A stretch of DNA of 64,000 nucleotides from Alcanivorax jadensis T9. Lineage in GTDB: Bacteria > Pseudomonadota > Gammaproteobacteria > Pseudomonadales > Alcanivoracaceae. The stretch covers positions 124,001-188,000 of the forward strand of contig NZ_ARXU01000002.1 in the NCBI RefSeq assembly GCF_000756655.1, read 5' to 3'. Below are positions 1-64,000 of this stretch, in pieces. Numbering within the stretch: the stretch's first letter is position 1; each line of letters opens with the position of its first letter. The translations under genes and the position numbers were made by a program. The notes under the pieces are model-generated. The model saw only the letters and a program-made list of their open reading frames with translations, was not told the DNA's origin and ran no database searches.

Positions 1-470
1 TACAGTGCCTTAAACAGGGAGACCATTTCCAGCGCGCTCATAGCCGCTTCGGCACCCTTGTTGCCAGCCTTGGTGCCGGAACGTTCGATGGCCTGTTCAA
101 TGGTGTCCACGGTCAACACACCGAAGACCACCGGTACGCCTGTGGCGTTCTGGACAGCGGCAATGCCTTTGGCTGCTTCGCCGGCCACATATTCGAAGTG
201 GGCGGTGCCACCGCGAATCACCGCACCCAGGGTGATCACTGCATCGTAATCGCGCTTTTCGATGACCTTCTTCACTGCCACCGGCATCTCCCAGGCACCG
301 GGGACACGGATGATCTCGATATCATCAGGGCTGACACCGTGACGGACCAGCGCATCCACCGCGCCTTCCAGCAGGGCTTCCACCACAAAGCTGTTGAAAC
401 GTGCAACGACGATACCGTAACGACCGCCCACATTGTTCAGAGTGCCTTCCAGGGTTTTGATGTTTTGCAT
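1..470 (-). CDS. ribH: 6,7-dimethyl-8-ribityllumazine synthase (3' part cut by window edge)
   Basis: Lumazine synthase condenses 5-amino-6-ribitylaminouracil with 3,4-dihydroxy-2-butanone 4-phosphate, the penultimate step of riboflavin synthesis. Reading from the ATG at 470, the protein starts [13 protein letters not shown]. It carries the family's GIVVARFN, the substrate-loop [20 protein letters not shown] with the catalytic-region His, and [12 protein letters not shown]. The frame is still open at position 1, so the last few residues lie outside the window. It is the last visible gene of the minus-strand order ribD-ribE-ribB-ribH and is separated from ribB by a 13-bp inverted repeat. Identification is firm from motifs alone. 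Confidence 0.96.
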
Positions 471-527
471 GCTTGCCTTCCTGTCAGTGCCGGTGGCTCA
501 CGGCGACCGACTCAGTATTTAACTTGC

Positions 528-600
528 AGTCGGACGTCGAAAGTCGGACGTCTGACGCTCTTGAAATTGTCGTCCGACGCCAAACTTCAGACGTCCGACG
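528..600. repeat. Period-7 inverted repeat, element A
   Basis: This sits between ribB and ribH. The left arm (529-556) is four 7-bp units resembling GTCGGAC. The right arm (572-599), read on the other strand, is four units of the same kind. The inner 13 bp (543-555 and 587-599) pair perfectly. No ORF or T-run is associated with it. It belongs to the family of heptad inverted repeats seen at five other sites in the window. Confidence 0.8.
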
Positions 601-604
601 TATC

Positions 605-1714
605 TCAACTATCTGCTTCAACATACTCGGTGATTTCCAGATCGAAACCACTGAGCGCATTGAACTTCATCGGCGAGCTGAGCAGGCGCATCTTGCGCAC
701 CCCCAGGGCCTTGAGAATCTGGGAGCCGGTACCGATGTTGCGGTAGGCACGGGATTCCCCTTTGGGTTTGCTGGCAGTGCCGCCGAAGAAGGCTTCCAGC
801 CGCTCCACGGTATCCTGGGATTCATAATCCTGACCCAGAATAATCACCACGCCGGCATCCGCCTGGGAGACAGATTCCAGAACGCGATGCATGTTCCAGC
901 CGGTGCGGCCATTCATCTTGGCGCTCATCAGATCTCGCAGCGGATCCACCTGATGCACCCGAACGGTCACTTCCTTGTCTTCGCTGATCTCACCTTTGAC
1001 CAGGGCCACATGGGTCAGGCCATCCACGGTGTCGCGGAAGGCGACCAGACGGAAATCACCGTACCAGGTATCCAGGGTGTTATCGGACATCAGCTCGATG
1101 GTTTTCTCGTTGAGCGCACGATACTGAATCAGATCGGCAATGGTGCCAATCTTCAGCTCGTGCTCCTTGGCGAACACTTCCAGGTCTTCGCGGCGGGCCA
1201 TGGAGCCATCGTCGTTCATCACCTCACAGATCACCCCGGCGGACTCGCAACCGGCCAGCATGGCCAGATCACAGGATGCCTCGGTATGACCGGCACGCCG
1301 CAGCACGCCACCGGGCTCGGCCATTAACGGGAAAATGTGGCCAGGCTGGACGATGTCATAGGCGCGGGCATTGCGGGCCACGGCGGCCTGCACCGTGCGG
1401 GCACGATCGGCAGCGGAAATCCCGGTGGTCACCCCTTCACGGGCCTCGATGGAGACAGTGAACTTGGTACCAAAACCACTGCCGTTGCTCTGTACCATCA
1501 ACGGCAGTTCCAGCAGCTCACAGCGCTCGCGAGACATGGGCATACAGATCAGGCCACGGCCGTAGCGGGCCATGAAATTGATTGCCTCGGCGGTGACATG
1601 CTCGGCGGCCATCACCAGATCGCCCTCGTTTTCCCGGTCTTCATCATCCATCAGGACAACCATCTTGCCCTGGCGAATATCTTCGATCAGTTCTTCAATA
1701 CTGTTGAGCTGCAT
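605..1714 (-). CDS. ribB: 3,4-dihydroxy-2-butanone 4-phosphate synthase with degenerate GTP cyclohydrolase II-like domain (RibBX type)
   Basis: The N-terminal ~200 residues are a DHBP synthase, which converts ribulose 5-phosphate to DHBP and formate. Visible motifs are [19 protein letters not shown] and [12 protein letters not shown]. The C-terminal ~165 residues have the fold region of GTP cyclohydrolase II, as in RibBA fusions. However, the stretch that normally holds the zinc cysteines reads [19 protein letters not shown], and no cysteine is present anywhere in that half. It should therefore not work as a cyclohydrolase; proteins of this layout are called RibBX. The start at 1714 (MQLNSIEEL, behind AGGTCGAG) was chosen over an upstream in-frame start at 1801 that would run into repeat DNA. 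The product is 369 residues. Confidence 0.93.
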
Positions 1715-1780
1715 AGTGGTACTCGACCTATTTAGCGTGGAAGCAAACGGCACTTCCTCTGCATTTTTCACCGGTGATGA

Positions 1781-1931
1781 GCTGCAAGCTACAAGCCGCA
1801 AGCTACAAGGAAAACCAGTGCGAACCCTGTCTTTCCGGTACGCCGCGATGTTGGCGCACTCCAGCCTGCAATTGATGGCAACCCGCTTTTATCGCGTTGA
1901 AGCTTGTCACTTGCGGCTTGTTACTGGCGGC
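1781..1931. repeat. Period-7 inverted repeat, element B
   Basis: The left arm 1781-1808 is four 7-bp units of the type GCTACAA. The right arm 1897-1931, on the other strand, is five related units (GCCGCAA, GTGACAA and similar). The right arm abuts the ribE stop codon region at 1933. The arms enclose about 90 bp without a convincing ORF, just upstream of ribB. Confidence 0.8.
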
Positions 1932-1932
1932 T

Positions 1933-2598
1933 TCAGCCGCCTTTCAAAAACCCGTTTTCGGCCAGAAATGCCATAGAGATACCTTCCGCATTCGGCTCGG
2001 CGGCCTTGTCGCCCAGCAACAGGCGCTCCAGATAGCGGGCGATTATATCAACTTCCAAGTTCACTGGCGTCCCCACCTTCCATTGACCAATGGTGGTGAC
2101 ATCCTGGGTATGGGGGATGATGTTCAGGGAAAAGACCGCACCGTCCACGCTGTTCACCGTCAGGCTGATGCCATCCACGGTGATCGAGCCCTTGTGGGCG
2201 ATGTAGCGGGCCAGCTCCGCCGGCGCTTCGATATCGATGCGTACCGAGCGGGCATCCTGCTTCATCTGCACGATCTTGCCCAGGCCATCCACGTGACCAC
2301 TGACCAGATGACCGCCCAGCCGGGTGGTCGGCGTCAGGGCCTTTTCCAGGTTTACCTGGCTGCCCACGGCAATCTGCTTGAGTGACGTCAGCGACAGGGT
2401 TTCCCCGGATACATCCGCCTCGAAGGCACCACCGGGCAGGGCCGTGGCCGTCAGGCAGACGCCGTTGACGGCGATGGAATCACCCAGCTGCACATCGGAA
2501 AAGTCCAGCGCGTCGCTCTTGATCAACAAGGTCACGTCGCCCCCCTTCGGGGTCATGGCCGCGACCTGGCCCATGGCTTCAATAATGCCGGTAAACAT
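1933..2598 (-). CDS. ribE: Riboflavin synthase alpha chain
   Basis: It dismutates two 6,7-dimethyl-8-ribityllumazine molecules to riboflavin and 5-amino-6-ribitylaminouracil. The protein has 221 residues, within the family's usual range. It shows the diagnostic start MFTGIIEAMG and the two internally repeated lumazine-binding barrels, seen as NGVCLTA in the first half and DGISLTVN in the second, with GHLVSGHVDG between them. It lies downstream of ribD and upstream of ribB on the same strand. A strong REP hairpin fills the ribD-ribE gap and a heptad repeat fills the ribE-ribB gap, so the four rib genes may not be equally co-expressed. The stop codon falls at the edge of repeat element B, but the C-terminus looks normal in length. 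Confidence 0.96.
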   Translation of the reverse strand: MFTGIIEAMGQVAAMTPKGGDVTLLIKSDALDFSDVQLGDSIAVNGVCLTATALPGGAFEADVSGETLSLTSLKQIAVGSQVNLEKALTPTTRLGGHLVSGHVDGLGKIVQMKQDARSVRIDIEAPAELARYIAHKGSITVDGISLTVNSVDGAVFSLNIIPHTQDVTTIGQWKVGTPVNLEVDIIARYLERLLLGDKAAEPNAEGISMAFLAENGFLKGG

Positions 2599-2621
2599 GG
2601 AAAACCTCGTTATTTCAGGCT

Positions 2622-2699
2622 GTAGGAGCGGCGCTTGAGCCGCGAAGCCAACTGCGGGAACCTTGCCGAAGCGCTTCGCGGCTCAAGCGCCGCTCCTAC
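2622..2699. repeat. REP-type hairpin (GTAGGAGC family), copy 1
   Basis: A perfect 27-bp inverted repeat (2622-2648 and 2673-2699) starts with GTAGGAGCGGCGCTTGAGCC, with a 24-nt loop. It lies between ribD and ribE. The GTAGGAGC head is the hallmark of REP sequences in Pseudomonas and relatives. Other copies lie near 23527-23678, 30456-30524 and 38759-38828. No REP-associated transposase is in the window. Confidence 0.9.
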
Positions 2700-2711
2700 G
2701 GCGAAATTCCA

Positions 2712-3842
2712 TCACGCCGGAACCAGCGTCAGCCGCAGGTCATTACCCACCTGCCGCACGTCCTGCCACTGCAGCGACACCTTCTCGCTCATGCTGGCCA
2801 GTTGCGGCAACCCCAGCAATGGACGGGCCGATGAGCCCAGCAGGGCCGGCGCCATATAGACGATCAACTCGTCGAACAGCCCCTCGCGAACGAAGGCCCC
2901 GGCCAGCGTGGCGCCACATTCTACCAGTACTTCGTTGCATTCGCGCCGGTTCAGTTCGATCAGTAACTGTTGCAGGTCGATCCCGGACCCGGAGGCGGGC
3001 AGCAGCATCACCTCGGCACCGGCGGACTCCAGCGCATTCTGCCGCCCCGGGTGCTGCTCCCCGGCTACCAGCAGGCAATGCCCCGGGGCGCTGACTACCG
3101 GCACACCCGGCGGGGTTTGCAGGGTACGATCGAGGATCACCCGCAAGGGCTGGCGCACGCGGTCACTGCCCCCAGAGTGTTGCTGATAGTCAGTCAGGGC
3201 CCACTGCTGCGGGCGAACCGTGTAGGAAGGCCGGTCCGCCAGCACGGTGCCGACACCGGTAATCACCGCAGAGCTGCGGGCACGCAGGCGCTGCACATCC
3301 TCGCGAGCCGCAGGGCCGGTAATCCACTGGGATTCGCCGCTGGCCATGGCCGTGCGACCATCCACACTGGCGGCAATCTTGATGCGCAGGTAGGGCCGCT
3401 GGCGTGTCATACGCGAGATAAAGCCGGGATTCAGCGCCCGCGCGTCGGCTTCCAGCAAGCCGGACGCGGTTTCAATACCCGCTGCCGCCAGCGTTTGCAT
3501 GCCATTACCGGCTACCTGGGGATTCGGGTCTTCCATGGCCACCACTACCCTGGCCACCCCGGCGGCCACCAGCGCATCCGCGCAGGGCCCGGTACGGCCG
3601 GTGTGGGAACAGGGCTCCAGAGTCACATAGGCAGTGGCCCCGCGAGCCCGATCACCCGCTTCCGCCATGGCATGACGCTCCGCATGGGGCTCGCCGGCAC
3701 GGGCATGAAACCCTTCCCCGACAATCTCGCCATCGCGCACCAGCACGCACCCCACCCGCGGGTTGGGGTCGGTGGTGTAGAGCCCCTGCTCTGCCAGCTG
3801 CAGGGCACGGGCCATATATTGATGATCCAGACGCGTAAACAT
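2712..3842 (-). CDS. ribD: Bifunctional diaminohydroxyphosphoribosylaminopyrimidine deaminase / 5-amino-6-(5-phosphoribosylamino)uracil reductase
   Basis: It performs the second and third steps of the GTP branch of riboflavin synthesis. The N-terminal deaminase domain shows the zinc site PHAERHAM and PCSHTGRTGPCADAL. The C-terminal reductase domain (from about residue 150) shows RPYLRIKIAASVDGRTA, GVGTVLADRPSYTVR and VLVECGATLAGAF. Length is about 376 residues, normal for full RibD. The start is uncertain between 3842 (MFTRLDHQYMARAL) and 3851 (MPAMFTRL). Neither has a strong ribosome-binding site, and both sit against the LysR stop codon at 3853, so translation may be coupled. In many gammaproteobacteria nrdR directly precedes ribD; here about 2.3 kb with a transporter unit intervenes. 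Confidence 0.96.
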   Translation of the reverse strand: MFTRLDHQYMARALQLAEQGLYTTDPNPRVGCVLVRDGEIVGEGFHARAGEPHAERHAMAEAGDRARGATAYVTLEPCSHTGRTGPCADALVAAGVARVVVAMEDPNPQVAGNGMQTLAAAGIETASGLLEADARALNPGFISRMTRQRPYLRIKIAASVDGRTAMASGESQWITGPAAREDVQRLRARSSAVITGVGTVLADRPSYTVRPQQWALTDYQQHSGGSDRVRQPLRVILDRTLQTPPGVPVVSAPGHCLLVAGEQHPGRQNALESAGAEVMLLPASGSGIDLQQLLIELNRRECNEVLVECGATLAGAFVREGLFDELIVYMAPALLGSSARPLLGLPQLASMSEKVSLQWQDVRQVGNDLRLTLVPA

Positions 3843-3852
3843 GGCTGGCATT

Positions 3853-4821
3853 CTACTGGATGCCGGCGTCCGGTGCCGCAACAAAGCGATCTGCATCCTC
3901 GACAAAATCCGCCAGCACCGCTTTGCCCTCGTTCGCCATGAACTGCTGGAACGCCTGCGCCACGATAGAGAGTTTTTTCCCGGAAGGCCGCACCAGGTAC
4001 CACTGGGTCACAATGGGAAGGCCGACCACCTTCAGCGGCGCCAGCCCCACCCAACCGCCCAGATTGAGGGTATGGGCGGAGAGAATGGAAATACCCAGCC
4101 CGGCCATCACCGAATGGCGGATGGCTTCATTGCTTTCCACGGTCATCTTCACATTCAGCTGTTTGCCCTGCTGCTGCAGATAATGCTCGATGGCGTGACG
4201 GGTACCGGAACCAGGTTCGCGCATCAGAAAGGGCTCGCTGGCGATGTCATCCAGGGTCAGATGGTTACGGCGAGCCAGCGGATGGTTTTCCGCGGCAATG
4301 GCCACCAGCGGATTATCCAGGAAGGCGCTGGAGATCAGCGGGCGCCCACCGGGAACATGACTGAAGACACAGAAATCATCCAGCCCCTGCTCCAGCCGCT
4401 CGATAATCTGCTCACGGTTGCCCACATGGAAAGACACTTCCACGCCGGGATAGAGGGCACAGAAGGGCCCGAGTAGATGGGGCACGAAATACTTGGCCGT
4501 GGTGACCACCGCCAGGCGCAGTGTCCCGGCCTTGAGTCCGCGCAGGTCCGCTAGGGTCATGTCCAGATGCTCGAACTCCTCCATAACCCGACGGGCACTG
4601 GCCACTGCCGCCAGCCCCGCATCGGTAAAGCGTAATTTGCGACCCTGTTGCTGGTAGAGCGGCATGCCCATGGCATCAACCAGTTTGCGCAACTGCATGG
4701 ATACTGTGGGCTGCGTCAGATGCAGCGTTTCCGCCGCCCCGGTCACGGTACCCGCCTCATGCACTGCCAGCAGGATTTCCAGTTGTCTGAGGGTACCCAC
4801 GCGGGCATGTAACCGGCTCAT
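3853..4821 (-). CDS. LysR-family transcriptional regulator, CbbR/CmpR-like, divergent from the bicarbonate transporter
   Basis: A 322-residue regulator with an N-terminal winged helix-turn-helix (residues ~10-68: LRQLEILLAVHEAGTVTGAA, then LTQPTVSMQLRKL) and a C-terminal periplasmic-binding-protein-like effector domain (from ~95). The segment AGTLRLAVVTTAKYFVPHLL and the ligand-region motif REPGSGTRHAIE resemble the CbbR/CmpR/CysB-like branch that controls carbon assimilation genes. It is transcribed away from the small membrane gene at 4917 and the SbtA-type gene at 5113 across a 95-bp AT-rich gap containing a perfect T-N11-A palindrome. That is the usual arrangement of a LysR regulator and its target. 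Its ligand cannot be told from sequence. Its stop codon nearly touches the ribD start. Confidence 0.9.
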   Translation of the reverse strand: MSRLHARVGTLRQLEILLAVHEAGTVTGAAETLHLTQPTVSMQLRKLVDAMGMPLYQQQGRKLRFTDAGLAAVASARRVMEEFEHLDMTLADLRGLKAGTLRLAVVTTAKYFVPHLLGPFCALYPGVEVSFHVGNREQIIERLEQGLDDFCVFSHVPGGRPLISSAFLDNPLVAIAAENHPLARRNHLTLDDIASEPFLMREPGSGTRHAIEHYLQQQGKQLNVKMTVESNEAIRHSVMAGLGISILSAHTLNLGGWVGLAPLKVVGLPIVTQWYLVRPSGKKLSIVAQAFQQFMANEGKAVLADFVEDADRFVAAPDAGIQ

Positions 4822-4847
4822 GATTAGACCTTCATCTATATCAAACC

Positions 4848-4860
4848 TAGATAGTATCTA
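4848..4860. promoter_or_regulatory. Candidate LysR operator (T-N11-A palindrome)
   Basis: TAGATAGTATCTA is a perfect inverted repeat around its central G and fits the T-N11-A LysR box exactly. A partial copy (ATCTA at 4834-4838 pairing with TAGAT at 4848-4852) and a half-site TATCTA at 4865-4870 flank it. It lies in the 95-bp gap between the divergent LysR gene and the bicarbonate transporter unit. Binding is inferred. Confidence 0.65.
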
Positions 4861-4916
4861 TTTTTATCTAATCTTTGTCTCTCTGATAATGGCCTCCGAT
4901 TTCACCCGGAGGTCCC

Positions 4917-5123
4917 ATGCCACAACACACCCGACAGCGTTTTTTCATTCTCTTCGTTGCCCTGATCAACCTTGGCCTGGCCACGGCCCTCATCGCCAAC
5001 GGGCACGCCGGCATTCCACTGGGGGTAATCGGCATCGCCTTGCTGCCCCTGGCATGGCTGACAGGGCGCAACCCGGCCGTCGCCACCGGTGATCAGCAAG
5101 GCGGGGATAGCTATGCAGCTTGA
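4917..5123 (+). CDS. Small two-segment membrane protein ahead of the SbtA-type transporter
   Basis: A 68-residue protein starting MPQHTRQRFFILFVALINLG with two predicted hydrophobic segments (about residues 10-30 and 33-50), ending in a hydrophilic tail. A strong ribosome-binding site (GGAGG, 7 nt before the ATG) supports it as a real gene. Its last 11 nt overlap the start of the transporter gene in another frame, which points to translational coupling and a joint function. I do not recognise the family. A role as accessory or stabilising subunit of the transporter is an inference from position only. Confidence 0.75.
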   Translation: MPQHTRQRFFILFVALINLGLATALIANGHAGIPLGVIGIALLPLAWLTGRNPAVATGDQQGGDSYAA

Positions 5124-6048
5124 TGCGGTAGTGCTTTTCTTCGTGCTGGGGCTGGCCGCCGGCATATTGAAGGTTCGTCTTCCCTTTCCCGGCGGCCTTT
5201 ATCAGACCCTGACCCTGTTTCTGCTACTGGCCATCGGCCTGAAGGGCGGCGCCGCCCTGGCGGAACATGCCAGCCTGCGAATCGTCCAGGAATCGTTACT
5301 GGTGGTGGGGTTCGGCGTGGTTCTGCCATTACTGGCCTTCCCGCTGCTACGCTATGTGGGCGGCCTGAACAGGGTCAACGCGGCCGCCATTGCCGCCCAT
5401 TACGGCAGCGTCAGTGTGGCCACCTACGCTGTCGCCGTGGCAGTGCTGGATGCCGCTGGCGTGGCCTACGAGCCCTACTTCCCGCTGTTTGTGGTACTGC
5501 TGGAGATTCCCGCCATCATCGTCGGCCTGGTGCTGGCAAAGGGGCTGTCTGCCGGCCTGGCCAGCCGCCAGCTTGCCCATGAAACCCTGCTCAGCCCGGG
5601 GATCGTGTTGATGGTGGGCGGCCTGCTGATCGGTGCCTTCGCCGGCGATAGCCTGACCAAGATTTCCCCCTTCTTCATGGACCTGTTCCAGGGCGCCCTG
5701 GCGCTGTTCCTGCTTAAGATGGGGCTGATTACCACGGAACAGCTGGGCGCCCTCAAGCAAGACGGCCCGTTCCTGACCGCCTTCGGCATCTTCATGCCGC
5801 TGCTGGCCGGCGGACTTGGCGCCCTGCTGGGCCACGGTCTGGGGCTGTCGGTGGGCGGCATCACCCTGCTCGCCGTCCTGGGCGCCAGCGCGTCCTACAT
5901 CGCGGTGCCCGCAGCCATGCGCGTCGCCCTGCCCCAGGCGAACGCCACCCTGTCCATGGCCGCGTCACTGGGCATTACCTTTCCGTTCAATGTGCTGGCA
6001 GGTATCCCGCTGTATCTGCTGCTTGCTCAATGGCTGCATGGCAGCTGA
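5113..6048 (+). CDS. SbtA-type sodium-dependent bicarbonate transport family permease
   Basis: A 311-residue integral membrane protein with about ten hydrophobic segments. Early motifs such as LPFPGGLYQTLTLFLLLAIG and GLKGGAAL, and later AHYGSVSVATYAVAVAVL and LGASASYIAVPAAMR, match the SbtA/DUF897 family. That family takes up bicarbonate with sodium in cyanobacteria and occurs widely in marine heterotrophs. The start at 5113 (MQLDAVVLFFV, preceded by GGGGA) is preferred over a GTG at 5089 because it has the ribosome-binding site and begins at the first membrane helix. It overlaps the small upstream gene by 11 nt and is divergent from a CbbR-like regulator. The true substrate in this organism is not proven; anaplerotic bicarbonate supply is plausible. 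Confidence 0.88.
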   Translation: MQLDAVVLFFVLGLAAGILKVRLPFPGGLYQTLTLFLLLAIGLKGGAALAEHASLRIVQESLLVVGFGVVLPLLAFPLLRYVGGLNRVNAAAIAAHYGSVSVATYAVAVAVLDAAGVAYEPYFPLFVVLLEIPAIIVGLVLAKGLSAGLASRQLAHETLLSPGIVLMVGGLLIGAFAGDSLTKISPFFMDLFQGALALFLLKMGLITTEQLGALKQDGPFLTAFGIFMPLLAGGLGALLGHGLGLSVGGITLLAVLGASASYIAVPAAMRVALPQANATLSMAASLGITFPFNVLAGIPLYLLLAQWLHGS

Positions 6049-6070
6049 GCTTCGCTCGCAACACAACGAA

Positions 6071-6107
6071 AAAAGCCACCGGTCACGCCCTGTGACCGGT
6101 GGCTTTT
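6071..6107. terminator. Bidirectional intrinsic terminator between the transporter and nrdR
   Basis: A 16-bp perfect stem (6071-6086 with 6092-6107, AAAAGCCACCGGTCAC and its complement) with a 5-nt loop has A-runs on the left and T-runs on the right. It can serve both the plus-strand transporter and minus-strand nrdR, which converge here. Confidence 0.9.
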
Positions 6108-6130
6108 CGATGCTCAACCTGACGAAAAGA

Positions 6131-6601
6131 CTAGTCGTCTTTCTTGTCACTTCTTCCGCGCAGGCGATCTACTTCTGCGGAAAACTCGGAGATATCCTGG
6201 AAGCTGCGATACACGGACGCGAAACGCACATAGGCCACATCGTCCAGTTGCTGCAACTCTTCCATCACGAACTCACCCAGCTCCCGGGCCGGCAACTCAC
6301 GTTCCCCAGTGGCGCGCAAGCGGTGACAGACACGACTGATCGCCGCCTCCAGATCCTCCATGCTCACCGGCCGCTTCTCCAGCGCCCGCAACATCCCGGC
6401 CCGCAACTTGGCTTCGTCAAACGGCTGACGGGTGCCATCGGACTTCACCAGCCGCGGCATCACCAGCTCCGCCGTTTCAAAGGTGGTAAAGCGTTCGTTA
6501 CAGCTAAGACACTCACGCCGACGACGCACCTGCCCGCCATCCGCGACCAGACGCGAGTCGATCACTTTGGTGTCTTGGGCGCTACAGAACGGGCAATACA
6601 T
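6131..6601 (-). CDS. nrdR: Transcriptional repressor NrdR
   Basis: NrdR senses ATP/dATP and represses ribonucleotide reductase genes at NrdR boxes. The 156-residue protein has the N-terminal zinc ribbon ([17 protein letters not shown] ... [16 protein letters not shown]) and the ATP-cone domain ([20 protein letters not shown] ... [19 protein letters not shown]). Length and motifs are typical. It is followed at 6071-6107 by a terminator. Upstream lies a repeat-flanked cassette separating it from glyA, so it may depend on readthrough from glyA or on its own promoter in the cassette arm. Confidence 0.97.
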
Positions 6602-6610
6602 GGAAACCCC

Positions 6611-7076
6611 AGTTGACAGTTGATAGTTGACAATTGACAGCTAAAACCTTGAAACCCGTTTATCGGCGCGTTTTGGTGGTTTTGATAATTGCCGTCAATA
6701 TCTTTACTAGCTCTTTGGCGTCAGCCATAACTGACTGACCAGACGAAGGCTCCAAATAGCCGGACTCCGTCAATAACTCCAGCCAATATTCCGTTTCATT
6801 AGCCTCTTTGAGAGCGATAGACAGCTTATGCACGAAGTCTGCACGACTCTCAGCCTGCTCAGCTTCCCTGACCAAGGCTCCAATTGCTGTTCCACTGCGC
6901 AGCAATTGCTTACTTAATATGAATTCTCGCTTCTGCTCTTGTAGATACTGATAAACCTTTATCATCCGCAAAGCAAAAGCGCGGGATTTCTCCCGCGCTG
7001 CATACCTCGTCGTCATCCGTGACCCTACGTATTTGTTCGCTTTTCGCTGTCAACTATCCACTGTCAACTGTCAACT
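6611..7076. mobile_element. Small repeat-bounded cassette (element C) carrying the four-helix-bundle gene
   Basis: The left arm (6611-6641) and right arm (7046-7076) form a 31-bp imperfect inverted repeat (about four mismatches) at the two ends of a ~466-bp unit. Each arm is four 7-bp units of the type AGTTGAC followed by AGC. The unit lies exactly between the stop of glyA (7083) and the start of nrdR (6601). It holds one gene, which is visibly more AT-rich than its neighbours. No transposase is present, so if it moves it must do so with help from elsewhere. Target-site duplications are not evident. Confidence 0.6.
6660..7016 (-). CDS. Four-helix-bundle protein (S23/TIGR02436-like)
   Basis: A 118-residue, mostly helical, basic protein. 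The segments SKQLLRSGTAIGALVREAEQ, DFVHKLSIALKEANETEYWL and LELLTESGYL are characteristic of the family first found as ORFs in intervening sequences of 23S rRNA and also used as accessory proteins (Avd) in diversity-generating retroelements. Neither an rRNA gene nor a reverse transcriptase is nearby. The gene is more AT-rich than its surroundings and lies between inverted heptad repeats, suggesting transfer as a unit. Its biochemical role is unknown; members are thought to bind nucleic acid through a basic pentameric ring. Confidence 0.85.
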   Translation of the reverse strand: MTTRYAAREKSRAFALRMIKVYQYLQEQKREFILSKQLLRSGTAIGALVREAEQAESRADFVHKLSIALKEANETEYWLELLTESGYLEPSSGQSVMADAKELVKILTAIIKTTKTRR

Positions 7077-7082
7077 CATCTT

Positions 7083-8339
7083 CTAGCGCTCATACACCGG
7101 CAACCGCGCACAAATCTCCTTCACCTTGCCCTTCACGGTCTCGATCACAGACTCATCGCCCATGTTATCGAGGATGTCGCAAATCCAGCCGGCCAGTTCC
7201 TTGGCGTCGGCTTCATCGAAACCACGACGAGTGATGGACGGGGAGCCGATGCGCAGGCCGGAGGTAACGAACGGGGAACGCGGGTCGTTGGGGACGGCGT
7301 TCTTGTTCACTGTGATGTTGGCGCTACCCAGGGCGGCATCCGCATCTTTACCGGTGATGTCCTGCTTGATCAGGCTGAGCAGGAACAGGTGGTTTTCGGT
7401 GCCGTTGGAAACCACATCAAAGCCACGCTCGATGAACACGCTGGCCATGGCCTGGGCGTTCTTCACTACCTGCTGCTGGTAGCCTTTGAAATCAGCCTGC
7501 ATGGCTTCCTTGAAGCAGATCGCCTTGGCGGCAATCACGTGCTCCAGCGGGCCACCCTGGCCACCGGGGAATACCGCGGAGTTGATCTTCTTCTGAATCG
7601 CTTCGTTGGCCTTACCCATGATCAGACCGCCACGGGGACCACCCAGCGTCTTGTGGGTAGTGGTGGTGGTGATGTCAGCAATGCCCACCGGGCTCGGGTA
7701 GACACCCGCAGCAACCAGGCCGGCCACGTGGGCCATGTCCACCAGCAGGATGGCACCCACTTCGTCGGCGATGTCGCGGAAACGCTGCCAATCCACCACT
7801 TGGGAATAGGCAGAGAAGCCGGCCACAATCATTTTCGGCTTGTGCTCACGAGCCAGGGCTTCCACCTGCTCGTAGTCGATCAGACCGGTGTCGTTGTTCA
7901 GGCCGTACTGCACCGCGTTGTAGGTCTTGCCAGAGAAGTTGGGCTTGGCACCGTGAGTCAGGTGACCGCCGGCGTCCAGGCTCATGCCCAGCACGGTGTC
8001 GCCCGGCTGCAGCATGGCCATGTAGACCGCACCGTTGGCCTGGGAACCGGAATGCGGCTGTACGTTGGCCCAATCGGCGCCAAACAGTTCACAGGCCCGG
8101 TCGATGGCCAGCTGCTCGACCACATCCACATTCTCGCAACCGCCGTAATAGCGCTTGCCCGGGTAGCCTTCCGCGTATTTGTTGGTCAGCACGGACCCCT
8201 GGGCTTCCATGACCCGTGGAGACGCGTAGTTTTCAGAGGCAATCAGCTCGATATGCTCTTCCTGGCGAACTTCCTCGGCCTCAATGGCCGCCTGGATTTC
8301 CGGATCGAACTCGGCGATGGACATGGATTTCGGGAACAT
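7083..8339 (-). CDS. glyA: Serine hydroxymethyltransferase
   Basis: A PLP enzyme interconverting serine and glycine with transfer of a one-carbon unit to tetrahydrofolate. The 418-residue protein matches family length. It shows [40 protein letters not shown], the PLP-lysine motif [14 protein letters not shown], and [12 protein letters not shown]. The start at 8339 ([12 protein letters not shown]) was preferred over 8324 because a GTAGGG ribosome-binding site lies before it. glyA-nrdR-ribD is a common gammaproteobacterial order, so the four-helix cassette appears to have been placed between glyA and nrdR. Confidence 0.97.
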
Positions 8340-8531
8340 GGGCTACCCTACGGAGTCATTGGTGGATTCGGGGGCGCATATTCTAACCAAAACCGACCGC
8401 AAAGACACATGAAGTCGACTCATGGGAACCTGCCGGTCATCTCATCCGCCGTTCGGCTCCACCCGCCTCCCCGGGAAGACCCGGCGGCCTTTCACTCAGA
8501 GGCGCTTTCCGTTAGCTTAGGCGCCATTCCG

Positions 8532-8552
8532 ACGGGGCCCGCCGGGCCCCGT
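8532..8552. other. GC-rich hairpin in the ettA leader
   Basis: A perfect 9-bp stem, ACGGGGCCC with GGGCCCCGT, and a 3-nt loop GCC lie 28 nt upstream of the ettA start, in the gap between the divergent glyA and ettA genes. There is no T-run, so it is not a standard terminator. It may affect ettA mRNA stability or be incidental. Confidence 0.5.
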
Positions 8553-8580
8553 ACACTCAATGACACTGCGGTCGGAGTTT

Positions 8581-10248
8581 ATGAGCCAGTACATCTTCAC
8601 CATGGACAAGGTGGGCAAGGTTGTCCCGCCGAAAAAGCACATTCTCAAAGACATCTCCCTGTCCTTCTTTCCCGGCGCCAAGATCGGCGTGCTGGGCCTG
8701 AACGGGTCGGGTAAATCCACCCTCCTGCGCATCATGGCCGGGGTGGACAAGGATTATCTGGGTGAAGCACGGCCGCAGCCGGGCACCAATATCGGCTACC
8801 TGCCCCAGGAGCCGGAGCTGGACCCAAGCAAGAATGTCCGCGAAATCGTCGAAGAAGCCCTGTCCGAGATTCTCAGCGCCCAGCAGCGGCTGGACGAAGT
8901 CTATGCTGCCTATGCGGAAGAAGATGCGGATTTCGACAAGCTGGCCGCCGAGCAGGCCAAGCTGGAAGCCATCATCGAAACCAGCGATGCCCATAATCTG
9001 GAGCGCAAGCTGGAAATCGCCGCCGATGCCCTGCGTCTGCCACCCTGGGACGCCAGCGTCGAGCATCTGTCCGGTGGTGAGCGCCGCCGGGTGGCCCTGT
9101 GCCGCCTGATCATGAGCGCCCCTGACATGCTGCTGCTGGATGAGCCCACCAACCATCTGGACGCAGAGTCCGTGGCCTGGCTGGAGCGTTTCCTGCACGA
9201 GTTTCCCGGTACCGTGGTGGCGGTGACTCACGACCGTTACTTCCTGGACAACTCCTGCGAATGGATTCTGGAACTGGACCGCGGCGAAGGCATCCCCTGG
9301 AAAGGCAACTACTCCTCCTGGCTGGAACAGAAAGAAAAACGCCTGGAGCAGGAAGCCAAATCCGAATCGGCCCACCGCAAGACCGTGGAGAAGGAGCTGG
9401 AATGGGTGCGCCAGAACCCGAAGGGCCGGCGCAGCAAGAACAAGGCCCGGGTGAGCGCGTTCGAAGAGCTGGCCAGCCAGGAATTCCAGAAACGCAACGA
9501 AACCCAGGAACTCTATATCCCACCGGGTGACCGTCTCGGCGAGCAGGTTTTCGAGTTGCACGGCGTGGGCAAGCAGTTCGACCACAAACTGCTCTACGAA
9601 GATCTGAGCTTCCAGATTCCCCGTGGTGCTATCGTCGGCATTATCGGCCCCAACGGTGCCGGTAAAACCACCCTGTTCCGCATGCTGGCGGGCCAGGAAA
9701 CCCCGGATAGCGGTGAAATCGTTACCGGCGACACCGTACAGATGGCCTATGTGGACCAGAGCCGCGAGGACCTGGACAGCAAGAAAACCGTCTGGGAAGA
9801 AGTGTCCGAGGGCAACGACATTCTCAAGATCGGCAACTACGAAGTTCCCAGCCGCGCCTACCTGGGCCGGTTCAACTTCAAGGGTGGCGACCAACAGAAA
9901 CGGGTCGGCGATCTGTCTGGCGGGGAACGAAACCGTCTGCACCTTGCCAAACTCCTCAAGCAGGGCGCCAACGTGCTACTGCTCGATGAGCCCACCAACG
10001 ATCTGGATGTGGAAACTCTGCGGGCCCTGGAAGAAGCCCTGCTGGCCTTCCCCGGCTGTGCCATCGTGATTTCGCACGATCGCTGGTTCCTGGATCGGGT
10101 GGCTACCCATATTCTCTCCTTTGAGGGGGATGCACGGGTAGAATGGTTTGAAGGCTCCTATACCGAGTACGAGGAGTTCAAGCGCAAGCAACTGGGTGAT
10201 GACGCCCTGCAGCCCAAGCGCATGAAATACAAACGTATCGAGGTGTAA
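8581..10248 (+). CDS. ettA: Energy-dependent translational throttle protein EttA (ABC-F ATPase)
   Basis: EttA binds the ribosomal E site and gates entry into the elongation cycle according to ATP/ADP. The 555-residue cytosolic protein has two ABC domains and no membrane segments. Walker A motifs are GLNGSGKST and GPNGAGKTT, signature motifs are LSGGERRR and LSGGERNR, and Walker B regions are LLLDEPTNHLD and LLLDEPTNDLD. The linker with alternating charged residues (KRLEQEAKSESAHRKTVEKE) corresponds to the P-site tRNA interaction motif. The start at 8581 (MSQYIFTMDKVGKVVPPK) follows CGGAG and matches the family N-terminus; an upstream ATG at 8560 would add seven foreign residues. Confidence 0.96.
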   Translation: MSQYIFTMDKVGKVVPPKKHILKDISLSFFPGAKIGVLGLNGSGKSTLLRIMAGVDKDYLGEARPQPGTNIGYLPQEPELDPSKNVREIVEEALSEILSAQQRLDEVYAAYAEEDADFDKLAAEQAKLEAIIETSDAHNLERKLEIAADALRLPPWDASVEHLSGGERRRVALCRLIMSAPDMLLLDEPTNHLDAESVAWLERFLHEFPGTVVAVTHDRYFLDNSCEWILELDRGEGIPWKGNYSSWLEQKEKRLEQEAKSESAHRKTVEKELEWVRQNPKGRRSKNKARVSAFEELASQEFQKRNETQELYIPPGDRLGEQVFELHGVGKQFDHKLLYEDLSFQIPRGAIVGIIGPNGAGKTTLFRMLAGQETPDSGEIVTGDTVQMAYVDQSREDLDSKKTVWEEVSEGNDILKIGNYEVPSRAYLGRFNFKGGDQQKRVGDLSGGERNRLHLAKLLKQGANVLLLDEPTNDLDVETLRALEEALLAFPGCAIVISHDRWFLDRVATHILSFEGDARVEWFEGSYTEYEEFKRKQLGDDALQPKRMKYKRIEV

Positions 10249-10261
10249 GACGAGAGAGGGT

Positions 10262-10291
10262 CACCCCGGCAGCAGGAGCGTCGCCGGGGTG
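10262..10291. terminator. Stem-loop downstream of ettA
   Basis: CACCCCGGC (10262-10270) pairs with GCCGGGGTG (10283-10291) over a 12-nt loop. It lies 13 nt after the ettA stop and 25 nt before the PilZ gene. There is no T-run, so it may be a weak terminator or an mRNA 3'-end stabiliser. Confidence 0.45.
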
Positions 10292-10316
10292 CGGGGATTA
10301 ACAAGGACATAACAAC

Positions 10317-10670
10317 ATGAATGAACGGCGCCGGGCCAACCGCGTTGCCTTTGATGGCGAAGCCACACTGATCTTTCAGCAGGATACCGTTGCGGTAGAA
10401 CTGGCGGACCTGTCCGTCATGGGCGCCCAGGTGCACAGCAGCCAGCCGTTGGCCCTGCCCGATGCCTCGCCGGTCACCCTGACCATTATCCTGGAAGATT
10501 CGGACATTCACCTGACCCTGCCCGGCACCGTGAAACGTCAGCAGGGCCTGGAAATCGGCATCATGTTCAGCCGTCCTTCCGTGGACGACATGCAGCACCT
10601 GCGCCGTCTGGTCATGCTGCACCAGGGGGATGAGGGTGAAGACAACCCCAGCGACCTGCTCCCACGTTAG
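10317..10670 (+). CDS. PilZ domain protein (probable cyclic di-GMP receptor)
   Basis: A 117-residue single-domain protein. The N-terminal RRRANRVAF supplies the RxxxR part and DLSVMGAQV supplies the D/NxSxxG part of the PilZ cyclic di-GMP binding site, about 30 residues apart as expected. The remaining strands fit the six-stranded PilZ barrel, and the ~25-residue tail is acidic. It is followed after 16 nt by an ECF sigma factor gene on the same strand, so a link between cyclic di-GMP level and that sigma factor is possible but unproven. The output target cannot be deduced. Confidence 0.88.
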   Translation: MNERRRANRVAFDGEATLIFQQDTVAVELADLSVMGAQVHSSQPLALPDASPVTLTIILEDSDIHLTLPGTVKRQQGLEIGIMFSRPSVDDMQHLRRLVMLHQGDEGEDNPSDLLPR

Positions 10671-10686
10671 CTAACCGGAATCGCCA

Positions 10687-11298
10687 ATGGCCGATATTCA
10701 GCTGGAAGATCCCCAATTCATCGAACAGCTCCGCCAGGGAGACCGGGCCGCCTTTGGCAAACTCGTCAAAGGCCATCACAACATGCTGCTGGCCACCGCC
10801 CGCACCTTACTCAGCCCGGCAGATGCCGAAGAGGCCGTACAGGATGCCTGGATAGCCGCCCATAGAGCGATCGCAAAATTCGAGGGCCGCAGCCTGTTGC
10901 GCACCTGGCTGACGCGCATCGTGATCAACCAGGCGAAAATGATGATCAGAAAACGCGGCCGGGAAGTTCAGTTTGATCCCACCAACGACCCTGACGCACT
11001 GGCGCATCGCTTTCACGGTGATGGCCACTGGCAGCACCCACCGCAACACTGGGAACTATCCAGCCCTGACAACCTGCTGACCCGCGAAGAACTGCGCCAC
11101 TGTATGGAAAAGCACCTGCACTTCATGCCTGACAGTCAGCGCCTGGTGCTGGAGCTGCGTGATATGCAAGGCCTGCCCGCAGAGGATGTCTGTAACATGC
11201 TGGAAATCAGTGCATCGAATGTGCGGGTATTGCTTCACCGAGCAAGGGCCCGTTTATTCGAAATGGTGGATCACTTCCAGGAGACAGGCGAATGCTGA
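10687..11298 (+). CDS. ECF-type RNA polymerase sigma factor
   Basis: A 203-residue sigma-70-family protein. Region 2 is seen as LLATARTLLSPADAEEAVQDAWIAAHRAI and FEGRSLLRTWLTRIVINQAK; region 4 is LVLELRDMQGLPAEDVCNMLEISASNVRVLLHRAR. There is no region 1.1 or region 3, as expected for the extracytoplasmic-function group. It overlaps the downstream zinc-finger gene by 7 nt, the usual arrangement of a sigma factor with its anti-sigma or regulator. The regulon is unknown; no obvious matching promoter was found in front of it. Confidence 0.93.
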   Translation: MADIQLEDPQFIEQLRQGDRAAFGKLVKGHHNMLLATARTLLSPADAEEAVQDAWIAAHRAIAKFEGRSLLRTWLTRIVINQAKMMIRKRGREVQFDPTNDPDALAHRFHGDGHWQHPPQHWELSSPDNLLTREELRHCMEKHLHFMPDSQRLVLELRDMQGLPAEDVCNMLEISASNVRVLLHRARARLFEMVDHFQETGEC

Positions 11299-11528
11299 AA
11301 TGCCAACACCTCGTTGAAAAAGCGGACGCACTGGTAGATGGCAGTCCGATCAGCCTTCGCGAGCGCCTTGCTCTGCGCTTGCATCTGATGATGTGCCACC
11401 ATTGCCGGCGCTATGTGCGCCAGCTTCGCGCCCTGCTTGGCTTTTTGCCACGGGACAAGCAACCTCTGGAAGAGGCAGCGATTGAGGACATTCTGAAAAA
11501 GCTGGATACACCACAAGATCAGCCCTGA
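11292..11528 (+). CDS. Short zinc-finger anti-sigma-like protein
   Basis: A 78-residue protein whose start codon lies inside the last codons of the sigma factor gene. It contains LRLHLMMCHHCRRYVRQL, the HxxxCxxC core of zinc-binding (zf-HC2/ChrR-type) anti-sigma domains. It is soluble and has no membrane helix, unlike typical anti-sigma factors, so it either binds the sigma factor in the cytoplasm with a redox- or zinc-sensitive switch or plays another role. The overlap implies coupled synthesis. Confidence 0.82.
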   Translation: MLKCQHLVEKADALVDGSPISLRERLALRLHLMMCHHCRRYVRQLRALLGFLPRDKQPLEEAAIEDILKKLDTPQDQP

Positions 11529-11563
11529 TCCCCCTGCTGTTTTACTTAGTCAAAGCCTCACCG

Positions 11564-11980
11564 TTATGTTAGCCCCGGTGTTGCCCGGTCTCCTGCCACC
11601 CACTTGGCACTGTCCATCACATCAAAGGCCAGGCTGATGCCATTGACCACCAGCAGCAGCACCGCCAACCCCAACTCCAGGGCTCCCGCTTCGGCACGGA
11701 AGCCGCTATCAGCCAGCAGCATCAACAGATAGATTTGTAGCGGCCCCCAGGCAATCAAGTGCGGGATCGACAACACCTTGTTCATGCCTTTGTAAATCCA
11801 CATCAGCGGCACATTGGTCACTACTACGAACAGCGCCGCCAGACTGGCAGCTAACCCTACCCGGGTATCGAGCAGAAAAAATGGCAAACCATTCACCGGC
11901 ACAAGAATCCCTACCACCCAGATTTGCACCCACAGCGGCAAGCTACGCAACGAACGCCAGATGTCATTGATACGATTCAT
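11564..11980 (-). CDS. Unknown four-helix membrane protein, paralog of the gene at 21525
   Basis: A 138-residue protein with about four hydrophobic segments (LWVQIWVVGILVPVNGLPFF, a second around SLAALFVVVTNVPLMWIY, a third around LIAWGPLQIYLLMLLADSG, and LGLAVLLLVVNGISLAFDVM). The start at 11980 (MNRINDIWRSLRSLPLWVQ) has GGGGA upstream and was chosen over an in-frame start at 12049. It shares a clear pattern with the protein at 21525-21956: W..(F)R.LPLW.Q.W, P.NG, LMW, GMNK..S..HL.AW.PL, and a terminal FD..D...W..GDR. I do not recognise the family. It is convergent with the anti-sigma gene. Confidence 0.82.
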   Translation of the reverse strand: MNRINDIWRSLRSLPLWVQIWVVGILVPVNGLPFFLLDTRVGLAASLAALFVVVTNVPLMWIYKGMNKVLSIPHLIAWGPLQIYLLMLLADSGFRAEAGALELGLAVLLLVVNGISLAFDVMDSAKWVAGDRATPGLT

Positions 11981-12061
11981 AATGGTCCCCGGTACATTGT
12001 TATTGAACAAGAGAGACGCCCGGCAACCTGGGTTGTTACACCCTGGCAATAGGAAGATGTA

Positions 12062-12424
12062 TCAGCCAGACAACACCGATGCCGACCAGGCACGCAAGAA
12101 CCTGACGATATCAGACGATTCATACAGCCACTGGACTTGCTCGCCCTCGCTAATACGCAGACAGGGCACGGTGGTGCGCCCACCTCCCGCCTTCAGGGCA
12201 TCACGGGCACCTACATCCTGCCGAATATTGCGACACTCGATGGTCAGCTGCATGTGCTCAATCTCACGCAATACCTTTCGACAAAATGGGCAGGAGGGAA
12301 AAAAGAACAATGTCAGGTTTTCACCGGCCTGATCCAGTGTTCGCTGCTGTGCGGGAGAGCGCCCTAGCGCCGGCGAATCCGAGCCCTGAAACCAGCGCTT
12401 CCACTTTGTCACCAGTCTTTTCAT
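12062..12424 (-). CDS. Glutaredoxin family protein
   Basis: A 120-residue protein with a thioredoxin fold: LTLFFFPSCPFCRKVLREIE holds the CPFC redox motif, TVPCLRI supplies the cis-proline loop, and LYESSDIVRFL is the C-terminal helix. About 35 extra basic residues precede the fold (MKRLVTKWKRWFQG) and may form an amphipathic membrane-associating segment. The ribosome-binding site AGGAGG lies 8 nt before the ATG. It follows the LCAT-like gene on the same strand with a 65-nt gap containing a run of nine identical bases. The likely role is glutathione-dependent disulfide reduction; the partner is unknown. Confidence 0.85.
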   Translation of the reverse strand: MKRLVTKWKRWFQGSDSPALGRSPAQQRTLDQAGENLTLFFFPSCPFCRKVLREIEHMQLTIECRNIRQDVGARDALKAGGGRTTVPCLRISEGEQVQWLYESSDIVRFLRAWSASVLSG

Positions 12425-12449
12425 TCCCTTTTCCTCCTTTTAATTACCG

Positions 12450-12458
12450 CCCCCCCCC
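12450..12458. repeat. Homopolymer run of nine C (G on the coding strand)
   Basis: A C9 tract (12450-12458) sits 26-34 nt upstream of the glutaredoxin start, in the gap after the LCAT-like gene. Such runs can change length by slipped-strand replication and alter promoter or leader spacing. No direct evidence of phase variation is available from one sequence. Confidence 0.6.
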
Positions 12459-12489
12459 TTGGCGCAAAAACGACACAGGCTGATTCACA

Positions 12490-13815
12490 TCAATGATCGA
12501 TGCTGAGCAGAAGATGGAGCAAGTTGTCCTGAAAATTCACATTGCCGGTGAGACCATCATGTTGCTCACAAAGAAAAAAAGCACTGCGTGGAGGAAAGTG
12601 AATATGGGGGTGACGCGGCAAGGCCGGGTTCAATACATTACGCGCCAACAACGAGGACTTGGTGACCACACCATCCCCCGGCTCCAACATCCAGCGCTGA
12701 TAGTCCCGGCCCGGCTTTCGGTCCGCAATGTCCTCAGGCCACAGCCGCAGATGTGACGTCCCGTTAACCTCCTCCACCAGAAAACGGCTGTGAGAGGGAT
12801 GGCAATCGCCGCCAAGCTGGTAAATGTCTGCCTCACCCGCCGGCACCGGCACCGTCAAAGACCAGGAGAACCGACGGGCTCTTTCCAGGTAACGTTGACT
12901 GGCCTGCTGCAGGGACTCAAGGTGCTGCGGCTCTATCCGCTTCGCCAACGCCGGATCCCAGGGTCCGATCTGAAAACGTTTCCAGATATAGGCATCAAAC
13001 TGGTCACGGGATAAAGACTGACCGGTTTCCGTCACCAACCAGGGCGTCAGAGCATGGGGCATCAGTTGATAGACGGAAGGAAACGACAACATCACCTCCG
13101 CCGGCACCCGACGCAACCCTACTCTCTGCCCTTCCAGCAACGAGGTCATGGCGGTAATCGAGCCAAGATTCGGGGTACCCAACAGGATCAGCCGATGAAT
13201 CCGCTCGGCGCCCACGCCGTTGACAGGAAAATCGTTGCTTTCCAGCACATCCACGGTGCCATAACGCAGGTAATAACGTAGCGCCAGGCCACCCATGGAG
13301 TGGGCAATCACATCTACTTTCAGGGCGGGATCATCATGGTCTCGACGAATCTGTTCGATCAGAGCATGCAGGTGACGGGCAGTGGCCACGTTGTCCTGTC
13401 GCCAGTCGTAATCAAACTCGTAGTAGCGAGCCACAGGTTCATCAATCGGGCTTCCGGGTTCGGTACGCTGGTAACCCGCCGCCTCTTCCAGGGTGCGCAC
13501 AATGCGACCATAGAAATCCTGACCTGCTACACCATCAAAGAACCCGGCCACCTGCCACTCTGACTCCTGAGGGTCACCCGACAATGGCAAGGCCAGATCC
13601 GCATAGTCAGAAAACAACAGCCGCCCGAGCCCACCCGGCCAGACCTCTTTGCCGCTGTCCGTCGCCACCAGCCGGCTGCCCATGACCCCCGGCACCACAA
13701 TCAGCGGTGGAGGCACCCGGGCTTCCAGTGCCTCACCGTAAAGCCAGTGCAGATCCGGTTGCGGCTCTGAGCAACCAGCCATGATGAGCCCGACCAACAA
13801 CCCTAGCCGCCACAT
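12490..13815 (-). CDS. LCAT-like lipase/acyltransferase lipoprotein
   Basis: A 441-residue predicted lipoprotein. The start at 13815 (MWRLGLLVGLIMAGCSEPQ) gives a short signal peptide and the lipobox LIMAGC, with GGAGG upstream. The body is an alpha/beta hydrolase of the lecithin-cholesterol acyltransferase type: oxyanion region PLIVVPGVMGSRL, nucleophile elbow VDVIAHSMGGLALRYYL, a GTPNLGS segment, and a late PGDGVVTKSSL region where the catalytic Asp/His would lie. It starts 4 nt after the pstB stop, so it is the fifth gene of the pst operon. Phospholipid or ester hydrolysis at the envelope, possibly to free phosphate-containing headgroups, is an inference from that placement. Confidence 0.85.
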   Translation of the reverse strand: MWRLGLLVGLIMAGCSEPQPDLHWLYGEALEARVPPPLIVVPGVMGSRLVATDSGKEVWPGGLGRLLFSDYADLALPLSGDPQESEWQVAGFFDGVAGQDFYGRIVRTLEEAAGYQRTEPGSPIDEPVARYYEFDYDWRQDNVATARHLHALIEQIRRDHDDPALKVDVIAHSMGGLALRYYLRYGTVDVLESNDFPVNGVGAERIHRLILLGTPNLGSITAMTSLLEGQRVGLRRVPAEVMLSFPSVYQLMPHALTPWLVTETGQSLSRDQFDAYIWKRFQIGPWDPALAKRIEPQHLESLQQASQRYLERARRFSWSLTVPVPAGEADIYQLGGDCHPSHSRFLVEEVNGTSHLRLWPEDIADRKPGRDYQRWMLEPGDGVVTKSSLLARNVLNPALPRHPHIHFPPRSAFFLCEQHDGLTGNVNFQDNLLHLLLSIDH

Positions 13816-13819
13816 GTCA

Positions 13820-14584
13820 CTAACCCGCCTCCCCGGCACAATAGGCGGCGGTGATCGGGTGGCTGGGGTGTTCGAACACCTGACGGCAGCCGTTGGATTC
13901 CACCACGCAACCACACCCCGCTTCGACCCAACACACCGTTACGCTGTCAGCAATACGCCGGGCTTGCGCCAGATTATGGGTGACCATCAGCAGGGTATAA
14001 CGGCCTTTCAGAGAGACAATCAGCTCCTCCACCACCTTTGAGGACACCGGGTCCAGTGCGGAACAGGGCTCGTCCAGCAACAGCACCTGCGGCTCCAGCA
14101 CCAACGCCCGGGCAATACAAAGGCGCTGCTGCTGACCGCCGGACAGCCCCAGGGCCGACTGATTCAACCGCCCTTTCACCTCCTCCCACAGCCCCACTGC
14201 CCGCAGGGCCTGTTCAGCAAGGGCATCACGATCGCGACGAGGCACGCCGTGTTCAGAGAGGGGGAAACGCAGATTATCGATGATCGACAACGGGAAGGGA
14301 TTGGGCTGCTGAAACACCATACCGATCTGGCGGCGCAACGTTGCCGGATCGCGGCGGGCAGAAATAACCTCATCTCCCAGCAATACACGTCCACTGACCC
14401 GACATCCGGGAATGCTGTCGGTCATGCGGTTGATACTGCCCAGCAGGCTGCTTTTGCCACAGCCACTGGGGCCGACCAGTGCCATCAACTCACCACCACC
14501 CACGGTCAGGCTGGCATGTTCAATCGCTGCCTGGTTGCCGTAATGCACACACACGCCTTGTAGTTCCAACGAAGGGGGCATCAT
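13820..14584 (-). CDS. pstB: Phosphate ABC transporter ATP-binding protein PstB
   Basis: A 254-residue ABC ATPase of the Pst system. Walker A is GPSGCGKSSLLG, Q-loop GMVFQQPNPFPLSI, signature LSGGQQQRLCIARAL, Walker B VLLLDEPCSALDP. The FQQPNPFP stretch and the SALDP ending are typical of PstB. Its start codon overlaps the pstA stop by 1 nt. The C-terminal part (VCWVEAGCGCVVESNGCRQVF) is cysteine-rich and departs from the usual PstB tail, which normally reads MGELIE...TxxIF. No phoU follows; an LCAT-like lipoprotein gene takes its place. Confidence 0.93.
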   Translation of the reverse strand: MMPPSLELQGVCVHYGNQAAIEHASLTVGGGELMALVGPSGCGKSSLLGSINRMTDSIPGCRVSGRVLLGDEVISARRDPATLRRQIGMVFQQPNPFPLSIIDNLRFPLSEHGVPRRDRDALAEQALRAVGLWEEVKGRLNQSALGLSGGQQQRLCIARALVLEPQVLLLDEPCSALDPVSSKVVEELIVSLKGRYTLLMVTHNLAQARRIADSVTVCWVEAGCGCVVESNGCRQVFEHPSHPITAAYCAGEAG

Positions 14585-15414
14585 CAGTACAACACTCCTT
14601 GAGCCGGACGCAGCCAGCGCCGCACCAGCAGATTCAGTATCACCAATATGGCCACCAGCACCAGGCCGGTGGCCGCGGCCCGGGGCATACCACCGGGCAC
14701 GTTCATGGCCAGATCGTAGATATGCACGCTCAGGGCACGACCGGAATCCATAACCGAATCCGGCCGCCGCAACACATAGCCGGCGGTGAACAACAGCACG
14801 GCGGTTTCAGCCAGTGCCCGACCGATGCTGAGAATAATCCCCACCGCAATCCCCGGCGCGGCCTGCGGTACAAGGATGCGTCTTACCCAGCCCCAACGAC
14901 TGATCGAGAGCGCCTCACCGGCCTGCCGATAGGACAGCGGCACCGCCCGCAGGGCCTGCTCTGCACTACGAATCATCAGCGGCAACACCATCAGCGCCAA
15001 TGCCAGACCGCCACTGAGAATGGAAAACCCCAGCCCCAGACTGATGGCAAAAAACTGGTAGCCGAACAGGCCGTAAACAATGGAGGGCACTGCCGCCAGC
15101 ATATCCAGCACGCCACCCAGCCATTGGGCGCGGCGGGTGCCCGCTGGCACCTGTTCACTCAGATACAGTGCGCAGCCAAGCCCCAGCGGCACGGCCACCA
15201 GCAGACACACCGCCAGAATCCAGCCAGTGCTGATCATCAACGACGCGATACCACCGGCACGGCCAGCCTGACTCGGATCCTCAAACAGAAAATCGACGGA
15301 TAACACACTGCTGCCTTGCGCCATCAGCGACCACAGCATCAGGCCCATGGGCACAAGCACCGCCAGCAGCAGTAATGCACCGGTCACTGCCGCCAGACGA
15401 TCAGGCCAGCGCAT
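14584..15414 (-). CDS. pstA: Phosphate ABC transporter permease PstA
   Basis: A 276-residue inner-membrane permease with six hydrophobic segments. It contains the family features GGIASLMISTGWILAVCLLV, the binding-protein-dependent transport loop EALSISRWGWVRRILVPQAAPGIAVG, and GRALAETAVLLFTAG. It overlaps pstC by 14 nt and pstB by 1 nt, indicating a tightly coupled operon pstS-pstC-pstA-pstB. It is shorter than the longest PstA proteins but covers the whole transmembrane domain. Confidence 0.93.
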   Translation of the reverse strand: MRWPDRLAAVTGALLLLAVLVPMGLMLWSLMAQGSSVLSVDFLFEDPSQAGRAGGIASLMISTGWILAVCLLVAVPLGLGCALYLSEQVPAGTRRAQWLGGVLDMLAAVPSIVYGLFGYQFFAISLGLGFSILSGGLALALMVLPLMIRSAEQALRAVPLSYRQAGEALSISRWGWVRRILVPQAAPGIAVGIILSIGRALAETAVLLFTAGYVLRRPDSVMDSGRALSVHIYDLAMNVPGGMPRAAATGLVLVAILVILNLLVRRWLRPAQGVLY

Positions 15415-16261
15415 GCTTTTCTCCCCGCAACCGCCAGCTCAGCAACAACAGCAGCGCGGTAACCAGTAACAGCAACAGCCCGCTGGCAAACAGTGCCACT
15501 CGATGGTCGCCAGTAGCATAGGCCATTTCCAGGGCGATATTGGCGGTCAACGTCCGTACCGGGTCGAACAGGGAGGTTGGCCACTGCACCACATTACCCG
15601 CCACCATCAATACCGCCATGGTTTCCCCGAGGGCACGACCGAATTGCAGCACCAACCCACTGACTATGGATGGCCCGGCCTGGGGCAACAGGATCCGGCG
15701 GAGCATGCCCACCCGGGACAGGGACAACGCCTGCCCGGCCTGCAGGTAGCGAGCGGGCAACTGGTCCAGGGCCGTATCGGTGACCAGCAATGCCAGCGGC
15801 AAAATCATCAGGGCCAATACCAGCGATGCCGCCAGCCAGGAGGCCCCCGGCGGTGCCCACTGGTTAATCCAGGGCACCAGAACCAGCATCCCCCACAGGC
15901 CATAAACCACCGAGGGAATCCCAGCCATCAACTCCACCAGCGCCAGCGTCGGCCGGCGCAGTACAGGGGCGAAATATCGTAACCAGGCGGCCAACAATAC
16001 CGCCAACGGCCCGGCCATCAGCAGCGCCAGCACACTCACCACGATGGAGCCGGCCACCATGGCCGCCATGCCATAACGGGCCTGACCGGGTTGCCAGTCG
16101 TTGCGCCACAGGCCACTACCATGATCAAACAGAAACGGCGCGGACTGGATCAGCAGTACCAGCACGATACCGCCGAGCACCAGCACGGCCATCGCGCCGG
16201 CCAGTCTGAGCGCCCAGCTCAGCAGCCGGTCAGCGCGTGGCGAGGAGAAAGTAGTAAGCAT
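15401..16261 (-). CDS. pstC: Phosphate ABC transporter permease PstC
   Basis: A 286-residue inner-membrane permease with six hydrophobic segments. MAGIPSVVYGLWGMLVL, ALSLSRVGMLRRILLPQAGP and FGRALGETMAVLMVAGN are PstC hallmarks; the last is the coupling region that contacts PstB. Its start lies inside pstS (32-nt overlap). Together with PstA and PstB it forms the high-affinity phosphate importer. The same system lets arsenate in, which matters because arsM is divergently transcribed next door. Confidence 0.94.
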   Translation of the reverse strand: MLTTFSSPRADRLLSWALRLAGAMAVLVLGGIVLVLLIQSAPFLFDHGSGLWRNDWQPGQARYGMAAMVAGSIVVSVLALLMAGPLAVLLAAWLRYFAPVLRRPTLALVELMAGIPSVVYGLWGMLVLVPWINQWAPPGASWLAASLVLALMILPLALLVTDTALDQLPARYLQAGQALSLSRVGMLRRILLPQAGPSIVSGLVLQFGRALGETMAVLMVAGNVVQWPTSLFDPVRTLTANIALEMAYATGDHRVALFASGLLLLLVTALLLLLSWRLRGEKHALA

Positions 16262-17033
16262 GGTATATCTCGGCCTGCGCCGGGTCGGAGATGAAATCCA
16301 GCAGCGCCTGTGCCTGGGCCTGTAGCTCTCCCTGGCTGACCAGGTTCAGTTCGCGGCTTAACGGGTAATCGCCTTGATCCAGCGTCGCCAGGCTGGCCGG
16401 CACACCCTGCAGCGGCAACAACCGCAGCGGTACACCATGGTCCGCCTCATAAACCGCCGTACCGATGGAGACATAGCCAATGGCATACGGGTCACCGGCG
16501 ACCGCCTTGATCCCCTGCTGGTTTTCACCAATCACCAGGTCCGCCCGGATCTGATCGCCATCCAGGCCAAAGTGCTCAAGAAAAAGCTCCTGCGTCGATC
16601 GCCCGTCGGCCTTGTGCACCACAGTAATGGGCCGATCTGCGCCACCCAGCAGCGACCAGCTGTCCAGCTTTCCGGTGTAGATATCGATCACCTGGTCCCG
16701 GGTAAGCGGCGCCACCGGATTCTCTGCGTGCACAATCAGCGCGATGCCATCACGGGCGATCACATGACCGGTCAGGTCCTGCTCGTCCTGCTTCAGCGCA
16801 CGGCTGACCATGCCCAGATCCGCCAGCCCCTGGCGCACATCGCTGATGCCGCGACCGGAACCGCCGCTCTGCACATCCACCTGCACCCCGGTTTGTGCCT
16901 CATAACGTTCAGCCAGCTCCGCCATCAGCGGCGCGATGGTGCTGGAACCGGTAATCACCAACTTGTCCGTTGCCGGCTGACAGCCCGCCATTGCCAGCGC
17001 GAGAAATAATGCGCTCCATCTTTTCCGTTGCAT
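16230..17033 (-). CDS. pstS: Phosphate-binding lipoprotein PstS
   Basis: A 267-residue substrate-binding protein. The N-terminus MQRKRWSALFLALAMAGCQP is a lipoprotein signal with lipobox, so it is probably anchored at the periplasmic face. Binding-site motifs include ITGSSTIAPLMAELAERYE, VQSGGSGRGISDVRQG, and the late IGYVSIGTAVYEA. AAGGACAAC precedes the ATG. It is the first gene of the pst operon and is divergent from arsM across a 176-bp gap that carries two GATGNCATC palindromes. Selectivity for phosphate over arsenate cannot be read from sequence. Confidence 0.93.
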   Translation of the reverse strand: MQRKRWSALFLALAMAGCQPATDKLVITGSSTIAPLMAELAERYEAQTGVQVDVQSGGSGRGISDVRQGLADLGMVSRALKQDEQDLTGHVIARDGIALIVHAENPVAPLTRDQVIDIYTGKLDSWSLLGGADRPITVVHKADGRSTQELFLEHFGLDGDQIRADLVIGENQQGIKAVAGDPYAIGYVSIGTAVYEADHGVPLRLLPLQGVPASLATLDQGDYPLSRELNLVSQGELQAQAQALLDFISDPAQAEIYHAYYFLLATR

Positions 17034-17069
17034 CTGTTGTCCTTGTTTTCACTTTTTACTGCCGTCTTG

Positions 17070-17139
17070 GATGCCATCTTGACGCAATAATTACAGTAAC
17101 GGCCGCTCACCGGTGTAACCTGAACACAAAGATGGCATC
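17070..17139. promoter_or_regulatory. Pair of GATGNCATC palindromes in the pst/arsM divergent promoter
   Basis: GATGCCATC at 17070-17078 and GATGGCATC at 17131-17139 are each perfect inverted repeats around one central base, 61 bp apart. They are flanked by similar bases (TTG/AAA before, TTG/TTT after). Paired identical sites in a divergent promoter suggest an operator for a shared regulator, perhaps with looping. The regulator is not in the window. The sequence does not match the Pho box. Confidence 0.55.
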
Positions 17140-17209
17140 TTTACTTCATTGCGCTAAACCGTACGCAGTGAAACCACGTTACACCGAAGCCACCACCAGA
17201 GGATCAACA

Positions 17210-18253
17210 ATGCGTGAAGAGGTACAGAACTACTACGGCCAACAGCTGCACTCCAGTGACGATCTGCAGACCAACGCCTGCTGTGACCAGGAGCCGCCGG
17301 CCTATCTGAAACCCCTCCTTGCGCAGCTCCATGATGAAGTGGTCATGCGCTACTACGGCTGTGGTCTGGTGGCCCCCCAGCAATTGAAGGGCATGCGTAT
17401 TCTCGACCTGGGCTCCGGCTCCGGGCGCGACGTCTATCTGTTGTCCGCCCTGGTCGGCGAACAGGGCGAAGTGGTAGGCGTGGACATGACCGACGAGCAG
17501 CTGGAGGTAGCCAGACGTCATCAGGACTACCACCGGGACGTGTTCGGCTACGCGAAAAGCAATGTGCGCTTTCTGAAAGGGTATATCGAAGAGCTGGATC
17601 AGCTGGATCTGCAAGAGGGCTATTTCGACATTGTTATTTCCAACTGCGTGATCAATCTCAGCACCGACAAGCCCAAGGTAATACGTGACGTGAAACGCCT
17701 GCTGAAACCCGGTGGCGAATTCTTTTTCTCCGATGTATATGCCGATCGTCGCGTACCCCAACCGCTCCTCAACGACCCGGTGCTGTACGGTGAATGTCTG
17801 GCTGGTGCCCTGTACTGGAATGATTTTATCAACCTGGCCAAGCAGAACGGCTTTGCCGATCCCCGCCTGGTGGAATCCCGCCGGCTGACCATCGAAAACC
17901 CGGATATCGAAGCACGACTCGGCCAACAACGTTTTTATTCCGCCACCTACCGTTTGTTCAATATCGAAGGCCTGGAACCGGCCTGCGAAGACTACGGCCA
18001 GGCGGTGATCTATCAGGGCACCGTGGACCAGCATCCCCATGCGTTCATGCTGGATGATCACCATGTGATTGAAACCGGCAAGGTGTTTCCGGTCTGCGGT
18101 AACACCTGGCTGATGCTGGAGAAAAGCCGCTTCGCCGAGCATTTCACCTTTATCGGGAACTTCGATACTCATTACGGCATCTTTGAAGGGTGCGGACTGA
18201 ACGTCCCCTTTGAAGAGAACGATGCCAGCAACGGCGCCGCTCCCTGCTGCTGA
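17210..18253 (+). CDS. arsM: Arsenite methyltransferase ArsM
   Basis: It transfers methyl groups from S-adenosylmethionine to trivalent arsenic. The 347-residue protein has the SAM motif ILDLGSGSGRDVYLLSALVG, GVDMTDEQLEVAR, and ISNCVINLSTDKPKVIRDVK. Cysteines at residues 24/25, 51, 146 and 196 match the number and spacing of the four conserved cysteines of characterised ArsM enzymes, so it should be active. The C-terminus ends APCC, an extra thiol pair seen in many homologs. The start at 17210 (MREEVQNYYGQQL) follows AGAGG. It is divergent from pstSCAB and opens a plus-strand run with a small exported peptide and a TVP38-reductase fusion. Confidence 0.94.
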   Translation: MREEVQNYYGQQLHSSDDLQTNACCDQEPPAYLKPLLAQLHDEVVMRYYGCGLVAPQQLKGMRILDLGSGSGRDVYLLSALVGEQGEVVGVDMTDEQLEVARRHQDYHRDVFGYAKSNVRFLKGYIEELDQLDLQEGYFDIVISNCVINLSTDKPKVIRDVKRLLKPGGEFFFSDVYADRRVPQPLLNDPVLYGECLAGALYWNDFINLAKQNGFADPRLVESRRLTIENPDIEARLGQQRFYSATYRLFNIEGLEPACEDYGQAVIYQGTVDQHPHAFMLDDHHVIETGKVFPVCGNTWLMLEKSRFAEHFTFIGNFDTHYGIFEGCGLNVPFEENDASNGAAPCC

Positions 18254-18347
18254 GACGCCGACGTAACGCCTGCTGTTATCGACTCGCGGTGTAACACCGG
18301 TTCTCGACACGCATCCTATTGCTGCATCCGGTCACCAGGAGAAGATA

Positions 18348-18485
18348 ATGCAACGGGCCATGATCGTGCTGGCATTACTGGCATTTAGCAGCCTTACCCT
18401 GGCGGGCACGGCTTATTCTCCTGGCGAGCAGGAGCAGTGCTCGCTTTGGACCCTGATCGACCAACCCTGGATTTTCCAGGGTTAA
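18348..18485 (+). CDS. 45-residue exported peptide, unknown
   Basis: A short ORF beginning MQRAMIVLALLAFSSLTLAG, which is a complete signal peptide with a likely cleavage after the AGTA region, leaving a mature peptide of about 23 residues with one cysteine and three tryptophan/tyrosine residues. A textbook AGGAGA ribosome-binding site lies 6 nt before the ATG. It is 94 nt after arsM and 18 nt before the TVP38-reductase gene, so it is probably co-transcribed. No family is recognised. It could be a small accessory protein, or a remnant whose main effect is translational coupling. Confidence 0.6.
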   Translation: MQRAMIVLALLAFSSLTLAGTAYSPGEQEQCSLWTLIDQPWIFQG

Positions 18486-18503
18486 TCCGGCAAGGACTTT
18501 TCC

Positions 18504-20648
18504 ATGAATGTTCGCAAACTCATCCTGCTGGCGGTCTTTGCCACTCTGATCGCCAGCTACTTCTTCTTCGATCTTGGCCAGTACCTGAGCCTGGATTACA
18601 TCAAGAATCAACAAGCCTCTTTTGATGCCCTGTATCAGGAAAATCCGGCACTGATTCTGGGCGGCTTCTTTCTCATGTATGTGGTGGTTACCGCCCTGAG
18701 CCTGCCCGGCGCTGCCATCATGACACTGGCCGCCGGCGCTCTTTTCGGTTTCTGGGTGGCCTTGCTGCTGGTGTCTTTTGCCTCATCCATGGGGGCCACC
18801 CTGGCCTTTCTCGCTTCCCGGTTTCTGTTCCACGATACGGTGCAGCAACGCTTCGGCGACCGCCTGAAAAAGCTCAACGAAGGTGTCAGGAAAGACGGGG
18901 CGTTCTATCTCTTTACCCTGCGTCTGGTGCCGGCTTTTCCGTTTTTTGTCATCAATCTGGTCATGGGTCTGACCCCCATCAAGGTCCGCACTTTTTACTT
19001 TGTCAGCCAGGTGGGCATGCTGGCGGGCACCGCCGTCTATGTACTGGCGGGCACGCAACTGGGGCAGATAGAGAGCGCCAGCGGGTTGCTGTCACCGGAA
19101 CTGATCGGCGCCTTTGTATTGCTGGGCATCTTCCCCTGGATTGCCAAATTCATCATGGCCAGACTCCAGGCCCGCAAGGTATATCGCGGCTGGCAGAAAC
19201 CCGATCACTTTGACCGCAACCTGATCGTCATTGGCGCTGGTTCCGCCGGACTGGTCAGCGCCTATATCGCTGCCACTGTCAAAGCCAAGGTTACCCTGAT
19301 TGAAAAGCACAAGATGGGCGGTGATTGCCTGAACACCGGTTGCGTGCCGTCCAAGGCATTAATCAAAAGCGCACGTCTGGCCTGGCACGACAAGGAAGCA
19401 GACAAGTACGGCTTCGATGCCATCCGTAGCGATTTCCGTTTCAGCAACCTGATGGCCCGGGTGCACCGGGTGATCGAAAAAATCGAACCCCATGACTCCG
19501 TGGAACGCTACTCGGAACTGGGGGTGGATTGCCGCCAGGGAGAAGCGCGCATGGTCTCACCCTGGGAAGTGGAAATTCGCAACGGTGACAACATCGAGAC
19601 ACTCACCGCCCGCAGCATCATCATCGCCACCGGCGCGCGCCCCTTTGTGCCACCCATTCCCGGCATCGAGGACATGGATATCCTTACTTCCGATAATTTG
19701 TGGGAGCTGCAGGATCAACCCAAACGGCTGGTGGTACTCGGCGGCGGCCCGATTGGCTGCGAGCTGGCCCAGACCTTCGCTCGCTTGGGCAGCCAAGTGA
19801 TGCAGGTGGAAATGCTGCCACGGATCATGCCCCGCGAAGATGACGACGCCGCCGCCCTGGTCACCGCCTCACTCCGCGACAATGGCGTGGACGTGCTCAC
19901 CGAACACAAGGCCGTGCGTTTTGCCCGGGAAGGCGACGACAAGGTGCTCTATGTCGAACACAACGGCGAAGAAAAACGCCTGGTGTTCGATGCGGTACTG
20001 GTGGCAGTGGGTCGCCGCGCCAATACCGATGGCCTGGGTCTGGATGAGCTCAACCTGCCCACCAACGGCAATGGCACCGTCACCGTCAATGAGCGACTGC
20101 AAAGCCGCTACCCGAACATCTACGCCTGTGGCGACGTAGCCGGGCCCTACCAGTTCACCCACACCGCCGCCCATCAGGCCTGGTATGCGTCAGTGAACGC
20201 GCTGTTCGGTTCCTTGAAAAGCTTCGCCGTGGATTACCGTGTGATCCCCTGGTGTACATTCACTGACCCGGAAGTGGCTCGCGTTGGTCTAAACGAACAG
20301 GAGGCCGAAGAGCAGGGAGTGGATTACGAAGTGACCCGCTATGGTATCGACGACCTAGATCGGGCCATTGCCGACAGCAATGATCACGGCTTCGTGAAAG
20401 TGATTACCGCCAAGAGCAGCGACAAGATTCTCGGCGTTACCATCGTCGGCGCCGGTGCCGGCGACCTGATCGCCGAATATGTGTTGGCCATGAAACACGG
20501 CCTGGGTCTGAACAAAATTCTCGGCACCATCCACATTTACCCGACCATGGCGGAAGCCAACAAGTTTGCCGCCGGTGAATGGAAGAAGGCCCACAAGCCG
20601 GAAGGCGTGCTGCGGTGGGTGGAGCGCTTCCATAACTGGCGACGATAG
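18504..20648 (+). CDS. TVP38/TMEM64 membrane protein fused to FAD-dependent disulfide oxidoreductase
   Basis: A 714-residue fusion. Residues ~1-225 are a TVP38/DedA-like (VTT) membrane domain with about six hydrophobic stretches and the family motif FLASRFLFHDTVQQRFGDRL...FTLRLVPAFPFFVINLVMGL. Residues ~233-714 are a pyridine nucleotide-disulfide oxidoreductase: FAD site VIGAGSAGLVSAYIA, redox motif GGDCLNTGCVPSKALI, NAD site VLGGGPIGCELAQTFARLG, second FAD motif IYACGDVAGPYQFTH, and C-terminal HIYPTMAE. It resembles mercuric reductase and lipoamide dehydrogenase but lacks an N-terminal metal-binding domain and the C-terminal vicinal cysteines of MerA. The substrate is unknown. Position after arsM hints at thiol or metalloid redox chemistry at the membrane. 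Confidence 0.9.
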   Translation: MNVRKLILLAVFATLIASYFFFDLGQYLSLDYIKNQQASFDALYQENPALILGGFFLMYVVVTALSLPGAAIMTLAAGALFGFWVALLLVSFASSMGATLAFLASRFLFHDTVQQRFGDRLKKLNEGVRKDGAFYLFTLRLVPAFPFFVINLVMGLTPIKVRTFYFVSQVGMLAGTAVYVLAGTQLGQIESASGLLSPELIGAFVLLGIFPWIAKFIMARLQARKVYRGWQKPDHFDRNLIVIGAGSAGLVSAYIAATVKAKVTLIEKHKMGGDCLNTGCVPSKALIKSARLAWHDKEADKYGFDAIRSDFRFSNLMARVHRVIEKIEPHDSVERYSELGVDCRQGEARMVSPWEVEIRNGDNIETLTARSIIIATGARPFVPPIPGIEDMDILTSDNLWELQDQPKRLVVLGGGPIGCELAQTFARLGSQVMQVEMLPRIMPREDDDAAALVTASLRDNGVDVLTEHKAVRFAREGDDKVLYVEHNGEEKRLVFDAVLVAVGRRANTDGLGLDELNLPTNGNGTVTVNERLQSRYPNIYACGDVAGPYQFTHTAAHQAWYASVNALFGSLKSFAVDYRVIPWCTFTDPEVARVGLNEQEAEEQGVDYEVTRYGIDDLDRAIADSNDHGFVKVITAKSSDKILGVTIVGAGAGDLIAEYVLAMKHGLGLNKILGTIHIYPTMAEANKFAAGEWKKAHKPEGVLRWVERFHNWRR

Positions 20649-20726
20649 ACTGCCATTTTCATCCGGCGCTCTCGTCTTGCAGACCGGGCGCCAACAGATT
20701 TTCACATCGATTTCTCTGGAGGCCCC

Positions 20727-21521
20727 ATGGCTGCTCGGCTACTGCTACCACTACTGTTATTACTTGCCAGCCCGCTGATGGCCTTTGATCACCAGCGCTG
20801 GGATGCATTGCTGGACAACCATGTGCAATGGCAACGGGGCGGAGTCACCACCAGTGTTGATTACCCTGGCTTGCGCAAGGATCGGGCAGCACTCGACGAA
20901 TATCTGGGCGCTCTCTCGCAGGTATCAAAAGATGACTTCGAAAGCTGGCCTCGGGATAAGAAGCTTGCCTTTCTGATCAATGCCTACAATGCCTTCACCA
21001 TCGACCTGGTCCTGCGCCAGGACACCCTGCCCGACTCCATCCGTGATATCGGCTCCTTCTTCTCCGGCCCCTGGGATCAGCGCTTTTTTACCCTGCTGGG
21101 TGAAGCACGCACCCTGGACGAAGTTGAGCACGACATGATTCGCGGCAACCCCGCACTGATGGATCCGCGCATTCATTTTGCTGTGAACTGCGCCTCCGTG
21201 GGCTGCCCCGCCCTGCGCCCGGAAGCCTATCGGGCCAAGGAGCTGGAACAGCAACTGGCCGACAGCACCCGCCGCTTTCTGGCCGACCGGCAGCGCAATC
21301 GCTTCAATGAAAAACCGCCCCATCTGGCAGTCTCAAAGATCTTCGACTGGTATGAAGACGATTTCATCGATGCCGCCGGCAGCCTGTCTCATTACCTTCT
21401 GCAGTATGCGGATACGCTGGAGATACCCGCCAACCACCGAAAATCACTGGACGCAGAACGGCTGAAGATTCAATTTCTGGATTATGACTGGTCACTGAAT
21501 AGTGAAACCAACGGGAGCTGA
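20727..21521 (+). CDS. Secreted DUF547 protein
   Basis: A 264-residue protein with a signal peptide (MAARLLLPLLLLLASPLMAF) and a DUF547 domain covering most of the mature part: KLAFLINAYNAFTIDLVL, IHFAVNCASVGCPAL, and KIFDWYEDDF. The invariant cysteine pair in NCASVGC is present and suggests a papain-like or thiol-dependent active site, although no activity is established for the family. GGAGG precedes the start. It lies 78 nt after the TVP38-reductase gene and 3 nt before the unknown membrane protein, so the three are likely one transcript. Confidence 0.9.
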   Translation: MAARLLLPLLLLLASPLMAFDHQRWDALLDNHVQWQRGGVTTSVDYPGLRKDRAALDEYLGALSQVSKDDFESWPRDKKLAFLINAYNAFTIDLVLRQDTLPDSIRDIGSFFSGPWDQRFFTLLGEARTLDEVEHDMIRGNPALMDPRIHFAVNCASVGCPALRPEAYRAKELEQQLADSTRRFLADRQRNRFNEKPPHLAVSKIFDWYEDDFIDAAGSLSHYLLQYADTLEIPANHRKSLDAERLKIQFLDYDWSLNSETNGS

Positions 21522-21524
21522 GTC

Positions 21525-21956
21525 ATGGAAGGCAACTCCACCTCACATCGCCTGCTGGGCACCTGGCATTCCTTTCGCAACCTGCCCCTGTGGCTGCAAG
21601 GCTGGGTACTACTGATCCTGATGCCCCTGAACGGCGCCAGCCTGTTACTGCTGAGCAGCTTCAGCGGCCAGGCCACCGCCCTGGCCCTGTTGCTGGTTCT
21701 GGCAGTCAACCTGTCACTGATGTGGCACCACGGCGGCATGAACAAGGACATGTCCCTGGTTCACCTGCTCGCCTGGATCCCCCTGGAGCTGGGCCTGCTC
21801 GGCCAACTCGCCGGCCTCTGGGGCGACGACTTCATGACCGCCAGCCAATGGGCCTTCACCGTGGCCATCGTGATGACCAACGCCGTCAGTCTGTTCTTCG
21901 ACATCGTCGATGCCTGGTGCTGGGCGCAGGGAGATCGGGTGACGCTCCACCCGTGA
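21525..21956 (+). CDS. Unknown four-helix membrane protein, paralog of the gene at 11564
   Basis: A 143-residue protein with four hydrophobic segments. It starts MEGNSTSHRLLGTWHSFRNL behind GGGAG, 3 nt after the DUF547 stop. The aligned pattern with the protein at 11564-11980 includes R.LPLW.Q.W, P.NGA/GLP, LMWHHGGMNKDMSLVHLLAWIPLELGLL, and a terminal SLFFDIVDAWCWAQGDR, so the two are clearly homologous. The family is not recognised. It is followed 5 nt later by the perfect inverted repeat of element D, which acts as its terminator. Confidence 0.83.
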   Translation: MEGNSTSHRLLGTWHSFRNLPLWLQGWVLLILMPLNGASLLLLSSFSGQATALALLLVLAVNLSLMWHHGGMNKDMSLVHLLAWIPLELGLLGQLAGLWGDDFMTASQWAFTVAIVMTNAVSLFFDIVDAWCWAQGDRVTLHP

Positions 21957-21961
21957 AATGC

Positions 21962-22121
21962 AATTGATAGTTGAGAATGGATAATTGATAACTCGCGATG
22001 CGGCATTACCCTTTCTGAAATTTATGAGGCCGCGCCCATGCTTTGGGCGCGGCCTCATAGGTTTTAGGTCGTGAGGGCATTTCTCGCGACGTTATCAATT
22101 ATCCATTCTCAACTATCAATT
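21962..22121. repeat. Period-7 inverted repeat with GC-rich core, element D
   Basis: A perfect 31-bp inverted repeat (21962-21992 and 22091-22121) with arms made of 7-bp units of the types AATTGAT and AGTTGAG. The arms enclose ~98 bp centred on a GC-rich hairpin (22023-22059). The element fits precisely between the stop codons of the converging membrane protein and radA genes, 5 nt from one and 2 nt from the other. It has the same plan and shared core sequence as element F at 29505-29657. Confidence 0.88.
22023..22059. terminator. Hairpin core of element D, probable bidirectional terminator
   Basis: A 16-bp perfect stem (22023-22038 with 22044-22059, TATGAGGCCGCGCCCA) with a 5-nt loop. It lies between converging genes. 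The T-run after it is short (GGTTTTAGG on the plus strand; AAATTTCAG on the minus strand), so termination efficiency is uncertain. Confidence 0.7.
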
Positions 22122-22123
22122 AA

Positions 22124-23491
22124 CTAAAGGTATTCCAGCGCCTCCCCCACCGTACTCACCCCGATCACCTCCACCCCTTCCGGTAGTTGTCGTGGAAGGT
22201 TTGCCTTGGGAACAATAGCTTTCTTGAAGCCGTGTTTGACCGCTTCGTAGAGACGCTCCTGGCCCTGGGGCACCGGGCGGATTTCGCCGGACAGGCCCAC
22301 TTCGCCGAACACCACCAGTTCCCGGCCCAGAGCCCGGTCGCGAAAGCTGGAGACGATGGCCAGTACCTGGGCCAGGTCGGCGGCGGTTTCGGTGACCTTG
22401 ACGCCACCCACCACATTCATGAACACATCCTGATCGCCTACCTGGATGCCACCATGGCGATGCAGCACCGCCAGCAGCATGGCGAGACGATTTGCCTCCA
22501 GGCCCACACAGACCCGGCGGGGGTTGCCGAAGTGGGAGGCATCCACCAGCGCCTGCAGCTCTACCAGCAAGGGACGAGTACCCTCCCAGACCACCGTCAC
22601 CAGGGAACCGGACGCAATGTCGTCGGCCCGGTTGAGGAAGATGGCTGAGGGGTTCTTCACTTCTTTCAGGCCTTCGCCGGTCATGGCAAACACACCTAGC
22701 TCGTTGACTGCACCGAAACGGTTTTTCAGCCCACGTAAGGTGCGAAAACGTGAATCCGTGGAACCTTCCAGCATCAGTGAGCAGTCGATCATATGCTCCA
22801 GCACCTTGGGGCCAGCCAGGGTGCCATCCTTGGTGACATGGCCCACCAGCAACAGCACGGTGCCGGTCTGCTTGGCAAACCGGGTCAACGCCGCCGCACA
22901 CTCGCGCACCTGGGCCACACTGCCCGGGGCGGACTGCAGGGCAGCAAGGAACATGACCTGAATGGAATCGACCACCAGCACCCGGGGCTGCTCCTTGCGA
23001 ACCAGATCCAGTATTTGCTCCACATCGGTTTCCGCCGCCAGCCGCAGCTGCTCCTTGGGCAGCTTGAGCCGGTCAGCGCGCATGGCCACCTGGGAGAGGG
23101 ATTCTTCACCGGTGATATAAAGGCACTTCTGGGTGGCCGCCAGCTTGCACAGCATTTGCAGCAACAAGGTGGATTTGCCGGCACCGGGGTGCCCGCCAAT
23201 CAGGATCGCCGAGCCCGGCACCAGGCCTCCGCCCAGCACCCGGTCCAGCTCGCCCATGCTGGAACTGATGCGCGGGGTTTCCGCCAGCACGATCTCGCCA
23301 AGGTTCTGCACCTCGGACAATTGCCCGGAAAAGCCGCCACGGCTACCTGCGCCCTTGGACATGGGCGTGGCCGGATCATGAACGAATTCCTGCAGGGTGT
23401 TCCAGGCGCCACAGGCGGGGCATTGCCCCTGCCACTTGGGGAAATCAGCGCCACAATCGGTGCAGACAAAGGCAGTTTTTTTCTTGGCCAC
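22124..23491 (-). CDS. radA: DNA repair protein RadA
   Basis: A RecA-related ATPase that promotes branch migration of recombination intermediates. The 455-residue protein has a four-cysteine zinc finger (FVCTDCGADFPKWQGQCPAC), Walker A GGHPGAGKSTLLLQ, the RadA-specific motif LKNRFGAVNELGVF, and a C-terminal Lon-protease-like domain (SGEIRPVPQGQERLYEA). Length is typical. Minus strand, convergent with the unknown membrane protein; the gap upstream to alr holds nested repeats. Confidence 0.97.
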   Translation of the reverse strand: MAKKKTAFVCTDCGADFPKWQGQCPACGAWNTLQEFVHDPATPMSKGAGSRGGFSGQLSEVQNLGEIVLAETPRISSSMGELDRVLGGGLVPGSAILIGGHPGAGKSTLLLQMLCKLAATQKCLYITGEESLSQVAMRADRLKLPKEQLRLAAETDVEQILDLVRKEQPRVLVVDSIQVMFLAALQSAPGSVAQVRECAAALTRFAKQTGTVLLLVGHVTKDGTLAGPKVLEHMIDCSLMLEGSTDSRFRTLRGLKNRFGAVNELGVFAMTGEGLKEVKNPSAIFLNRADDIASGSLVTVVWEGTRPLLVELQALVDASHFGNPRRVCVGLEANRLAMLLAVLHRHGGIQVGDQDVFMNVVGGVKVTETAADLAQVLAIVSSFRDRALGRELVVFGEVGLSGEIRPVPQGQERLYEAVKHGFKKAIVPKANLPRQLPEGVEVIGVSTVGEALEYL

Positions 23492-23526
23492 AAAAAAATC
23501 CTTCTTATGTATTACTCTCTACGATA

Positions 23527-23678
23527 GCCGCTTGAGGCGCGAATCCAGGCCTGAAGGGAAGAGTTTTTTACCCCAGAGGACACAAAGACAACTGAGGATA
23601 AGCCGGTTTTCTCTGAGAGCTCTGTGTTCTCTGTGGTGAAATCGCACTTGGTTTTCGCGCCTCAATCGGCGCTCCTAC
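23527..23678. repeat. REP-type inverted repeat (copy 2) with a nested period-9 repeat
   Basis: The outer arms are GCCGCTTGAGGCGCGAA at 23527-23543 and its near-complement at 23654-23670, extending to GGCGCTCCTAC at 23668-23678 (the GTAGGAGC head on the minus strand). Inside, 23570-23597 and 23606-23640 form a second inverted repeat built from 9-bp units such as CACAGAGAA. The arrangement looks like one repeat inserted into the loop of another. It occupies the radA-alr gap. Confidence 0.7.
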
Positions 23679-23708
23679 AGCGGCTTCGCATGATACCGAC
23701 TGTGCGAA

Positions 23709-24770
23709 TCAAACGATGACGCGTTCCGGCCGACCGGTGATCTGGCAGAACAGTTCATAGCTGATGGTGCCGCAGGCGCGGGCGACCTTGTCCACGTCCA
23801 CGTGGTCGCCCCACAGCTCTACCTCATCACCGATATCGGCCTCAATGCCATGCAGGTCAATGGTCAGCATATCCATGGAGACACGCCCCACCAACATCGT
23901 GAGCTGGCCATTAACGGCGGCGGGAGTGCCGCTGGGGGCATGACGCGGGTAACCATCACCATATCCGGCGGCCACCACGCCGATGCGACCGGGACGGGTG
24001 GCGGTCCAGGTGGCGCCGTAACCCACTGTGTCACCCGGCTGGATCTCATTAATGGCGATCAGGCGGGCACTGAAACGGTGGCTTACCGCCAGATCCAGCT
24101 GCGCGGCACTCTGCCAGTCGAAGGGTGACGACCCATACAGCATAATGCCCGGCCGTACCCGTTGGGCACGGGTATGGGGGTAGCGGATCAGGGCCGCCGA
24201 ATTGGCCGCCGAGAGAGGCAAACCCAGGCGATCTGCCACTTCACCGGCCAGCGCCATCTGGGGATCAGTACGACCCTCATCGGCTTCGTCGGCGCAGGCA
24301 AAATGGCTCATCACCCCCACCGGGTTCATGCTCGCAGCGGCCAACTGCTCGGCGGCTTCCAGGGCAATGTCAGGACGCAGCCCCAGCCGGTTCATGCCGG
24401 TATTCAGCTTCAGCCAGAGGCGCAGCGGGCCGGGGTTGTCTTGCAACAGGGCGACCTGCCAGGGGGAATGCACGACCATCTCCAGAGACAAGGCCCTGGC
24501 CTGCTCCAGCTCTTCGCGATCAAAAAAACCTTCCGCCACCAGAATCGGTGCACTGATGCCATGCTCACGCAGGGCCCGGGCTTCTTCCAGCACCGCCACC
24601 CCGAAGCCATCCACCTCTCCAGCCAGGGCATCCGCAGCCAGTGTCAGACCATGGCCGTAGCCGTCGGCCTTGATCATGGCAAACACCTCGGCACCGTCTG
24701 CCAGAATCCTGGCTCGCCGCGCATTGTTCCTGAGCGCCCCGGGACGGATTTCGATACGGGTTCCTCTCAT
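23709..24770 (-). CDS. alr: Alanine racemase
   Basis: A PLP enzyme making D-alanine for peptidoglycan. The 353-residue protein shows the PLP-lysine region EVFAMIKADGYGHGL, LWLKLNTGMNRLG, VMSHFACADE, RPGIMLYGSSPF, the catalytic-tyrosine region GDTVGYGATWTA, and VSMDMLTIDL. The start at 24770 (MRGTRIEIRPGAL, with GGGAG upstream) matches the family N-terminus; upstream in-frame starts at 24809 and 24794 would add foreign residues. It lies between dnaB and radA, a common gammaproteobacterial order. Confidence 0.96.
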   Translation of the reverse strand: MRGTRIEIRPGALRNNARRARILADGAEVFAMIKADGYGHGLTLAADALAGEVDGFGVAVLEEARALREHGISAPILVAEGFFDREELEQARALSLEMVVHSPWQVALLQDNPGPLRLWLKLNTGMNRLGLRPDIALEAAEQLAAASMNPVGVMSHFACADEADEGRTDPQMALAGEVADRLGLPLSAANSAALIRYPHTRAQRVRPGIMLYGSSPFDWQSAAQLDLAVSHRFSARLIAINEIQPGDTVGYGATWTATRPGRIGVVAAGYGDGYPRHAPSGTPAAVNGQLTMLVGRVSMDMLTIDLHGIEADIGDEVELWGDHVDVDKVARACGTISYELFCQITGRPERVIV

Positions 24771-24823
24771 TGAGAGACACTCCCACGCCACCATGCCTCG
24801 CGCCGGCACACCAGAGCACTCCC

Positions 24824-24855
24824 TTGCAATTTACCTCTTGAAACTTGCAACTCAA
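24824..24855. repeat. Single-arm period-7 repeat, element G
   Basis: Four 7-bp units of the type TTGCAAC/TTGAAAC run from 24824 to 24851 in the alr-dnaB gap and end at the dnaB stop codon. No matching inverted arm was found within the gap. It looks like half of a heptad element. Confidence 0.5.
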
Positions 24856-26250
24856 TCACTCATCCATGGCCGACAACTGGGCATAGTATTCCGGTGCCAG
24901 GTCATCGAAGCGCAGGAATTCACCCCGGAACGCCAGGCGCACGGTGCCGATGGGACCGTTCCGGTGCTTGCCGAGGATGATTTCCGCCACGCCTTTTTCG
25001 TTGGTTTCCTTGTTATAGACCTCATCGCGGTAGAGGAACACGATCAGATCCGCATCCTGTTCAATCGCCCCGGATTCGCGCAGGTCGGACATCACCGGGC
25101 GTTTGTTGGGGCGTTGTTCCAGGGAGCGGTTGAGCTGGGAAAGCGCCAGTACCGGGCAGTTCATTTCCTTCGCCAGCCCCTTCAGATTACGGGAAATCTC
25201 GGAGATTTCGTTGACCCGGTTTTCCACGCCGGGCACCTGCATGAGCTGCAGATAATCGACCATGATCAGGCCCAGCTCACCGCCGCATTCCCGGGCAACC
25301 CGGCGCGCCCGGGCGCGCATTTCCAGCGGGCTCAGGGCCGCGGTGTCGTCGATGAAAATCTTCTGCTCACTGAGCATATGAATGGCGGAGGTAATGCGCG
25401 GCCAATCATCCTTGTCCAGGTTACCGGAGCGAATCGAACTCTGATTGATTCTGCCCAGGGACGAGAGCATCCGCATGACGATGGCATCGGCGGGCATTTC
25501 CATGGAGAACACCAGCACCGGCTTGCCGTTCTTGATGGCCACGTTCTCGCACAGGTTCATGGCAAAGGTGGTTTTACCCATGGAAGGACGCGCAGCAATC
25601 ACCACCATGTCGGAGGGCTGCAGGCCTGAGGTGATCTTGTCCAGCTCCTCGAAACCGGTGGTCAGACCGGTCAGCGAGCCCTTGTGCTTGTAGAGCTCAT
25701 CAATGCGGTCCACCGCCTTTTTCAGCACGGTTTTGATGTCCAGCGGGCCCGCCCCTTTCTTCTGCTGTTCGGCAATGCGGAAAATCGCCGATTCCGCTTC
25801 ATCAAGAATCTCCAGGGATTTGCGGCCCTGGGGGGTGAAGGCGTTCTTGGTGACATCCTGGGACACATGGATCAACTGCCGCAGGATGCTGCGCTCGCGC
25901 ACGATATCCGCGTAGGCGTTGATATTGGCAGCACTGGGCGTATTGCGAGCCAGTTCGGACAGATAGTTCATGCCGCCCACATCGTCCAACTGGTCCAGAT
26001 GAGTCAGCGCCTGAGACACGGTGACCAGGTCACAGGGCTTTTCCTCTTCCACCAGTTGCCCGATGACGGAAAAGATCTGGCGATGCTCCTTGCGATAGAA
26101 ATCTTCCGTGCTGATCCGCTCGGCGACGTCATCCCAGGCGCTGTTATTCAGCAACAAGCCACCCAGAATGGCCTGTTCCGCCTCCAGGGAATTGGGGGGG
26201 ACCCGGAGGTTTTCCGGCAGGTGTTTATCCAGCGACAGGGCATCATTCAT
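24856..26250 (-). CDS. dnaB: Replicative DNA helicase DnaB
   Basis: The hexameric 5'-3' helicase of the replication fork. The 464-residue protein has the N-terminal DnaG-interaction domain (PPNSLEAEQAILGGLLLNN), a linker, and the RecA-like C-terminal domain: Walker A AARPSMGKTTFAMNL, Walker B LIMVDYLQLMQ, SQLNRSLEQRPNKRPVMSDLRESGAIEQDAD, and the arginine-finger region LGKHRNGPIGTV. There is no intein or insertion. It follows rplI after a gap with a terminator and a heptad inverted repeat. Confidence 0.98.
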   Translation of the reverse strand: MNDALSLDKHLPENLRVPPNSLEAEQAILGGLLLNNSAWDDVAERISTEDFYRKEHRQIFSVIGQLVEEEKPCDLVTVSQALTHLDQLDDVGGMNYLSELARNTPSAANINAYADIVRERSILRQLIHVSQDVTKNAFTPQGRKSLEILDEAESAIFRIAEQQKKGAGPLDIKTVLKKAVDRIDELYKHKGSLTGLTTGFEELDKITSGLQPSDMVVIAARPSMGKTTFAMNLCENVAIKNGKPVLVFSMEMPADAIVMRMLSSLGRINQSSIRSGNLDKDDWPRITSAIHMLSEQKIFIDDTAALSPLEMRARARRVARECGGELGLIMVDYLQLMQVPGVENRVNEISEISRNLKGLAKEMNCPVLALSQLNRSLEQRPNKRPVMSDLRESGAIEQDADLIVFLYRDEVYNKETNEKGVAEIILGKHRNGPIGTVRLAFRGEFLRFDDLAPEYYAQLSAMDE

Positions 26251-26273
26251 GGGGCAACCAACATAAGAGGAGA

Positions 26274-26415
26274 AAGTTGAAAGTTAAAAGTTGCAACGCG
26301 ACAGGGGGCGAAAGCGCCATTCTAAACGTCTCTCCGCGCCAACGCCCTGAACGCGGCCAGCAACCCTGAAATTGTGACCGGATTGGCTCGCGTTTCCACT
26401 TTGAACTTTCAACTT
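26274..26415. repeat. Period-7 inverted repeat, element E
   Basis: The left arm 26274-26298 and right arm 26391-26415 are each three 7-bp units of the type AAGTTGA followed by AACG, in opposite orientation. They enclose ~92 bp in the dnaB-rplI gap. The unit sequence resembles, but is not identical to, those of elements C, D and F. Confidence 0.8.
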
Positions 26416-26426
26416 GTCACTAAACG

Positions 26427-26458
26427 AAAAAGGGCACTGCCCTTGCGGACAATGCCCT
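26427..26458 (-). terminator. Intrinsic terminator after rplI
   Basis: Read on the minus strand, AGGGCA (26458-26453) pairs with TGCCCT (26436-26431), with further pairing inside, followed by TTTTTCG. It lies 54 nt after the rplI stop and before repeat element E, ending the ribosomal operon. Confidence 0.75.
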
Positions 26459-26511
26459 AATTCTGTCACCGCGCCCCGCAAGGGGCAAACCGGTTGTCGG
26501 TCAACTGTCGA

Positions 26512-26964
26512 TTACTCGGCAGGAACCACAGCCAGCTTGATGGTCACGGTCACGTCGGCGTGCAGAACCACGTCGATGTCGTACTCACCAGTGTTACGCA
26601 GCGCACCGTGGGGCAGCTTCACTTCGGCCTTTTCCACTTCCACACCAGTAGAAGCAGTGATGGCGTCGGCGATGTCGCGGGTACCCACGGAACCGAACAG
26701 CTTGCCTTCGTCACCGGCCTTGGAGGTCACGGTCACGCTGGCTTCGTTCAGTTTTTCGCCACGTTCCTGGGCGGCGGCCAGCTGCTCGGCAGCTTGCTTC
26801 TCCAGCTCGGCGCGACGCTGTTCCACTTCGGCCAGGTTGCCTTTGGTAGCCGGCAACGCTTTACCTTGCGGAATCAGGAAGTTACGACCGTAACCGGAAC
26901 GCACATCCACCACAGCACCCAGGTCACCCAGGTTCTTGATCGTTTGCAGCAGGATCACTTGCAT
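26512..26964 (-). CDS. rplI: 50S ribosomal protein L9
   Basis: A 150-residue protein with the L9 signature [36 protein letters not shown] split over its N-terminal domain (residues 1-38), the long connecting helix ([20 protein letters not shown]) and the C-terminal domain ([16 protein letters not shown]). Last gene of the operon rpsF-priB-rpsR-rplI. GAGGGGA precedes the start. Confidence 0.98.
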
Positions 26965-26979
26965 GATGGTCCCCTCGGC

Positions 26980-27210
26980 TTAATTGTCGTGGCTGTCAGT
27001 GTACGGCAGCAGCGCCAGGAAGCGGGCCTGCTTGATCGCAGAGGCCAGCTGACGCTGGTAGCGTGCCTTGGTGCCGGTAATACGGCTGGGCACGATTTTG
27101 CCGGTTTCGGTGATGTAAGCTTTCAGGGTGTCGAGATCTTTGTAATCGATGTACTCAACACCTTCCGCGGTAAAGCGGCAGAACTTGCGGCGGCGATAAA
27201 AACGGGCCAT
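26980..27210 (-). CDS. rpsR: 30S ribosomal protein S18
   Basis: A 76-residue basic protein with the S18 pattern: [34 protein letters not shown] and [25 protein letters not shown] precedes the ATG. It keeps the single N-terminal cysteine typical of zinc-independent gammaproteobacterial S18. It lies between priB and rplI. Confidence 0.98.
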
Positions 27211-27225
27211 TGGATAATCTCCTCT

Positions 27226-27540
27226 TTAATCCTGGTTGAGGGTGTCCAGCGTTTGGGCAATCAGTTGCAAACGGTCCCGGGCGTCACCTTTGTAACCGGC
27301 GCGACTCAGGCAACCGGTAACTTTAATGCGCTGACCCTCTTTCAGGCTCTGGGCCTGTCGGGTCATCCCACCTGCCAGTATCACGGCAACGCGGGCCTGG
27401 ACTTCGCGGGGATGGCCATCTTCCAGTTGCCGGGAGCGATGCTCCAGCCACAGGCGTTGGCGCGGTACCCCTGCCGGCGTCACTATCACTTTTTCCAAAG
27501 TGACAATCACACCAGTGAGTTCACAGCGATTGCTTTCCAA
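27226..27540 (-). CDS. priB: Primosomal replication protein N (PriB)
   Basis: A single-stranded-DNA-binding OB-fold protein of the replication restart primosome. 104 residues; NRCELTGVIVTLEKVIVTPA, RLWLEHRSRQLEDG, and a late IKVTGCLSRAGYKGD fit PriB. Its position between rpsF and rpsR is diagnostic. The only reasonable start is a TTG at 27540, 2 nt after the rpsF stop and without a clear ribosome-binding site, so it is probably translated by coupling to rpsF, which would keep its level low. Confidence 0.93.
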   Translation of the reverse strand: MESNRCELTGVIVTLEKVIVTPAGVPRQRLWLEHRSRQLEDGHPREVQARVAVILAGGMTRQAQSLKEGQRIKVTGCLSRAGYKGDARDRLQLIAQTLDTLNQD

Positions 27541-27542
27541 AA

Positions 27543-27884
27543 TCAGCTGGCAGCCCCCTCCTTCTCGTCATTCTTGGCTAGCGGGGACGGCTCGGAGGCC
27601 GCCTTGTCGCAACGAATCACAAGGTGACGGATTACGGCATCGTTAAAGCGGAAAGTGTTTTCCAGCTCGCCCAGGGTCTCGCCGTCACATTCGATGTTCA
27701 GCATCACGTAGTGGGCTTTGTGGATCTTGTTGATCGGGTAAGCCAGCTGACGACGGCCCCAATCTTCAAGACGGTGGATGGTGCCCTTACCATCGGTCAC
27801 GATCGCGCTATAACGCTCGATCATGGCCGGCACCTGTTCGCTCTGGTCCGGGTGAACCAGGAACACAACTTCGTAATGACGCAT
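27543..27884 (-). CDS. rpsF: 30S ribosomal protein S6
   Basis: A 113-residue protein starting [21 protein letters not shown] and containing [25 protein letters not shown], the S6 RNA-binding face. The C-terminal tail is charged ([10 protein letters not shown]); in E. coli the S6 tail is the target of glutamate ligase RimK. AAGGAG precedes the start. First gene of the operon, with a good sigma-70 promoter upstream at 28009-28038. Confidence 0.98.
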
Positions 27885-28008
27885 GTTAGCTCCTTACGGT
27901 TGCGATACCTCACGGCATCAATTCAGCTTCCCATCCGCCAAATGCAGGACGGTGAAGCAAGGAGACCTGCTCGACAGGCTAAAGCCTATAGGACGCAGGA
28001 AGCGCGCG

Positions 28009-28038
28009 ATTCTATCCCATTGCACGCCCTTTCCTCAA
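28009..28038 (-). promoter_or_regulatory. Sigma-70 promoter for the rpsF operon
   Basis: On the minus strand, TTGAGG (28038-28033) and TAGAAT (28014-28009) are spaced by 18 bp and followed by a GC-rich discriminator CGCGCGC, as in growth-rate-regulated ribosomal promoters. The start would fall near 28002, giving a leader of about 118 nt before rpsF. Confidence 0.6.
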
Positions 28039-28171
28039 GGCATATCCGTTGCCATCCGGCAAAGACGGACGTATGCTCAGTAGAAACAAAACGCTACAAA
28101 CGCTTACAAGAAGCGTCGTTAACCCTAAATCCCTGAAATAAAAGGGAAAACAACAAGAACGGGATACGACC

Positions 28172-28906
28172 ATGAAATTTAGCGCTCTGGCCTTCGGCCT
28201 GTGCAGCCTATGCCTGCTGAGCCCCCTGTCCGCCCAGGAATCGGCCCCGCCACCCTGCGGCAGTCCGGTGGCCGTGCCGGACAAACCGGCTCTAGAGGAT
28301 TACCCGGACTACTCGGACTTCCTGCTGCAGGTGATGCAGTACAAGCAGGCCAATCGTCAGCAAGCCAATCATCAAGCAGCCTGCCCGCAGGATTATGAGC
28401 CCGATCCAGTGGCCAGCAGCGACCCCACCGTCATCGACCAGCCGGAAACCCTGGACAGCGCCCTGGCCCGCACAGAGCGCCTGAGCCCGATTGACTACCA
28501 GCGCAACCGCACTTGGTATAACCGCTCCACGTCACAGAGTTTTGGCCTGCCGGCCCTGCCCGGCAACTCCCTGGCCGGAGAGCATATCCGCACCCTGCTC
28601 GGCAACGCCGGATCAGACACCCCGCTGGTGCTGCCGATGACCATTGTCGGCATGCAGCTAAACGGGCTGAACGATGGCGGCGACGCCCGAAACCTGCTCA
28701 CCGAACAGCTTTACCGAAACCTGTTTGGCGAGGAGCGAAAGGCGGACCTGGCCACCCTGATGGCCGGCAACCCCAATGCCATCGTCGAGATATCCAGCAA
28801 CGGTAACCTGATGCTCTATCTGGATGTTAACAATGAGTCAGTGTTAACCACCGGCCTCATTGAAGTGGAAAGCTGCCTGAGCAGCGGCTGCGAGAATTCG
28901 CCCTGA
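28172..28906 (+). CDS. Secreted protein of unknown function, tandem relative of the next gene
   Basis: A 244-residue protein with a signal peptide (MKFSALAFGLCSLCLLSPLS, cleavage near AQE). The mature part is proline- and asparagine-rich. A block around residues 107-140 (IDYQRNRTWYNRSTSQSFGL then PALPGNSLAGEHIRTLLG) resembles a block in the downstream protein. A C-terminal part (ATLMAGNPNAIVEISSNGNL, LYLDVNNESVLTTG) looks globular, with a late CLSSGC pair. I do not recognise the family. It is divergent from the rpsF operon; the 287-bp gap between them holds the rpsF promoter and presumably its own. Confidence 0.78.
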   Translation: MKFSALAFGLCSLCLLSPLSAQESAPPPCGSPVAVPDKPALEDYPDYSDFLLQVMQYKQANRQQANHQAACPQDYEPDPVASSDPTVIDQPETLDSALARTERLSPIDYQRNRTWYNRSTSQSFGLPALPGNSLAGEHIRTLLGNAGSDTPLVLPMTIVGMQLNGLNDGGDARNLLTEQLYRNLFGEERKADLATLMAGNPNAIVEISSNGNLMLYLDVNNESVLTTGLIEVESCLSSGCENSP

Positions 28907-28942
28907 CCCCGCACAGATGTGAAAGAGGCCCCGGAGCACGCC

Positions 28943-29527
28943 ATGTCCCTGATCCGCTTAATCATCCTGCTGACCCTGCTGGGGCCATTGCTGCCGACGG
29001 TGGCAGCGGCCGCCGGTAGCAGCGGGCTGAGCCAGCCCCAGCAACAGGCCCTGAGGCAGGCACTGGGGCCTCGACCGGACATTCATGAGTACAACCGCCA
29101 GGACCAGTTCGTCACCGATCTGTTGGCCTGGCAACAGCGCAAGAGCCGCCTGACCGCCAGACTCGCCCGTGGCGAATCCATTGCCCCGCCCCGGCCCAGC
29201 AGCCCCAATGACTGGCATCATGTCACCGGCCCGGAGGATCTGGACACCGCCGTGCGCAATGCCGATGGCTATGTGCAGCCGCAATACCGGGAACCGATTC
29301 GCTATAACCGCACCACCCATATCAGCTTTCCGCTGGCGCCACTGCCCGGCCAGACGCTGGCCGACAAAGCGCTCAGCGTCCCCGGCGCCCTGCCCGAGAA
29401 CCATGACGACGAGATTCCGGAAATACTGCTGGAGGACAACGTGCGCATCCAGCGGGAACTGTCCGTCAGCCGCACCCCGCTGCCGCTACCCACGCTGGAA
29501 AGGCAATTAATAGTTAATAATGAATAA
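28943..29527 (+). CDS. Secreted protein of unknown function whose end is formed by repeat element F
   Basis: A 194-residue protein with a signal peptide (MSLIRLIILLTLLGPLLPTV, cleavage near AAA). A block IRYNRTTHISFPLAPLPGQ followed by TLADKALSVPG matches the upstream protein's YNR.T..SF.L..LPG..LA pattern, so the two are probably an old tandem duplication. The start at 28943 has CCGGAG upstream; a GTG at 28919 is the alternative. The last residues (LIVNNE) and the stop codon are encoded by the left arm of element F, so the original C-terminus may have been replaced. Function unknown. Confidence 0.75.
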   Translation: MSLIRLIILLTLLGPLLPTVAAAAGSSGLSQPQQQALRQALGPRPDIHEYNRQDQFVTDLLAWQQRKSRLTARLARGESIAPPRPSSPNDWHHVTGPEDLDTAVRNADGYVQPQYREPIRYNRTTHISFPLAPLPGQTLADKALSVPGALPENHDDEIPEILLEDNVRIQRELSVSRTPLPLPTLERQLIVNNE

Positions 29528-29657
29528 TTAATAACTCGCAATGCTGGTTCGTGGTTTTGCCAACGCAAGAGGCCGCGCCCATCCTTTGGTCGCGGCCTCT
29601 TGCGTTGAGAAAACCAAAGCCGTTACTCACGCAACTATTAATTATTCATTATTACTT
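29505..29657. repeat. Period-7 inverted repeat with GC-rich core, element F
   Basis: The left arm 29505-29539 is five 7-bp units of the types AATTAAT and AATGAAT. The right arm 29630-29657 is four such units in the opposite orientation. The core hairpin at 29561-29607 shares GAGGCCGCG, CTTTGG and CGCGGCCTC with element D. The left arm codes for the end of the upstream secreted protein and the right arm contains the rlmB stop codon, so the element joins two converging genes. Confidence 0.85.
29561..29607. terminator. Hairpin core of element F, probable bidirectional terminator
   Basis: A 17-bp perfect stem (29561-29577 with 29591-29607, CAACGCAAGAGGCCGCG) and a 13-nt loop. On the minus strand it is followed by GCAAAACC and on the plus strand by AGAAAACC, so there is no T-run, yet its strength and position between converging genes favour a termination or 3'-end role. 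Confidence 0.6.
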
Positions 29658-30416
29658 GCTTTCCCTCTGTGCCCGCACATGAAACAGCATCACCCCCGTG
29701 GCCACGGAGACGTTCAAGCTCTGCACTTCGCCGGCCATGGGGATTTCCAGTAGCTGGTCGCACTTGTCCCGGGTCAGCCGCTTCAGGCCGGCACCTTCGG
29801 CGCCCATCACGACCGCCAGGGCATCCGGGGCCTGGAACGTAAACAGGGACTCACTACGCTCTTCGAGCGCGGTGCCCACCACCCAAACGCCCCTTTCACG
29901 AAGCTGATCCAGCAGGCTGGCCAGGTTGCCCACCTCGTAATAGGCCAGGCTTTCCGCCGCCCCCACCGCCGTACGACAGGACACCGGCGTGAGCCCGGCG
30001 GCGTTGCGGCGCGGCACGATCACCGCATCCACCCCGGCCGCATCGGCACTACGCAGGCAGGCGCCCAGGTTATGGGGGTCGGTGACATTTTCCAGAATCA
30101 ACAGCCATGGCCGCGCGGGCTTGCCATCCAGCCATTTCAGCAGACCACTCTCATCGCCAGGCTTGCGGGGCCGCGCCCGGGCCACGATACCCTGATGCTG
30201 GGGACCGGCGTGCTTTTCCAGCACCTCTCGGCGAGCCCGCTGTACCGCGATGCCGAAGTCCCTGGCGGACTGGATCATGGCCTCCAGCCGGGGCTCCTCC
30301 CGCTCGGCACGGCTGTCCTGTACAAACAGCTCCAGCACCGCCTCAGGACGATGGCGCAACAGGGCCTCCACCGCGTGGAAGCCGGAATACATCTGGGGTT
30401 TCTGGGGTTTGCTCAT
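29652..30416 (-). CDS. rlmB: 23S rRNA (guanosine-2'-O)-methyltransferase RlmB
   Basis: A SpoU/TrmH-family methyltransferase acting on Gm2251 of 23S rRNA. The 254-residue protein has an N-terminal substrate-binding domain (GFHAVEALLRHRPEAVLELF) and a C-terminal knotted SPOUT domain: ILENVTDPHNLGACLRSADA, GAEGAGLKRLTRDKCDQ, and IPMAGEVQSLNVSVATGVML. The start at 30416 (MSKPQKPQMYSG) was chosen over an upstream in-frame start at 30515 that reads through a REP. It follows rnr, as is usual in gammaproteobacteria. Confidence 0.96.
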   Translation of the reverse strand: MSKPQKPQMYSGFHAVEALLRHRPEAVLELFVQDSRAEREEPRLEAMIQSARDFGIAVQRARREVLEKHAGPQHQGIVARARPRKPGDESGLLKWLDGKPARPWLLILENVTDPHNLGACLRSADAAGVDAVIVPRRNAAGLTPVSCRTAVGAAESLAYYEVGNLASLLDQLRERGVWVVGTALEERSESLFTFQAPDALAVVMGAEGAGLKRLTRDKCDQLLEIPMAGEVQSLNVSVATGVMLFHVRAQRESK

Positions 30417-30455
30417 GATAACGCCTGCACGCAACACGGTCGGGCAAAGATTGGA

Positions 30456-30524
30456 TGTAGGAGCCTGCCTGTAAGCGAATTTACTAACGCCGTAAGCGGG
30501 TTCGCTTGCAAGCAAGCTCCTACA
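30456..30524. repeat. REP-type hairpin (GTAGGAGC family), copy 3
   Basis: TGTAGGAGC at 30456-30464 pairs with GCTCCTACA at 30516-30524, with inner pairing (GTAAGCGAA with TTCGCTTGC). It lies between rnr and rlmB. Confidence 0.8.
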
Positions 30525-30533
30525 GGGAGGGCT

Positions 30534-32981
30534 CTAGCTCTTGCTGCTACGCCGGGCCGCTTTTTTACCGCGTGGCGGCCCTTTCCGTTTGGGTTTGGCC
30601 TTGGGGATATCGCCTTTGGCCAGCTTTTCCCGTTCGCTGTTACCGCCTCTGCGATTACCGCCACCGGTTTTCTTGCTGCCGCCCTTGGGACGACCCTTGC
30701 CGGAAGGCGTGGACGACTCCAGCTGCAGATCAATCTTGCGGTCTTCGGTATGGACTGCCGCCACACGCACGGTGACGCCATCGCCGAGCCCGAATTTGCG
30801 GCCACTGCTTTCCCCGGTGAGGGTCAGATTGACCTCATCGAAGTGGTAGTAGTCGCTATCCAGGTTGGCCACGTGTACCAGGCCATCGATATGCAGCTCA
30901 TTGAGCTGGATAAAGAGACCGAAGTTGGCAACACCGCTGATGACACCCTCGAAGACGTCACCGATATGCGATTCCATGAACTGGCATTTGAGCCAGGACA
31001 CCACATCGCGGGTGGCGTCGTCAGCCCGGCGCTCGGTCATGGAGCACTGCTCACCGATGGCCACCATGTCTGCCTGACTGTAGGGAATCAGCTTCTCAGC
31101 GGGAATCTTCGGCAGTTTGCCGGGATTGTCCACGTGATTGGGCTCACCTTCGCTACGAATGAGGAAGCGGATGGCCCGGTGTACCAGCAAATCCGGATAA
31201 CGGCGAATCGGCGAGGTGAAGTGGGTATAGGCCTTGTAGGCCAGCCCGAAGTGCCCTTTGTTCTCCGCCTCGTATTTGGCCTGGGTCATGGAGCGCAGCA
31301 TCATGGTCTGAATCACGTTGCGATCCGGTCGATCCAGAATCTGCTCACGCAAATCCTGATAGACGTGCGGCTTGGGCGCGCCTTCCGACCAGCCCAGGCT
31401 CAGCCCCAGGCCACCCAGGAATTGCTGCAGCTTGCTGAGACGCTCTTCCTTGGGAGGCTCGTGGTTACGGAACAGGGCCGGCAGACCTGATTTTTCCAGC
31501 AGTTTGGCGGAACAGATGTTGGCGGCCAGCATGGCCTCCTCGATCATGATATGCGCCACATTGCGGGTCACCGGCACAATGGCCTGAATCTTCTGGTTTT
31601 CATCGTAGATGATGCGGGTGTCATCGCTGTCGAAATCGATGGCGCCCCGTTCCGCACGGCGCTTGCGCAGTGCCAGGAACATTTCATGGAACGACCAGAT
31701 CATGTCCAGGGACTCGTCGTCCAGACTGGCCACGGTGTCCTGGGCCAACTGGGAATCCGGTTCTTCGATGATCGCGCCGACCTTGTTGTAGGTCAGGCGG
31801 TGCCGCGAGCGCATCACCCCTTCACGGAAGACAAACCCGGTCAGACGACCGTTGGCGGAAATTCTCATGTCGCAATACAGGCACAGCCGATCCACATGGG
31901 GATTGAGCGAGCACAGCCCGTTGGACAGGGCCTCCGGCAGCATCGGCACCACCCGGTTGGGGAAGTACACCGAATTGCCACGGGTAGCGGCCTCCCGATC
32001 CAGGGCAGAACCCGGCGCCACATAGTGGCTGACATCAGCAATGGCGACGATCAGGCGCCAGCCACCACGGGGGCGACGCTCCACATAGACCGCGTCATCA
32101 AAATCCCGGGCGGTTTCGTCATCAATGGTGACCAGCGGCAGATCACGCAGGTCCACCCGATGGGCTTTCGCCTTGTGGGGCACACCGGTGCCAAAACGCT
32201 CGGCGTCGGCTTCCACACCGTCCGGCCAGACATGAGGAATCTCGAAACGGCGCAGGGCCACCTCGATTTCCATGCCAGCCTGATCCGGAGTGGCAATAAT
32301 CTCTTCCAGACGCACCAGCACATGGTGGTCACGGCTGGGGTACTGGGTAATCGTGGCGCGTACGTGGTCACCCGGGTTGGGTTTGAGGCCATTCTTGTCC
32401 TCAACCAGCACTTCACGGGTAATACGCCGGTTTTCCGGCTGCAAGAAGCTGATGCCGGCCTCGCGGGAGTAGCGGCCGACCACTTCGGTGGCAACCCGTT
32501 CGGTGATCTCTACGATGCGGGCTTCTTTTTTGCCAAAGCGGTTATAGCCGGCATCGCTGACCAGCACCCGATCCCCATCCAGGACTTTTTCCATCTGGCG
32601 AGGCCCCAGGAACAAGTCGCTCTGGGTTTTGTCATCGGGAATCAGGAAGCCAAAGCCGTCCTTATGAGCCTGAACTCGGCCGGCGATCAGGTCCATACGG
32701 GACACCACGCCCAGCTTGCCATTGCGGTTCTGTACCAGTTGGGCATCACGCAGCATGGCTTTGAGACGACGTTCGAGGCCGACTTCACCATCCTCGTCCA
32801 CCTCCAGCAGGGAGGCGATTTGCTCGAACTCCATGGGCTTGCCATGGTCGTTGAGCACCTCAAGGATCAGTTCCCGGCTGGGAACAGGGTTTTCGTAGTT
32901 TTCGGCCTCACGATCGGCATGGGGGTCACGGTAACGTTTTTTAGGGGGCATTAAATTTTTTTCGGAAAGAGGGTTTGACAT
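30534..32981 (-). CDS. rnr: Ribonuclease R
   Basis: A processive 3'-5' exoribonuclease that degrades structured RNA. Domains in order over ~815 residues: a helix-turn-helix (SRELILEVLNDHGKPMEFEQ), two cold-shock domains (FGFLIPDDKTQSDLFLGPRQ in the first), the RNB catalytic domain (TIDDETARDFDDAVYVE with the metal aspartates, and MLPEALSNGLCSLNPHVDRL), an S1 domain (VFEGVISGVANFGLFIQLNE), and a lysine-rich tail. The start is ambiguous: 32981 (MSNPLSEKNL) or 32951 (MPPKKRYRDP), and neither has a clear ribosome-binding site. It is divergent from tRNA-Leu. Confidence 0.96.
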   Translation of the reverse strand: MSNPLSEKNLMPPKKRYRDPHADREAENYENPVPSRELILEVLNDHGKPMEFEQIASLLEVDEDGEVGLERRLKAMLRDAQLVQNRNGKLGVVSRMDLIAGRVQAHKDGFGFLIPDDKTQSDLFLGPRQMEKVLDGDRVLVSDAGYNRFGKKEARIVEITERVATEVVGRYSREAGISFLQPENRRITREVLVEDKNGLKPNPGDHVRATITQYPSRDHHVLVRLEEIIATPDQAGMEIEVALRRFEIPHVWPDGVEADAERFGTGVPHKAKAHRVDLRDLPLVTIDDETARDFDDAVYVERRPRGGWRLIVAIADVSHYVAPGSALDREAATRGNSVYFPNRVVPMLPEALSNGLCSLNPHVDRLCLYCDMRISANGRLTGFVFREGVMRSRHRLTYNKVGAIIEEPDSQLAQDTVASLDDESLDMIWSFHEMFLALRKRRAERGAIDFDSDDTRIIYDENQKIQAIVPVTRNVAHIMIEEAMLAANICSAKLLEKSGLPALFRNHEPPKEERLSKLQQFLGGLGLSLGWSEGAPKPHVYQDLREQILDRPDRNVIQTMMLRSMTQAKYEAENKGHFGLAYKAYTHFTSPIRRYPDLLVHRAIRFLIRSEGEPNHVDNPGKLPKIPAEKLIPYSQADMVAIGEQCSMTERRADDATRDVVSWLKCQFMESHIGDVFEGVISGVANFGLFIQLNELHIDGLVHVANLDSDYYHFDEVNLTLTGESSGRKFGLGDGVTVRVAAVHTEDRKIDLQLESSTPSGKGRPKGGSKKTGGGNRRGGNSEREKLAKGDIPKAKPKRKGPPRGKKAARRSSKS

Positions 32982-33002
32982 CCGGCCATCATATACTAGA
33001 AT
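32975..33002 (+). promoter_or_regulatory. Sigma-70 promoter of tRNA-Leu
   Basis: TTGACA (32975-32980), 16 bp, TAGAAT (32997-33002), then a GC-rich discriminator ATGCACGCGC-like region typical of stable-RNA promoters. The transcript would start near 33009, 73 nt before the mature tRNA. The -35 hexamer overlaps the upstream start codon of rnr on the other strand. Confidence 0.75.
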
Positions 33003-33081
33003 GCACGCGCTTTCGCGATGAACCGGCCGGAAACGGTAAGCAACTTTACCTTATATTGAAGGGTTCGGTACAGCACGAAAC

Positions 33082-33168
33082 GCCGAGGTGGTGAAATTGG
33101 TAGACACGCTAGCTTCAGGTGCTAGTGGGGGCAACCCCGTGGAGGTTCAAGTCCTCTCCTCGGCACCA
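33082..33168 (+). tRNA. tRNA-Leu (anticodon CAG)
   Basis: An 87-nt tRNA with encoded CCA. The acceptor stem GCCGAGG pairs with CCTCGGC, the D-loop is TTGGTAGAC, anticodon stem-loop GCTAG-CTTCAGGTG-CTAG with CAG at 33116-33118, a long class-II variable arm (GGGGGCAACCCCG) as expected for leucine, and T-arm GAGGTTCAAGTCCTC. It reads CUG codons. It is flanked by its own promoter and terminator, and no integrase or attachment-site duplication is visible at its 3' end. Confidence 0.97.
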
Positions 33169-33173
33169 ATTCA

Positions 33174-33201
33174 AAGGGCTCCCAAACGGGGGCCCTTTTT
33201 T
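33174..33201 (+). terminator. Intrinsic terminator after tRNA-Leu
   Basis: AAGGGCTCCC (33174-33183) pairs with GGGGGCCCTT (33188-33197, one G-U pair) over the loop AAAC, followed by a T-run (33196-33201). It begins 6 nt after the tRNA. Confidence 0.9.
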
Positions 33202-33251
33202 GTTTCAGGCCAAACACCGCCAGCCGTCCCAGAGCCAAGGTGCAGAAAGCC

Positions 33252-33479
33252 ATGAATATCCTACGTTCCATGATCGCAGCCTTCGTATTGGCCACCAGTC
33301 TGTTCCTGGCGCCGGTTGCCACCTATGCCGACGATGGCAGCGCCAAACACCCCGCTATTCAGCAAGCTGATGCCCAACGCGAGAAAGAAGCCAATCGCAA
33401 ACGCTACCTGCTAGTGTTTCCGGCGGCAGTCATCGGCATCACCGTGGCACTGATCATCATTACCCGCCGCAGGAAGTAA
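33252..33479 (+). CDS. Small exported or membrane protein, unknown
   Basis: A 75-residue protein. MNILRSMIAAFVLATSLFLA with cleavage near TYA is a signal peptide. A charged linker (AQREKEANRKR) is followed by a hydrophobic helix (LLVFPAAVIGITVALIII) and the positively charged end TRRRK, which would place the tail in the cytoplasm. The start at 33252 was chosen over a GTG at 33240. It lies alone between tRNA-Leu and the converging tat operon. No family recognised. Confidence 0.65.
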   Translation: MNILRSMIAAFVLATSLFLAPVATYADDGSAKHPAIQQADAQREKEANRKRYLLVFPAAVIGITVALIIITRRRK

Positions 33480-33551
33480 CCAGCTGGCCCTGGCAGCGCC
33501 CCTGCCGACAGGCTCCGCGTGATCTAGACCCCACACCCTGCCTGCGCCCCG

Positions 33552-34286
33552 TCAGGACAGCGCCTCACTGTCATCCGCCATCGGCTCCACCCAGCGCGAA
33601 CACAGCAACCCCACCTCAAAGAGCACCCACATGGGGATCGCCAGCAGGCTCTGGGAGATAATGTCCGGCGGCGTCAGCAACATGCCCGCCACGAAACACC
33701 CCACCACCACATAAGCCCGCCCACCGGCCAAAACTGTCGGCGTGACAATTCCCGAAGCCACCAGCAGCACCACAGCCACGGGCAACTCAAAGGCCATGCC
33801 AAAAGCCATCACGAATGTCATGGTGAACCCCAGCCAGGCACCGATATCCGTCATCACCGCCACCCCTTGCGGGGCCACCGAGATAAAGAACGCAAACAAC
33901 AGCGGCATGACCACAAACCAGGCAAACACGGCACCGAAATAGAACAACAGCACGCTGGCAAACAACAGCGGGCGCGCAAAACGCTTCTCACGCCGATAAA
34001 GCCCTGGTGATACAAAGCTCCAGCATTGGTGCAGTAAAAACGGCATGGCCAATAACATGCTCAGGTACAACGCCAACTTGAAGGGCACCAGAAAAGGCCC
34101 GGTTACATCAGTGGCGATCATGCTGCCGCCTTCGGGCAGCGCCTGCATCAACGGCTGCGCCAGCAGGGTATAAATGTCCCCGGCAAACATGAACAAGGGG
34201 ATGAAAATCAACACAACAGCAACGACTGAGCGCAACAGTCGCTGGCGCAGTTCCAGCAAATGCCGGGTCAGCGGCATGGAATTCAT
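33552..34286 (-). CDS. tatC: Sec-independent protein translocase TatC
   Basis: The receptor subunit for twin-arginine signal peptides. The 244-residue inner-membrane protein has six hydrophobic segments. It starts MNSMPLTRHLLELRQRLLRS, the conserved TatC N-terminus (HLxELRxRL), and includes PLMQALPEGG, PGLYRREKRFARPLL and the late LTPPDIISQSLLAIPMWVLFE. It overlaps tatB by 4 nt. The nearby phoX product carries a Tat signal and would be a client. Confidence 0.97.
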   Translation of the reverse strand: MNSMPLTRHLLELRQRLLRSVVAVVLIFIPLFMFAGDIYTLLAQPLMQALPEGGSMIATDVTGPFLVPFKLALYLSMLLAMPFLLHQCWSFVSPGLYRREKRFARPLLFASVLLFYFGAVFAWFVVMPLLFAFFISVAPQGVAVMTDIGAWLGFTMTFVMAFGMAFELPVAVVLLVASGIVTPTVLAGGRAYVVVGCFVAGMLLTPPDIISQSLLAIPMWVLFEVGLLCSRWVEPMADDSEALS

Positions 34287-34570
34287 GATGACTCCATTTT
34301 CTTCGCCGGCCCATTTTCCTCCATGGGGGGCTTATCGACAGGCTCTTGTTGCAATAACGCCAACTCTCGCTGGATCTTTTCACGGCGTTCTTTCATATCC
34401 AGATTGCGCGCTTCGCTTTCCAGCTGTTGCTGCACCTGCTTCATCATCGCGCGGCCTTTACCCAGCCACTGCCCCAGAGTGCGCACCAGCCTGGGTAGCT
34501 TTTCCGGCCCCAGCACCACCAGCGCGATCACACAGACCAGCAGCACTTCCATGAACCCGAAATCGAGCAT
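34283..34570 (-). CDS. tatB: Sec-independent protein translocase TatB
   Basis: A 95-residue protein with an N-terminal membrane helix (MLDFGFMEVLLVCVIALVVL), the conserved GPEKLPRLVRTLG hinge and amphipathic helix, and a charged coiled tail (ESEARNLDMKERREKIQREL). The acidic residue after MLDFG and the GPEKLP hinge distinguish TatB from TatA. It lies 5 nt after tatA and overlaps tatC. Confidence 0.95.
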   Translation of the reverse strand: MLDFGFMEVLLVCVIALVVLGPEKLPRLVRTLGQWLGKGRAMMKQVQQQLESEARNLDMKERREKIQRELALLQQEPVDKPPMEENGPAKKMESS

Positions 34571-34575
34571 GACTC

Positions 34576-34803
34576 TCAGCTCCGCAGGGTGTCTTTCTGC
34601 GAGTCCAGATCACTGGACACCAATGACGCCGAATCCTCCTGTTCCGCTTGCAGGCTTTTCTCGCCATCCTTGACCGCATCCCGGAAGCCCTTGAAAGCGC
34701 CTCCCAGATCAGAACCAAGACTACGGATTCGTTTGGTACCAAACAGCATGATGACGATGACCAGAACAATAAGAAGTTGCCAGAGGCTGATACCGGAAAG
34801 CAT
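34576..34803 (-). CDS. tatA: Sec-independent protein translocase TatA
   Basis: A 75-residue pore-forming subunit: one membrane helix ([20 protein letters not shown]), the [20 protein letters not shown] hinge and amphipathic helix, and an acidic tail. The start at 34803 follows CAGGTG. First gene of the tatABC operon, ~120 nt after the phoX terminator on the same strand, so it should have its own promoter. Confidence 0.96.
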
Positions 34804-34926
34804 GTTTTTCACCTGCGTTTGTCTGATGGGATATGACGAACATTGTCCCGACTCCGCATGACTCCGCGATGACAGCAACGCGCTATCTCAGTGACGCTTT
34901 GACTTTAAAAAACACAACCCGGAACG

Positions 34927-34958
34927 AAAAAAGCCGCCCACAATGTGGGCGGCTTTTT
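34927..34958 (-). terminator. Intrinsic terminator after phoX
   Basis: A long palindrome (AAAAAAGCCGCCCACA and its complement, short loop) with an A-run on one side and a T-run on the other. It starts 16 nt after the phoX stop, between phoX and tatA. It would work in either direction. Confidence 0.9.
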
Positions 34959-34974
34959 TCGTTAGATTGCCGAC

Positions 34975-37128
34975 TTACAGTGCGATTTCACCACCATCTT
35001 CACGGGTGATCACGATAGTGGCAGAACGGGGACGGCTGACACCATTGCCCAATGACAAGGCATCACCATTCGGGTTTGGCCATGTGCTTACATCCGTGTT
35101 GAAGTTGGCGGCAGAGCCACCCTCGCCGGGGTGCTGCACGTTGATGAACAGACTGCGGGCATCCGGCGTCATGGTGATACCGGTAATTTCACAGCCTTTC
35201 GGGCCGACCAGGAAACGGCGAAGGTCCACCGCCGATGCATCCTTGCCAACGAAGGTGGTATTTTCCTCAGCACCAAAATCATTGGTAAAGGTAAGCATGC
35301 CACCGTCACCGACCTCGCCCGGTATAGCCACCAGCATCTGGTTATTCACCGTATCGCGATAGGCGCCATCATCGGTCTGAATCCACAACAGACCACGTTG
35401 GTCGAAGTACAAACCATCCGGGCTGGAGAAATCATTGTCGGCGGTCAGGCCGGACAGATTGATGCTTTGAGCATCCTTGTCGGCAGGGGCGCCGAACAGG
35501 AACACATCCCAATCGAAGCTGGTGGCGGCATGATCGCCACCCTCTTCGCGCCAGCGGATAATGTGACCATTGGGGTTACCGCCCGAGCCGCCATAGGTGC
35601 GCGGATTGACGCCATCAACGGTATCCGGGGTACGGTTTCTGCCGCTGTTGTTGGTCAGGGTCAGGTAGCACTCACCATTCATCGGGTTGACCGCCGCCCA
35701 CTCCGGGCGATCCATCTTGGTCGCACCAACATGGTCTGCGGCAAGACGGGTCGCCAGGATTACATCACCCTGACTGGAGAAGGGGTAAAGGGGATTCGCT
35801 GCATCCAGCCCGTTCACTCCGAAGCTCAGCTCTTTCCACTCGCCGGTGCCGTCATTGTTGAAGATCGCCACATACAGCTTGCCGTCATCCAGATATTTGT
35901 TGCCCGCAGTGGTTCCCATACCCACGTCAGCGGGATCCCAGCTGGCAGCACTGACAAACTTGTAGAGATATTCGTTGCGGGAATCATCGCCCATGTAATA
36001 CACCAGCGGCTTGCCGGCTTCGGCGGGAGCAAAGATGGCGCCTTCATGGGCAAAGCGGCCCATGGCGGTACGCTTGACCGGTTTGCTGGCGGTATCGAAA
36101 GGATCCACCTCCACAATATAGCCAAAGGTGTTCGGCTCATTGCGGAAATCATCCGTGGCCGTGGCACCGATGACACTGATATTGAACCGCTGGTACATGT
36201 CGCCGGCAACGGTGTCCCATTCCCGATATGAAAACCCTTTGCTCACCAGCCCCATGCCGTAGCGCGCGAACAGGTCATTCTCGACCGCACTGCGCGCATC
36301 AGACGCGTCGTTGCGATTGAAATACGAAAACCAGTTTTCTTCACAGGTCAGGTAGGTGCCCCAGGGAGTGCGGCCGCTGGCGCAGTTATTGAGGGTGCCA
36401 AAGCCCTTGTCGCCGGCAGGGCTCAGTTTGGTTTTCAAGGCGTCATGGCCTGCGCAGGGGCCTGAAATCACCGCTTCAGTGGCACCGGTAACACGACGGT
36501 TGAATGCGGAATCCTTGACGTAACGCCACTGGCCATCCTCTTTGATCACTTCCAGACACGCCACACCATGGGCGAGGATTTCCCGGTCAATCTCCACCTG
36601 CGGACGGGCACCGCCGTTATCGGCGGCATCGGTCACCCCATTCTCATGCAGGGTGTCATCTTCCAGATTCTCGTGATTCATGCACAACACGCCACGCTCA
36701 GAGGCATTCGGCTCCCAGACACCCGCAGCCCCCAGGCCGAAGAACTCCATGCCGTCGTGCTCATCGCCGGAACGCTTGTCGAAGTCCTCACCGCTACCAT
36801 CGTTCTGGTAATCCGCGATATCGGAAAACAGCGCATCACCTTTGGCGATCAGCACACTGGCCTGGTAGCCATCAGGCAGCACCACCCGATCCTCCAGTGA
36901 CCGCGGCACCGCCGCAAAACCCAACTCGGCAGGCGTCTCACTACCCGCATCACCGCCATTACGATTGTTGCTGTCGCCACCACAGGCCACCAGGCTGGCA
37001 CCTGCCACCATGGTGGCAGCGGTAGCGCCGCCGCGCAGGATCTGGCGACGGGAAAGGTGCTGCTCCAGCACAGTGTTGATGGTGGTGTTATCGGAACGGT
37101 TGCTGTCTTCTACGGGATGGTGGCCCAT
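34975..37128 (-). CDS. phoX: PhoX-type alkaline phosphatase, Tat-exported
   Basis: A 717-residue calcium/iron-dependent alkaline phosphatase of the PhoX/DUF839 family, common in marine bacteria under phosphate limitation. The N-terminus has the twin-arginine motif SRRQILRGG followed by a hydrophobic stretch and VACGG, which could also be a lipobox. Family features include GVLCMNHENLEDD, GTYLTCEENWFSYF, GRFAHEGAIFAPAEAGKPLV, YYMGDDSRNEYLYKFVS, and the C-terminal FINVQHPGEGG. The start at 37128 (MGHHPVEDSNRSD) follows AGGGAGAA. It sits beside tatABC, which would export it, and joins pstSCAB elsewhere in the window as part of phosphate scavenging. Confidence 0.94.
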   Translation of the reverse strand: MGHHPVEDSNRSDNTTINTVLEQHLSRRQILRGGATAATMVAGASLVACGGDSNNRNGGDAGSETPAELGFAAVPRSLEDRVVLPDGYQASVLIAKGDALFSDIADYQNDGSGEDFDKRSGDEHDGMEFFGLGAAGVWEPNASERGVLCMNHENLEDDTLHENGVTDAADNGGARPQVEIDREILAHGVACLEVIKEDGQWRYVKDSAFNRRVTGATEAVISGPCAGHDALKTKLSPAGDKGFGTLNNCASGRTPWGTYLTCEENWFSYFNRNDASDARSAVENDLFARYGMGLVSKGFSYREWDTVAGDMYQRFNISVIGATATDDFRNEPNTFGYIVEVDPFDTASKPVKRTAMGRFAHEGAIFAPAEAGKPLVYYMGDDSRNEYLYKFVSAASWDPADVGMGTTAGNKYLDDGKLYVAIFNNDGTGEWKELSFGVNGLDAANPLYPFSSQGDVILATRLAADHVGATKMDRPEWAAVNPMNGECYLTLTNNSGRNRTPDTVDGVNPRTYGGSGGNPNGHIIRWREEGGDHAATSFDWDVFLFGAPADKDAQSINLSGLTADNDFSSPDGLYFDQRGLLWIQTDDGAYRDTVNNQMLVAIPGEVGDGGMLTFTNDFGAEENTTFVGKDASAVDLRRFLVGPKGCEITGITMTPDARSLFINVQHPGEGGSAANFNTDVSTWPNPNGDALSLGNGVSRPRSATIVITREDGGEIAL

Positions 37129-37337
37129 CTCTGTTCTCCCTGTGTCTGTTTTCGTTGCCTGCCTGCAGCCGGACGTACCGGCCACTGAGTCGGTGAAAGT
37201 ACGCAAACGAGGTTAGGCAGAACGAATGACAAAAAGGGGTACAGACCATGTCATTTTCAATGCATGGATGTGTCTATCAAAAGACAGTCAGCGCGGGGGA
37301 TAATCAGGGCAGAACAGGAAGGCGCAAATAGCGCGAA

Positions 37338-37381
37338 CCGTCACGTCACCAGATGCCCGGCGGGCATCGGTGACGTGACGG
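37338..37381. other. Two-tier palindromic hairpin downstream of purA
   Basis: The outer stem CCGTCACGTCACC (37338-37350) pairs with 37369-37381 and the inner stem GATGCCCG (37352-37359) pairs with CGGGCATC (37361-37368): 44 nt almost fully self-complementary. It starts 10 nt after the purA stop on the minus strand and has no T-run. It may end the purA mRNA, protect its 3' end, or be a protein-binding site for phoX, whose start is 210 bp away on the left. Confidence 0.75.
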
Positions 37382-37390
37382 AAGGAGCCG

Positions 37391-38828
<1,438 letters not shown>

Positions 38829-38829
38829 T

Positions 38830-40008
38830 TCAGTCGATATCCTTGATGACCCAGTCGCTGCCTTCTGACACCAGCTTGCGCTGACAGCCCAGTTCCTGCG
38901 GGTCATTGTCTGCTCCGGTCAGGGCCAGGACCACCCGCTCACCGCTACCTCGCAGCTCGTTCACCCGGGCGACAAAAGCAGCATCCTGCAGGGAGCCCTC
39001 CGCCAAAATGCCACTCAGCGCGGCAGCGTCAGTGCGCGCCGCGAGCATTTTCAGATCGGCACTGAACCCGGTCGCCGGGCGAGCCCGCCCGAACACTTCA
39101 CCGATATGGTCATAACGGCCGCCCTTGGCAACCGGCTCGCTCTCACCGGGCAGGTAGGCGGCAAAGACACAGCCGGTGTGGTAGTGATAGCCACGCAGTT
39201 CGCCCAGATCCAGGTGCAGTTTTACACCCCGGGCATCCAGTACTCCGGCCAGCACCGCCAGTTCATCCAGCGCCGCCACAGCACCGGGAAAATCACCCAG
39301 CAGGGTGCGAGCCTGATCGATCACGTCGACGCCACCCGCCAACCAGGGCAGGGCCGCCAGGGCACGAGCCGCGGGAGCCGGCAGATCACGCTCTGCCAGG
39401 AAGGTATCCAGCTCTACCCGCGCCTTACGCACGTAAATGTCTTCCAGCTGACTTTGCTCGGCATCGCTCAGGTCACAGGCATCCAGCAGCCCACGGAACA
39501 GGCCCACGTGGCCCAGATCCAGCACCACCTGATCGGCCACACCGGCCAGAGCCAGGGTATCCAGCAGCAGACTCATCACTTCCAGATCGCTGTCGCTGCC
39601 AGCATGACCAAACAGCTCTACACCAAGCTGGTAAGGCAGACGGGTGGCGCCGGCCACGGCCGGGCGAGTACGCAGCGCGCTGGAGCAGTAGCAAAGGCGA
39701 GAGGGGGCCGAACGGCGCAGGCTGTGGGCATCCATCCGCGCCACCTGGGGCGTGATATCCGCGCGTACGCCCATCAGGCGGCCAGTCAGTTGATCGGTAA
39801 TCTTGAAGGTTTCCCGTTCCAGATCACGACCGGCGCCGTTGAGCAGGGATTCGAGGAATTCGATCAGTGGCGGAAATACCAGTTCATAGCCCCAGCGCTG
39901 GTAGAGATCCAGCGTCTGCCGGCGTAATTGCTCAATGGCCCGGGCTCGTCCCGGGAGAACCTCTTCTACCCCGTCGGGCAGTAGCCACTGTTCTTCCTGG
40001 TTCATCAT
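38830..40008 (-). CDS. hisZ: ATP phosphoribosyltransferase regulatory subunit
   Basis: A catalytically inactive paralog of histidyl-tRNA synthetase that pairs with short-form HisG in histidine synthesis. The 392-residue protein shows LLPDGVEEVLPGRARAIE, RWGYELVFPPLIEFLES, MGVRADITPQVARMDAH, QLGVELFGH, and GGRYDHIGEVFGRARPATGFSADL. It lacks the tRNA anticodon-binding C-terminal domain, which separates it from HisS. Its gene starts immediately after the DUF2065 stop (40009) and precedes purA, a conserved order. Confidence 0.95.
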   Translation of the reverse strand: MMNQEEQWLLPDGVEEVLPGRARAIEQLRRQTLDLYQRWGYELVFPPLIEFLESLLNGAGRDLERETFKITDQLTGRLMGVRADITPQVARMDAHSLRRSAPSRLCYCSSALRTRPAVAGATRLPYQLGVELFGHAGSDSDLEVMSLLLDTLALAGVADQVVLDLGHVGLFRGLLDACDLSDAEQSQLEDIYVRKARVELDTFLAERDLPAPAARALAALPWLAGGVDVIDQARTLLGDFPGAVAALDELAVLAGVLDARGVKLHLDLGELRGYHYHTGCVFAAYLPGESEPVAKGGRYDHIGEVFGRARPATGFSADLKMLAARTDAAALSGILAEGSLQDAAFVARVNELRGSGERVVLALTGADNDPQELGCQRKLVSEGSDWVIKDID

Positions 40009-40200
40009 TTACGACCGCATCAGTAGTAGCAGGCCGGCACCCAGTATCATCAGCACCAGCCCCAGAATTCTCAGTGTTCGCCCGGGCATCCGGGCAACCT
40101 GCAGCGCTGCCTCACGCGCACGATTAGGCGCCAGAAACAGCGGAATGCCCTCTATGACCAGTACCAGGCACAGGGCCTTGATCAATAAGCCTAAATCCAT
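40009..40200 (-). CDS. DUF2065 small membrane protein
   Basis: A 63-residue protein with two hydrophobic helices, LLIKALCLVLVIEGIPLFL and ILGLVLMILGAGLLLL, separated by a short basic loop (APNRAREAALQVARMPGRTL). This is the DUF2065 family, usually encoded directly after hflC. Here hflC is 18.7 kb away because the giant-protein block lies between them. Function unknown; association with HflKC is suggested by its usual neighbourhood. Immediately upstream is the block's terminator, so it probably needs a new promoter in 40201-40225 or readthrough. Confidence 0.9.
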   Translation of the reverse strand: MDLGLLIKALCLVLVIEGIPLFLAPNRAREAALQVARMPGRTLRILGLVLMILGAGLLLLMRS

Positions 40201-40225
40201 TGTTCCTGCCAGACAGCCACAAAAA

Positions 40226-40249
40226 AACCGGGAGCCTCGGCCCCCGGTT
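40226..40249 (-). terminator. Intrinsic terminator ending the giant-protein block
   Basis: On the minus strand AACCGGG (40249-40243) pairs with CCCGGTT (40232-40226), followed by a T-run (40225-40221). It lies 91 nt after the last gene of the block and just before DUF2065. Confidence 0.85.
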
Positions 40250-40340
40250 GCAGCATTCTACCACGGTCGCCCGGCGGCAGATAGGTTCCGGGCGCCCCAT
40301 CATCGACTGGCTGACAGAGGGCCTGGAACGGGCCTTCGGG

Positions 40341-43300
40341 CTAGTCCTGGCTAACCCTTACGTCATAGCTGACAGCCCCCTGCCCGCCGGGTTGCAGCTC
40401 GCCGGTAAACTGCCATTGCAGGCCACCCTGATAGCCACTGCCATTGCTGCCATCCGGGGCAGACAGGGCACAGGCGCTGAGCGCTGCCGGCAATGCAGCA
40501 GGGCAAGTCGCCGCCGCATTGAGGGCGCTGTAGGCCGGGGTGCTGTCTGTGACGATAACCTCGGTCAGAGGATTGCTTCCCTGATTACGGAATATCAGCC
40601 GGTAGCGCAACACATCCCCCGGCGCCGCCTGGTTGGCTGTGGTGTCGGTCGCGTCCACATCATCGCCGGTGTTGGCGATGCCATCCGGACCAATATTGCG
40701 CACCTGCTTTTCCAGCTGTAGCTGGCCGGCAGCCAGCCGGGTCGTATCCGTCACCTGCGCAGTGGCCTGGAACGCGGTACCGGTATAGGTCTGGGTAGCG
40801 GAAAGCGGGCGGCTGTGGAGCGCCTCCACCGGTGCATCCGCAGGTGCAAACACTTTGGCCAGCAGGCACAGCCGGTCACCCGCCGTCACATTGACACCGA
40901 CGAGAGGCAAGGAGGCATCCGCGCCGTCCAGCTCGCCGTTACAATTGTCATCACGATACAGCGCATCGTTCCAGGCGGGTGCCGCCGGGCTGGTGGTGGG
41001 GGCTTCCAGTACAAAGTCCACATTGCCGGCACTACGGGCGGTAAAGCGGTGGCTATAGAAACGGCTGCCGCCCGGCGCTACCACGCCCTGCTGATCCGGC
41101 TCCAGTATCGGCAGGCCGGCATCACCAAACAGGATGCCATCCCAGACAGTGCCGGTGGCAGGCACCGTCAGGCTCATCACATCGTCATTGGCGGCACCGC
41201 TATTGATACCGGCACCGGCGCTGCCGCTATTCTCGGAGACCGACAGCAAACCATTTGGAGTAGCCACCACCAGACAGGCGCTCTTGCCCACATCCGCCAG
41301 AGCCGCTACCAGCTGCCAGGCACCATCCCCATCCGTGGTGGCTTCCGCCAGCACCGGGTCGCTGGCAGAACATTGCCCATTATTGTCCACGTCGTGGTAC
41401 AGGGTTACCGGCACATTCGCCAACCCCGGCTCATCCGGCCCTTTCTGGCCATCGTGGGCCATTGCCCCAACGCCGTTGTCTTCAAATACCCAGCCGGACA
41501 ATGGCCCGGCGGTAGCCGCCGGGGCCACCGTCACCTTGTAGTCCTCCACTTCACCGCCCATGACCAGCAAGCCACCCGCAGGCACGTCCGGGGCATTGGC
41601 GAAACGGAAGCGGGCATAGGTATCGCCTACAAAGGCTCCCGGAGGGACAAACACATTCAGCCGGATCTCACCCGCCGCCGGGTTGGTATCTTCCGGGCCA
41701 TTATCCCGCACGTTCAGTGCCACCTGCTCACCAGCATCATTCAGATCGCTGTCCCGGTTCCAGTCGATCCAGCCTTGCAGGTAACCCTGCCCCGCTGAGG
41801 TCTCGGTAACGATAATGTCCAGAGTCGCATTACTACCCGGCACTAATGAGGAGAAGACAACCCCCTCTTCTTCCGCACCGTCCGCATCGGCGTTGGCTGA
41901 ATTCTGGTCCGCCTCTTCCGGGCCTGGCGGAATCACGCCCAGATATGGTTCAGGAGCAGCCAGGGTTGCCAGAGAAATATTATTGATATCGGTATCCGCT
42001 GTCGGCTTGCCGCCGCCCTGAGCTACCCGAGAGGCGAAATGGCCACCACTTTCCGGATAGCCACCAGCAATATCACCGTGATCTTTCTGAATAAACACGC
42101 CGAACGCCAATGCCTGACCGCCACCGGTATTGATGGTATGCCGGGTGGTCATAACGCCCTGGGTCATTGCCAGGAAGCTGCCCACGCCATTGCCAGGCAA
42201 ACTGGACAACAGCATCCTCTCGCCACCATTTTCAAAACGCATTTGCAGATCGTTGGTCCCCGGGGCGACGGCAAATAGCTCCCATGGACCGCCATTGGTT
42301 TCCGAGATAATGGATTCACCATTATCCGTATCTTCCGCATCAGCGATGATAATCTCAGCGGATATCGGATCACCTTGAAGAAAAACCTCCCAATCGATCC
42401 GGAATGAAGGATTGGTATTGTCAACATTCCCCAACCCGATGGGATTCACCCCTACATAAAGGTCATCAAGGAGATCACCCGTCCAGCTACCCGTCACATA
42501 AGGCTCAATCGGCGACGTGATATCCGACACTGTGGCGCGAATTTCAACGGGACCGTACACCCAGCTTTTCAGGATCACATCCGAGGTCTGGAAAACGCTT
42601 TTCCCCAGACAGTTCCAGTCCAGCCAGTAGATTGCGTCCCGGAAAGGGCCATTGCCACCAGAAGCGATCCCTCCACCGGAAGCGGACGAGCCCGCCTCAC
42701 AGAGGGAAACAGAGCGAGAGGTAATCAAATAGTCCTCAACCTCACCATCCGGTGCACCTTCCGTTGCATCCAGCTCCTGCACGGACGACCAACGGAAGCG
42801 GGCATAGGTGTCACCCTCTACGACGGTGCCACTGGGTGCCGCTGTCACCAGGATAATGCCGTCGCCATCCTCATCCTGGAGGTCAGTGGCGATACGCTCT
42901 TGTGGGTCGTCGAAAACACCGTCGCCATTCCAGTCAACCCAGGCCTGCAGGTAACCATCATCACCGGAAACCGAGACTTCGATGGGAGTCAGATTGGGCA
43001 GCGCTCCAGGAAAGATCACACCATCATCGAAACTGTCAGCGGCAGCATCCTCATCGTCATAGCTCAGGGCATCCGGTGACACCTCATCACCCAGTTGCAG
43101 ATTTGAGCCGAGGATATGTGATGGCTCACCAAAACTGATTGGGGCATCACCATAATCTACCAGCACCTGTGGCGGCGCACTGGTGACACAGATTTTCTGC
43201 AAGTTTGAAGAGCCACCCGTGGATGCGGTGAATCCAAAATATACGTTGGGATCACCGGAAAAAACCGTGTTAACAAAGTCCACATTCACCGTGGACGTCA

Positions 43301-45158
43301 GATTGCCATCAAAAAAATACTGCAGCTGATCACTAGCCGGATCCCAGTTCAACTGAACGGTATGCCAGTTACCGTCCTCTATATTCCCAAGATCTTCCAC
43401 GGAACTATAAAGACTGGCAGCACCACCACCGGATGAATTCGCATAATTTTCGGGGTTATAAATAGCAGTATGATCGTTAGCAATATCGCCGTAACCGCTG
43501 CCGTTATCATAGGTATCAAACTCAACGGCAACAGCAGGATTGAGCCCGCCCACGCCCAACGCGCCACCAAACACACCCGTAGCACTATTCCCCGCAGGAT
43601 CATTCTGAAACGCAAACGCTATACCATCAGCCCCTGCAGCATTCTTGGTACCCAGATAGACGGAAAACTCAACAGTAAACGCTGAAAGCAAACTGATGCG
43701 TTCATTAGACCACGCCGAGCCCGCCTGATTGCCCAAATCTTGCGTTAACGTGATTTCCCCCGTGCCATTATCCCTGGTTGCAGAGCCACTTAACTGCATG
43801 CTCGTAGACACAGGAAGATCACAGAACAGAGAGCTCAACGTTATCGCGTAATCTTCTACCTCACCATCATCTGGGCTGTTACCAACCCCTGGATCCGGCG
43901 ATTGTGTGAACTTGAACCTGGCATAACTGTTTCCATCCGAAATAGCCGACGGAACCGATACCGGAATAGCCGTTTCCGTAACAAAGTTACTGGAGCCTGC
44001 ACCGCTGACCGTCTCACCATTATTTTCAATATAAACATTGCTTACTGCCCGCTCCCCGGGATCGGAGAAGTCACCATCACGATTCCAGTCGAACCAGGCA
44101 TTTAAATAACCACTTCCGTAAGTGGAAACGTCAATATCAACATCTTCATCAGGCACAAAAACCCGACCATCCAGAACATTGCCAGCAACGGAAATGCCAT
44201 CTTCATCATCAAAATTGACAACCGCCCCACCAGCACCATCAGTGTCATCACCCCGCGCATCAGCGCTTTGTTGCTGCGCACCATCGCTGTCTGGCACCAG
44301 GCCTCTGCCAAGCCCTAACCGGCTGGAAATTGATTGGCGCGATGATGGATACGCAGCCGAGGTATCACCATAATCCGTATTGCTTTCGATAAGATCCTCA
44401 AAATCATCGACCCTGAAGGAAATAAAGTACCCTCTATACGACCCCAGACCTGAATTGTTGCCATAGGCGTTATCGTTTTGAATACGAATGTCGGCTGTTG
44501 ATGTTCCTACAAAAACCACACTGGCGCGGCATTCCGGGTCGACCGAATTGCTATCATCCGTACAGTTACCAGAAGTTCTTCCTTGAATGCGAGTATTGTA
44601 GTTGCCGCCAAAATACGAGCCGGAAAGAACAGATGTCTGCGAATTTTCTGATACGTAGGATTGAGTAGCAGGACCGGTATTGAAGTACAGGTCATCTGTG
44701 GAAGTGCCTGAAGATGAATCCAGATCGAACCCGGTGACGATCAAGCGATCAACTTCTACAGGGGTTGAGGTTCCTGCCCGCACCAGTGTTAAGCGCATAT
44801 CTACATGGGCCGCATTGTCTGCAAAATCCTGATCGTTGATATACACTTCCAGGACTTGATTGCCGACACCGACGCAACTTGGTCGCCCCCCTCCTGGCGA
44901 ATGCTCATTATCTTCGCTCAAGACGTCGACAAGCAGATCCAGGGGCTGCCCTTCATACGTGGTATTGGTACCAAACCGGTAGCTGGCCACTCCACAATCC
45001 TGGCCAGATGTAACACTTCTCGTTCCACTCAGAGGAACACTGACGCCCCATGCCTGTTGACTTAAAAAAAACGATATCAACAGGACAAAAAACACCCCGC
45101 ACGGCATACCCGCTAAAAAAGGATTGTTGTAAGAAGGGTTTCTGTGAGCCATTTTCAT
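40341..45158 (-). CDS. Giant surface protein with L-type lectin, three GEVED domains, SdrD_B-like and DUF11-like modules
   Basis: A 1605-residue exported protein. After a signal peptide (about residues 1-35, ending SQQAWG), three GEVED-type modules end near residues 433, 808 and 1204 with GEVEDY; each has a DWNRDGDFSDPGE-like calcium-loop motif. An L-type lectin domain lies at ~450-665 (SNERISLLSAFTVEFSVYLG, GADGIAFAFQND, AVAVEFDTYDNG). An SdrD_B-like module lies at ~1215-1310 (LSGWVFEDNGVGAMAHDGQK), and a DUF11-like module at the C-terminus ends LQPGGQGAVSYDVRVSQD. The start at 45158 follows GGGTGGA and overlaps the upstream stop (ATGA). Carbohydrate binding or adhesion is inferred from the lectin fold. 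Last gene of the block. Confidence 0.85.
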   Translation of the reverse strand: MKMAHRNPSYNNPFLAGMPCGVFFVLLISFFLSQQAWGVSVPLSGTRSVTSGQDCGVASYRFGTNTTYEGQPLDLLVDVLSEDNEHSPGGGRPSCVGVGNQVLEVYINDQDFADNAAHVDMRLTLVRAGTSTPVEVDRLIVTGFDLDSSSGTSTDDLYFNTGPATQSYVSENSQTSVLSGSYFGGNYNTRIQGRTSGNCTDDSNSVDPECRASVVFVGTSTADIRIQNDNAYGNNSGLGSYRGYFISFRVDDFEDLIESNTDYGDTSAAYPSSRQSISSRLGLGRGLVPDSDGAQQQSADARGDDTDGAGGAVVNFDDEDGISVAGNVLDGRVFVPDEDVDIDVSTYGSGYLNAWFDWNRDGDFSDPGERAVSNVYIENNGETVSGAGSSNFVTETAIPVSVPSAISDGNSYARFKFTQSPDPGVGNSPDDGEVEDYAITLSSLFCDLPVSTSMQLSGSATRDNGTGEITLTQDLGNQAGSAWSNERISLLSAFTVEFSVYLGTKNAAGADGIAFAFQNDPAGNSATGVFGGALGVGGLNPAVAVEFDTYDNGSGYGDIANDHTAIYNPENYANSSGGGAASLYSSVEDLGNIEDGNWHTVQLNWDPASDQLQYFFDGNLTSTVNVDFVNTVFSGDPNVYFGFTASTGGSSNLQKICVTSAPPQVLVDYGDAPISFGEPSHILGSNLQLGDEVSPDALSYDDEDAAADSFDDGVIFPGALPNLTPIEVSVSGDDGYLQAWVDWNGDGVFDDPQERIATDLQDEDGDGIILVTAAPSGTVVEGDTYARFRWSSVQELDATEGAPDGEVEDYLITSRSVSLCEAGSSASGGGIASGGNGPFRDAIYWLDWNCLGKSVFQTSDVILKSWVYGPVEIRATVSDITSPIEPYVTGSWTGDLLDDLYVGVNPIGLGNVDNTNPSFRIDWEVFLQGDPISAEIIIADAEDTDNGESIISETNGGPWELFAVAPGTNDLQMRFENGGERMLLSSLPGNGVGSFLAMTQGVMTTRHTINTGGGQALAFGVFIQKDHGDIAGGYPESGGHFASRVAQGGGKPTADTDINNISLATLAAPEPYLGVIPPGPEEADQNSANADADGAEEEGVVFSSLVPGSNATLDIIVTETSAGQGYLQGWIDWNRDSDLNDAGEQVALNVRDNGPEDTNPAAGEIRLNVFVPPGAFVGDTYARFRFANAPDVPAGGLLVMGGEVEDYKVTVAPAATAGPLSGWVFEDNGVGAMAHDGQKGPDEPGLANVPVTLYHDVDNNGQCSASDPVLAEATTDGDGAWQLVAALADVGKSACLVVATPNGLLSVSENSGSAGAGINSGAANDDVMSLTVPATGTVWDGILFGDAGLPILEPDQQGVVAPGGSRFYSHRFTARSAGNVDFVLEAPTTSPAAPAWNDALYRDDNCNGELDGADASLPLVGVNVTAGDRLCLLAKVFAPADAPVEALHSRPLSATQTYTGTAFQATAQVTDTTRLAAGQLQLEKQVRNIGPDGIANTGDDVDATDTTANQAAPGDVLRYRLIFRNQGSNPLTEVIVTDSTPAYSALNAAATCPAALPAALSACALSAPDGSNGSGYQGGLQWQFTGELQPGGQGAVSYDVRVSQD

Positions 45159-48022
45159 TCCACCCGTAAGCCGAAAATCAGCATGGCGGCTTCGCCGGGA
45201 CCCAGCAACCCAATCTCGGCAGACACATCGCCAGTGGCTGCATCCGCTGGTTCCACCACGCTGCAAACACCCGCCGGGGCTTCACAGCTGGTTGCTGCTG
45301 CCAACATGCTGGTGAATGGCTGGGTACGATCGTTGATGATGACCTGATACATAGGCTCCGCGCCGGTGTTGGTGGCGGTCAGACGATAAATGACGCACTG
45401 CTCGCCGGGAGTCACTTCGAAGCGAGTGAAGACAAAACAGTTGTCGCCGCTGCATGCGCCAGGGCCATCGGGAATACCATCGCAATCCGCATCCAGGGCT
45501 TGCTCCTTGGTGATGGCCACGTCGGTGTTGTTGGTTGTAGTGGTATCCGTTGCGGAATCGCTAACACTCTGGCTGGCGCCCTCAGCGTTAGCGGTGAGCG
45601 TTTTCACATTGGTGATGCCGAAGGCCACGGAGGCCGGAGCAAACACCTTGGAAAAAATAGCCAGGCTTTCACCCACATCCAGAACGCCATCGGCGCCAGC
45701 CGTCTGCAGTGCCACGCCATCTCCGATTAACGTATCTGTCGGGCCCCAGACACCATCGCCGTTACTGTCTTCATAGAGCACCACGGACCAGCCATCGTCG
45801 GACGCCGCATCCGGGGTGCCCGAAAGCAGCACATTGCTGAGCGGCACATTGCCGGTGTTGGCCAGTTGATGGGTATAGACCACCGAGCTTCCCGGCTCTA
45901 CCTGCCCCACCTGATCCGGGGTCAGGGCCAGGGCGGGGCCAGCCACCACGGCCACCGCATCCAGCTTGATATCGCTGGCGCCGCTGGTCTGCGACAAGGC
46001 ACGGAAATACAGATTTAGGGTATCGCCGCCCTGTGCGTTTGCCGGTGCGGTTACCCGGGCACAGATCCGACGATTGTCGCTGGCAGGGATCAGCCCGGTG
46101 TTGTTAAGCACCGCGCCCAGTGAGCTGCAATCGCCGTTGCCACCGTCGCGATAAAAACTCACCTGCCAACCTGCGGGTAACTGCCCGGGGGCAAAATCCA
46201 TGTCGCTGACCGCCAGGACATAAGAGTCCTGCCGCGCGCCGGTGTTATTAACCACCAGCTGCAGTATGGCCTGTTCCCCCGGGGCCACATTAACTGTCTG
46301 AACCGGCGCCGCCTCCGGGCCCGCTCCTTCACCGGGGGCACCGCCATTCACCGGCACATCATTGGTCAGATCCACGCTGTTGGCGAGAATGCTGAGGAGG
46401 ATATCGCTGACCGCGTTAGTGACCTGAGGGTCGGTGACAGAACGCGCCATCTTGGTGACTTCAAAGGGACCGCCCAGGGCATCCGGAGGCAGGGTGGCCT
46501 GCATTACCACGCGCACCCCACAGGCCAAGTTAATGCTGTCGGTCACGAAGCGGGGCGGACACTGGCCACCGGCATCCGGCAGCGGGATCGGCCCGGTATC
46601 AGCAACACCATTGCCATCGGTATCCACCAATGGCGTACCACCGTCGCTTTTGTACAACTGGAACACGGTACCCGCCGGGAAGGGCGTGGCCAGAGGCGCG
46701 CCAAGTCGATCCTCCGCCGGGTCCACAAGAACATCGAAAGTGTCTTCGCCATCGCCCCGGTTCCAGATCACGTTGCTGAACGATGCCACTCCACCCTGCC
46801 CCAGGCTGGCCAACTCCACCCGGTTACCGGTGTTGCTACTATCATCCTCGCCGGTCAGGCTATCGGATTCGCTGTTGTTGGCCACCACGGCGGGCAGCAG
46901 AGCTCGCTCGATAATCCGGTAATCCACGGTGTTGCTATCAAAGGGCCCAAAGGCATTGCTGCCGTCGCCATTCTGATAATTCAGCGTTGCCAGGTTGCGC
47001 ACCCGGTCGCCGGCGGCCAGCCCTGCATCAATATTGACGTCAAAGGCCAGGGAACCCACCGCTCCCGGTGGCAGCTGGGCAATGACAGCACGAACCCGAT
47101 CATGGCAGTCGCTGTTTGCCGCACCGGTATCGTAGGCACAGTAATCGATCAGGTCCGGGGCACTACCCTGGCTGCCATCGTCACCGTCATCGGTCAGCAC
47201 GGTGGCGCCGCTAACAGTCCAGCGTGCCGAACCCGGCACATAGGTCATTCCCGCATTTACACCGTCCACGGAAATCTGCGGCAGCAGATCCTCGATTTCC
47301 ACCTGGGTGGCAACCTGATCGGACGGATTGCGATAGGCCAGGGTCACCGTAACCGGCCCTGAGGGCGAGCGACCCTGGCGAACACTGAGGGATTTGACCA
47401 CTTCCAGCACCGGCCCCTCGATCAGGTTGATGGTGTCGGTATTGGCTGCCGTCAGGGCGGCATTGCTGTTGCTGGTAGCGGTGACATCCAGCGACAGGGA
47501 CTGCCCGCTAATGGCCACGCCGCTCACCTCGGCTTCGATGACCAGCGCAAAGCTGTCACCGGCCAACAAGTCCGGGGTCGGGGAATCCCAGCAGCCATCG
47601 GGATCAGTATGGGCAAACAGGGGGGCGCCGCTGTCCGGCTGACCATCGCCATTGGCATCCGGGAATACAGACCAGGCAGCGATATCCGCATCGATGCTGT
47701 CCAGACAGAGCTGGTAGCGATCCCGACCATTACCGGTATTGGTCAGGGTGTGGGGGAAATACACCACGCCCCCCGGCAGCGACGGCTTGCTTTGCGCGCT
47801 GACCAGTTCGATGCCGGGCACCGCCTGTATCAGGGTTTCCACCAGGTTGGAGGTGACACGCTGGGTCTCGGCCAACGCAGAACAGCCATCATCCAGACAG
47901 GCCCGGTAACTGGCCGATGCCTGGTTCTTGATGACCGTTCCCGCCGCCGGCGCCGCCGCCTTGACTGCCACGGCAGTCAACAATAGCAACGTTATACCCA
48001 GAGATTTGCGCGTCACATTCAT
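45155..48022 (-). CDS. DUF11-repeat exported protein, paralog of the gene at 54991
   Basis: A 955-residue protein with a signal peptide (MNVTRKSLGITLLLLTAVAV, cleavage near KAA). The mature start AAGTVIKNQASASY resembles its paralog's LTPAGTDINNRATVTY. Several Ig-like DUF11/NEW3-type repeats follow, marked by the recurring T.TNTGN and by DANGDGQPDSG, DTDGNGVADTG and DSNGDGVWGP, which look like calcium-binding loops. The C-terminal module has a cysteine cluster (DADCDGIPDGPGACSGDNC) and ends LLGPGEAAMLIFGLRVE. It starts 4 nt after the OmpA-type gene with GAGG as ribosome-binding site. It is probably a structural surface protein. Confidence 0.85.
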   Translation of the reverse strand: MNVTRKSLGITLLLLTAVAVKAAAPAAGTVIKNQASASYRACLDDGCSALAETQRVTSNLVETLIQAVPGIELVSAQSKPSLPGGVVYFPHTLTNTGNGRDRYQLCLDSIDADIAAWSVFPDANGDGQPDSGAPLFAHTDPDGCWDSPTPDLLAGDSFALVIEAEVSGVAISGQSLSLDVTATSNSNAALTAANTDTINLIEGPVLEVVKSLSVRQGRSPSGPVTVTLAYRNPSDQVATQVEIEDLLPQISVDGVNAGMTYVPGSARWTVSGATVLTDDGDDGSQGSAPDLIDYCAYDTGAANSDCHDRVRAVIAQLPPGAVGSLAFDVNIDAGLAAGDRVRNLATLNYQNGDGSNAFGPFDSNTVDYRIIERALLPAVVANNSESDSLTGEDDSSNTGNRVELASLGQGGVASFSNVIWNRGDGEDTFDVLVDPAEDRLGAPLATPFPAGTVFQLYKSDGGTPLVDTDGNGVADTGPIPLPDAGGQCPPRFVTDSINLACGVRVVMQATLPPDALGGPFEVTKMARSVTDPQVTNAVSDILLSILANSVDLTNDVPVNGGAPGEGAGPEAAPVQTVNVAPGEQAILQLVVNNTGARQDSYVLAVSDMDFAPGQLPAGWQVSFYRDGGNGDCSSLGAVLNNTGLIPASDNRRICARVTAPANAQGGDTLNLYFRALSQTSGASDIKLDAVAVVAGPALALTPDQVGQVEPGSSVVYTHQLANTGNVPLSNVLLSGTPDAASDDGWSVVLYEDSNGDGVWGPTDTLIGDGVALQTAGADGVLDVGESLAIFSKVFAPASVAFGITNVKTLTANAEGASQSVSDSATDTTTTNNTDVAITKEQALDADCDGIPDGPGACSGDNCFVFTRFEVTPGEQCVIYRLTATNTGAEPMYQVIINDRTQPFTSMLAAATSCEAPAGVCSVVEPADAATGDVSAEIGLLGPGEAAMLIFGLRVE

Positions 48023-48026
48023 CCCG

Positions 48027-48611
48027 TTACCTCACCGGCTCGGGTGCCACGAAGCTGTCGCCACCGCTGCCTTGGAAATCCACTCTCAACACCAGCGGAC
48101 GGCCTTGTGCATCCAGCGGCATCAACTCCACCCGACGGTTGACGATGCGATCCTGCTCGCTATCGCTGGGCAGGATCGGCAGTTCTTTACCCAGCGGCGC
48201 CTTTTTGATCCGCGAGCGATCCAGGCCATTTTCTTGCAGGTAATCACTGACCTGGTCCATGCGTTTTTCGGCCAGAGCGCGGTTGTAGTCCTTACTGCCC
48301 AACTGGTCGGTAAAGGCCTGAATACTGATCTGCAACGCCGGATACTGCTTCAGAATGACAAGATTGCGGTCGAGACGCTTCACTTCATCCTCAATCAGAC
48401 CGTAATCATCAAAACCGAAATACAACGCCGGCTCCCAGAGCTGGCCTTTCGACTGGGCCGCCAGCGCCGTGACCATTACCATGCCGGTGTTAGTCACGGA
48501 AGCTTTTACCGGACACACTTCTTCGTACTCGGCATACAGTGCTTCAGTACTGACACAGCCAGACAAACCTGCCGCCAGCATCATGTATGCCGCCATGACC
48601 AAACGGTTCAT
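48027..48611 (-). CDS. OmpA-family lipoprotein
   Basis: A 194-residue protein with a lipoprotein signal (MNRLVMAAYMMLAAGLSGCV). The C-terminal ~110 residues are an OmpA/MotB-type peptidoglycan-binding domain: LKQYPALQISIQAFTDQLGS, DYNRALAEKRMDQVSDYL, and the diagnostic NRRVELMPL. Its ATG overlaps the end of the barrel gene by 4 nt, so both are made together. It probably tethers the giant barrel protein or its assembly to the cell wall. Confidence 0.9.
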   Translation of the reverse strand: MNRLVMAAYMMLAAGLSGCVSTEALYAEYEEVCPVKASVTNTGMVMVTALAAQSKGQLWEPALYFGFDDYGLIEDEVKRLDRNLVILKQYPALQISIQAFTDQLGSKDYNRALAEKRMDQVSDYLQENGLDRSRIKKAPLGKELPILPSDSEQDRIVNRRVELMPLDAQGRPLVLRVDFQGSGGDSFVAPEPVR

Positions 48612-51600
48612 CGCGCGTCTCCCATATAACTGCGCTGGCCGGCAGCCTTGCTTCCCAGCCAGCCCAGATCATCTTCATCAAACTTGTATTCCAGGCCGAT
48701 ATACAGGCCTTCCACGTTATAGCCTTCCGGATCCAGGTCATCATCGCGGAAACCGGAGAAATTGTAGCCAACGCCCATACGCAGATTGCGGCGCACCAGG
48801 GCGTTGACGCCAACGCCAAAGCTGTAGCGGCGTTCGCTGACTCCTTCAGTGGTCAGCGCGCCGCCATGCAGATCCAGATCAAAACGACGAGAAATGTCCC
48901 AGATAATACGGCCATCGGCCACATAGGCATCGGTATCCACATCCAGATTTCCCAGCTCAGTCTGTTGCCACTTGGCGCCAATGCGGCCGGAGAAAATCCA
49001 GTCGTCGTGGGGCTGAAAATTATGGTGGTTGGAGAGGATGTGTACGCGCCGATCACTGGCGGCGTCGCCGCCCCACTGGGTTTTCCATTTGTACATGAAC
49101 AGCATGTGGTGGCGGTTGTCCAGACGCGGGCGGCGAGCCATGCCCAGGGTGACGATATTGTCGCCCTGCTTGGGCTGGCCATCGAAGTATTGCAGCCGCA
49201 GGTCGTCACGTACCACGGCAGACCAGTCCAGATTGACGCGCCAGATGTTGGCAGCACTGAAGCCGTAGTAGGTGCGCTCATCGCCGAAGCGGGTTTCCAC
49301 CCGGCCCAGAGTGCGGCGATTAGGGTTACGTTTGTCTTCTGCCGCCAGCGACAGGGCAGTGGAATCCTGACTGGCATTACCCTCCAGGGTTTCAATCCAT
49401 TCCGCCGACGGGCTGAAAGTCAGGCCCGGTTCGATTTCGAAGTGCGAACGTACCCCGTTGGCTGCCGCCACATCACGACCATCCTGGGCACCGCGCAGGC
49501 GGTACTCGGAAAATACATCGGTGCTGCGGCTGAGCGCGGAACGGACGCCAAAGGTGAACTGGCGGGTCTCCACCTCGTTGTTCAGCAGATTGACACCACT
49601 GAGACTGTTGATCAGCTCATAGCGGCTGTAGAGGCTGGTCTTGTCAGTAATACCCAGGTCCGCATCGGCGGCAATACGGCGTCGATCACGGTCATTGAAG
49701 GCCTGCTCGTATTCCGAGCCCACGGTCAACGGCTTGCCGAACAGGCGCGTCCCCTGGCTGGCACCCAGAACCCAGGTTGCGAAGCGGTCTTCCCCTTGGT
49801 CATCTTTCTGCTCGATGCCCCGGGCCCCGGCACGTAACTGGGTGGCACCGATCTGTTTCTTGCCGATCAGACCCAGGCTACTTTGCGCGTCGTCGTTTTC
49901 CAGGGACTGGGAATGCACGGCTTCCACCTGGGCGGACAGACTGCGCGACAGCACCTGCTCGTGATCCAGACGCATTTCTTCCCGGGATTCAGCAATGCCC
50001 GCCGCCGGATTACGGAAACCCTCTTCCGCCCGGGCCCAGCGAAGATCGGTGCTGGAGCCATCCTGCCAGCGCCATTGGCTGCCCAGGCTGATCGCCCCCC
50101 CTTCGCTATCGTCATCATTGTTTTCCATGGTGGCTGACGACGCATAAATACTGTTCTGATCGGTGAGGGCGTACTCCGCAGCCACGCTACTCAGGTCGAA
50201 GCCTTCGCTTTCATGCTCGTCGCGGGTGCGGCTGGCGCTGACAGTCAGCTTGTCATTGAGTTGGTAGCGGAAGCGGGCGCCGAGCACGTTGTATTCCTCG
50301 GCATCAGAGGCTTCCACGTTATAGCTGGCACGGATGAATACCGGATTCAGGTTTTCATCCACGGTGGGAATGACGTCATGAAAACGGATATCGCCAGTGA
50401 AGTAATTCACCGAGTAATCCACGTAACGGGTCAGTGGCTGAGTGGAAATCACCAGCCCCGGATTGCCGCGATCGCGGACAATCAGCTCCAGGGTTTCGCT
50501 GTCGCGAGCCGGACGATTGGCCAGGGTGAACAGCAAGGCGGTACCGTTACCGGGAATTTCCTCGCTGACTTGTTCGTATTCCGGCCGGGCGCCGAACACC
50601 TGGAAGCGGGCTCGATCATTTTCATAAATGGCGTTCAGACCGGTGAGGGTGCGTTGCACCCGACCAAGATCCTGGAAGTCGTAATTGGGGTCGGTCAGGT
50701 AGTCGCCCCACAACAGACTGCTGCGATCTTTTTCCAGCTTGGCGTAGAGTTTGCTGCGGCTGCGGGCATCATAACCGCGCACCGAGGCATCGCCGGCGAT
50801 GGGATAGGAGTCTGACGGATTCAGGTCGCGGCGAATTTCTTCATCATCGTCCAAATCATTATCCGTATCGTAGGCGAGCGTCAGGTGAGCACCACCGCGC
50901 ACCGCCCCTTTGAGGAAGACGGCACCGTTAGCATCCAGACCTTCTTCAGGCAGTGAATCGCCGATGTCGGTAGGCGCATTGCCGTTATCACGCAGATTTG
51001 CACCAAAGCCCTGACGCAATTGCACATAGCCGGTGGCGACCAGAGGCCGCATGGGCGCTACCTGCTCGACTCGCGCCGTGGCGACAAAGTCTTCTACCAG
51101 GGCTCGTAGCCGGATCGGCCCGGTGTATTCGGTGCTGCGCAGGTGAATCATCCCTTCACCGTCGCTGACCCGTATCTGGTGGCCAGGGTTGTCCGGTTGC
51201 AGATCCTCTTCCAGCCAATCGCCCCTGTCATGTTCCAGAGTGACAAAATAGGTGCCCCGCGCCGGGTTACCACGGGCATCGAGCATTCGCACCCTGATCG
51301 CCAGCGTGGAACGACCGCCATCCGCCGCCAGGGTATCTTCTGCCGGTTCCAGTTCCAGGCTGCGCGGCGCTTCCGGGCGCAGGATCTTGGTACTGGCAAG
51401 CACCCGTTCGTTACCGAAGGGGTCCAGGGCTTTTACTTCAACCTGATTGTCACCCTCATCCAGTGATACACCATACCAGCTCAGCACCTGGACCTTTTCA
51501 CGACGGTTCAGCACTTGCTCACCCAATTGGCTGCGCGGCACCTTCTTGCCTTTCACGTACAGCTCCGGCTCCACACCGGCGCGCACTACCACCTGCAAAC

Positions 51601-54600
51601 GACCATCCCGACTGATACCGTCCTGCGGCCATAACCAGGTACCGGCGACGCCCTGCTCGCGCGTCACTTTTGCTGCCATGTCCTTGGTCTCGCCCATCTG
51701 GGCGTCGGCCACCGGATCCATGTTTCTCTCCAGGCCGGTAGCCGGCTGGCTGCGGCTGACCTGATCCCAGACTTCCGCCAGGTTGGCATCGCCGGTTTGG
51801 GTGTAAACACCACTGCCCAGATCGCCGCCGCCATCGGCCTGGCGCAGACGGTTATTCACGTTGTTCTGGCGCAGTGGATCGAAGCGGGCCGCCTCATCCA
51901 GCATCCAGTCACCGGAGAGTGACGCATTACGGGCTTTCAGATTTTCGACGATGGCGTCACGCTGGTCCGCAGGCGGGCACATGGCGGCGAAGTCTGCACG
52001 GTGGTATTCCCCCGGGCGCAGATCCAGGAAGCGGCTTTGTGGATCTGCAGCATGGCGATTATCAATGGGCTTGAGTTTCAGCCCTTCAGGCAACGTTAGC
52101 GGATCCACCTTGATGGTATGCAGTCCCGGGCGCAGGCCATAGAGGCTGTATTGCCCGTTTTCATCGGTGATCACCCAGGAGCCGTCAGACAAATACAGCT
52201 TCACCCCGCCCACCGGGTATTCGCCGTCGTTCTGCAGATTGTTACAGTCGTTATCCACGTAGACCTTGCCAAACACCATGGCCCGGTCCGAGAGTACGCC
52301 TTCGCTACGCACCTGGACTTTCGCTTCGCCCTGATTGGAGAAGTAAGTGAACCCGGAAGCGTTGTTGGCCTGAGCCGTGGCACGGTTGATGCCGTCACTA
52401 TCCACGGCGCCGGCTGACAGGCGCAGGCCGTAATGCAGGGTCACCGTGCTGCCTGGCTGCAATGGCAACGGCTGAGGCCCGCTGGCGGTCTGTTGCTGGA
52501 CCAGGAAGGTCAGTTGATTGCCGCCGTTGTTGGCAGGCGCGGGAATCTCGATGCGCTGATCGTTGATTTCCAGCCAGGCACTGTCCTCGATATAACGGAA
52601 CCCATAAGGAAGGCGATCAACGATGCGGGCCGCGAACAACTCACCGTCATGGTTGCTGGTGATATCAATACGGTAGGCCAGCACATCACCCACACCCGCC
52701 CGCTCCGCTTCTACCTGTTTGTCCAGCACCAGTACCCCGGCGGCTGTCGCAGCGGACGGGTCCAGGGGAATATCCACAAACACATCAGCCAGCCCAAGCA
52801 GAAACGCGCCCTGGTTATCCACGCTGGCCATTCGTGCCGCTGCCCGACCCACCGGTGCTGCAGCCGGGTCATAGCCGCCGAGACCGTAGGAACTTTCCGA
52901 GATATTGGCAAAAAAGGTTTTTGCTGCATCCGGTGAAACAGTGGAAGGAAAGGTGTAGCCCGGGGGGGGCACCACGTCCAGATAATAACAGTGCCCCGGC
53001 GTCGCCAGCGGGAACTGATAACGCCCTGGCTGCTGAGTATTATCCGCGGCAGTGGTGTTGGTGTTTTCCCTGGGCAGAATCTCGCCAGTAAAAGGATGCA
53101 GCCCACGCTCGTAGGCATTTTCCGGCAAGGCGGCACAGCTGGCGGCACCGGTATCAACCAAGGGCTGGCGAGACTGAAACAGCGTCACCACCGCATCCGG
53201 CAAAGGACGACCATTACTGGAATCGTACACCGTTCCTGCCGGATCTACTGCCGCCAGAGCCGTGACAGTCTGCACATTCACCACGCTGCCATCCGGACCG
53301 AAGGTCGGCACGGTGAAGGTGGCGGTGATGCGATCTTCCGGCCCCGTCTGCAGCACACAGCCAAGGCCCAACACTTCGTTCAGGGTTGTGCTGCCGGAAT
53401 ATTGCACCAGATTGTTTGCATTGGCCGTTGCCGGGCACAGACCACCGCCCCCGGAGCGCGTCTCGTTGAGAGAGAACGGGTACACACTGCGGAATACCCC
53501 GGTGTTAACCCCGGTCTCCTTGACCGCCATGAGCAAGGTATCACCCGTCAATCGGGAGGTTAGCGAGACTTGCAGCAGCCGCGCCCCACCCGGGGTGGTC
53601 TGCACAAAGTCCTGATCGGCCAATACCTGGTTCAGTTGGGAAGCCGTGAGCCGCAGGTAGACCCCGTCCAGCAGAATGCGTTGGCTTTGTTCCGGCAACA
53701 GGGGATAAATGGCGGCATCGACAAAATCGCTGTCTTCACTATGGACAGGCGCACGGTTCTGCTGGAAGACCGCATTCGAAGGGCGCTGGAAAGTAATACC
53801 CGGTGACAGGGTGGCCGCAATGCGATGGCAGACCCGGTTACTTTGCACATCGGCCAGGCCGTCGCCCTGCAGATCCACAAAGGCGCGGTTGAATAGCATG
53901 GTGCCCTGGGTCAGCCCGCTGTTGATCTGCACCTGGAAGGCAAAGCCACCACTCTGGTTATTGCGAATCTGATACGCCGGAATCAACAGCCCCAGACGAT
54001 CTACCGTGCCGCTGCCATCCCAGTCGTCATAACGCTGCCAGACATCTTGCCCATCACCGGCAAAGTGCACCAGAGCTTGTGCCTGAAGTGGCGCGATATT
54101 GTTGATCGCCGCAGGCATCAGGCTGACGTTACCCGGCAGGGAGTCTTCGATCAGTACGCCCTGCTCCTGTTGCCCGGAAACCTGCAGCATTCTTTCTACC
54201 GGCGCGGTGTTACCCACATTGGTGACCGACACCTGATAATCCAGTATCGCGCCTTCTGGCTGCGGCAGATCACAGCTCTGACTGGAAGACTTGCTGAGTA
54301 CCAGAGCGGCGCCATCGCCAATCACAATCCGATCCAATGCCGTATCGATCAGAGTGCTATCCAGCTGCGACTGACCCTGCAATGACAAGCGGATTTCATC
54401 GCCGGTCTGCAAGAATGCCGGCACCGTGCCACTGATAACCAGGTTGACAGTCTGTCCCGCCGGCAAGGAGGTAATCTCCGTGATAGCCGGCTCGCCAGGA
54501 TCGGCGATCCCGTTGCCATTGATGTCGCGGTAGACCCTCAGCACCTGCAGATCGCCCGCATCGCCACCCAGGTTAGCCAGGGTCAGAGTGTAGCTGTCGG

Positions 54601-54883
54601 TCACATTACCGGTATTGGTGAGCGTATGTTCGATGCTGACGGACTGGCCCGCCGAGGCCTGACGAGTCTTGCCCTGGTCCACCTCAAAGGCGGGGCTTTC
54701 TCCAACCATGACCCGGGAAATATTGGAGCGCACCACAACAACCTGCTCTGTCAGCGGATCGAAATAGCGCATTTCTGCCTGGTTCAACAAGGCTGTGCCT
54801 GGCGCCGTGGCAGCATGTAGCAGCACGCTGGTCAAGACCAGCATGCTGACAACAGCAATGCGAAGGGCGGCAAGCAATTTCAT
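48608..54883 (-). CDS. Giant outer-membrane protein: exported repeat region with C-terminal beta-barrel
   Basis: A 2091-residue protein. A signal peptide (about residues 1-30) is followed by DUF11-like modules (~40-330 and ~710-830), an SdrD_B-like domain at ~865-930 (VFGKVYVDNDCNNLQNDGEY), and an invasin-like Ig domain at ~1165-1260 (DGGRSTLAIRVRMLDARGNP). From about 1275 to 2060 come alternating-polarity strands ending VEGLYIGLEYKF, typical of a large outer-membrane beta-barrel. The start at 54883 (MKLLAALRIAVV) was chosen as the first codon of the signal peptide; its ribosome-binding site is weak. It lies between two DUF11 proteins and overlaps an OmpA lipoprotein, so it may secrete or anchor its neighbours. 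Confidence 0.82.
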   Translation of the reverse strand: MKLLAALRIAVVSMLVLTSVLLHAATAPGTALLNQAEMRYFDPLTEQVVVVRSNISRVMVGESPAFEVDQGKTRQASAGQSVSIEHTLTNTGNVTDSYTLTLANLGGDAGDLQVLRVYRDINGNGIADPGEPAITEITSLPAGQTVNLVISGTVPAFLQTGDEIRLSLQGQSQLDSTLIDTALDRIVIGDGAALVLSKSSSQSCDLPQPEGAILDYQVSVTNVGNTAPVERMLQVSGQQEQGVLIEDSLPGNVSLMPAAINNIAPLQAQALVHFAGDGQDVWQRYDDWDGSGTVDRLGLLIPAYQIRNNQSGGFAFQVQINSGLTQGTMLFNRAFVDLQGDGLADVQSNRVCHRIAATLSPGITFQRPSNAVFQQNRAPVHSEDSDFVDAAIYPLLPEQSQRILLDGVYLRLTASQLNQVLADQDFVQTTPGGARLLQVSLTSRLTGDTLLMAVKETGVNTGVFRSVYPFSLNETRSGGGGLCPATANANNLVQYSGSTTLNEVLGLGCVLQTGPEDRITATFTVPTFGPDGSVVNVQTVTALAAVDPAGTVYDSSNGRPLPDAVVTLFQSRQPLVDTGAASCAALPENAYERGLHPFTGEILPRENTNTTAADNTQQPGRYQFPLATPGHCYYLDVVPPPGYTFPSTVSPDAAKTFFANISESSYGLGGYDPAAAPVGRAAARMASVDNQGAFLLGLADVFVDIPLDPSAATAAGVLVLDKQVEAERAGVGDVLAYRIDITSNHDGELFAARIVDRLPYGFRYIEDSAWLEINDQRIEIPAPANNGGNQLTFLVQQQTASGPQPLPLQPGSTVTLHYGLRLSAGAVDSDGINRATAQANNASGFTYFSNQGEAKVQVRSEGVLSDRAMVFGKVYVDNDCNNLQNDGEYPVGGVKLYLSDGSWVITDENGQYSLYGLRPGLHTIKVDPLTLPEGLKLKPIDNRHAADPQSRFLDLRPGEYHRADFAAMCPPADQRDAIVENLKARNASLSGDWMLDEAARFDPLRQNNVNNRLRQADGGGDLGSGVYTQTGDANLAEVWDQVSRSQPATGLERNMDPVADAQMGETKDMAAKVTREQGVAGTWLWPQDGISRDGRLQVVVRAGVEPELYVKGKKVPRSQLGEQVLNRREKVQVLSWYGVSLDEGDNQVEVKALDPFGNERVLASTKILRPEAPRSLELEPAEDTLAADGGRSTLAIRVRMLDARGNPARGTYFVTLEHDRGDWLEEDLQPDNPGHQIRVSDGEGMIHLRSTEYTGPIRLRALVEDFVATARVEQVAPMRPLVATGYVQLRQGFGANLRDNGNAPTDIGDSLPEEGLDANGAVFLKGAVRGGAHLTLAYDTDNDLDDDEEIRRDLNPSDSYPIAGDASVRGYDARSRSKLYAKLEKDRSSLLWGDYLTDPNYDFQDLGRVQRTLTGLNAIYENDRARFQVFGARPEYEQVSEEIPGNGTALLFTLANRPARDSETLELIVRDRGNPGLVISTQPLTRYVDYSVNYFTGDIRFHDVIPTVDENLNPVFIRASYNVEASDAEEYNVLGARFRYQLNDKLTVSASRTRDEHESEGFDLSSVAAEYALTDQNSIYASSATMENNDDDSEGGAISLGSQWRWQDGSSTDLRWARAEEGFRNPAAGIAESREEMRLDHEQVLSRSLSAQVEAVHSQSLENDDAQSSLGLIGKKQIGATQLRAGARGIEQKDDQGEDRFATWVLGASQGTRLFGKPLTVGSEYEQAFNDRDRRRIAADADLGITDKTSLYSRYELINSLSGVNLLNNEVETRQFTFGVRSALSRSTDVFSEYRLRGAQDGRDVAAANGVRSHFEIEPGLTFSPSAEWIETLEGNASQDSTALSLAAEDKRNPNRRTLGRVETRFGDERTYYGFSAANIWRVNLDWSAVVRDDLRLQYFDGQPKQGDNIVTLGMARRPRLDNRHHMLFMYKWKTQWGGDAASDRRVHILSNHHNFQPHDDWIFSGRIGAKWQQTELGNLDVDTDAYVADGRIIWDISRRFDLDLHGGALTTEGVSERRYSFGVGVNALVRRNLRMGVGYNFSGFRDDDLDPEGYNVEGLYIGLEYKFDEDDLGWLGSKAAGQRSYMGDAR

Positions 54884-54946
54884 TAAGCGTTCAGTACCCG
54901 TTGTTATTTGCCTCAGGGGCTTTTCCAGACCCGGCGCACCGGCCCT

Positions 54947-54974
54947 GGAAAAGCCCTCCCCCGAAGGGGAGGGC
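54947..54974 (-). terminator. UUCG-loop terminator or attenuator inside the giant-protein operon
   Basis: On the minus strand GCCCTCCCC (54974-54966) pairs with GGGGAGGGC (54961-54953) around a TTCG tetraloop, followed by TTTTCC. It lies 17 nt after the DUF11 gene at 54991 and 64 nt before the barrel gene. Partial termination would make the upstream DUF11 protein in excess over the barrel. Confidence 0.85.
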
Positions 54975-54990
54975 AATGCCTGGGGGAGCG

Positions 54991-57936
54991 TTAGTTCACT
55001 TCGACACAGAACTGGGTACGGGCACTGTCGCCCGACACCAGCTGGCCAATTTCCCACTCCACCACCGGCAGAGTGCCGGTATTGGCTGTGGTGGCGCTGT
55101 CAGAAGCGCGCACCGCGTCGTCCGCCGCCTGGAAGGTGGTGAACTCGGTGGTCTCATCAGTGATCACCACATTTTCTGCAGTGGTTGCCCCTTCGTTGGT
55201 GGCGGTCAGCTGCCACACAACACACTGGCCGGGTTCAACCTGGGTGGATTGCACGGGCTCAAAGCCACCAGCAGGCCAGGTACCACCCGCACAATCACAC
55301 GCCGCATCAACGGCTGCCTGTTTGTCCAAACGCACCTGACCCACCACCACTTCCGTGGTGTCGGTGGCGGTATCGGACACATTGGCGTTACTGGCGGTCA
55401 GGGTGTAGCTGTCCACGGTACCGGCAGGCGCATTGGACGGCGCGAATACGGTGACGCGAACATCCAGACGCTGACCCGGCTCCAGGGTGACCAGAGGATT
55501 GGCACCTGCGTTATTGATATCCACGAGGATGGTGTTGCCATTGGGCGTGCGCACTGCCACATCATTGGCGGTGGGCAGGTTATCCAACTGCACCCAGGCA
55601 TCCGGGGTACCGTTACCGGTGGTATCGATAAACAGCTGGGTGTTGTTGTTCCAGCCATCTGCAGCCAGGGAGTTGGCCGCGGTGATCTCTACCGCTTCGG
55701 AGGTGTTGCCGCCGTTGGCAATCACATGGGTGTAGTCCACGTTCCCGCCGGGCTGTACCTGGTTGGCACCATCCGGAGACACGGTGATATTACGGTTGGC
55801 AATCACATCCACCGCATCCAGTTTCTGGTCGGTGATCGTGCCGTCAGAGGAAGACACCACAGTGAAGCGAATCGGATAATCGCCATCGCTATCGTTGGTA
55901 TTCACAGTACCTGCGCCAGTGAAATCTGCTGCTGCCTGAGCCACATTGGATGACACCTGCACGTCAGCCTGGTACTGGTACACCGCGCCTGCAGGCAGGC
56001 TGGGGGTTGCGGTTACCACATTACCGGCATTACTGGTGTTATCGGCAGTACCATCAGCATCGGTATCCACACCGACCTCACGGAAGGTCACCGCCCAGCC
56101 AGCAGGCAGGTCCGCACCCAGGGTGAAGGATTGGGCATTACCTGAGTTGTTGGCCACGAACAGCGGGAAGGTAGCAATGCCGCCAACAGCGACTTCCGTA
56201 GTCGTGGTCGGGGCTGCCGCATTAAAGGCATCCGCATCGATAACCGCGTCAGTCAGATCTGCAGAATGACTGTTGGCCAAATCCACAGCCGGCGCCACGA
56301 TTTCAGTCAGCACTTCCAGCTTGTCATCACTGACGCTGTTGTCACCAAAGGAAGTGGCCACCATGGTTGCCACGAACGGGCCAGTGCCACTAACACCTGC
56401 CGGCAGCTGAGCACGCACGGTAATGCGGCGATCGGCGCCCGCTGCAATGGAGCCGGTATCCGGTACGCCATTGCCGTTGGTGTCAGTCAGCTGGGTATTG
56501 TTGGTTGCGTTCCAGAAGGTGAACAGCGTCCCTGCCGGGTAGGACTGTGCGCCGGCCGGAACCGTGCCAGCACCTGCGTAACCGGCGCCCGCATCGTTAC
56601 CGATACTGAGATCAAACACATCACTGCCGTTACCGTTGTTGGCAACGATATTGGCAAACGCCACCACGGCGCCAGAGTTTGCTTCATCCTGCAAAGCGAT
56701 ATCGTTCAGCGTGGCATCGGCATCGGCCGCATCGCCAGTGTCCGTTGCATCCACCGCATAAACCTGCTGGATGGTAGTGGTGGTGGTGTTGGAGGTAGAC
56801 GGATCATCCGGGATGTTATCGCCATCCAGATCCCCTTCTGCCGCAAAGGTGTTGCGGATCTGGGTGCCAGAGGCCAGGGTGCCGTCAAAGTCGACCTTAT
56901 AGACAACGGTCACGGTGGTGTTAACGCCCATGATGGCATCACGGAAGTTGATACCTTTGAGGGTTTCACCCGTGGTGCCGTTACCATCCAGGTCCACTCC
57001 CGCCGGCTCAGTCACATCGGCCAGGTCAGCAATACCCGCATAGGAATGCGGCAGCGCCTGCAAAGCACCGGTGCTGTCCAGCCACTGGTCACCACTGGAG
57101 GTGAGCAAACCGTTTACAGAAACGATTTCCGCAAAGGTGGCGTTGGCAGGAATCGGATCGAAGATATCCACGTCTTGCGCAGCTCGACCACCATTGTTCT
57201 TCACTTCCAGGGTGTAGGTAATGGTGTTGTCGTTAAAGTTCGGCACCGCGGTCTTGCTCAGCTGCAGTACCGCATCGGTGGTCACCGTCACCACATTGTT
57301 GTTGGTGTCGTTACCGTCCGGGGTACTATCACCGTCAGCGTCATAGGTAGCGGCATCGCCGTTTGCACCGATATCCTCAACGGTGCCTGCACCACCACCG
57401 ACAGATTCCACCAGCAGGGTGGACTCGATGGTATCGCCGGCACCGGCACCCGCCGGCACAGGTACGGCAACGATCAGCTCAGCCTGCTGGCCGGCATTCA
57501 GATTGACCGTGTTCACCGCAGCCTCACCAGCATCCGGTACGCCATTGCCGTTGGCATCCAGGTACACGGTGTAGGTGGACGCGCCAGTGGCAGCATCCAG
57601 CCCGGCCAGGCCGTCAACGCTGAAGGAATCATCGGCGTTACCGGTGTTGGTCAGCGTATGGGTGAAGTAGACAGTTTCACCGGGCGCACCGGACTTGCTG
57701 CCGTCATTCTCCAGGGTGGCCGCATACACTTCGGCCACGGTTACCGTGGATTCATTGGACTGTGCCGAATAGCTGTTGCCATTGGCGTCCTCGTAGGTCA
57801 CTGTCGCCCGGTTGTTAATGTCGGTCCCGGCAGGCGTCAGAGCCAGTGTTTGCCCGGCGGCAAGCACCAACCCCAACCCCATCGCTGAGGCGGACACACG
57901 CGCAGACAACAGGCCCTTTTGAAAGGCAAGTTTCAT
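54991..57936 (-). CDS. DUF11-repeat exported protein, paralog of the gene at 45155
   Basis: A 981-residue acidic protein with a signal peptide (about residues 1-33, ending TLA). DUF11/Ig-like repeats carry the phrases TLTNTGNADDSF and LEVKNNGGRAAQDVDIFDPI, and DANGNGVPDAGE, DTNGNGVPDTG loops that resemble calcium sites. The C-terminal part has a cysteine group (AACDCAGGTWPAGG ... PGQCVVW) and ends WEIGQLVSGDSARTQFCVEV. AAAGGAAAC precedes the ATG. The same overall plan, length and start as the 955-residue protein indicate duplication. The following terminator suggests high expression, so it may be the major surface subunit. Confidence 0.85.
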   Translation of the reverse strand: MKLAFQKGLLSARVSASAMGLGLVLAAGQTLALTPAGTDINNRATVTYEDANGNSYSAQSNESTVTVAEVYAATLENDGSKSGAPGETVYFTHTLTNTGNADDSFSVDGLAGLDAATGASTYTVYLDANGNGVPDAGEAAVNTVNLNAGQQAELIVAVPVPAGAGAGDTIESTLLVESVGGGAGTVEDIGANGDAATYDADGDSTPDGNDTNNNVVTVTTDAVLQLSKTAVPNFNDNTITYTLEVKNNGGRAAQDVDIFDPIPANATFAEIVSVNGLLTSSGDQWLDSTGALQALPHSYAGIADLADVTEPAGVDLDGNGTTGETLKGINFRDAIMGVNTTVTVVYKVDFDGTLASGTQIRNTFAAEGDLDGDNIPDDPSTSNTTTTTIQQVYAVDATDTGDAADADATLNDIALQDEANSGAVVAFANIVANNGNGSDVFDLSIGNDAGAGYAGAGTVPAGAQSYPAGTLFTFWNATNNTQLTDTNGNGVPDTGSIAAGADRRITVRAQLPAGVSGTGPFVATMVATSFGDNSVSDDKLEVLTEIVAPAVDLANSHSADLTDAVIDADAFNAAAPTTTTEVAVGGIATFPLFVANNSGNAQSFTLGADLPAGWAVTFREVGVDTDADGTADNTSNAGNVVTATPSLPAGAVYQYQADVQVSSNVAQAAADFTGAGTVNTNDSDGDYPIRFTVVSSSDGTITDQKLDAVDVIANRNITVSPDGANQVQPGGNVDYTHVIANGGNTSEAVEITAANSLAADGWNNNTQLFIDTTGNGTPDAWVQLDNLPTANDVAVRTPNGNTILVDINNAGANPLVTLEPGQRLDVRVTVFAPSNAPAGTVDSYTLTASNANVSDTATDTTEVVVGQVRLDKQAAVDAACDCAGGTWPAGGFEPVQSTQVEPGQCVVWQLTATNEGATTAENVVITDETTEFTTFQAADDAVRASDSATTANTGTLPVVEWEIGQLVSGDSARTQFCVEVN

Positions 57937-58097
57937 GGCTGTTTCCTTTAATTGGAGTTTAAGTTCGGACTACTTCTGATCTGAAAGCCTTGCCAGAGCG
58001 ACCCTCCACACATGGTGTGAGCCACTCCCCCAGTGCGACACAAGTCGCTCGCACAAGACTTCCCGGGCCCGGGAGGGCCCTGATCATGTTCCCCCGG

Positions 58098-58568
58098 TTA
58101 TTGCACCTTTACCCGGTACCGGTATTCCAGTACCTGGCCCGGCTGGATTCCGTTTTCCGGAACCCAGCGCAGCTGGGTGTAATCACTGGGAGCAACAATG
58201 ATGTTCTTTGACTGGCCGTCAGGACCGGTCGTTGTTCTGGTTACAGGCTCAAGCTCAAAGCTGCTGCCATCGTCAATGCTGACAGTGAATTCAGCATTCA
58301 CATCCGCAGAGGCGGAGTCTTTGAGGTAGGCGGTATTGGCGGGAATTGGCCCGGTGATTTCCAGGCCGGAAAGCGGCTGTTCCGCTTCGTTGGTATAGAC
58401 CAGTCGATATTCGATCACATCACCCGGAGAGGCTTCTTGCGTAGCAATCATCTCTTCCTGGCCATTTTTTTCAGTGACCAGATAGGTGTCCATCTTGCTG
58501 GACAGTGGGCCATCCGCCCACAGAGTGGTTGTCCAGAACAGCAAAGCCCCAAGAATAATGCGGTTCAT
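58098..58568 (-). CDS. Small exported DUF11-like protein, first gene of the giant-protein block
   Basis: A 156-residue protein with a signal peptide (MNRIILGALLFWTTTLWADG) and one DUF11-like beta-sandwich: SPGDVIEYRLVYTNEAEQPL, LEITGPIPANTAYLKDSA, and the ending WVPENGIQPGQVLEYRYRVK. It is essentially a free-standing copy of the module that ends the three large proteins. AGGGGAT precedes the ATG. The 161-bp gap after it (57937-58097) contains a GC-rich palindrome (CTTCCCGGGCCCGGGAG) but no coding sequence. It may be a cap, chaperone or minor subunit; this is inference. Confidence 0.82.
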   Translation of the reverse strand: MNRIILGALLFWTTTLWADGPLSSKMDTYLVTEKNGQEEMIATQEASPGDVIEYRLVYTNEAEQPLSGLEITGPIPANTAYLKDSASADVNAEFTVSIDDGSSFELEPVTRTTTGPDGQSKNIIVAPSDYTQLRWVPENGIQPGQVLEYRYRVKVQ

Positions 58569-58642
58569 CTCGTGATCCCCTATGATCTTGGCAGGCTTCT
58601 TCCTTCTGGCCCCAACACCAGCTCGCAGGCATCCTGCCGAAT

Positions 58643-58695
58643 TTAATATGCCAATAATTGGCTATTTGGCGATTTAGTCACATACATAATGTGAC
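58643..58695 (-). promoter_or_regulatory. Candidate promoter and two operators of the giant-protein block
   Basis: This lies in the AT-rich 318-bp gap 58569-58886. GCCAATAATTGGC (58650-58662) and GTCACAT-ACATA-ATGTGAC (58677-58695) are perfect palindromes whose centres are 30 bp apart. A possible -10, TATTAA on the minus strand, lies at 58648-58643, with no good -35 at the expected distance. This fits an activator site near -50 and a repressor site over the spacer. No regulator gene is adjacent. Confidence 0.5.
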
Positions 58696-58829
58696 AGAGT
58701 TTGAATTTTGCACGATTTTTGTGTTGTTTTCATGTGAACTTTGTAAAAGAATAACCCCATATTCTTACATTTTGACCGACATCAATAAAAAACTAAGCAA
58801 AAACAATGGTATTTCGAGTACCCCCAAAA

Positions 58830-58881
58830 CAGTAAGCCCATAAAAAAACCCGCCGAAGCGGGTTTTTTTATGGGCTTACTG
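58830..58881 (-). terminator. Very strong terminator after hflC
   Basis: A perfect 24-bp stem (58830-58853 with 58858-58881) whose loop is TTCG on the minus strand, containing CCCGC/GCGGG flanked by seven A and seven T. It starts 6 nt after the hflC stop. It isolates the giant-protein block from the hfq-hfl operon, and would also stop transcription in the opposite direction. Confidence 0.95.
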
Positions 58882-58886
58882 CAGGG

Positions 58887-59945
58887 CTACTGCCCTTGTG
58901 ACCCCTTCAGGTAGCGGAAGAACTCGCCATCCGGCTCCAGAATCAACACATCTTCCTTGTCCTTGAAGCTCTCCTTGTAGGCCTGGAGACTGCGGTAGAA
59001 GCGGAAGAACTCCTTGTCCTGGTTGTAGGCCTCAGCGTAGGTCGCAGCGGCCAGCGCGTCACCCTCACCACGGGTGGCCTGGGACTTCCGGTAGGCTTCG
59101 GCAAGGATTTCACTGCGCTTGCGGTCCGCACCGGCCCGGATTTTCTCCGCTTCCTCGCGACCCTGGGAACGGTGAGCCGCCGCATCCCGCTGGCGCTCGG
59201 CACGCATACGGTCGAACACCCGGCCACGTACCTGGTCCGGCCAGTCCACCTGTTTCACCCGGATATCCACCACTTCGATACCCAAATCTTCCATGGTGGA
59301 CTTGTTCACTTCCGCACGAACCTGATCCATCAGCGCTTCGCGCTGGTCACTGGCCATTTTTCCGTCGGCAGCGTCACCGTTCAGCGTTTCGCCCTCTGCT
59401 GCACGGATGATGGATTCGTCCAGCTGATTCTTCGGCACCTCGGTCACTTCGCCGGTGACCGGGTCGCGCAGCAGCGCTTTGTCGCCTTCCAGTTTTTCCA
59501 CGTTGCTTTCACCTGCAACCACCTGGAACACCGTGCGTGAGGCAAACTCGTTACGCAGGGCTTCATTGACCCGTGGGTCCAGCAACTGCCGAGCGCGGCC
59601 CTCCATTACCTGAGCATTGGAAGAGCCACCGCCCACACTGACGATGTAACGCTGCACATTATTGATCCGCCAGACCACAAAGGCATCCACATTGAGCAGC
59701 TTCTTCTCTGCGGTCAGGAAAGACTGGGTAGCCACGTCGTACACCAGGGCACGACCGTCCACGCGGACCACTTCTTCGACCATAGGCCACTTGAAGTAGA
59801 TACCCGGTTCGATATCGGACTTGTCGATCCGGCTGAACTGCTTGAGTACCGCTTTTTCGGTCTGGTTCACAATAAAGAAGGAATCCAGCGCCAGCAGCGC
59901 CAGGACACCCAACGCCAGCAGCGCCAACCATCCACGATTATTCAT
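58887..59945 (-). CDS. hflC: HflC, FtsH protease modulator
   Basis: A 352-residue SPFH-family protein with an N-terminal membrane helix (WLALLALGVLALLALDSFFI) and a long periplasmic part: VNQTEKAVLKQFSRID, EPGIYFKWPMVEEVVRVDGR, VDAFVVWRINNVQRYIV, and the coiled helical region EEAEKIRAGADRKRSEILAE. With HflK it forms the cage around FtsH. It starts 1 nt overlapping the hflK stop (TAATG). DUF2065 would normally follow directly; here a terminator and the giant-protein block follow. Confidence 0.97.
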   Translation of the reverse strand: MNNRGWLALLALGVLALLALDSFFIVNQTEKAVLKQFSRIDKSDIEPGIYFKWPMVEEVVRVDGRALVYDVATQSFLTAEKKLLNVDAFVVWRINNVQRYIVSVGGGSSNAQVMEGRARQLLDPRVNEALRNEFASRTVFQVVAGESNVEKLEGDKALLRDPVTGEVTEVPKNQLDESIIRAAEGETLNGDAADGKMASDQREALMDQVRAEVNKSTMEDLGIEVVDIRVKQVDWPDQVRGRVFDRMRAERQRDAAAHRSQGREEAEKIRAGADRKRSEILAEAYRKSQATRGEGDALAAATYAEAYNQDKEFFRFYRSLQAYKESFKDKEDVLILEPDGEFFRYLKGSQGQ

Positions 59946-61114
59946 TAGCGCAACTCCCCGTTTCGTGTGCTGTAGAGGCTGCGAGACGCCTCGCGGCCAC
60001 TGCCGCCGTCATCCGCACCGGCCGATGATGGGCTGCTCGAGCTGGCACCGTTTTGCTGCGGCGCCCTGGCCTTGCTGGCACCGCCCTTGACCAGCTGTTC
60101 CAGTGGCAGATAAATCAGGCTGTTGCCCTTATCCACATCCACCATCACCTTGCTGGTGGCGCTGTATACCTGGGTCATTGTCTCCAGGTAGAGACGCTCA
60201 CGGGTCACTTCCGGCGCCTTGCGGTATTCCGCCAACAGGTCGGTAAAGCGCTCCGCGTCACCTTTGGCGCTGTCGATCAGACGGTTTCGATAGGCTTCCG
60301 CCTCTTCTTCCAGACGCCTGCCCTCACCCCGGGCCTGAGGGATAACCGAGTTACGGTAGGCTTCCGCTTCCTTCTTGAAGCGATCCTCGTCTTCCTTGGC
60401 CCTGGACACATCGTCAAAGGCATCACGTACCGCATCCGGTGCCTGGGTCTGATCCAGTACCACCTGCTTCAATACCAGGCCGGTATCGTAACGGTTCAGG
60501 TACTCATCCAGACGCTCACGAACCTTCACCCGGATCGCTTCCCGGTTGTCCTTGAGCACATCATCCATGGTCGCGGAACCCACCACATGGCGCAGGGCCG
60601 AGCTGGTGGCGTGCTCCAGAATGGTTTCCGGACGGGCCACCTTCAACAGGAAGGGAATCGGATCCAGCACCTGGTACTGCACCTGCAAGGTCACGCTGAC
60701 AATATTGGTGTCGCGGGTGAGCATCGCCTCAGTAATGTCGTAGCGGCGATTTTGCTCCACGTCGACCTTCTGGAATTGCTCGATGATCGGCGCACGCCAG
60801 CGAAGACCGGGATCCACGGTGCGGTTGTATTCACCAAAACGCAGCACCACGGCGCGTTCGCGCTGATCCACCTGGAAAAAGCCGACCAGGGCGTAGACCA
60901 CCACGCCGATTACGGCAGCGATAATCAATACCGGCCAGGGGGAACCGCCCCCACTGCCGGAGCTACCGCCGGACTTGCCGCCCTTGCCACCGAATACGCT
61001 GTTAATTTTTTCTTTCAGATTCTTCAGGGCTTCATCCAGATCCGGCGGCCCCTGGTCACCGCCTCCACCCCAAGGATCCTTCGGCTTGTTGCCGCCGGGT
61101 TCATTCCACGCCAT
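59945..61114 (-). CDS. hflK: HflK, FtsH protease modulator
   Basis: A 389-residue SPFH-family protein. The N-terminus MAWNEPGGNKPKDPWGGGG and glycine-rich stretch are typical, followed by a membrane helix (WPVLIIAAVIGVVVYALVGF), VDQRERAVVLRFGEYNRTV, PGLRWRAPIIEQFQKVDVEQ, and TRDTNIVSVTLQVQYQV. The start at 61114 has GGAGA upstream. It is in one operon with hflX and hflC. Confidence 0.97.
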   Translation of the reverse strand: MAWNEPGGNKPKDPWGGGGDQGPPDLDEALKNLKEKINSVFGGKGGKSGGSSGSGGGSPWPVLIIAAVIGVVVYALVGFFQVDQRERAVVLRFGEYNRTVDPGLRWRAPIIEQFQKVDVEQNRRYDITEAMLTRDTNIVSVTLQVQYQVLDPIPFLLKVARPETILEHATSSALRHVVGSATMDDVLKDNREAIRVKVRERLDEYLNRYDTGLVLKQVVLDQTQAPDAVRDAFDDVSRAKEDEDRFKKEAEAYRNSVIPQARGEGRRLEEEAEAYRNRLIDSAKGDAERFTDLLAEYRKAPEVTRERLYLETMTQVYSATSKVMVDVDKGNSLIYLPLEQLVKGGASKARAPQQNGASSSSPSSAGADDGGSGREASRSLYSTRNGELR

Positions 61115-61152
61115 GTAGGTCTCCAATCGGTCAGGGCGCTGAGCCCACCGGA

Positions 61153-62526
61153 TTATTGATGGCTCGCATCGTGCGAGCGTTGTGAATTGTAGGAAGGGCC
61201 GTCATCCCCTGCAACCGTAGGAGCCGGCACCACCAGTTCTTCCTCTGTCAGCCCCTGCTCACGCAAGAGCCGCTCAAAATGTACCCGGTTCACATTGATG
61301 CGCAGGAGCATGCTGCCATCCAGCGCTGCCTGCTCTTCCAGCACCTCACCGGCCTCGTGCAGGCGGGCGCGCAGGCGGCCGGCGGACGCGGGCAAACGCA
61401 CCCAGCAATCCACCCAACCTGCGGCCAGTCGTTCGGCAATGGCCTGGAACAGCAGATCAAAGCCATCACCGGTCTGCGCGGAAATCCACACCCGCCAGGG
61501 ATGGCCATGCTCATCCCGGTCAATTTTCGGCGACTGGCCCAGGTTGTCGACCTTGTTGTAAACGTGCAGAACCGGCAGCTTGTCGCCACCGATTTCTTCC
61601 AGCACCTCATTCACTGCCGCCACATTACTGTCACGCTCTTCTGCGCTGCAGTCTGTCACGTGCAGCAGCAAGGTGGCGTTAACGGTCTCTTCCAGGGTGG
61701 CGCGAAACGCCTGCACCAGCCGGTGGGGCAAATGGCGAATAAAGCCCACCGTATCCGCCAGAATCGCCGGCCCCACGCCCGGCACCTTTACCTTGCGCAG
61801 GGTCGGATCCAGAGTGGCAAACAGCTGATCCGCCACATAGACATCACCGGTGGTGATGGCATTGAAGAGAGTCGATTTCCCCGCGTTGGTGTAGCCCACC
61901 AGGGAAATTAGCGGCGTTTCGGAACGCTGGCGAGCCCGACGCCCCTGAGCGCGCTGCTTGCGCACCTTCCCCAGACGCGACTCAATGCCACGAATACGAT
62001 CACGCAGCAGGCGACGATCGGTTTCCAGCTGGGTTTCCCCGGGACCGCGCAGACCGATACCGCCCTTCTGCCGTTCCAGGTGAGTCCAGCCTCTGACCAG
62101 CCGGGAAGACAGATGCCGTAACTGAGCCAGCTCTACTTGCAGGCGACCTTCATGGGTGCGGGCACGCTGGGCGAAGATATCCAGAATCAGGCCGGTACGA
62201 TCCAGTACCCGGCATTTCACCACTCGCTCCAGGTTGCGTTCCTGGCCCGGGCTCAGAGCATGATTGAACAGCACCACATCCGCGTTGATTTCCGCCACCA
62301 GCGCTGCCAGCTCTTCTGTCTTGCCGGAGCCGATAAACAGGGCAGGATCGGGCCGATCACGCTTGCCGGTCAACTCCGCCGCCGGCTCCACGCCACTGGA
62401 GGTGACCAGATGATAAAACTCATCCAGATCTTCGCGTCCCATGGCATCGGGCAAATCCAGGTGCACCAGAATAGCGCGCTCACCGGCGCCGGTTCTGGTC
62501 TGCTCTGTACGATCAAATAGGTCCAT
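61153..62526 (-). CDS. hflX: GTPase HflX
   Basis: A ribosome-splitting GTPase active under stress. The 457-residue protein has an N-terminal HflX-specific domain (PALFIGSGKTEELAALVAEI, VVLFNHALSPGQERNLER, GPGETQLETDRRLLRDRI) and a G domain: G1 GYTNAGKSTLFN, G3 DTVGFIRHLP, G4 NKVD. The start at 62526 (MDLFDRTEQTRT) matches the family; an upstream in-frame start at 62637 would cross the hfq terminator. It lies between hfq and hflK as usual. Confidence 0.97.
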   Translation of the reverse strand: MDLFDRTEQTRTGAGERAILVHLDLPDAMGREDLDEFYHLVTSSGVEPAAELTGKRDRPDPALFIGSGKTEELAALVAEINADVVLFNHALSPGQERNLERVVKCRVLDRTGLILDIFAQRARTHEGRLQVELAQLRHLSSRLVRGWTHLERQKGGIGLRGPGETQLETDRRLLRDRIRGIESRLGKVRKQRAQGRRARQRSETPLISLVGYTNAGKSTLFNAITTGDVYVADQLFATLDPTLRKVKVPGVGPAILADTVGFIRHLPHRLVQAFRATLEETVNATLLLHVTDCSAEERDSNVAAVNEVLEEIGGDKLPVLHVYNKVDNLGQSPKIDRDEHGHPWRVWISAQTGDGFDLLFQAIAERLAAGWVDCWVRLPASAGRLRARLHEAGEVLEEQAALDGSMLLRINVNRVHFERLLREQGLTEEELVVPAPTVAGDDGPSYNSQRSHDASHQ

Positions 62527-62635
62527 AGAGGCCTGATATGGGGGATGAGACCGCCAGTTTAAACCAGTCAGAGGAAGAAGACAGGGAAACCGGCATGAAA
62601 AGTACCGATCGGAGGCGTTAACGCGGCCACAACGC

Positions 62636-62661
62636 AAAGAGCCACCCGAAGGTGGCTCTTT
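62636..62661 (-). terminator. UUCG-loop hairpin after hfq
   Basis: On the minus strand AAAGAGCCACC pairs with GGTGGCTCTTT (11 bp) around TTCG, with only a short T-run. It lies 18 nt after the hfq stop and 110 nt before hflX, so it probably terminates part of the hfq transcripts and lets the rest continue. Confidence 0.8.
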
Positions 62662-62679
62662 GCAGGATCTGCGGCAGCG

Positions 62680-62970
62680 TTACTGGTTGCCGAAGCCCTC
62701 ATCGGCAGCAGGAACGGCGGTGCCGCCTGTACCGGTGGTAGTCATGGCCGGGTTACCGCCGCCACGGGGGTTGCGGGCAGGCACGACGGTGGAAATCGCG
62801 TGTTTGTAAACCATCTGACTGACTGCATTTTTCAGCAGCACGACATATTGGTCAAAAGACTCAATCTGCCCCTGGAGCTTTATTCCGTTTACCAGAAAGA
62901 TAGATACCGGAATACGCTCTTTACGAAGCGCGTTGAGAAAAGGGTCTTGTAGCGAGTGCCCCTTTGACAT
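62680..62970 (-). CDS. hfq: RNA chaperone Hfq
   Basis: A 96-residue protein with the full Sm core: [20 protein letters not shown], the distal and proximal site residues [18 protein letters not shown], and the Sm2 motif [11 protein letters not shown]. The C-terminal tail is glycine/threonine-rich ([18 protein letters not shown]) and shorter than in E. coli. AAGGAG precedes the ATG. The 252-bp gap to miaA (62971-63222) contains an inverted repeat GCCCGAT/ATCGGGC at 63070-63088 and probably hfq's own promoters. Confidence 0.98.
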
Positions 62971-63222
62971 GGCAAGTCTCCTTGAAATAACAGTAAAAAG
63001 TAGTGCCCAACACTTCGGGCAATCAGCGCTGTAACACAGTGAAACCGTCCCATACGGTCACTGCCTTCGCCCGATGCGCTATCGGGCAAATTTTTGTCAA
63101 CAACCCGGCAAATTGGTTCCAGGTGCCGACACAACACATTTGCGCCGTGCTTCTCAAATCGCCGCAGAATGGCTCAAAATCGATGATCGGCGAATTATAA
63201 ACCAAAAAGTCCAGTAACAGGG

Positions 63223-64000
63223 CTAACTAAACACAGATTTACAGATCTTCGCAAGCTGCTCGACTAGCGCCCGCCGCTGTGACGCATCGTTACTGTCGAA
63301 GCCGTGCAGATACGGCCATTTACGCAGCCAAGTGAACTGTCGTTTGGCCAGTTGCCGGGTAGCGATAATCCCCCGTTCCACCATGCTTTCATAATCATAC
63401 TGGCCGTCCAGATAGTCCCATACCTGCCGATACCCCACCGCCTTCATGGCCGGCAGATCCCGATGGATTCCGGGCAGCTGTCGCAGTGTCTGCACCTCGT
63501 CCACCAACCCCTGCTCCAGCATCTGCCGGAAACGGTGCTCGATCATGTGGTGCAGCCAGGCCCGATCCGGTGGCAGCAGGGCCGCACTGTAAACCGGCCA
63601 GGGCAAGGCACTGAACTCACTCAGACCATCCCGGTTCTGTGTGACAGTTGTATGATGATCCGCGTGAAAAGCGGACAGGGGCCGACCGGTTAGCCGATAG
63701 ACTTCCAGTGCCCGCTGCAGGCGCTGGCGGTCCGTGGGTTTGAGCCGCTCGGCGCTGACCGGGTCCACCTGGGCCAGTGCCGCATGCACCGCCGGCCAGC
63801 CTTCGCGTTCGGCCAGGGCGGCAATATCGGCACGCACCGCCGGGTCCGCTTCCGGCAGAGGCGCCAGTCCCTCTACCAGCGCCTTGAAATAGAGGATGGT
63901 GCCACCGACCAGCAGGGGCAGCTTGCCGTTGGCATGGATCTGTTCGATTTCCTGCAGGACATCGGCGCGGAAATCCGCCGCCGAATACGGCGCATCCAGC
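63223..64000 (-). CDS. miaA: tRNA dimethylallyltransferase (5' part cut by window edge)
   Basis: It adds the dimethylallyl group to A37 of tRNAs reading U-starting codons. The visible ~258 C-terminal residues include [21 protein letters not shown], the region [58 protein letters not shown], and [17 protein letters not shown], all MiaA hallmarks. The frame is open at position 64000, so the N-terminal P-loop part lies outside. miaA-hfq-hflX-hflK-hflC is a conserved order. Confidence 0.97.

Follow-up and report, generated by a model that had tools for sequence, protein, structure and literature searches.

DUF11 domains have recently been renamed CLIPPER, and PMC12617251 describes a crystal structure with a Lys-Asn bond that joins the first and penultimate strands of the fold, an Asp being the presumed catalyst. 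The same paper describes B9T28_05395 of Acinetobacter silvestris (PDB 9ifr), which combines a CshA_NR2-like and GEVED-like adhesive part, a CLIPPER stalk with Lys-Asp-Asn isopeptides and an OmpA-like anchor in one polypeptide whose domains are complete and intramolecular (PMC12617251). The grappling-hook proteins GhpA (Aureispira) and GhlA (Litorilinea) also form DUF11-rich surface filaments, but as giant single chains of about 6000 aa, and the available excerpts of PMC13319060 report no split domain.

Other systems build fibres from separate subunits. In chaperone-usher pili (FimD/FimH), as generally known and as outlined in the excerpts of PMC9715654, a lectin tip carries an acceptor without a donor, each further subunit inserts its N-terminal donor into the acceptor of the subunit before it, and a large barrel sits in the outer membrane. 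The archaeal thread Saci_0406 likewise relies on head-to-tail donor-strand complementation with isopeptide links between subunits (from an N-terminal Asp to an Asn of the next subunit but one) and has a one-ended partner protein proposed as a cap; as the same excerpts describe it, however, the thread involves no outer membrane or barrel, and the proposed cap has a donor without an acceptor (PMC9715654). In sortase-assembled pili (BcpA and others), the subunits are joined by sortase. SpyTag/SpyCatcher is an engineered, CnaB-type isopeptide domain in two parts that re-form the bond. In the Alcanivorax locus analysed here, unlike in B9T28_05395, the putative tip, stalk, base and OmpA protein are separate, would be joined via split domains and are accompanied by a giant predicted barrel.

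The window, that is, the whole 64,000-nucleotide stretch of DNA that was analysed (C2:124001-188000 of a 3.6-Mb genome), contains six genes for exported proteins on the minus strand, transcribed in the order P6, P5, P4, P3, P2, P1. The initial annotation had reported six same-strand genes of these sizes, which hold after trimming of the ORF starts, and its description of the last four as overlapping or nearly touching was borne out by 4-bp overlaps at P4/P3 and P2/P1 and a 4-bp gap between P3 and P2; P5 and P4 are 107 bp apart, and P6 and P5 161 bp. The features of the locus are as follows:

58832-58879, minus strand: terminator-like hairpin between hflC and the block (consensus match)
58098-58568, minus strand: P6, 156 aa; signal peptide (by eye) and one acceptor-type DUF11 half domain (~58101-58514)
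54991-57936, minus strand: P5, 981 aa, putative stalk subunit; N-terminal donor and C-terminal acceptor
48608-54883, minus strand: P4, 2091 aa, putative donor-only base with a predicted C-terminal giant barrel (the ORF reaches 55057; the start at 54883 was picked from the signal peptide and homologues)
48027-48611, minus strand: P3, 194 aa, OmpA-domain lipoprotein (lipobox by eye)
45155-48022, minus strand: P2, 955 aa, putative stalk subunit; N-terminal donor and C-terminal acceptor
40341-45158, minus strand: P1, 1605 aa, putative acceptor-only tip (the ORF reaches 45266)
40226-40249, minus strand: terminator-like hairpin 3' of P1
40009-40200: 63-aa ORF between the block and hisZ, which we take, following the initial annotation, to be DUF2065-like

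The block thus lies in the hflC–DUF2065–hisZ gap and parts hflC from the DUF2065-like ORF, as had been proposed. The terminator consensus search found six sites in the region (0.9 expected), three of which are the one hairpin at 58832-58879, and one site 3' of P1 (0.2 expected). No convincing promoter was found upstream of P6, the sole sigma-70-like match lying inside P6 at chance level (1 found, 1.1 expected). An RNA regulator at the locus was considered and rejected, given that no Rfam family reached the gathering threshold in 39900-59200. A second DUF11 fibre in the same genome was also rejected, the sole other DUF11 match (contig C6) lying in a bacterial alpha-2-macroglobulin.

Pfam assigned L-type lectin, GEVED and CshA_NR2 domains to P1, an OmpA domain to P3 and SdrD_B, above its cut-off, to P4. 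DUF11 (PF01345) exceeded the curated cut-off of 24.6 bits in P2 (25.3 bits) and P5 (49.8 bits) and scored below it in P1, P4 and P6. The parts of P1 are:

43839-44108, minus strand: best GEVED match (Pfam)
43179-43811, minus strand: L-type lectin domain (Pfam)
42093-42638, minus strand: CshA_NR2 domain (Pfam)
40344-41501, minus strand: conserved C-module

Among relatives the N-part of P1 is exchanged while the C-module is conserved. Two P5 identity values from this comparison (29 for L105 and 30 for L110) stem from a different ORF and were left out. Usher, PapD-like chaperone and fimbrial subunit families were absent from the six proteins at Pfam E values up to 1, and no sortase family occurred among their Pfam matches, which separates them from sortase-joined pili. 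Searches for solved relatives yielded nothing useful with single sequences and none at E 0.01 with the P2/P5 profile; a profile of internal DUF11 domains reached both 9ifr and GhpA (9flp, E 1.9e-20).

We further focused on the protein ends. The C-terminal DUF11 matches of P1, P2, P5 and P6 stop at model positions 48-84 of 114, where the proteins themselves end, so that these C-termini read as DUF11 (CLIPPER) domains without their last two strands. The absent piece is a two-strand hairpin, roughly aGTxIxNxAxxxY...SNxVxxxV, and the mature N-termini of P2, P5 and P4 look like this hairpin, directly after the signal peptide. The initial annotation was right about the DUF11 content, including the DUF11-like character of the 156-aa P6, but missed the split domain, the Lys-Asp-Asn triad split with it and the acceptor-only half domain that P6 represents. 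The predicted half domains and their triad residues are:

57703-57840, minus strand: donor hairpin of P5; triad Asn42 at 57811-57813
54674-54811, minus strand: donor hairpin of P4; triad Asn34 at 54782-54784
47813-47953, minus strand: donor hairpin of P2; triad Asn33 at 47924-47926
54994-55341, minus strand: C-terminal acceptor of P5; Lys872 at 55321-55323, Asp927 at 55156-55158
45158-45523, minus strand: C-terminal acceptor of P2; Lys839 at 45506-45508, Asp898 at 45329-45331
40344-40727, minus strand: C-terminal acceptor of P1; Lys1484 at 40707-40709, Asp1538 at 40545-40547

The split was evaluated across relatives from a genome scan, in which the best 80 of 255 encoding stretches were kept as 79 loci, not all of them with the full donor/acceptor grammar. 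In a non-circular test, a hairpin profile made solely from internal complete domains gave 77 internal matches with a preceding acceptor and 16 orphans, and its N-terminal matches comprised 24 without a preceding acceptor (one from an ORF truncated by the end of its contig) and one with. The iterated donor profile matched 122 of 840 N-termini (0/840 shuffled, 0/840 reversed), and the C-terminal acceptor profile 165 of 840 (0 shuffled). As a strand control, the search took in every ORF of 110 aa or more in the 79 loci (2209 ORFs): among the 990 on the plus strand, 128 had a donor and 173 an acceptor, and among the 1219 on the minus strand, 0 and 1, respectively. In the P2/P5 alignment, 5 of the 19 invariant columns fall within the hairpin, a share biased by the fact that members were partly picked by donor match.

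The two halves were also joined and compared with the domain models. Isolated donor hairpins had no Pfam match; in four joins of the P1, P5 and P6 acceptors, all to donors of the window, the Pfam DUF11 match reached position 97-113 of 114 instead of 50, 84 and 69 and gained 2.9 to 6.6 bits. With our own model (57 internal domains), all twelve acceptor-donor joins gained 13 to 22 bits and reached position 139-141 of 149, compared with 103-105 unjoined. Random window segments, a pool that may include true internal hairpins, gained a mean of 0.6 to 2.8 bits, and 0-8 of 300 scored as high.

Next, we compared the residues of the isopeptide triad. Within internal domains (24 aligned sequences), the Asp is invariant and the Lys and Asn nearly so, all within one chain, and the internal-domain profile aligns the triad with the Lys, Asp and Asn of 9ifr, as read from the alignment. 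In the terminal half domains, the acceptor carries Lys and Asp and the donor carries Asn; therefore, the joints are probably covalent, sealed by spontaneous Lys-Asn bonds between subunits. The acceptor Lys was present in all 46 tips and in 75 of 78 subunits (121/124 in total), and the acceptor Asp in 121 of the 124 subunits and tips; 123 of 131 donors had the Asn. In two subunits (L121, L124) the Lys is replaced by another residue, and the Asp is missing as well. The split domain would thus be a natural, CnaA-type tag/catcher pair, in contrast to SpyTag/SpyCatcher.

P6-type proteins depart from this pattern. The Asp was found in 13 of 53 (Fisher p 9e-25, overstated because the sequences are related), all 13 of which also have the Lys; four of them (L149, L151, L156, L157) are truncated by the end of a contig, and the remaining nine belong to loci with a fused-OmpA barrel, where P6 may bond. 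In the P6 of the window, Gly (58350-58352) aligns with the Asp and Leu with the Lys. That most P6-type proteins lack the Asp yet retain the acceptor could also mean that the hairpin completes the acceptor without any bond, or folds back on its own protein, giving chains without covalent links or fibrillar adhesins that act singly. Many donor-strand systems work without bonds, the TasA monomer complements itself according to the excerpts of PMC9715654, and the bond proposed here is a prediction from sequence. We nevertheless consider this reading rather unlikely, given the conservation of the triad in subunits and tips and the existence of donor-only barrels and acceptor-only tips, whose partners must reside in other proteins.

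In the window, P2 and P5 carry both ends, P4 has a donor only, and both P1 and P6 have an acceptor only. The acceptors of P1, P2 and P5 are thus matched in number by the donors on P2, P5 and P4, with the P6 acceptor left over as a spare. Across the 79 loci, 76 ORFs had both ends and 10 the donor only, and the acceptor only was found in 45 ORFs >260 aa and 52 ORFs up to 260 aa. Subunit, tip and short proteins, labels that are defined by these tags themselves, were combined such that short, subunit and barrel ORFs co-occurred in 45 loci, 33 of which also had a tip-type ORF, although the donor of a few tip-type ORFs (such as those of L158 and L173) may have escaped detection, which would make them subunits. 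Three facts are independent of the labels: the strand control above, the donor on barrels and the acceptor-only last gene. Among 76 barrel ORFs, 42 had a donor, 34 had none by HMM and none had an acceptor; of the 33 donor-less barrel ORFs listed, 13 begin at a contig edge, several show a weaker hairpin on visual inspection, and L142 and L149 have a donor-only ORF ahead of the donor-less barrel. The final gene carried an acceptor without a donor in 14 of 14 loci that keep the six-gene order (L102-L115). Of the 79 loci, eleven (L102-L110, L124 and L161) are not independent of other relatives examined.

These results suggest, with fair probability, that the operon encodes a linear surface fibre P1–P2/P5–P4, closed by complementation of split DUF11 domains with donor hairpins and probably locked by Lys-Asn bonds. 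The initial annotation had left open a surface layer, a fibre or an adhesion system, built from an outer-membrane anchor or exporter, a cell-wall tether, bulk subunits and a sugar-binding tip. These four roles and the fibre or adhesion alternatives are supported by the conserved order of the genes, the predicted barrel, the fusions of OmpA to the barrel and the swapping of tips; the surface layer is disfavoured because the bookkeeping gives a chain with two defined ends. A lattice of S-layer type is a very improbable reading of the same proteins: a chain is what head-to-tail joints would produce when tip and base each have a single joining end, and the N-part of the tip is exchanged.

The base of the proposed fibre was then examined. 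Two segments of P4 are distinguished:

51041-51643, minus strand: Ig-like pre-barrel segment (from residue 1081)
48611-51040, minus strand: predicted barrel (from residue 1282)

In agreement with the barrel originally proposed for the 2091-aa protein, the AlphaFold2 prediction of the C-terminal region is very strand-rich, and the predicted barrel region matches barrels. When the barrel profile was compared with solved structures, the pre-barrel part alone matched, to beta-galactosidase and invasin chains. With regard to type IX secretion, Foldseek gave no more than a weak global match to SprA complexes (TM 0.13); the absence of a family from the structural match lists was given no weight. In 20 of the 79 loci the OmpA domain forms part of the barrel protein itself, and in 23 a separate gene encodes it; in 19 loci it lies between the N-part and the barrel, and that segment should therefore be periplasmic. 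This position bears on the idea that P4 is autotransporter-like and displays its own N-terminal part while the other proteins act as independent adhesins. Ig-like domains ahead of a C-terminal barrel would suit such an arrangement, but it appears improbable in view of the periplasmic position of the OmpA segment, the donor hairpin on P4, the absence of an autotransporter beta-domain in P4 (Pfam up to E 1) and the conserved gene order. An OmpA domain beside or inside the barrel protein would also be compatible with a chain that never leaves the periplasm and tethers the outer membrane to the cell wall; we regard this as hardly to be expected, since the lectin, GEVED and CshA_NR2 domains of P1 and its exchanged N-part fit a surface role.

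Because no usher, chaperone or sortase domain was detected in the six proteins, the assembly route of the surface fibre is one that we infer. The fibre proteins would enter the periplasm by Sec, where P6 would cover the donor hairpins as a reverse chaperone or cap, probably without bonding, as suggested by its spare acceptor, its missing Asp and the Leu at its Lys column. If each joint uses one donor and one acceptor, no place is left for P6 in the completed chain, and a transient partner is the most plausible role for it. The tip P1, with its lectin, GEVED and CshA domains, would go first and take the hairpin of the next subunit into its open C-terminal domain, upon which Lys and Asn would join. 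P2 and P5 would form the stalk, the last subunit would take the P4 hairpin and so fix the chain to the barrel, P4 would anchor the chain and probably let it cross the outer membrane, and P3 would tie the base to peptidoglycan. Such an assembly would follow the logic of a chaperone-usher pilus with other parts: none of the six proteins matches an usher, chaperone or fimbrial Pfam family, the donor is a hairpin carried also by the barrel protein, the joint is probably covalent, the subunits measure about 1000 aa, and P6 would offer an acceptor in place of a donor chaperone.

We further compared the occurrence of the operon in relatives. The same six genes in the same order were found in twelve relatives, so the genes co-occur elsewhere and are not scattered. 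Nine are of the same genus and carry the block next to hisZ (G001, G004, G006, G007, G010, G012, G013, G014 and G016), with hflC on the other side in eight and the contig ending first in G012; the remaining three, from another genus (G019, G030) and another family (G099), have it at other sites. The insertion into the hfl-hisZ neighbourhood described in the initial annotation was therefore confirmed for 10 of 17 genomes of the genus, the window genome included, but is not fixed: the other seven (G002, G003, G005, G008, G009, G011 and G015) have an empty site, with hflC, the DUF2065-like ORF and hisZ and nothing else notable between. The P2/P5 profile recovered two full-length proteins in each of the 13 operon genomes (342-1159 bits) and none in the seven empty-site genomes, where G015 had no match and the other six had partial matches of at most 53 bits.

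Searches of the open PMC full-text literature listed no description of this fibre system or of a split DUF11 domain. We lean, with some reserve, towards the view that several bacterial groups share a new class of outer-membrane fibre: an isopeptide domain split in evolution would serve as covalent tag/catcher, the barrel itself would be the base and carry a donor only, and a half domain with just an acceptor, mostly lacking the catalytic Asp, would act as reverse chaperone. If true, this would represent a further Gram-negative route to adhesive fibres, with subunits and a barrel that match no known pilus family searched, and would set a precedent in nature for tag/catcher chemistry, offer many candidate pairs and assign a concrete role to DUF11 proteins whose ends looked like ordinary Ig repeats. 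Alcanivorax degrades oil, and the operon is a candidate for surface attachment in this genus. The barrel family was detected in 52 of 369 genomes sampled from the class of the window genome, representing 41 of 272 genera (E 1e-10), and cultured taxa among the loci include Psychrobacter, Sphaerotilus, Lysobacter, Geomonas, Leucothrix and Desulfatibacillum.

Related genes were found in two further arrangements, which we refer to as the second and third locus types. The second type (loci L048, L052, L053 and L153-L180) combines a short protein that has only an acceptor, DUF11 subunits (one or two per locus, each ~330-530 aa) and a barrel protein of 1650-2290 aa that frequently carries an internal OmpA domain. 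At one of these loci, L179, the single barrel gene is followed by two consecutive ORFs (714 and 861 aa) that are both acceptor-only and are perhaps alternative tips. The third type was observed in Alcanivorax genomes (L068, L069, L070, L098, L099 and L100), where a barrel protein of 1730-1817 aa comes immediately after a giant ORF that contains DUF11 repeats and whose end is SdrD-like; the barrel protein of L068 contains two OmpA stretches. The sole further DUF11 match in the genome of A. jadensis T9 itself belongs to a bacterial alpha-2-macroglobulin (L067:9022-14670), at whose end it overlaps the match to bMG10.

The strands of the N-terminal donor hairpin of P2, one of the two donor-plus-acceptor subunits (window 47813-47953, minus strand), are separated by a Cys...Cys loop (CLDDGC). 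Among the window proteins compared, this loop was absent from the donors of P4, the barrel base, and P5, the other such subunit.

We also observed a 582-aa ORF between hisZ and hflC at L093, in a genome of a different genus of the same family (G018). BLAST revealed no relation of this ORF to the six-gene fibre system, and therefore the hisZ-hflC gap may be open to other inserts.
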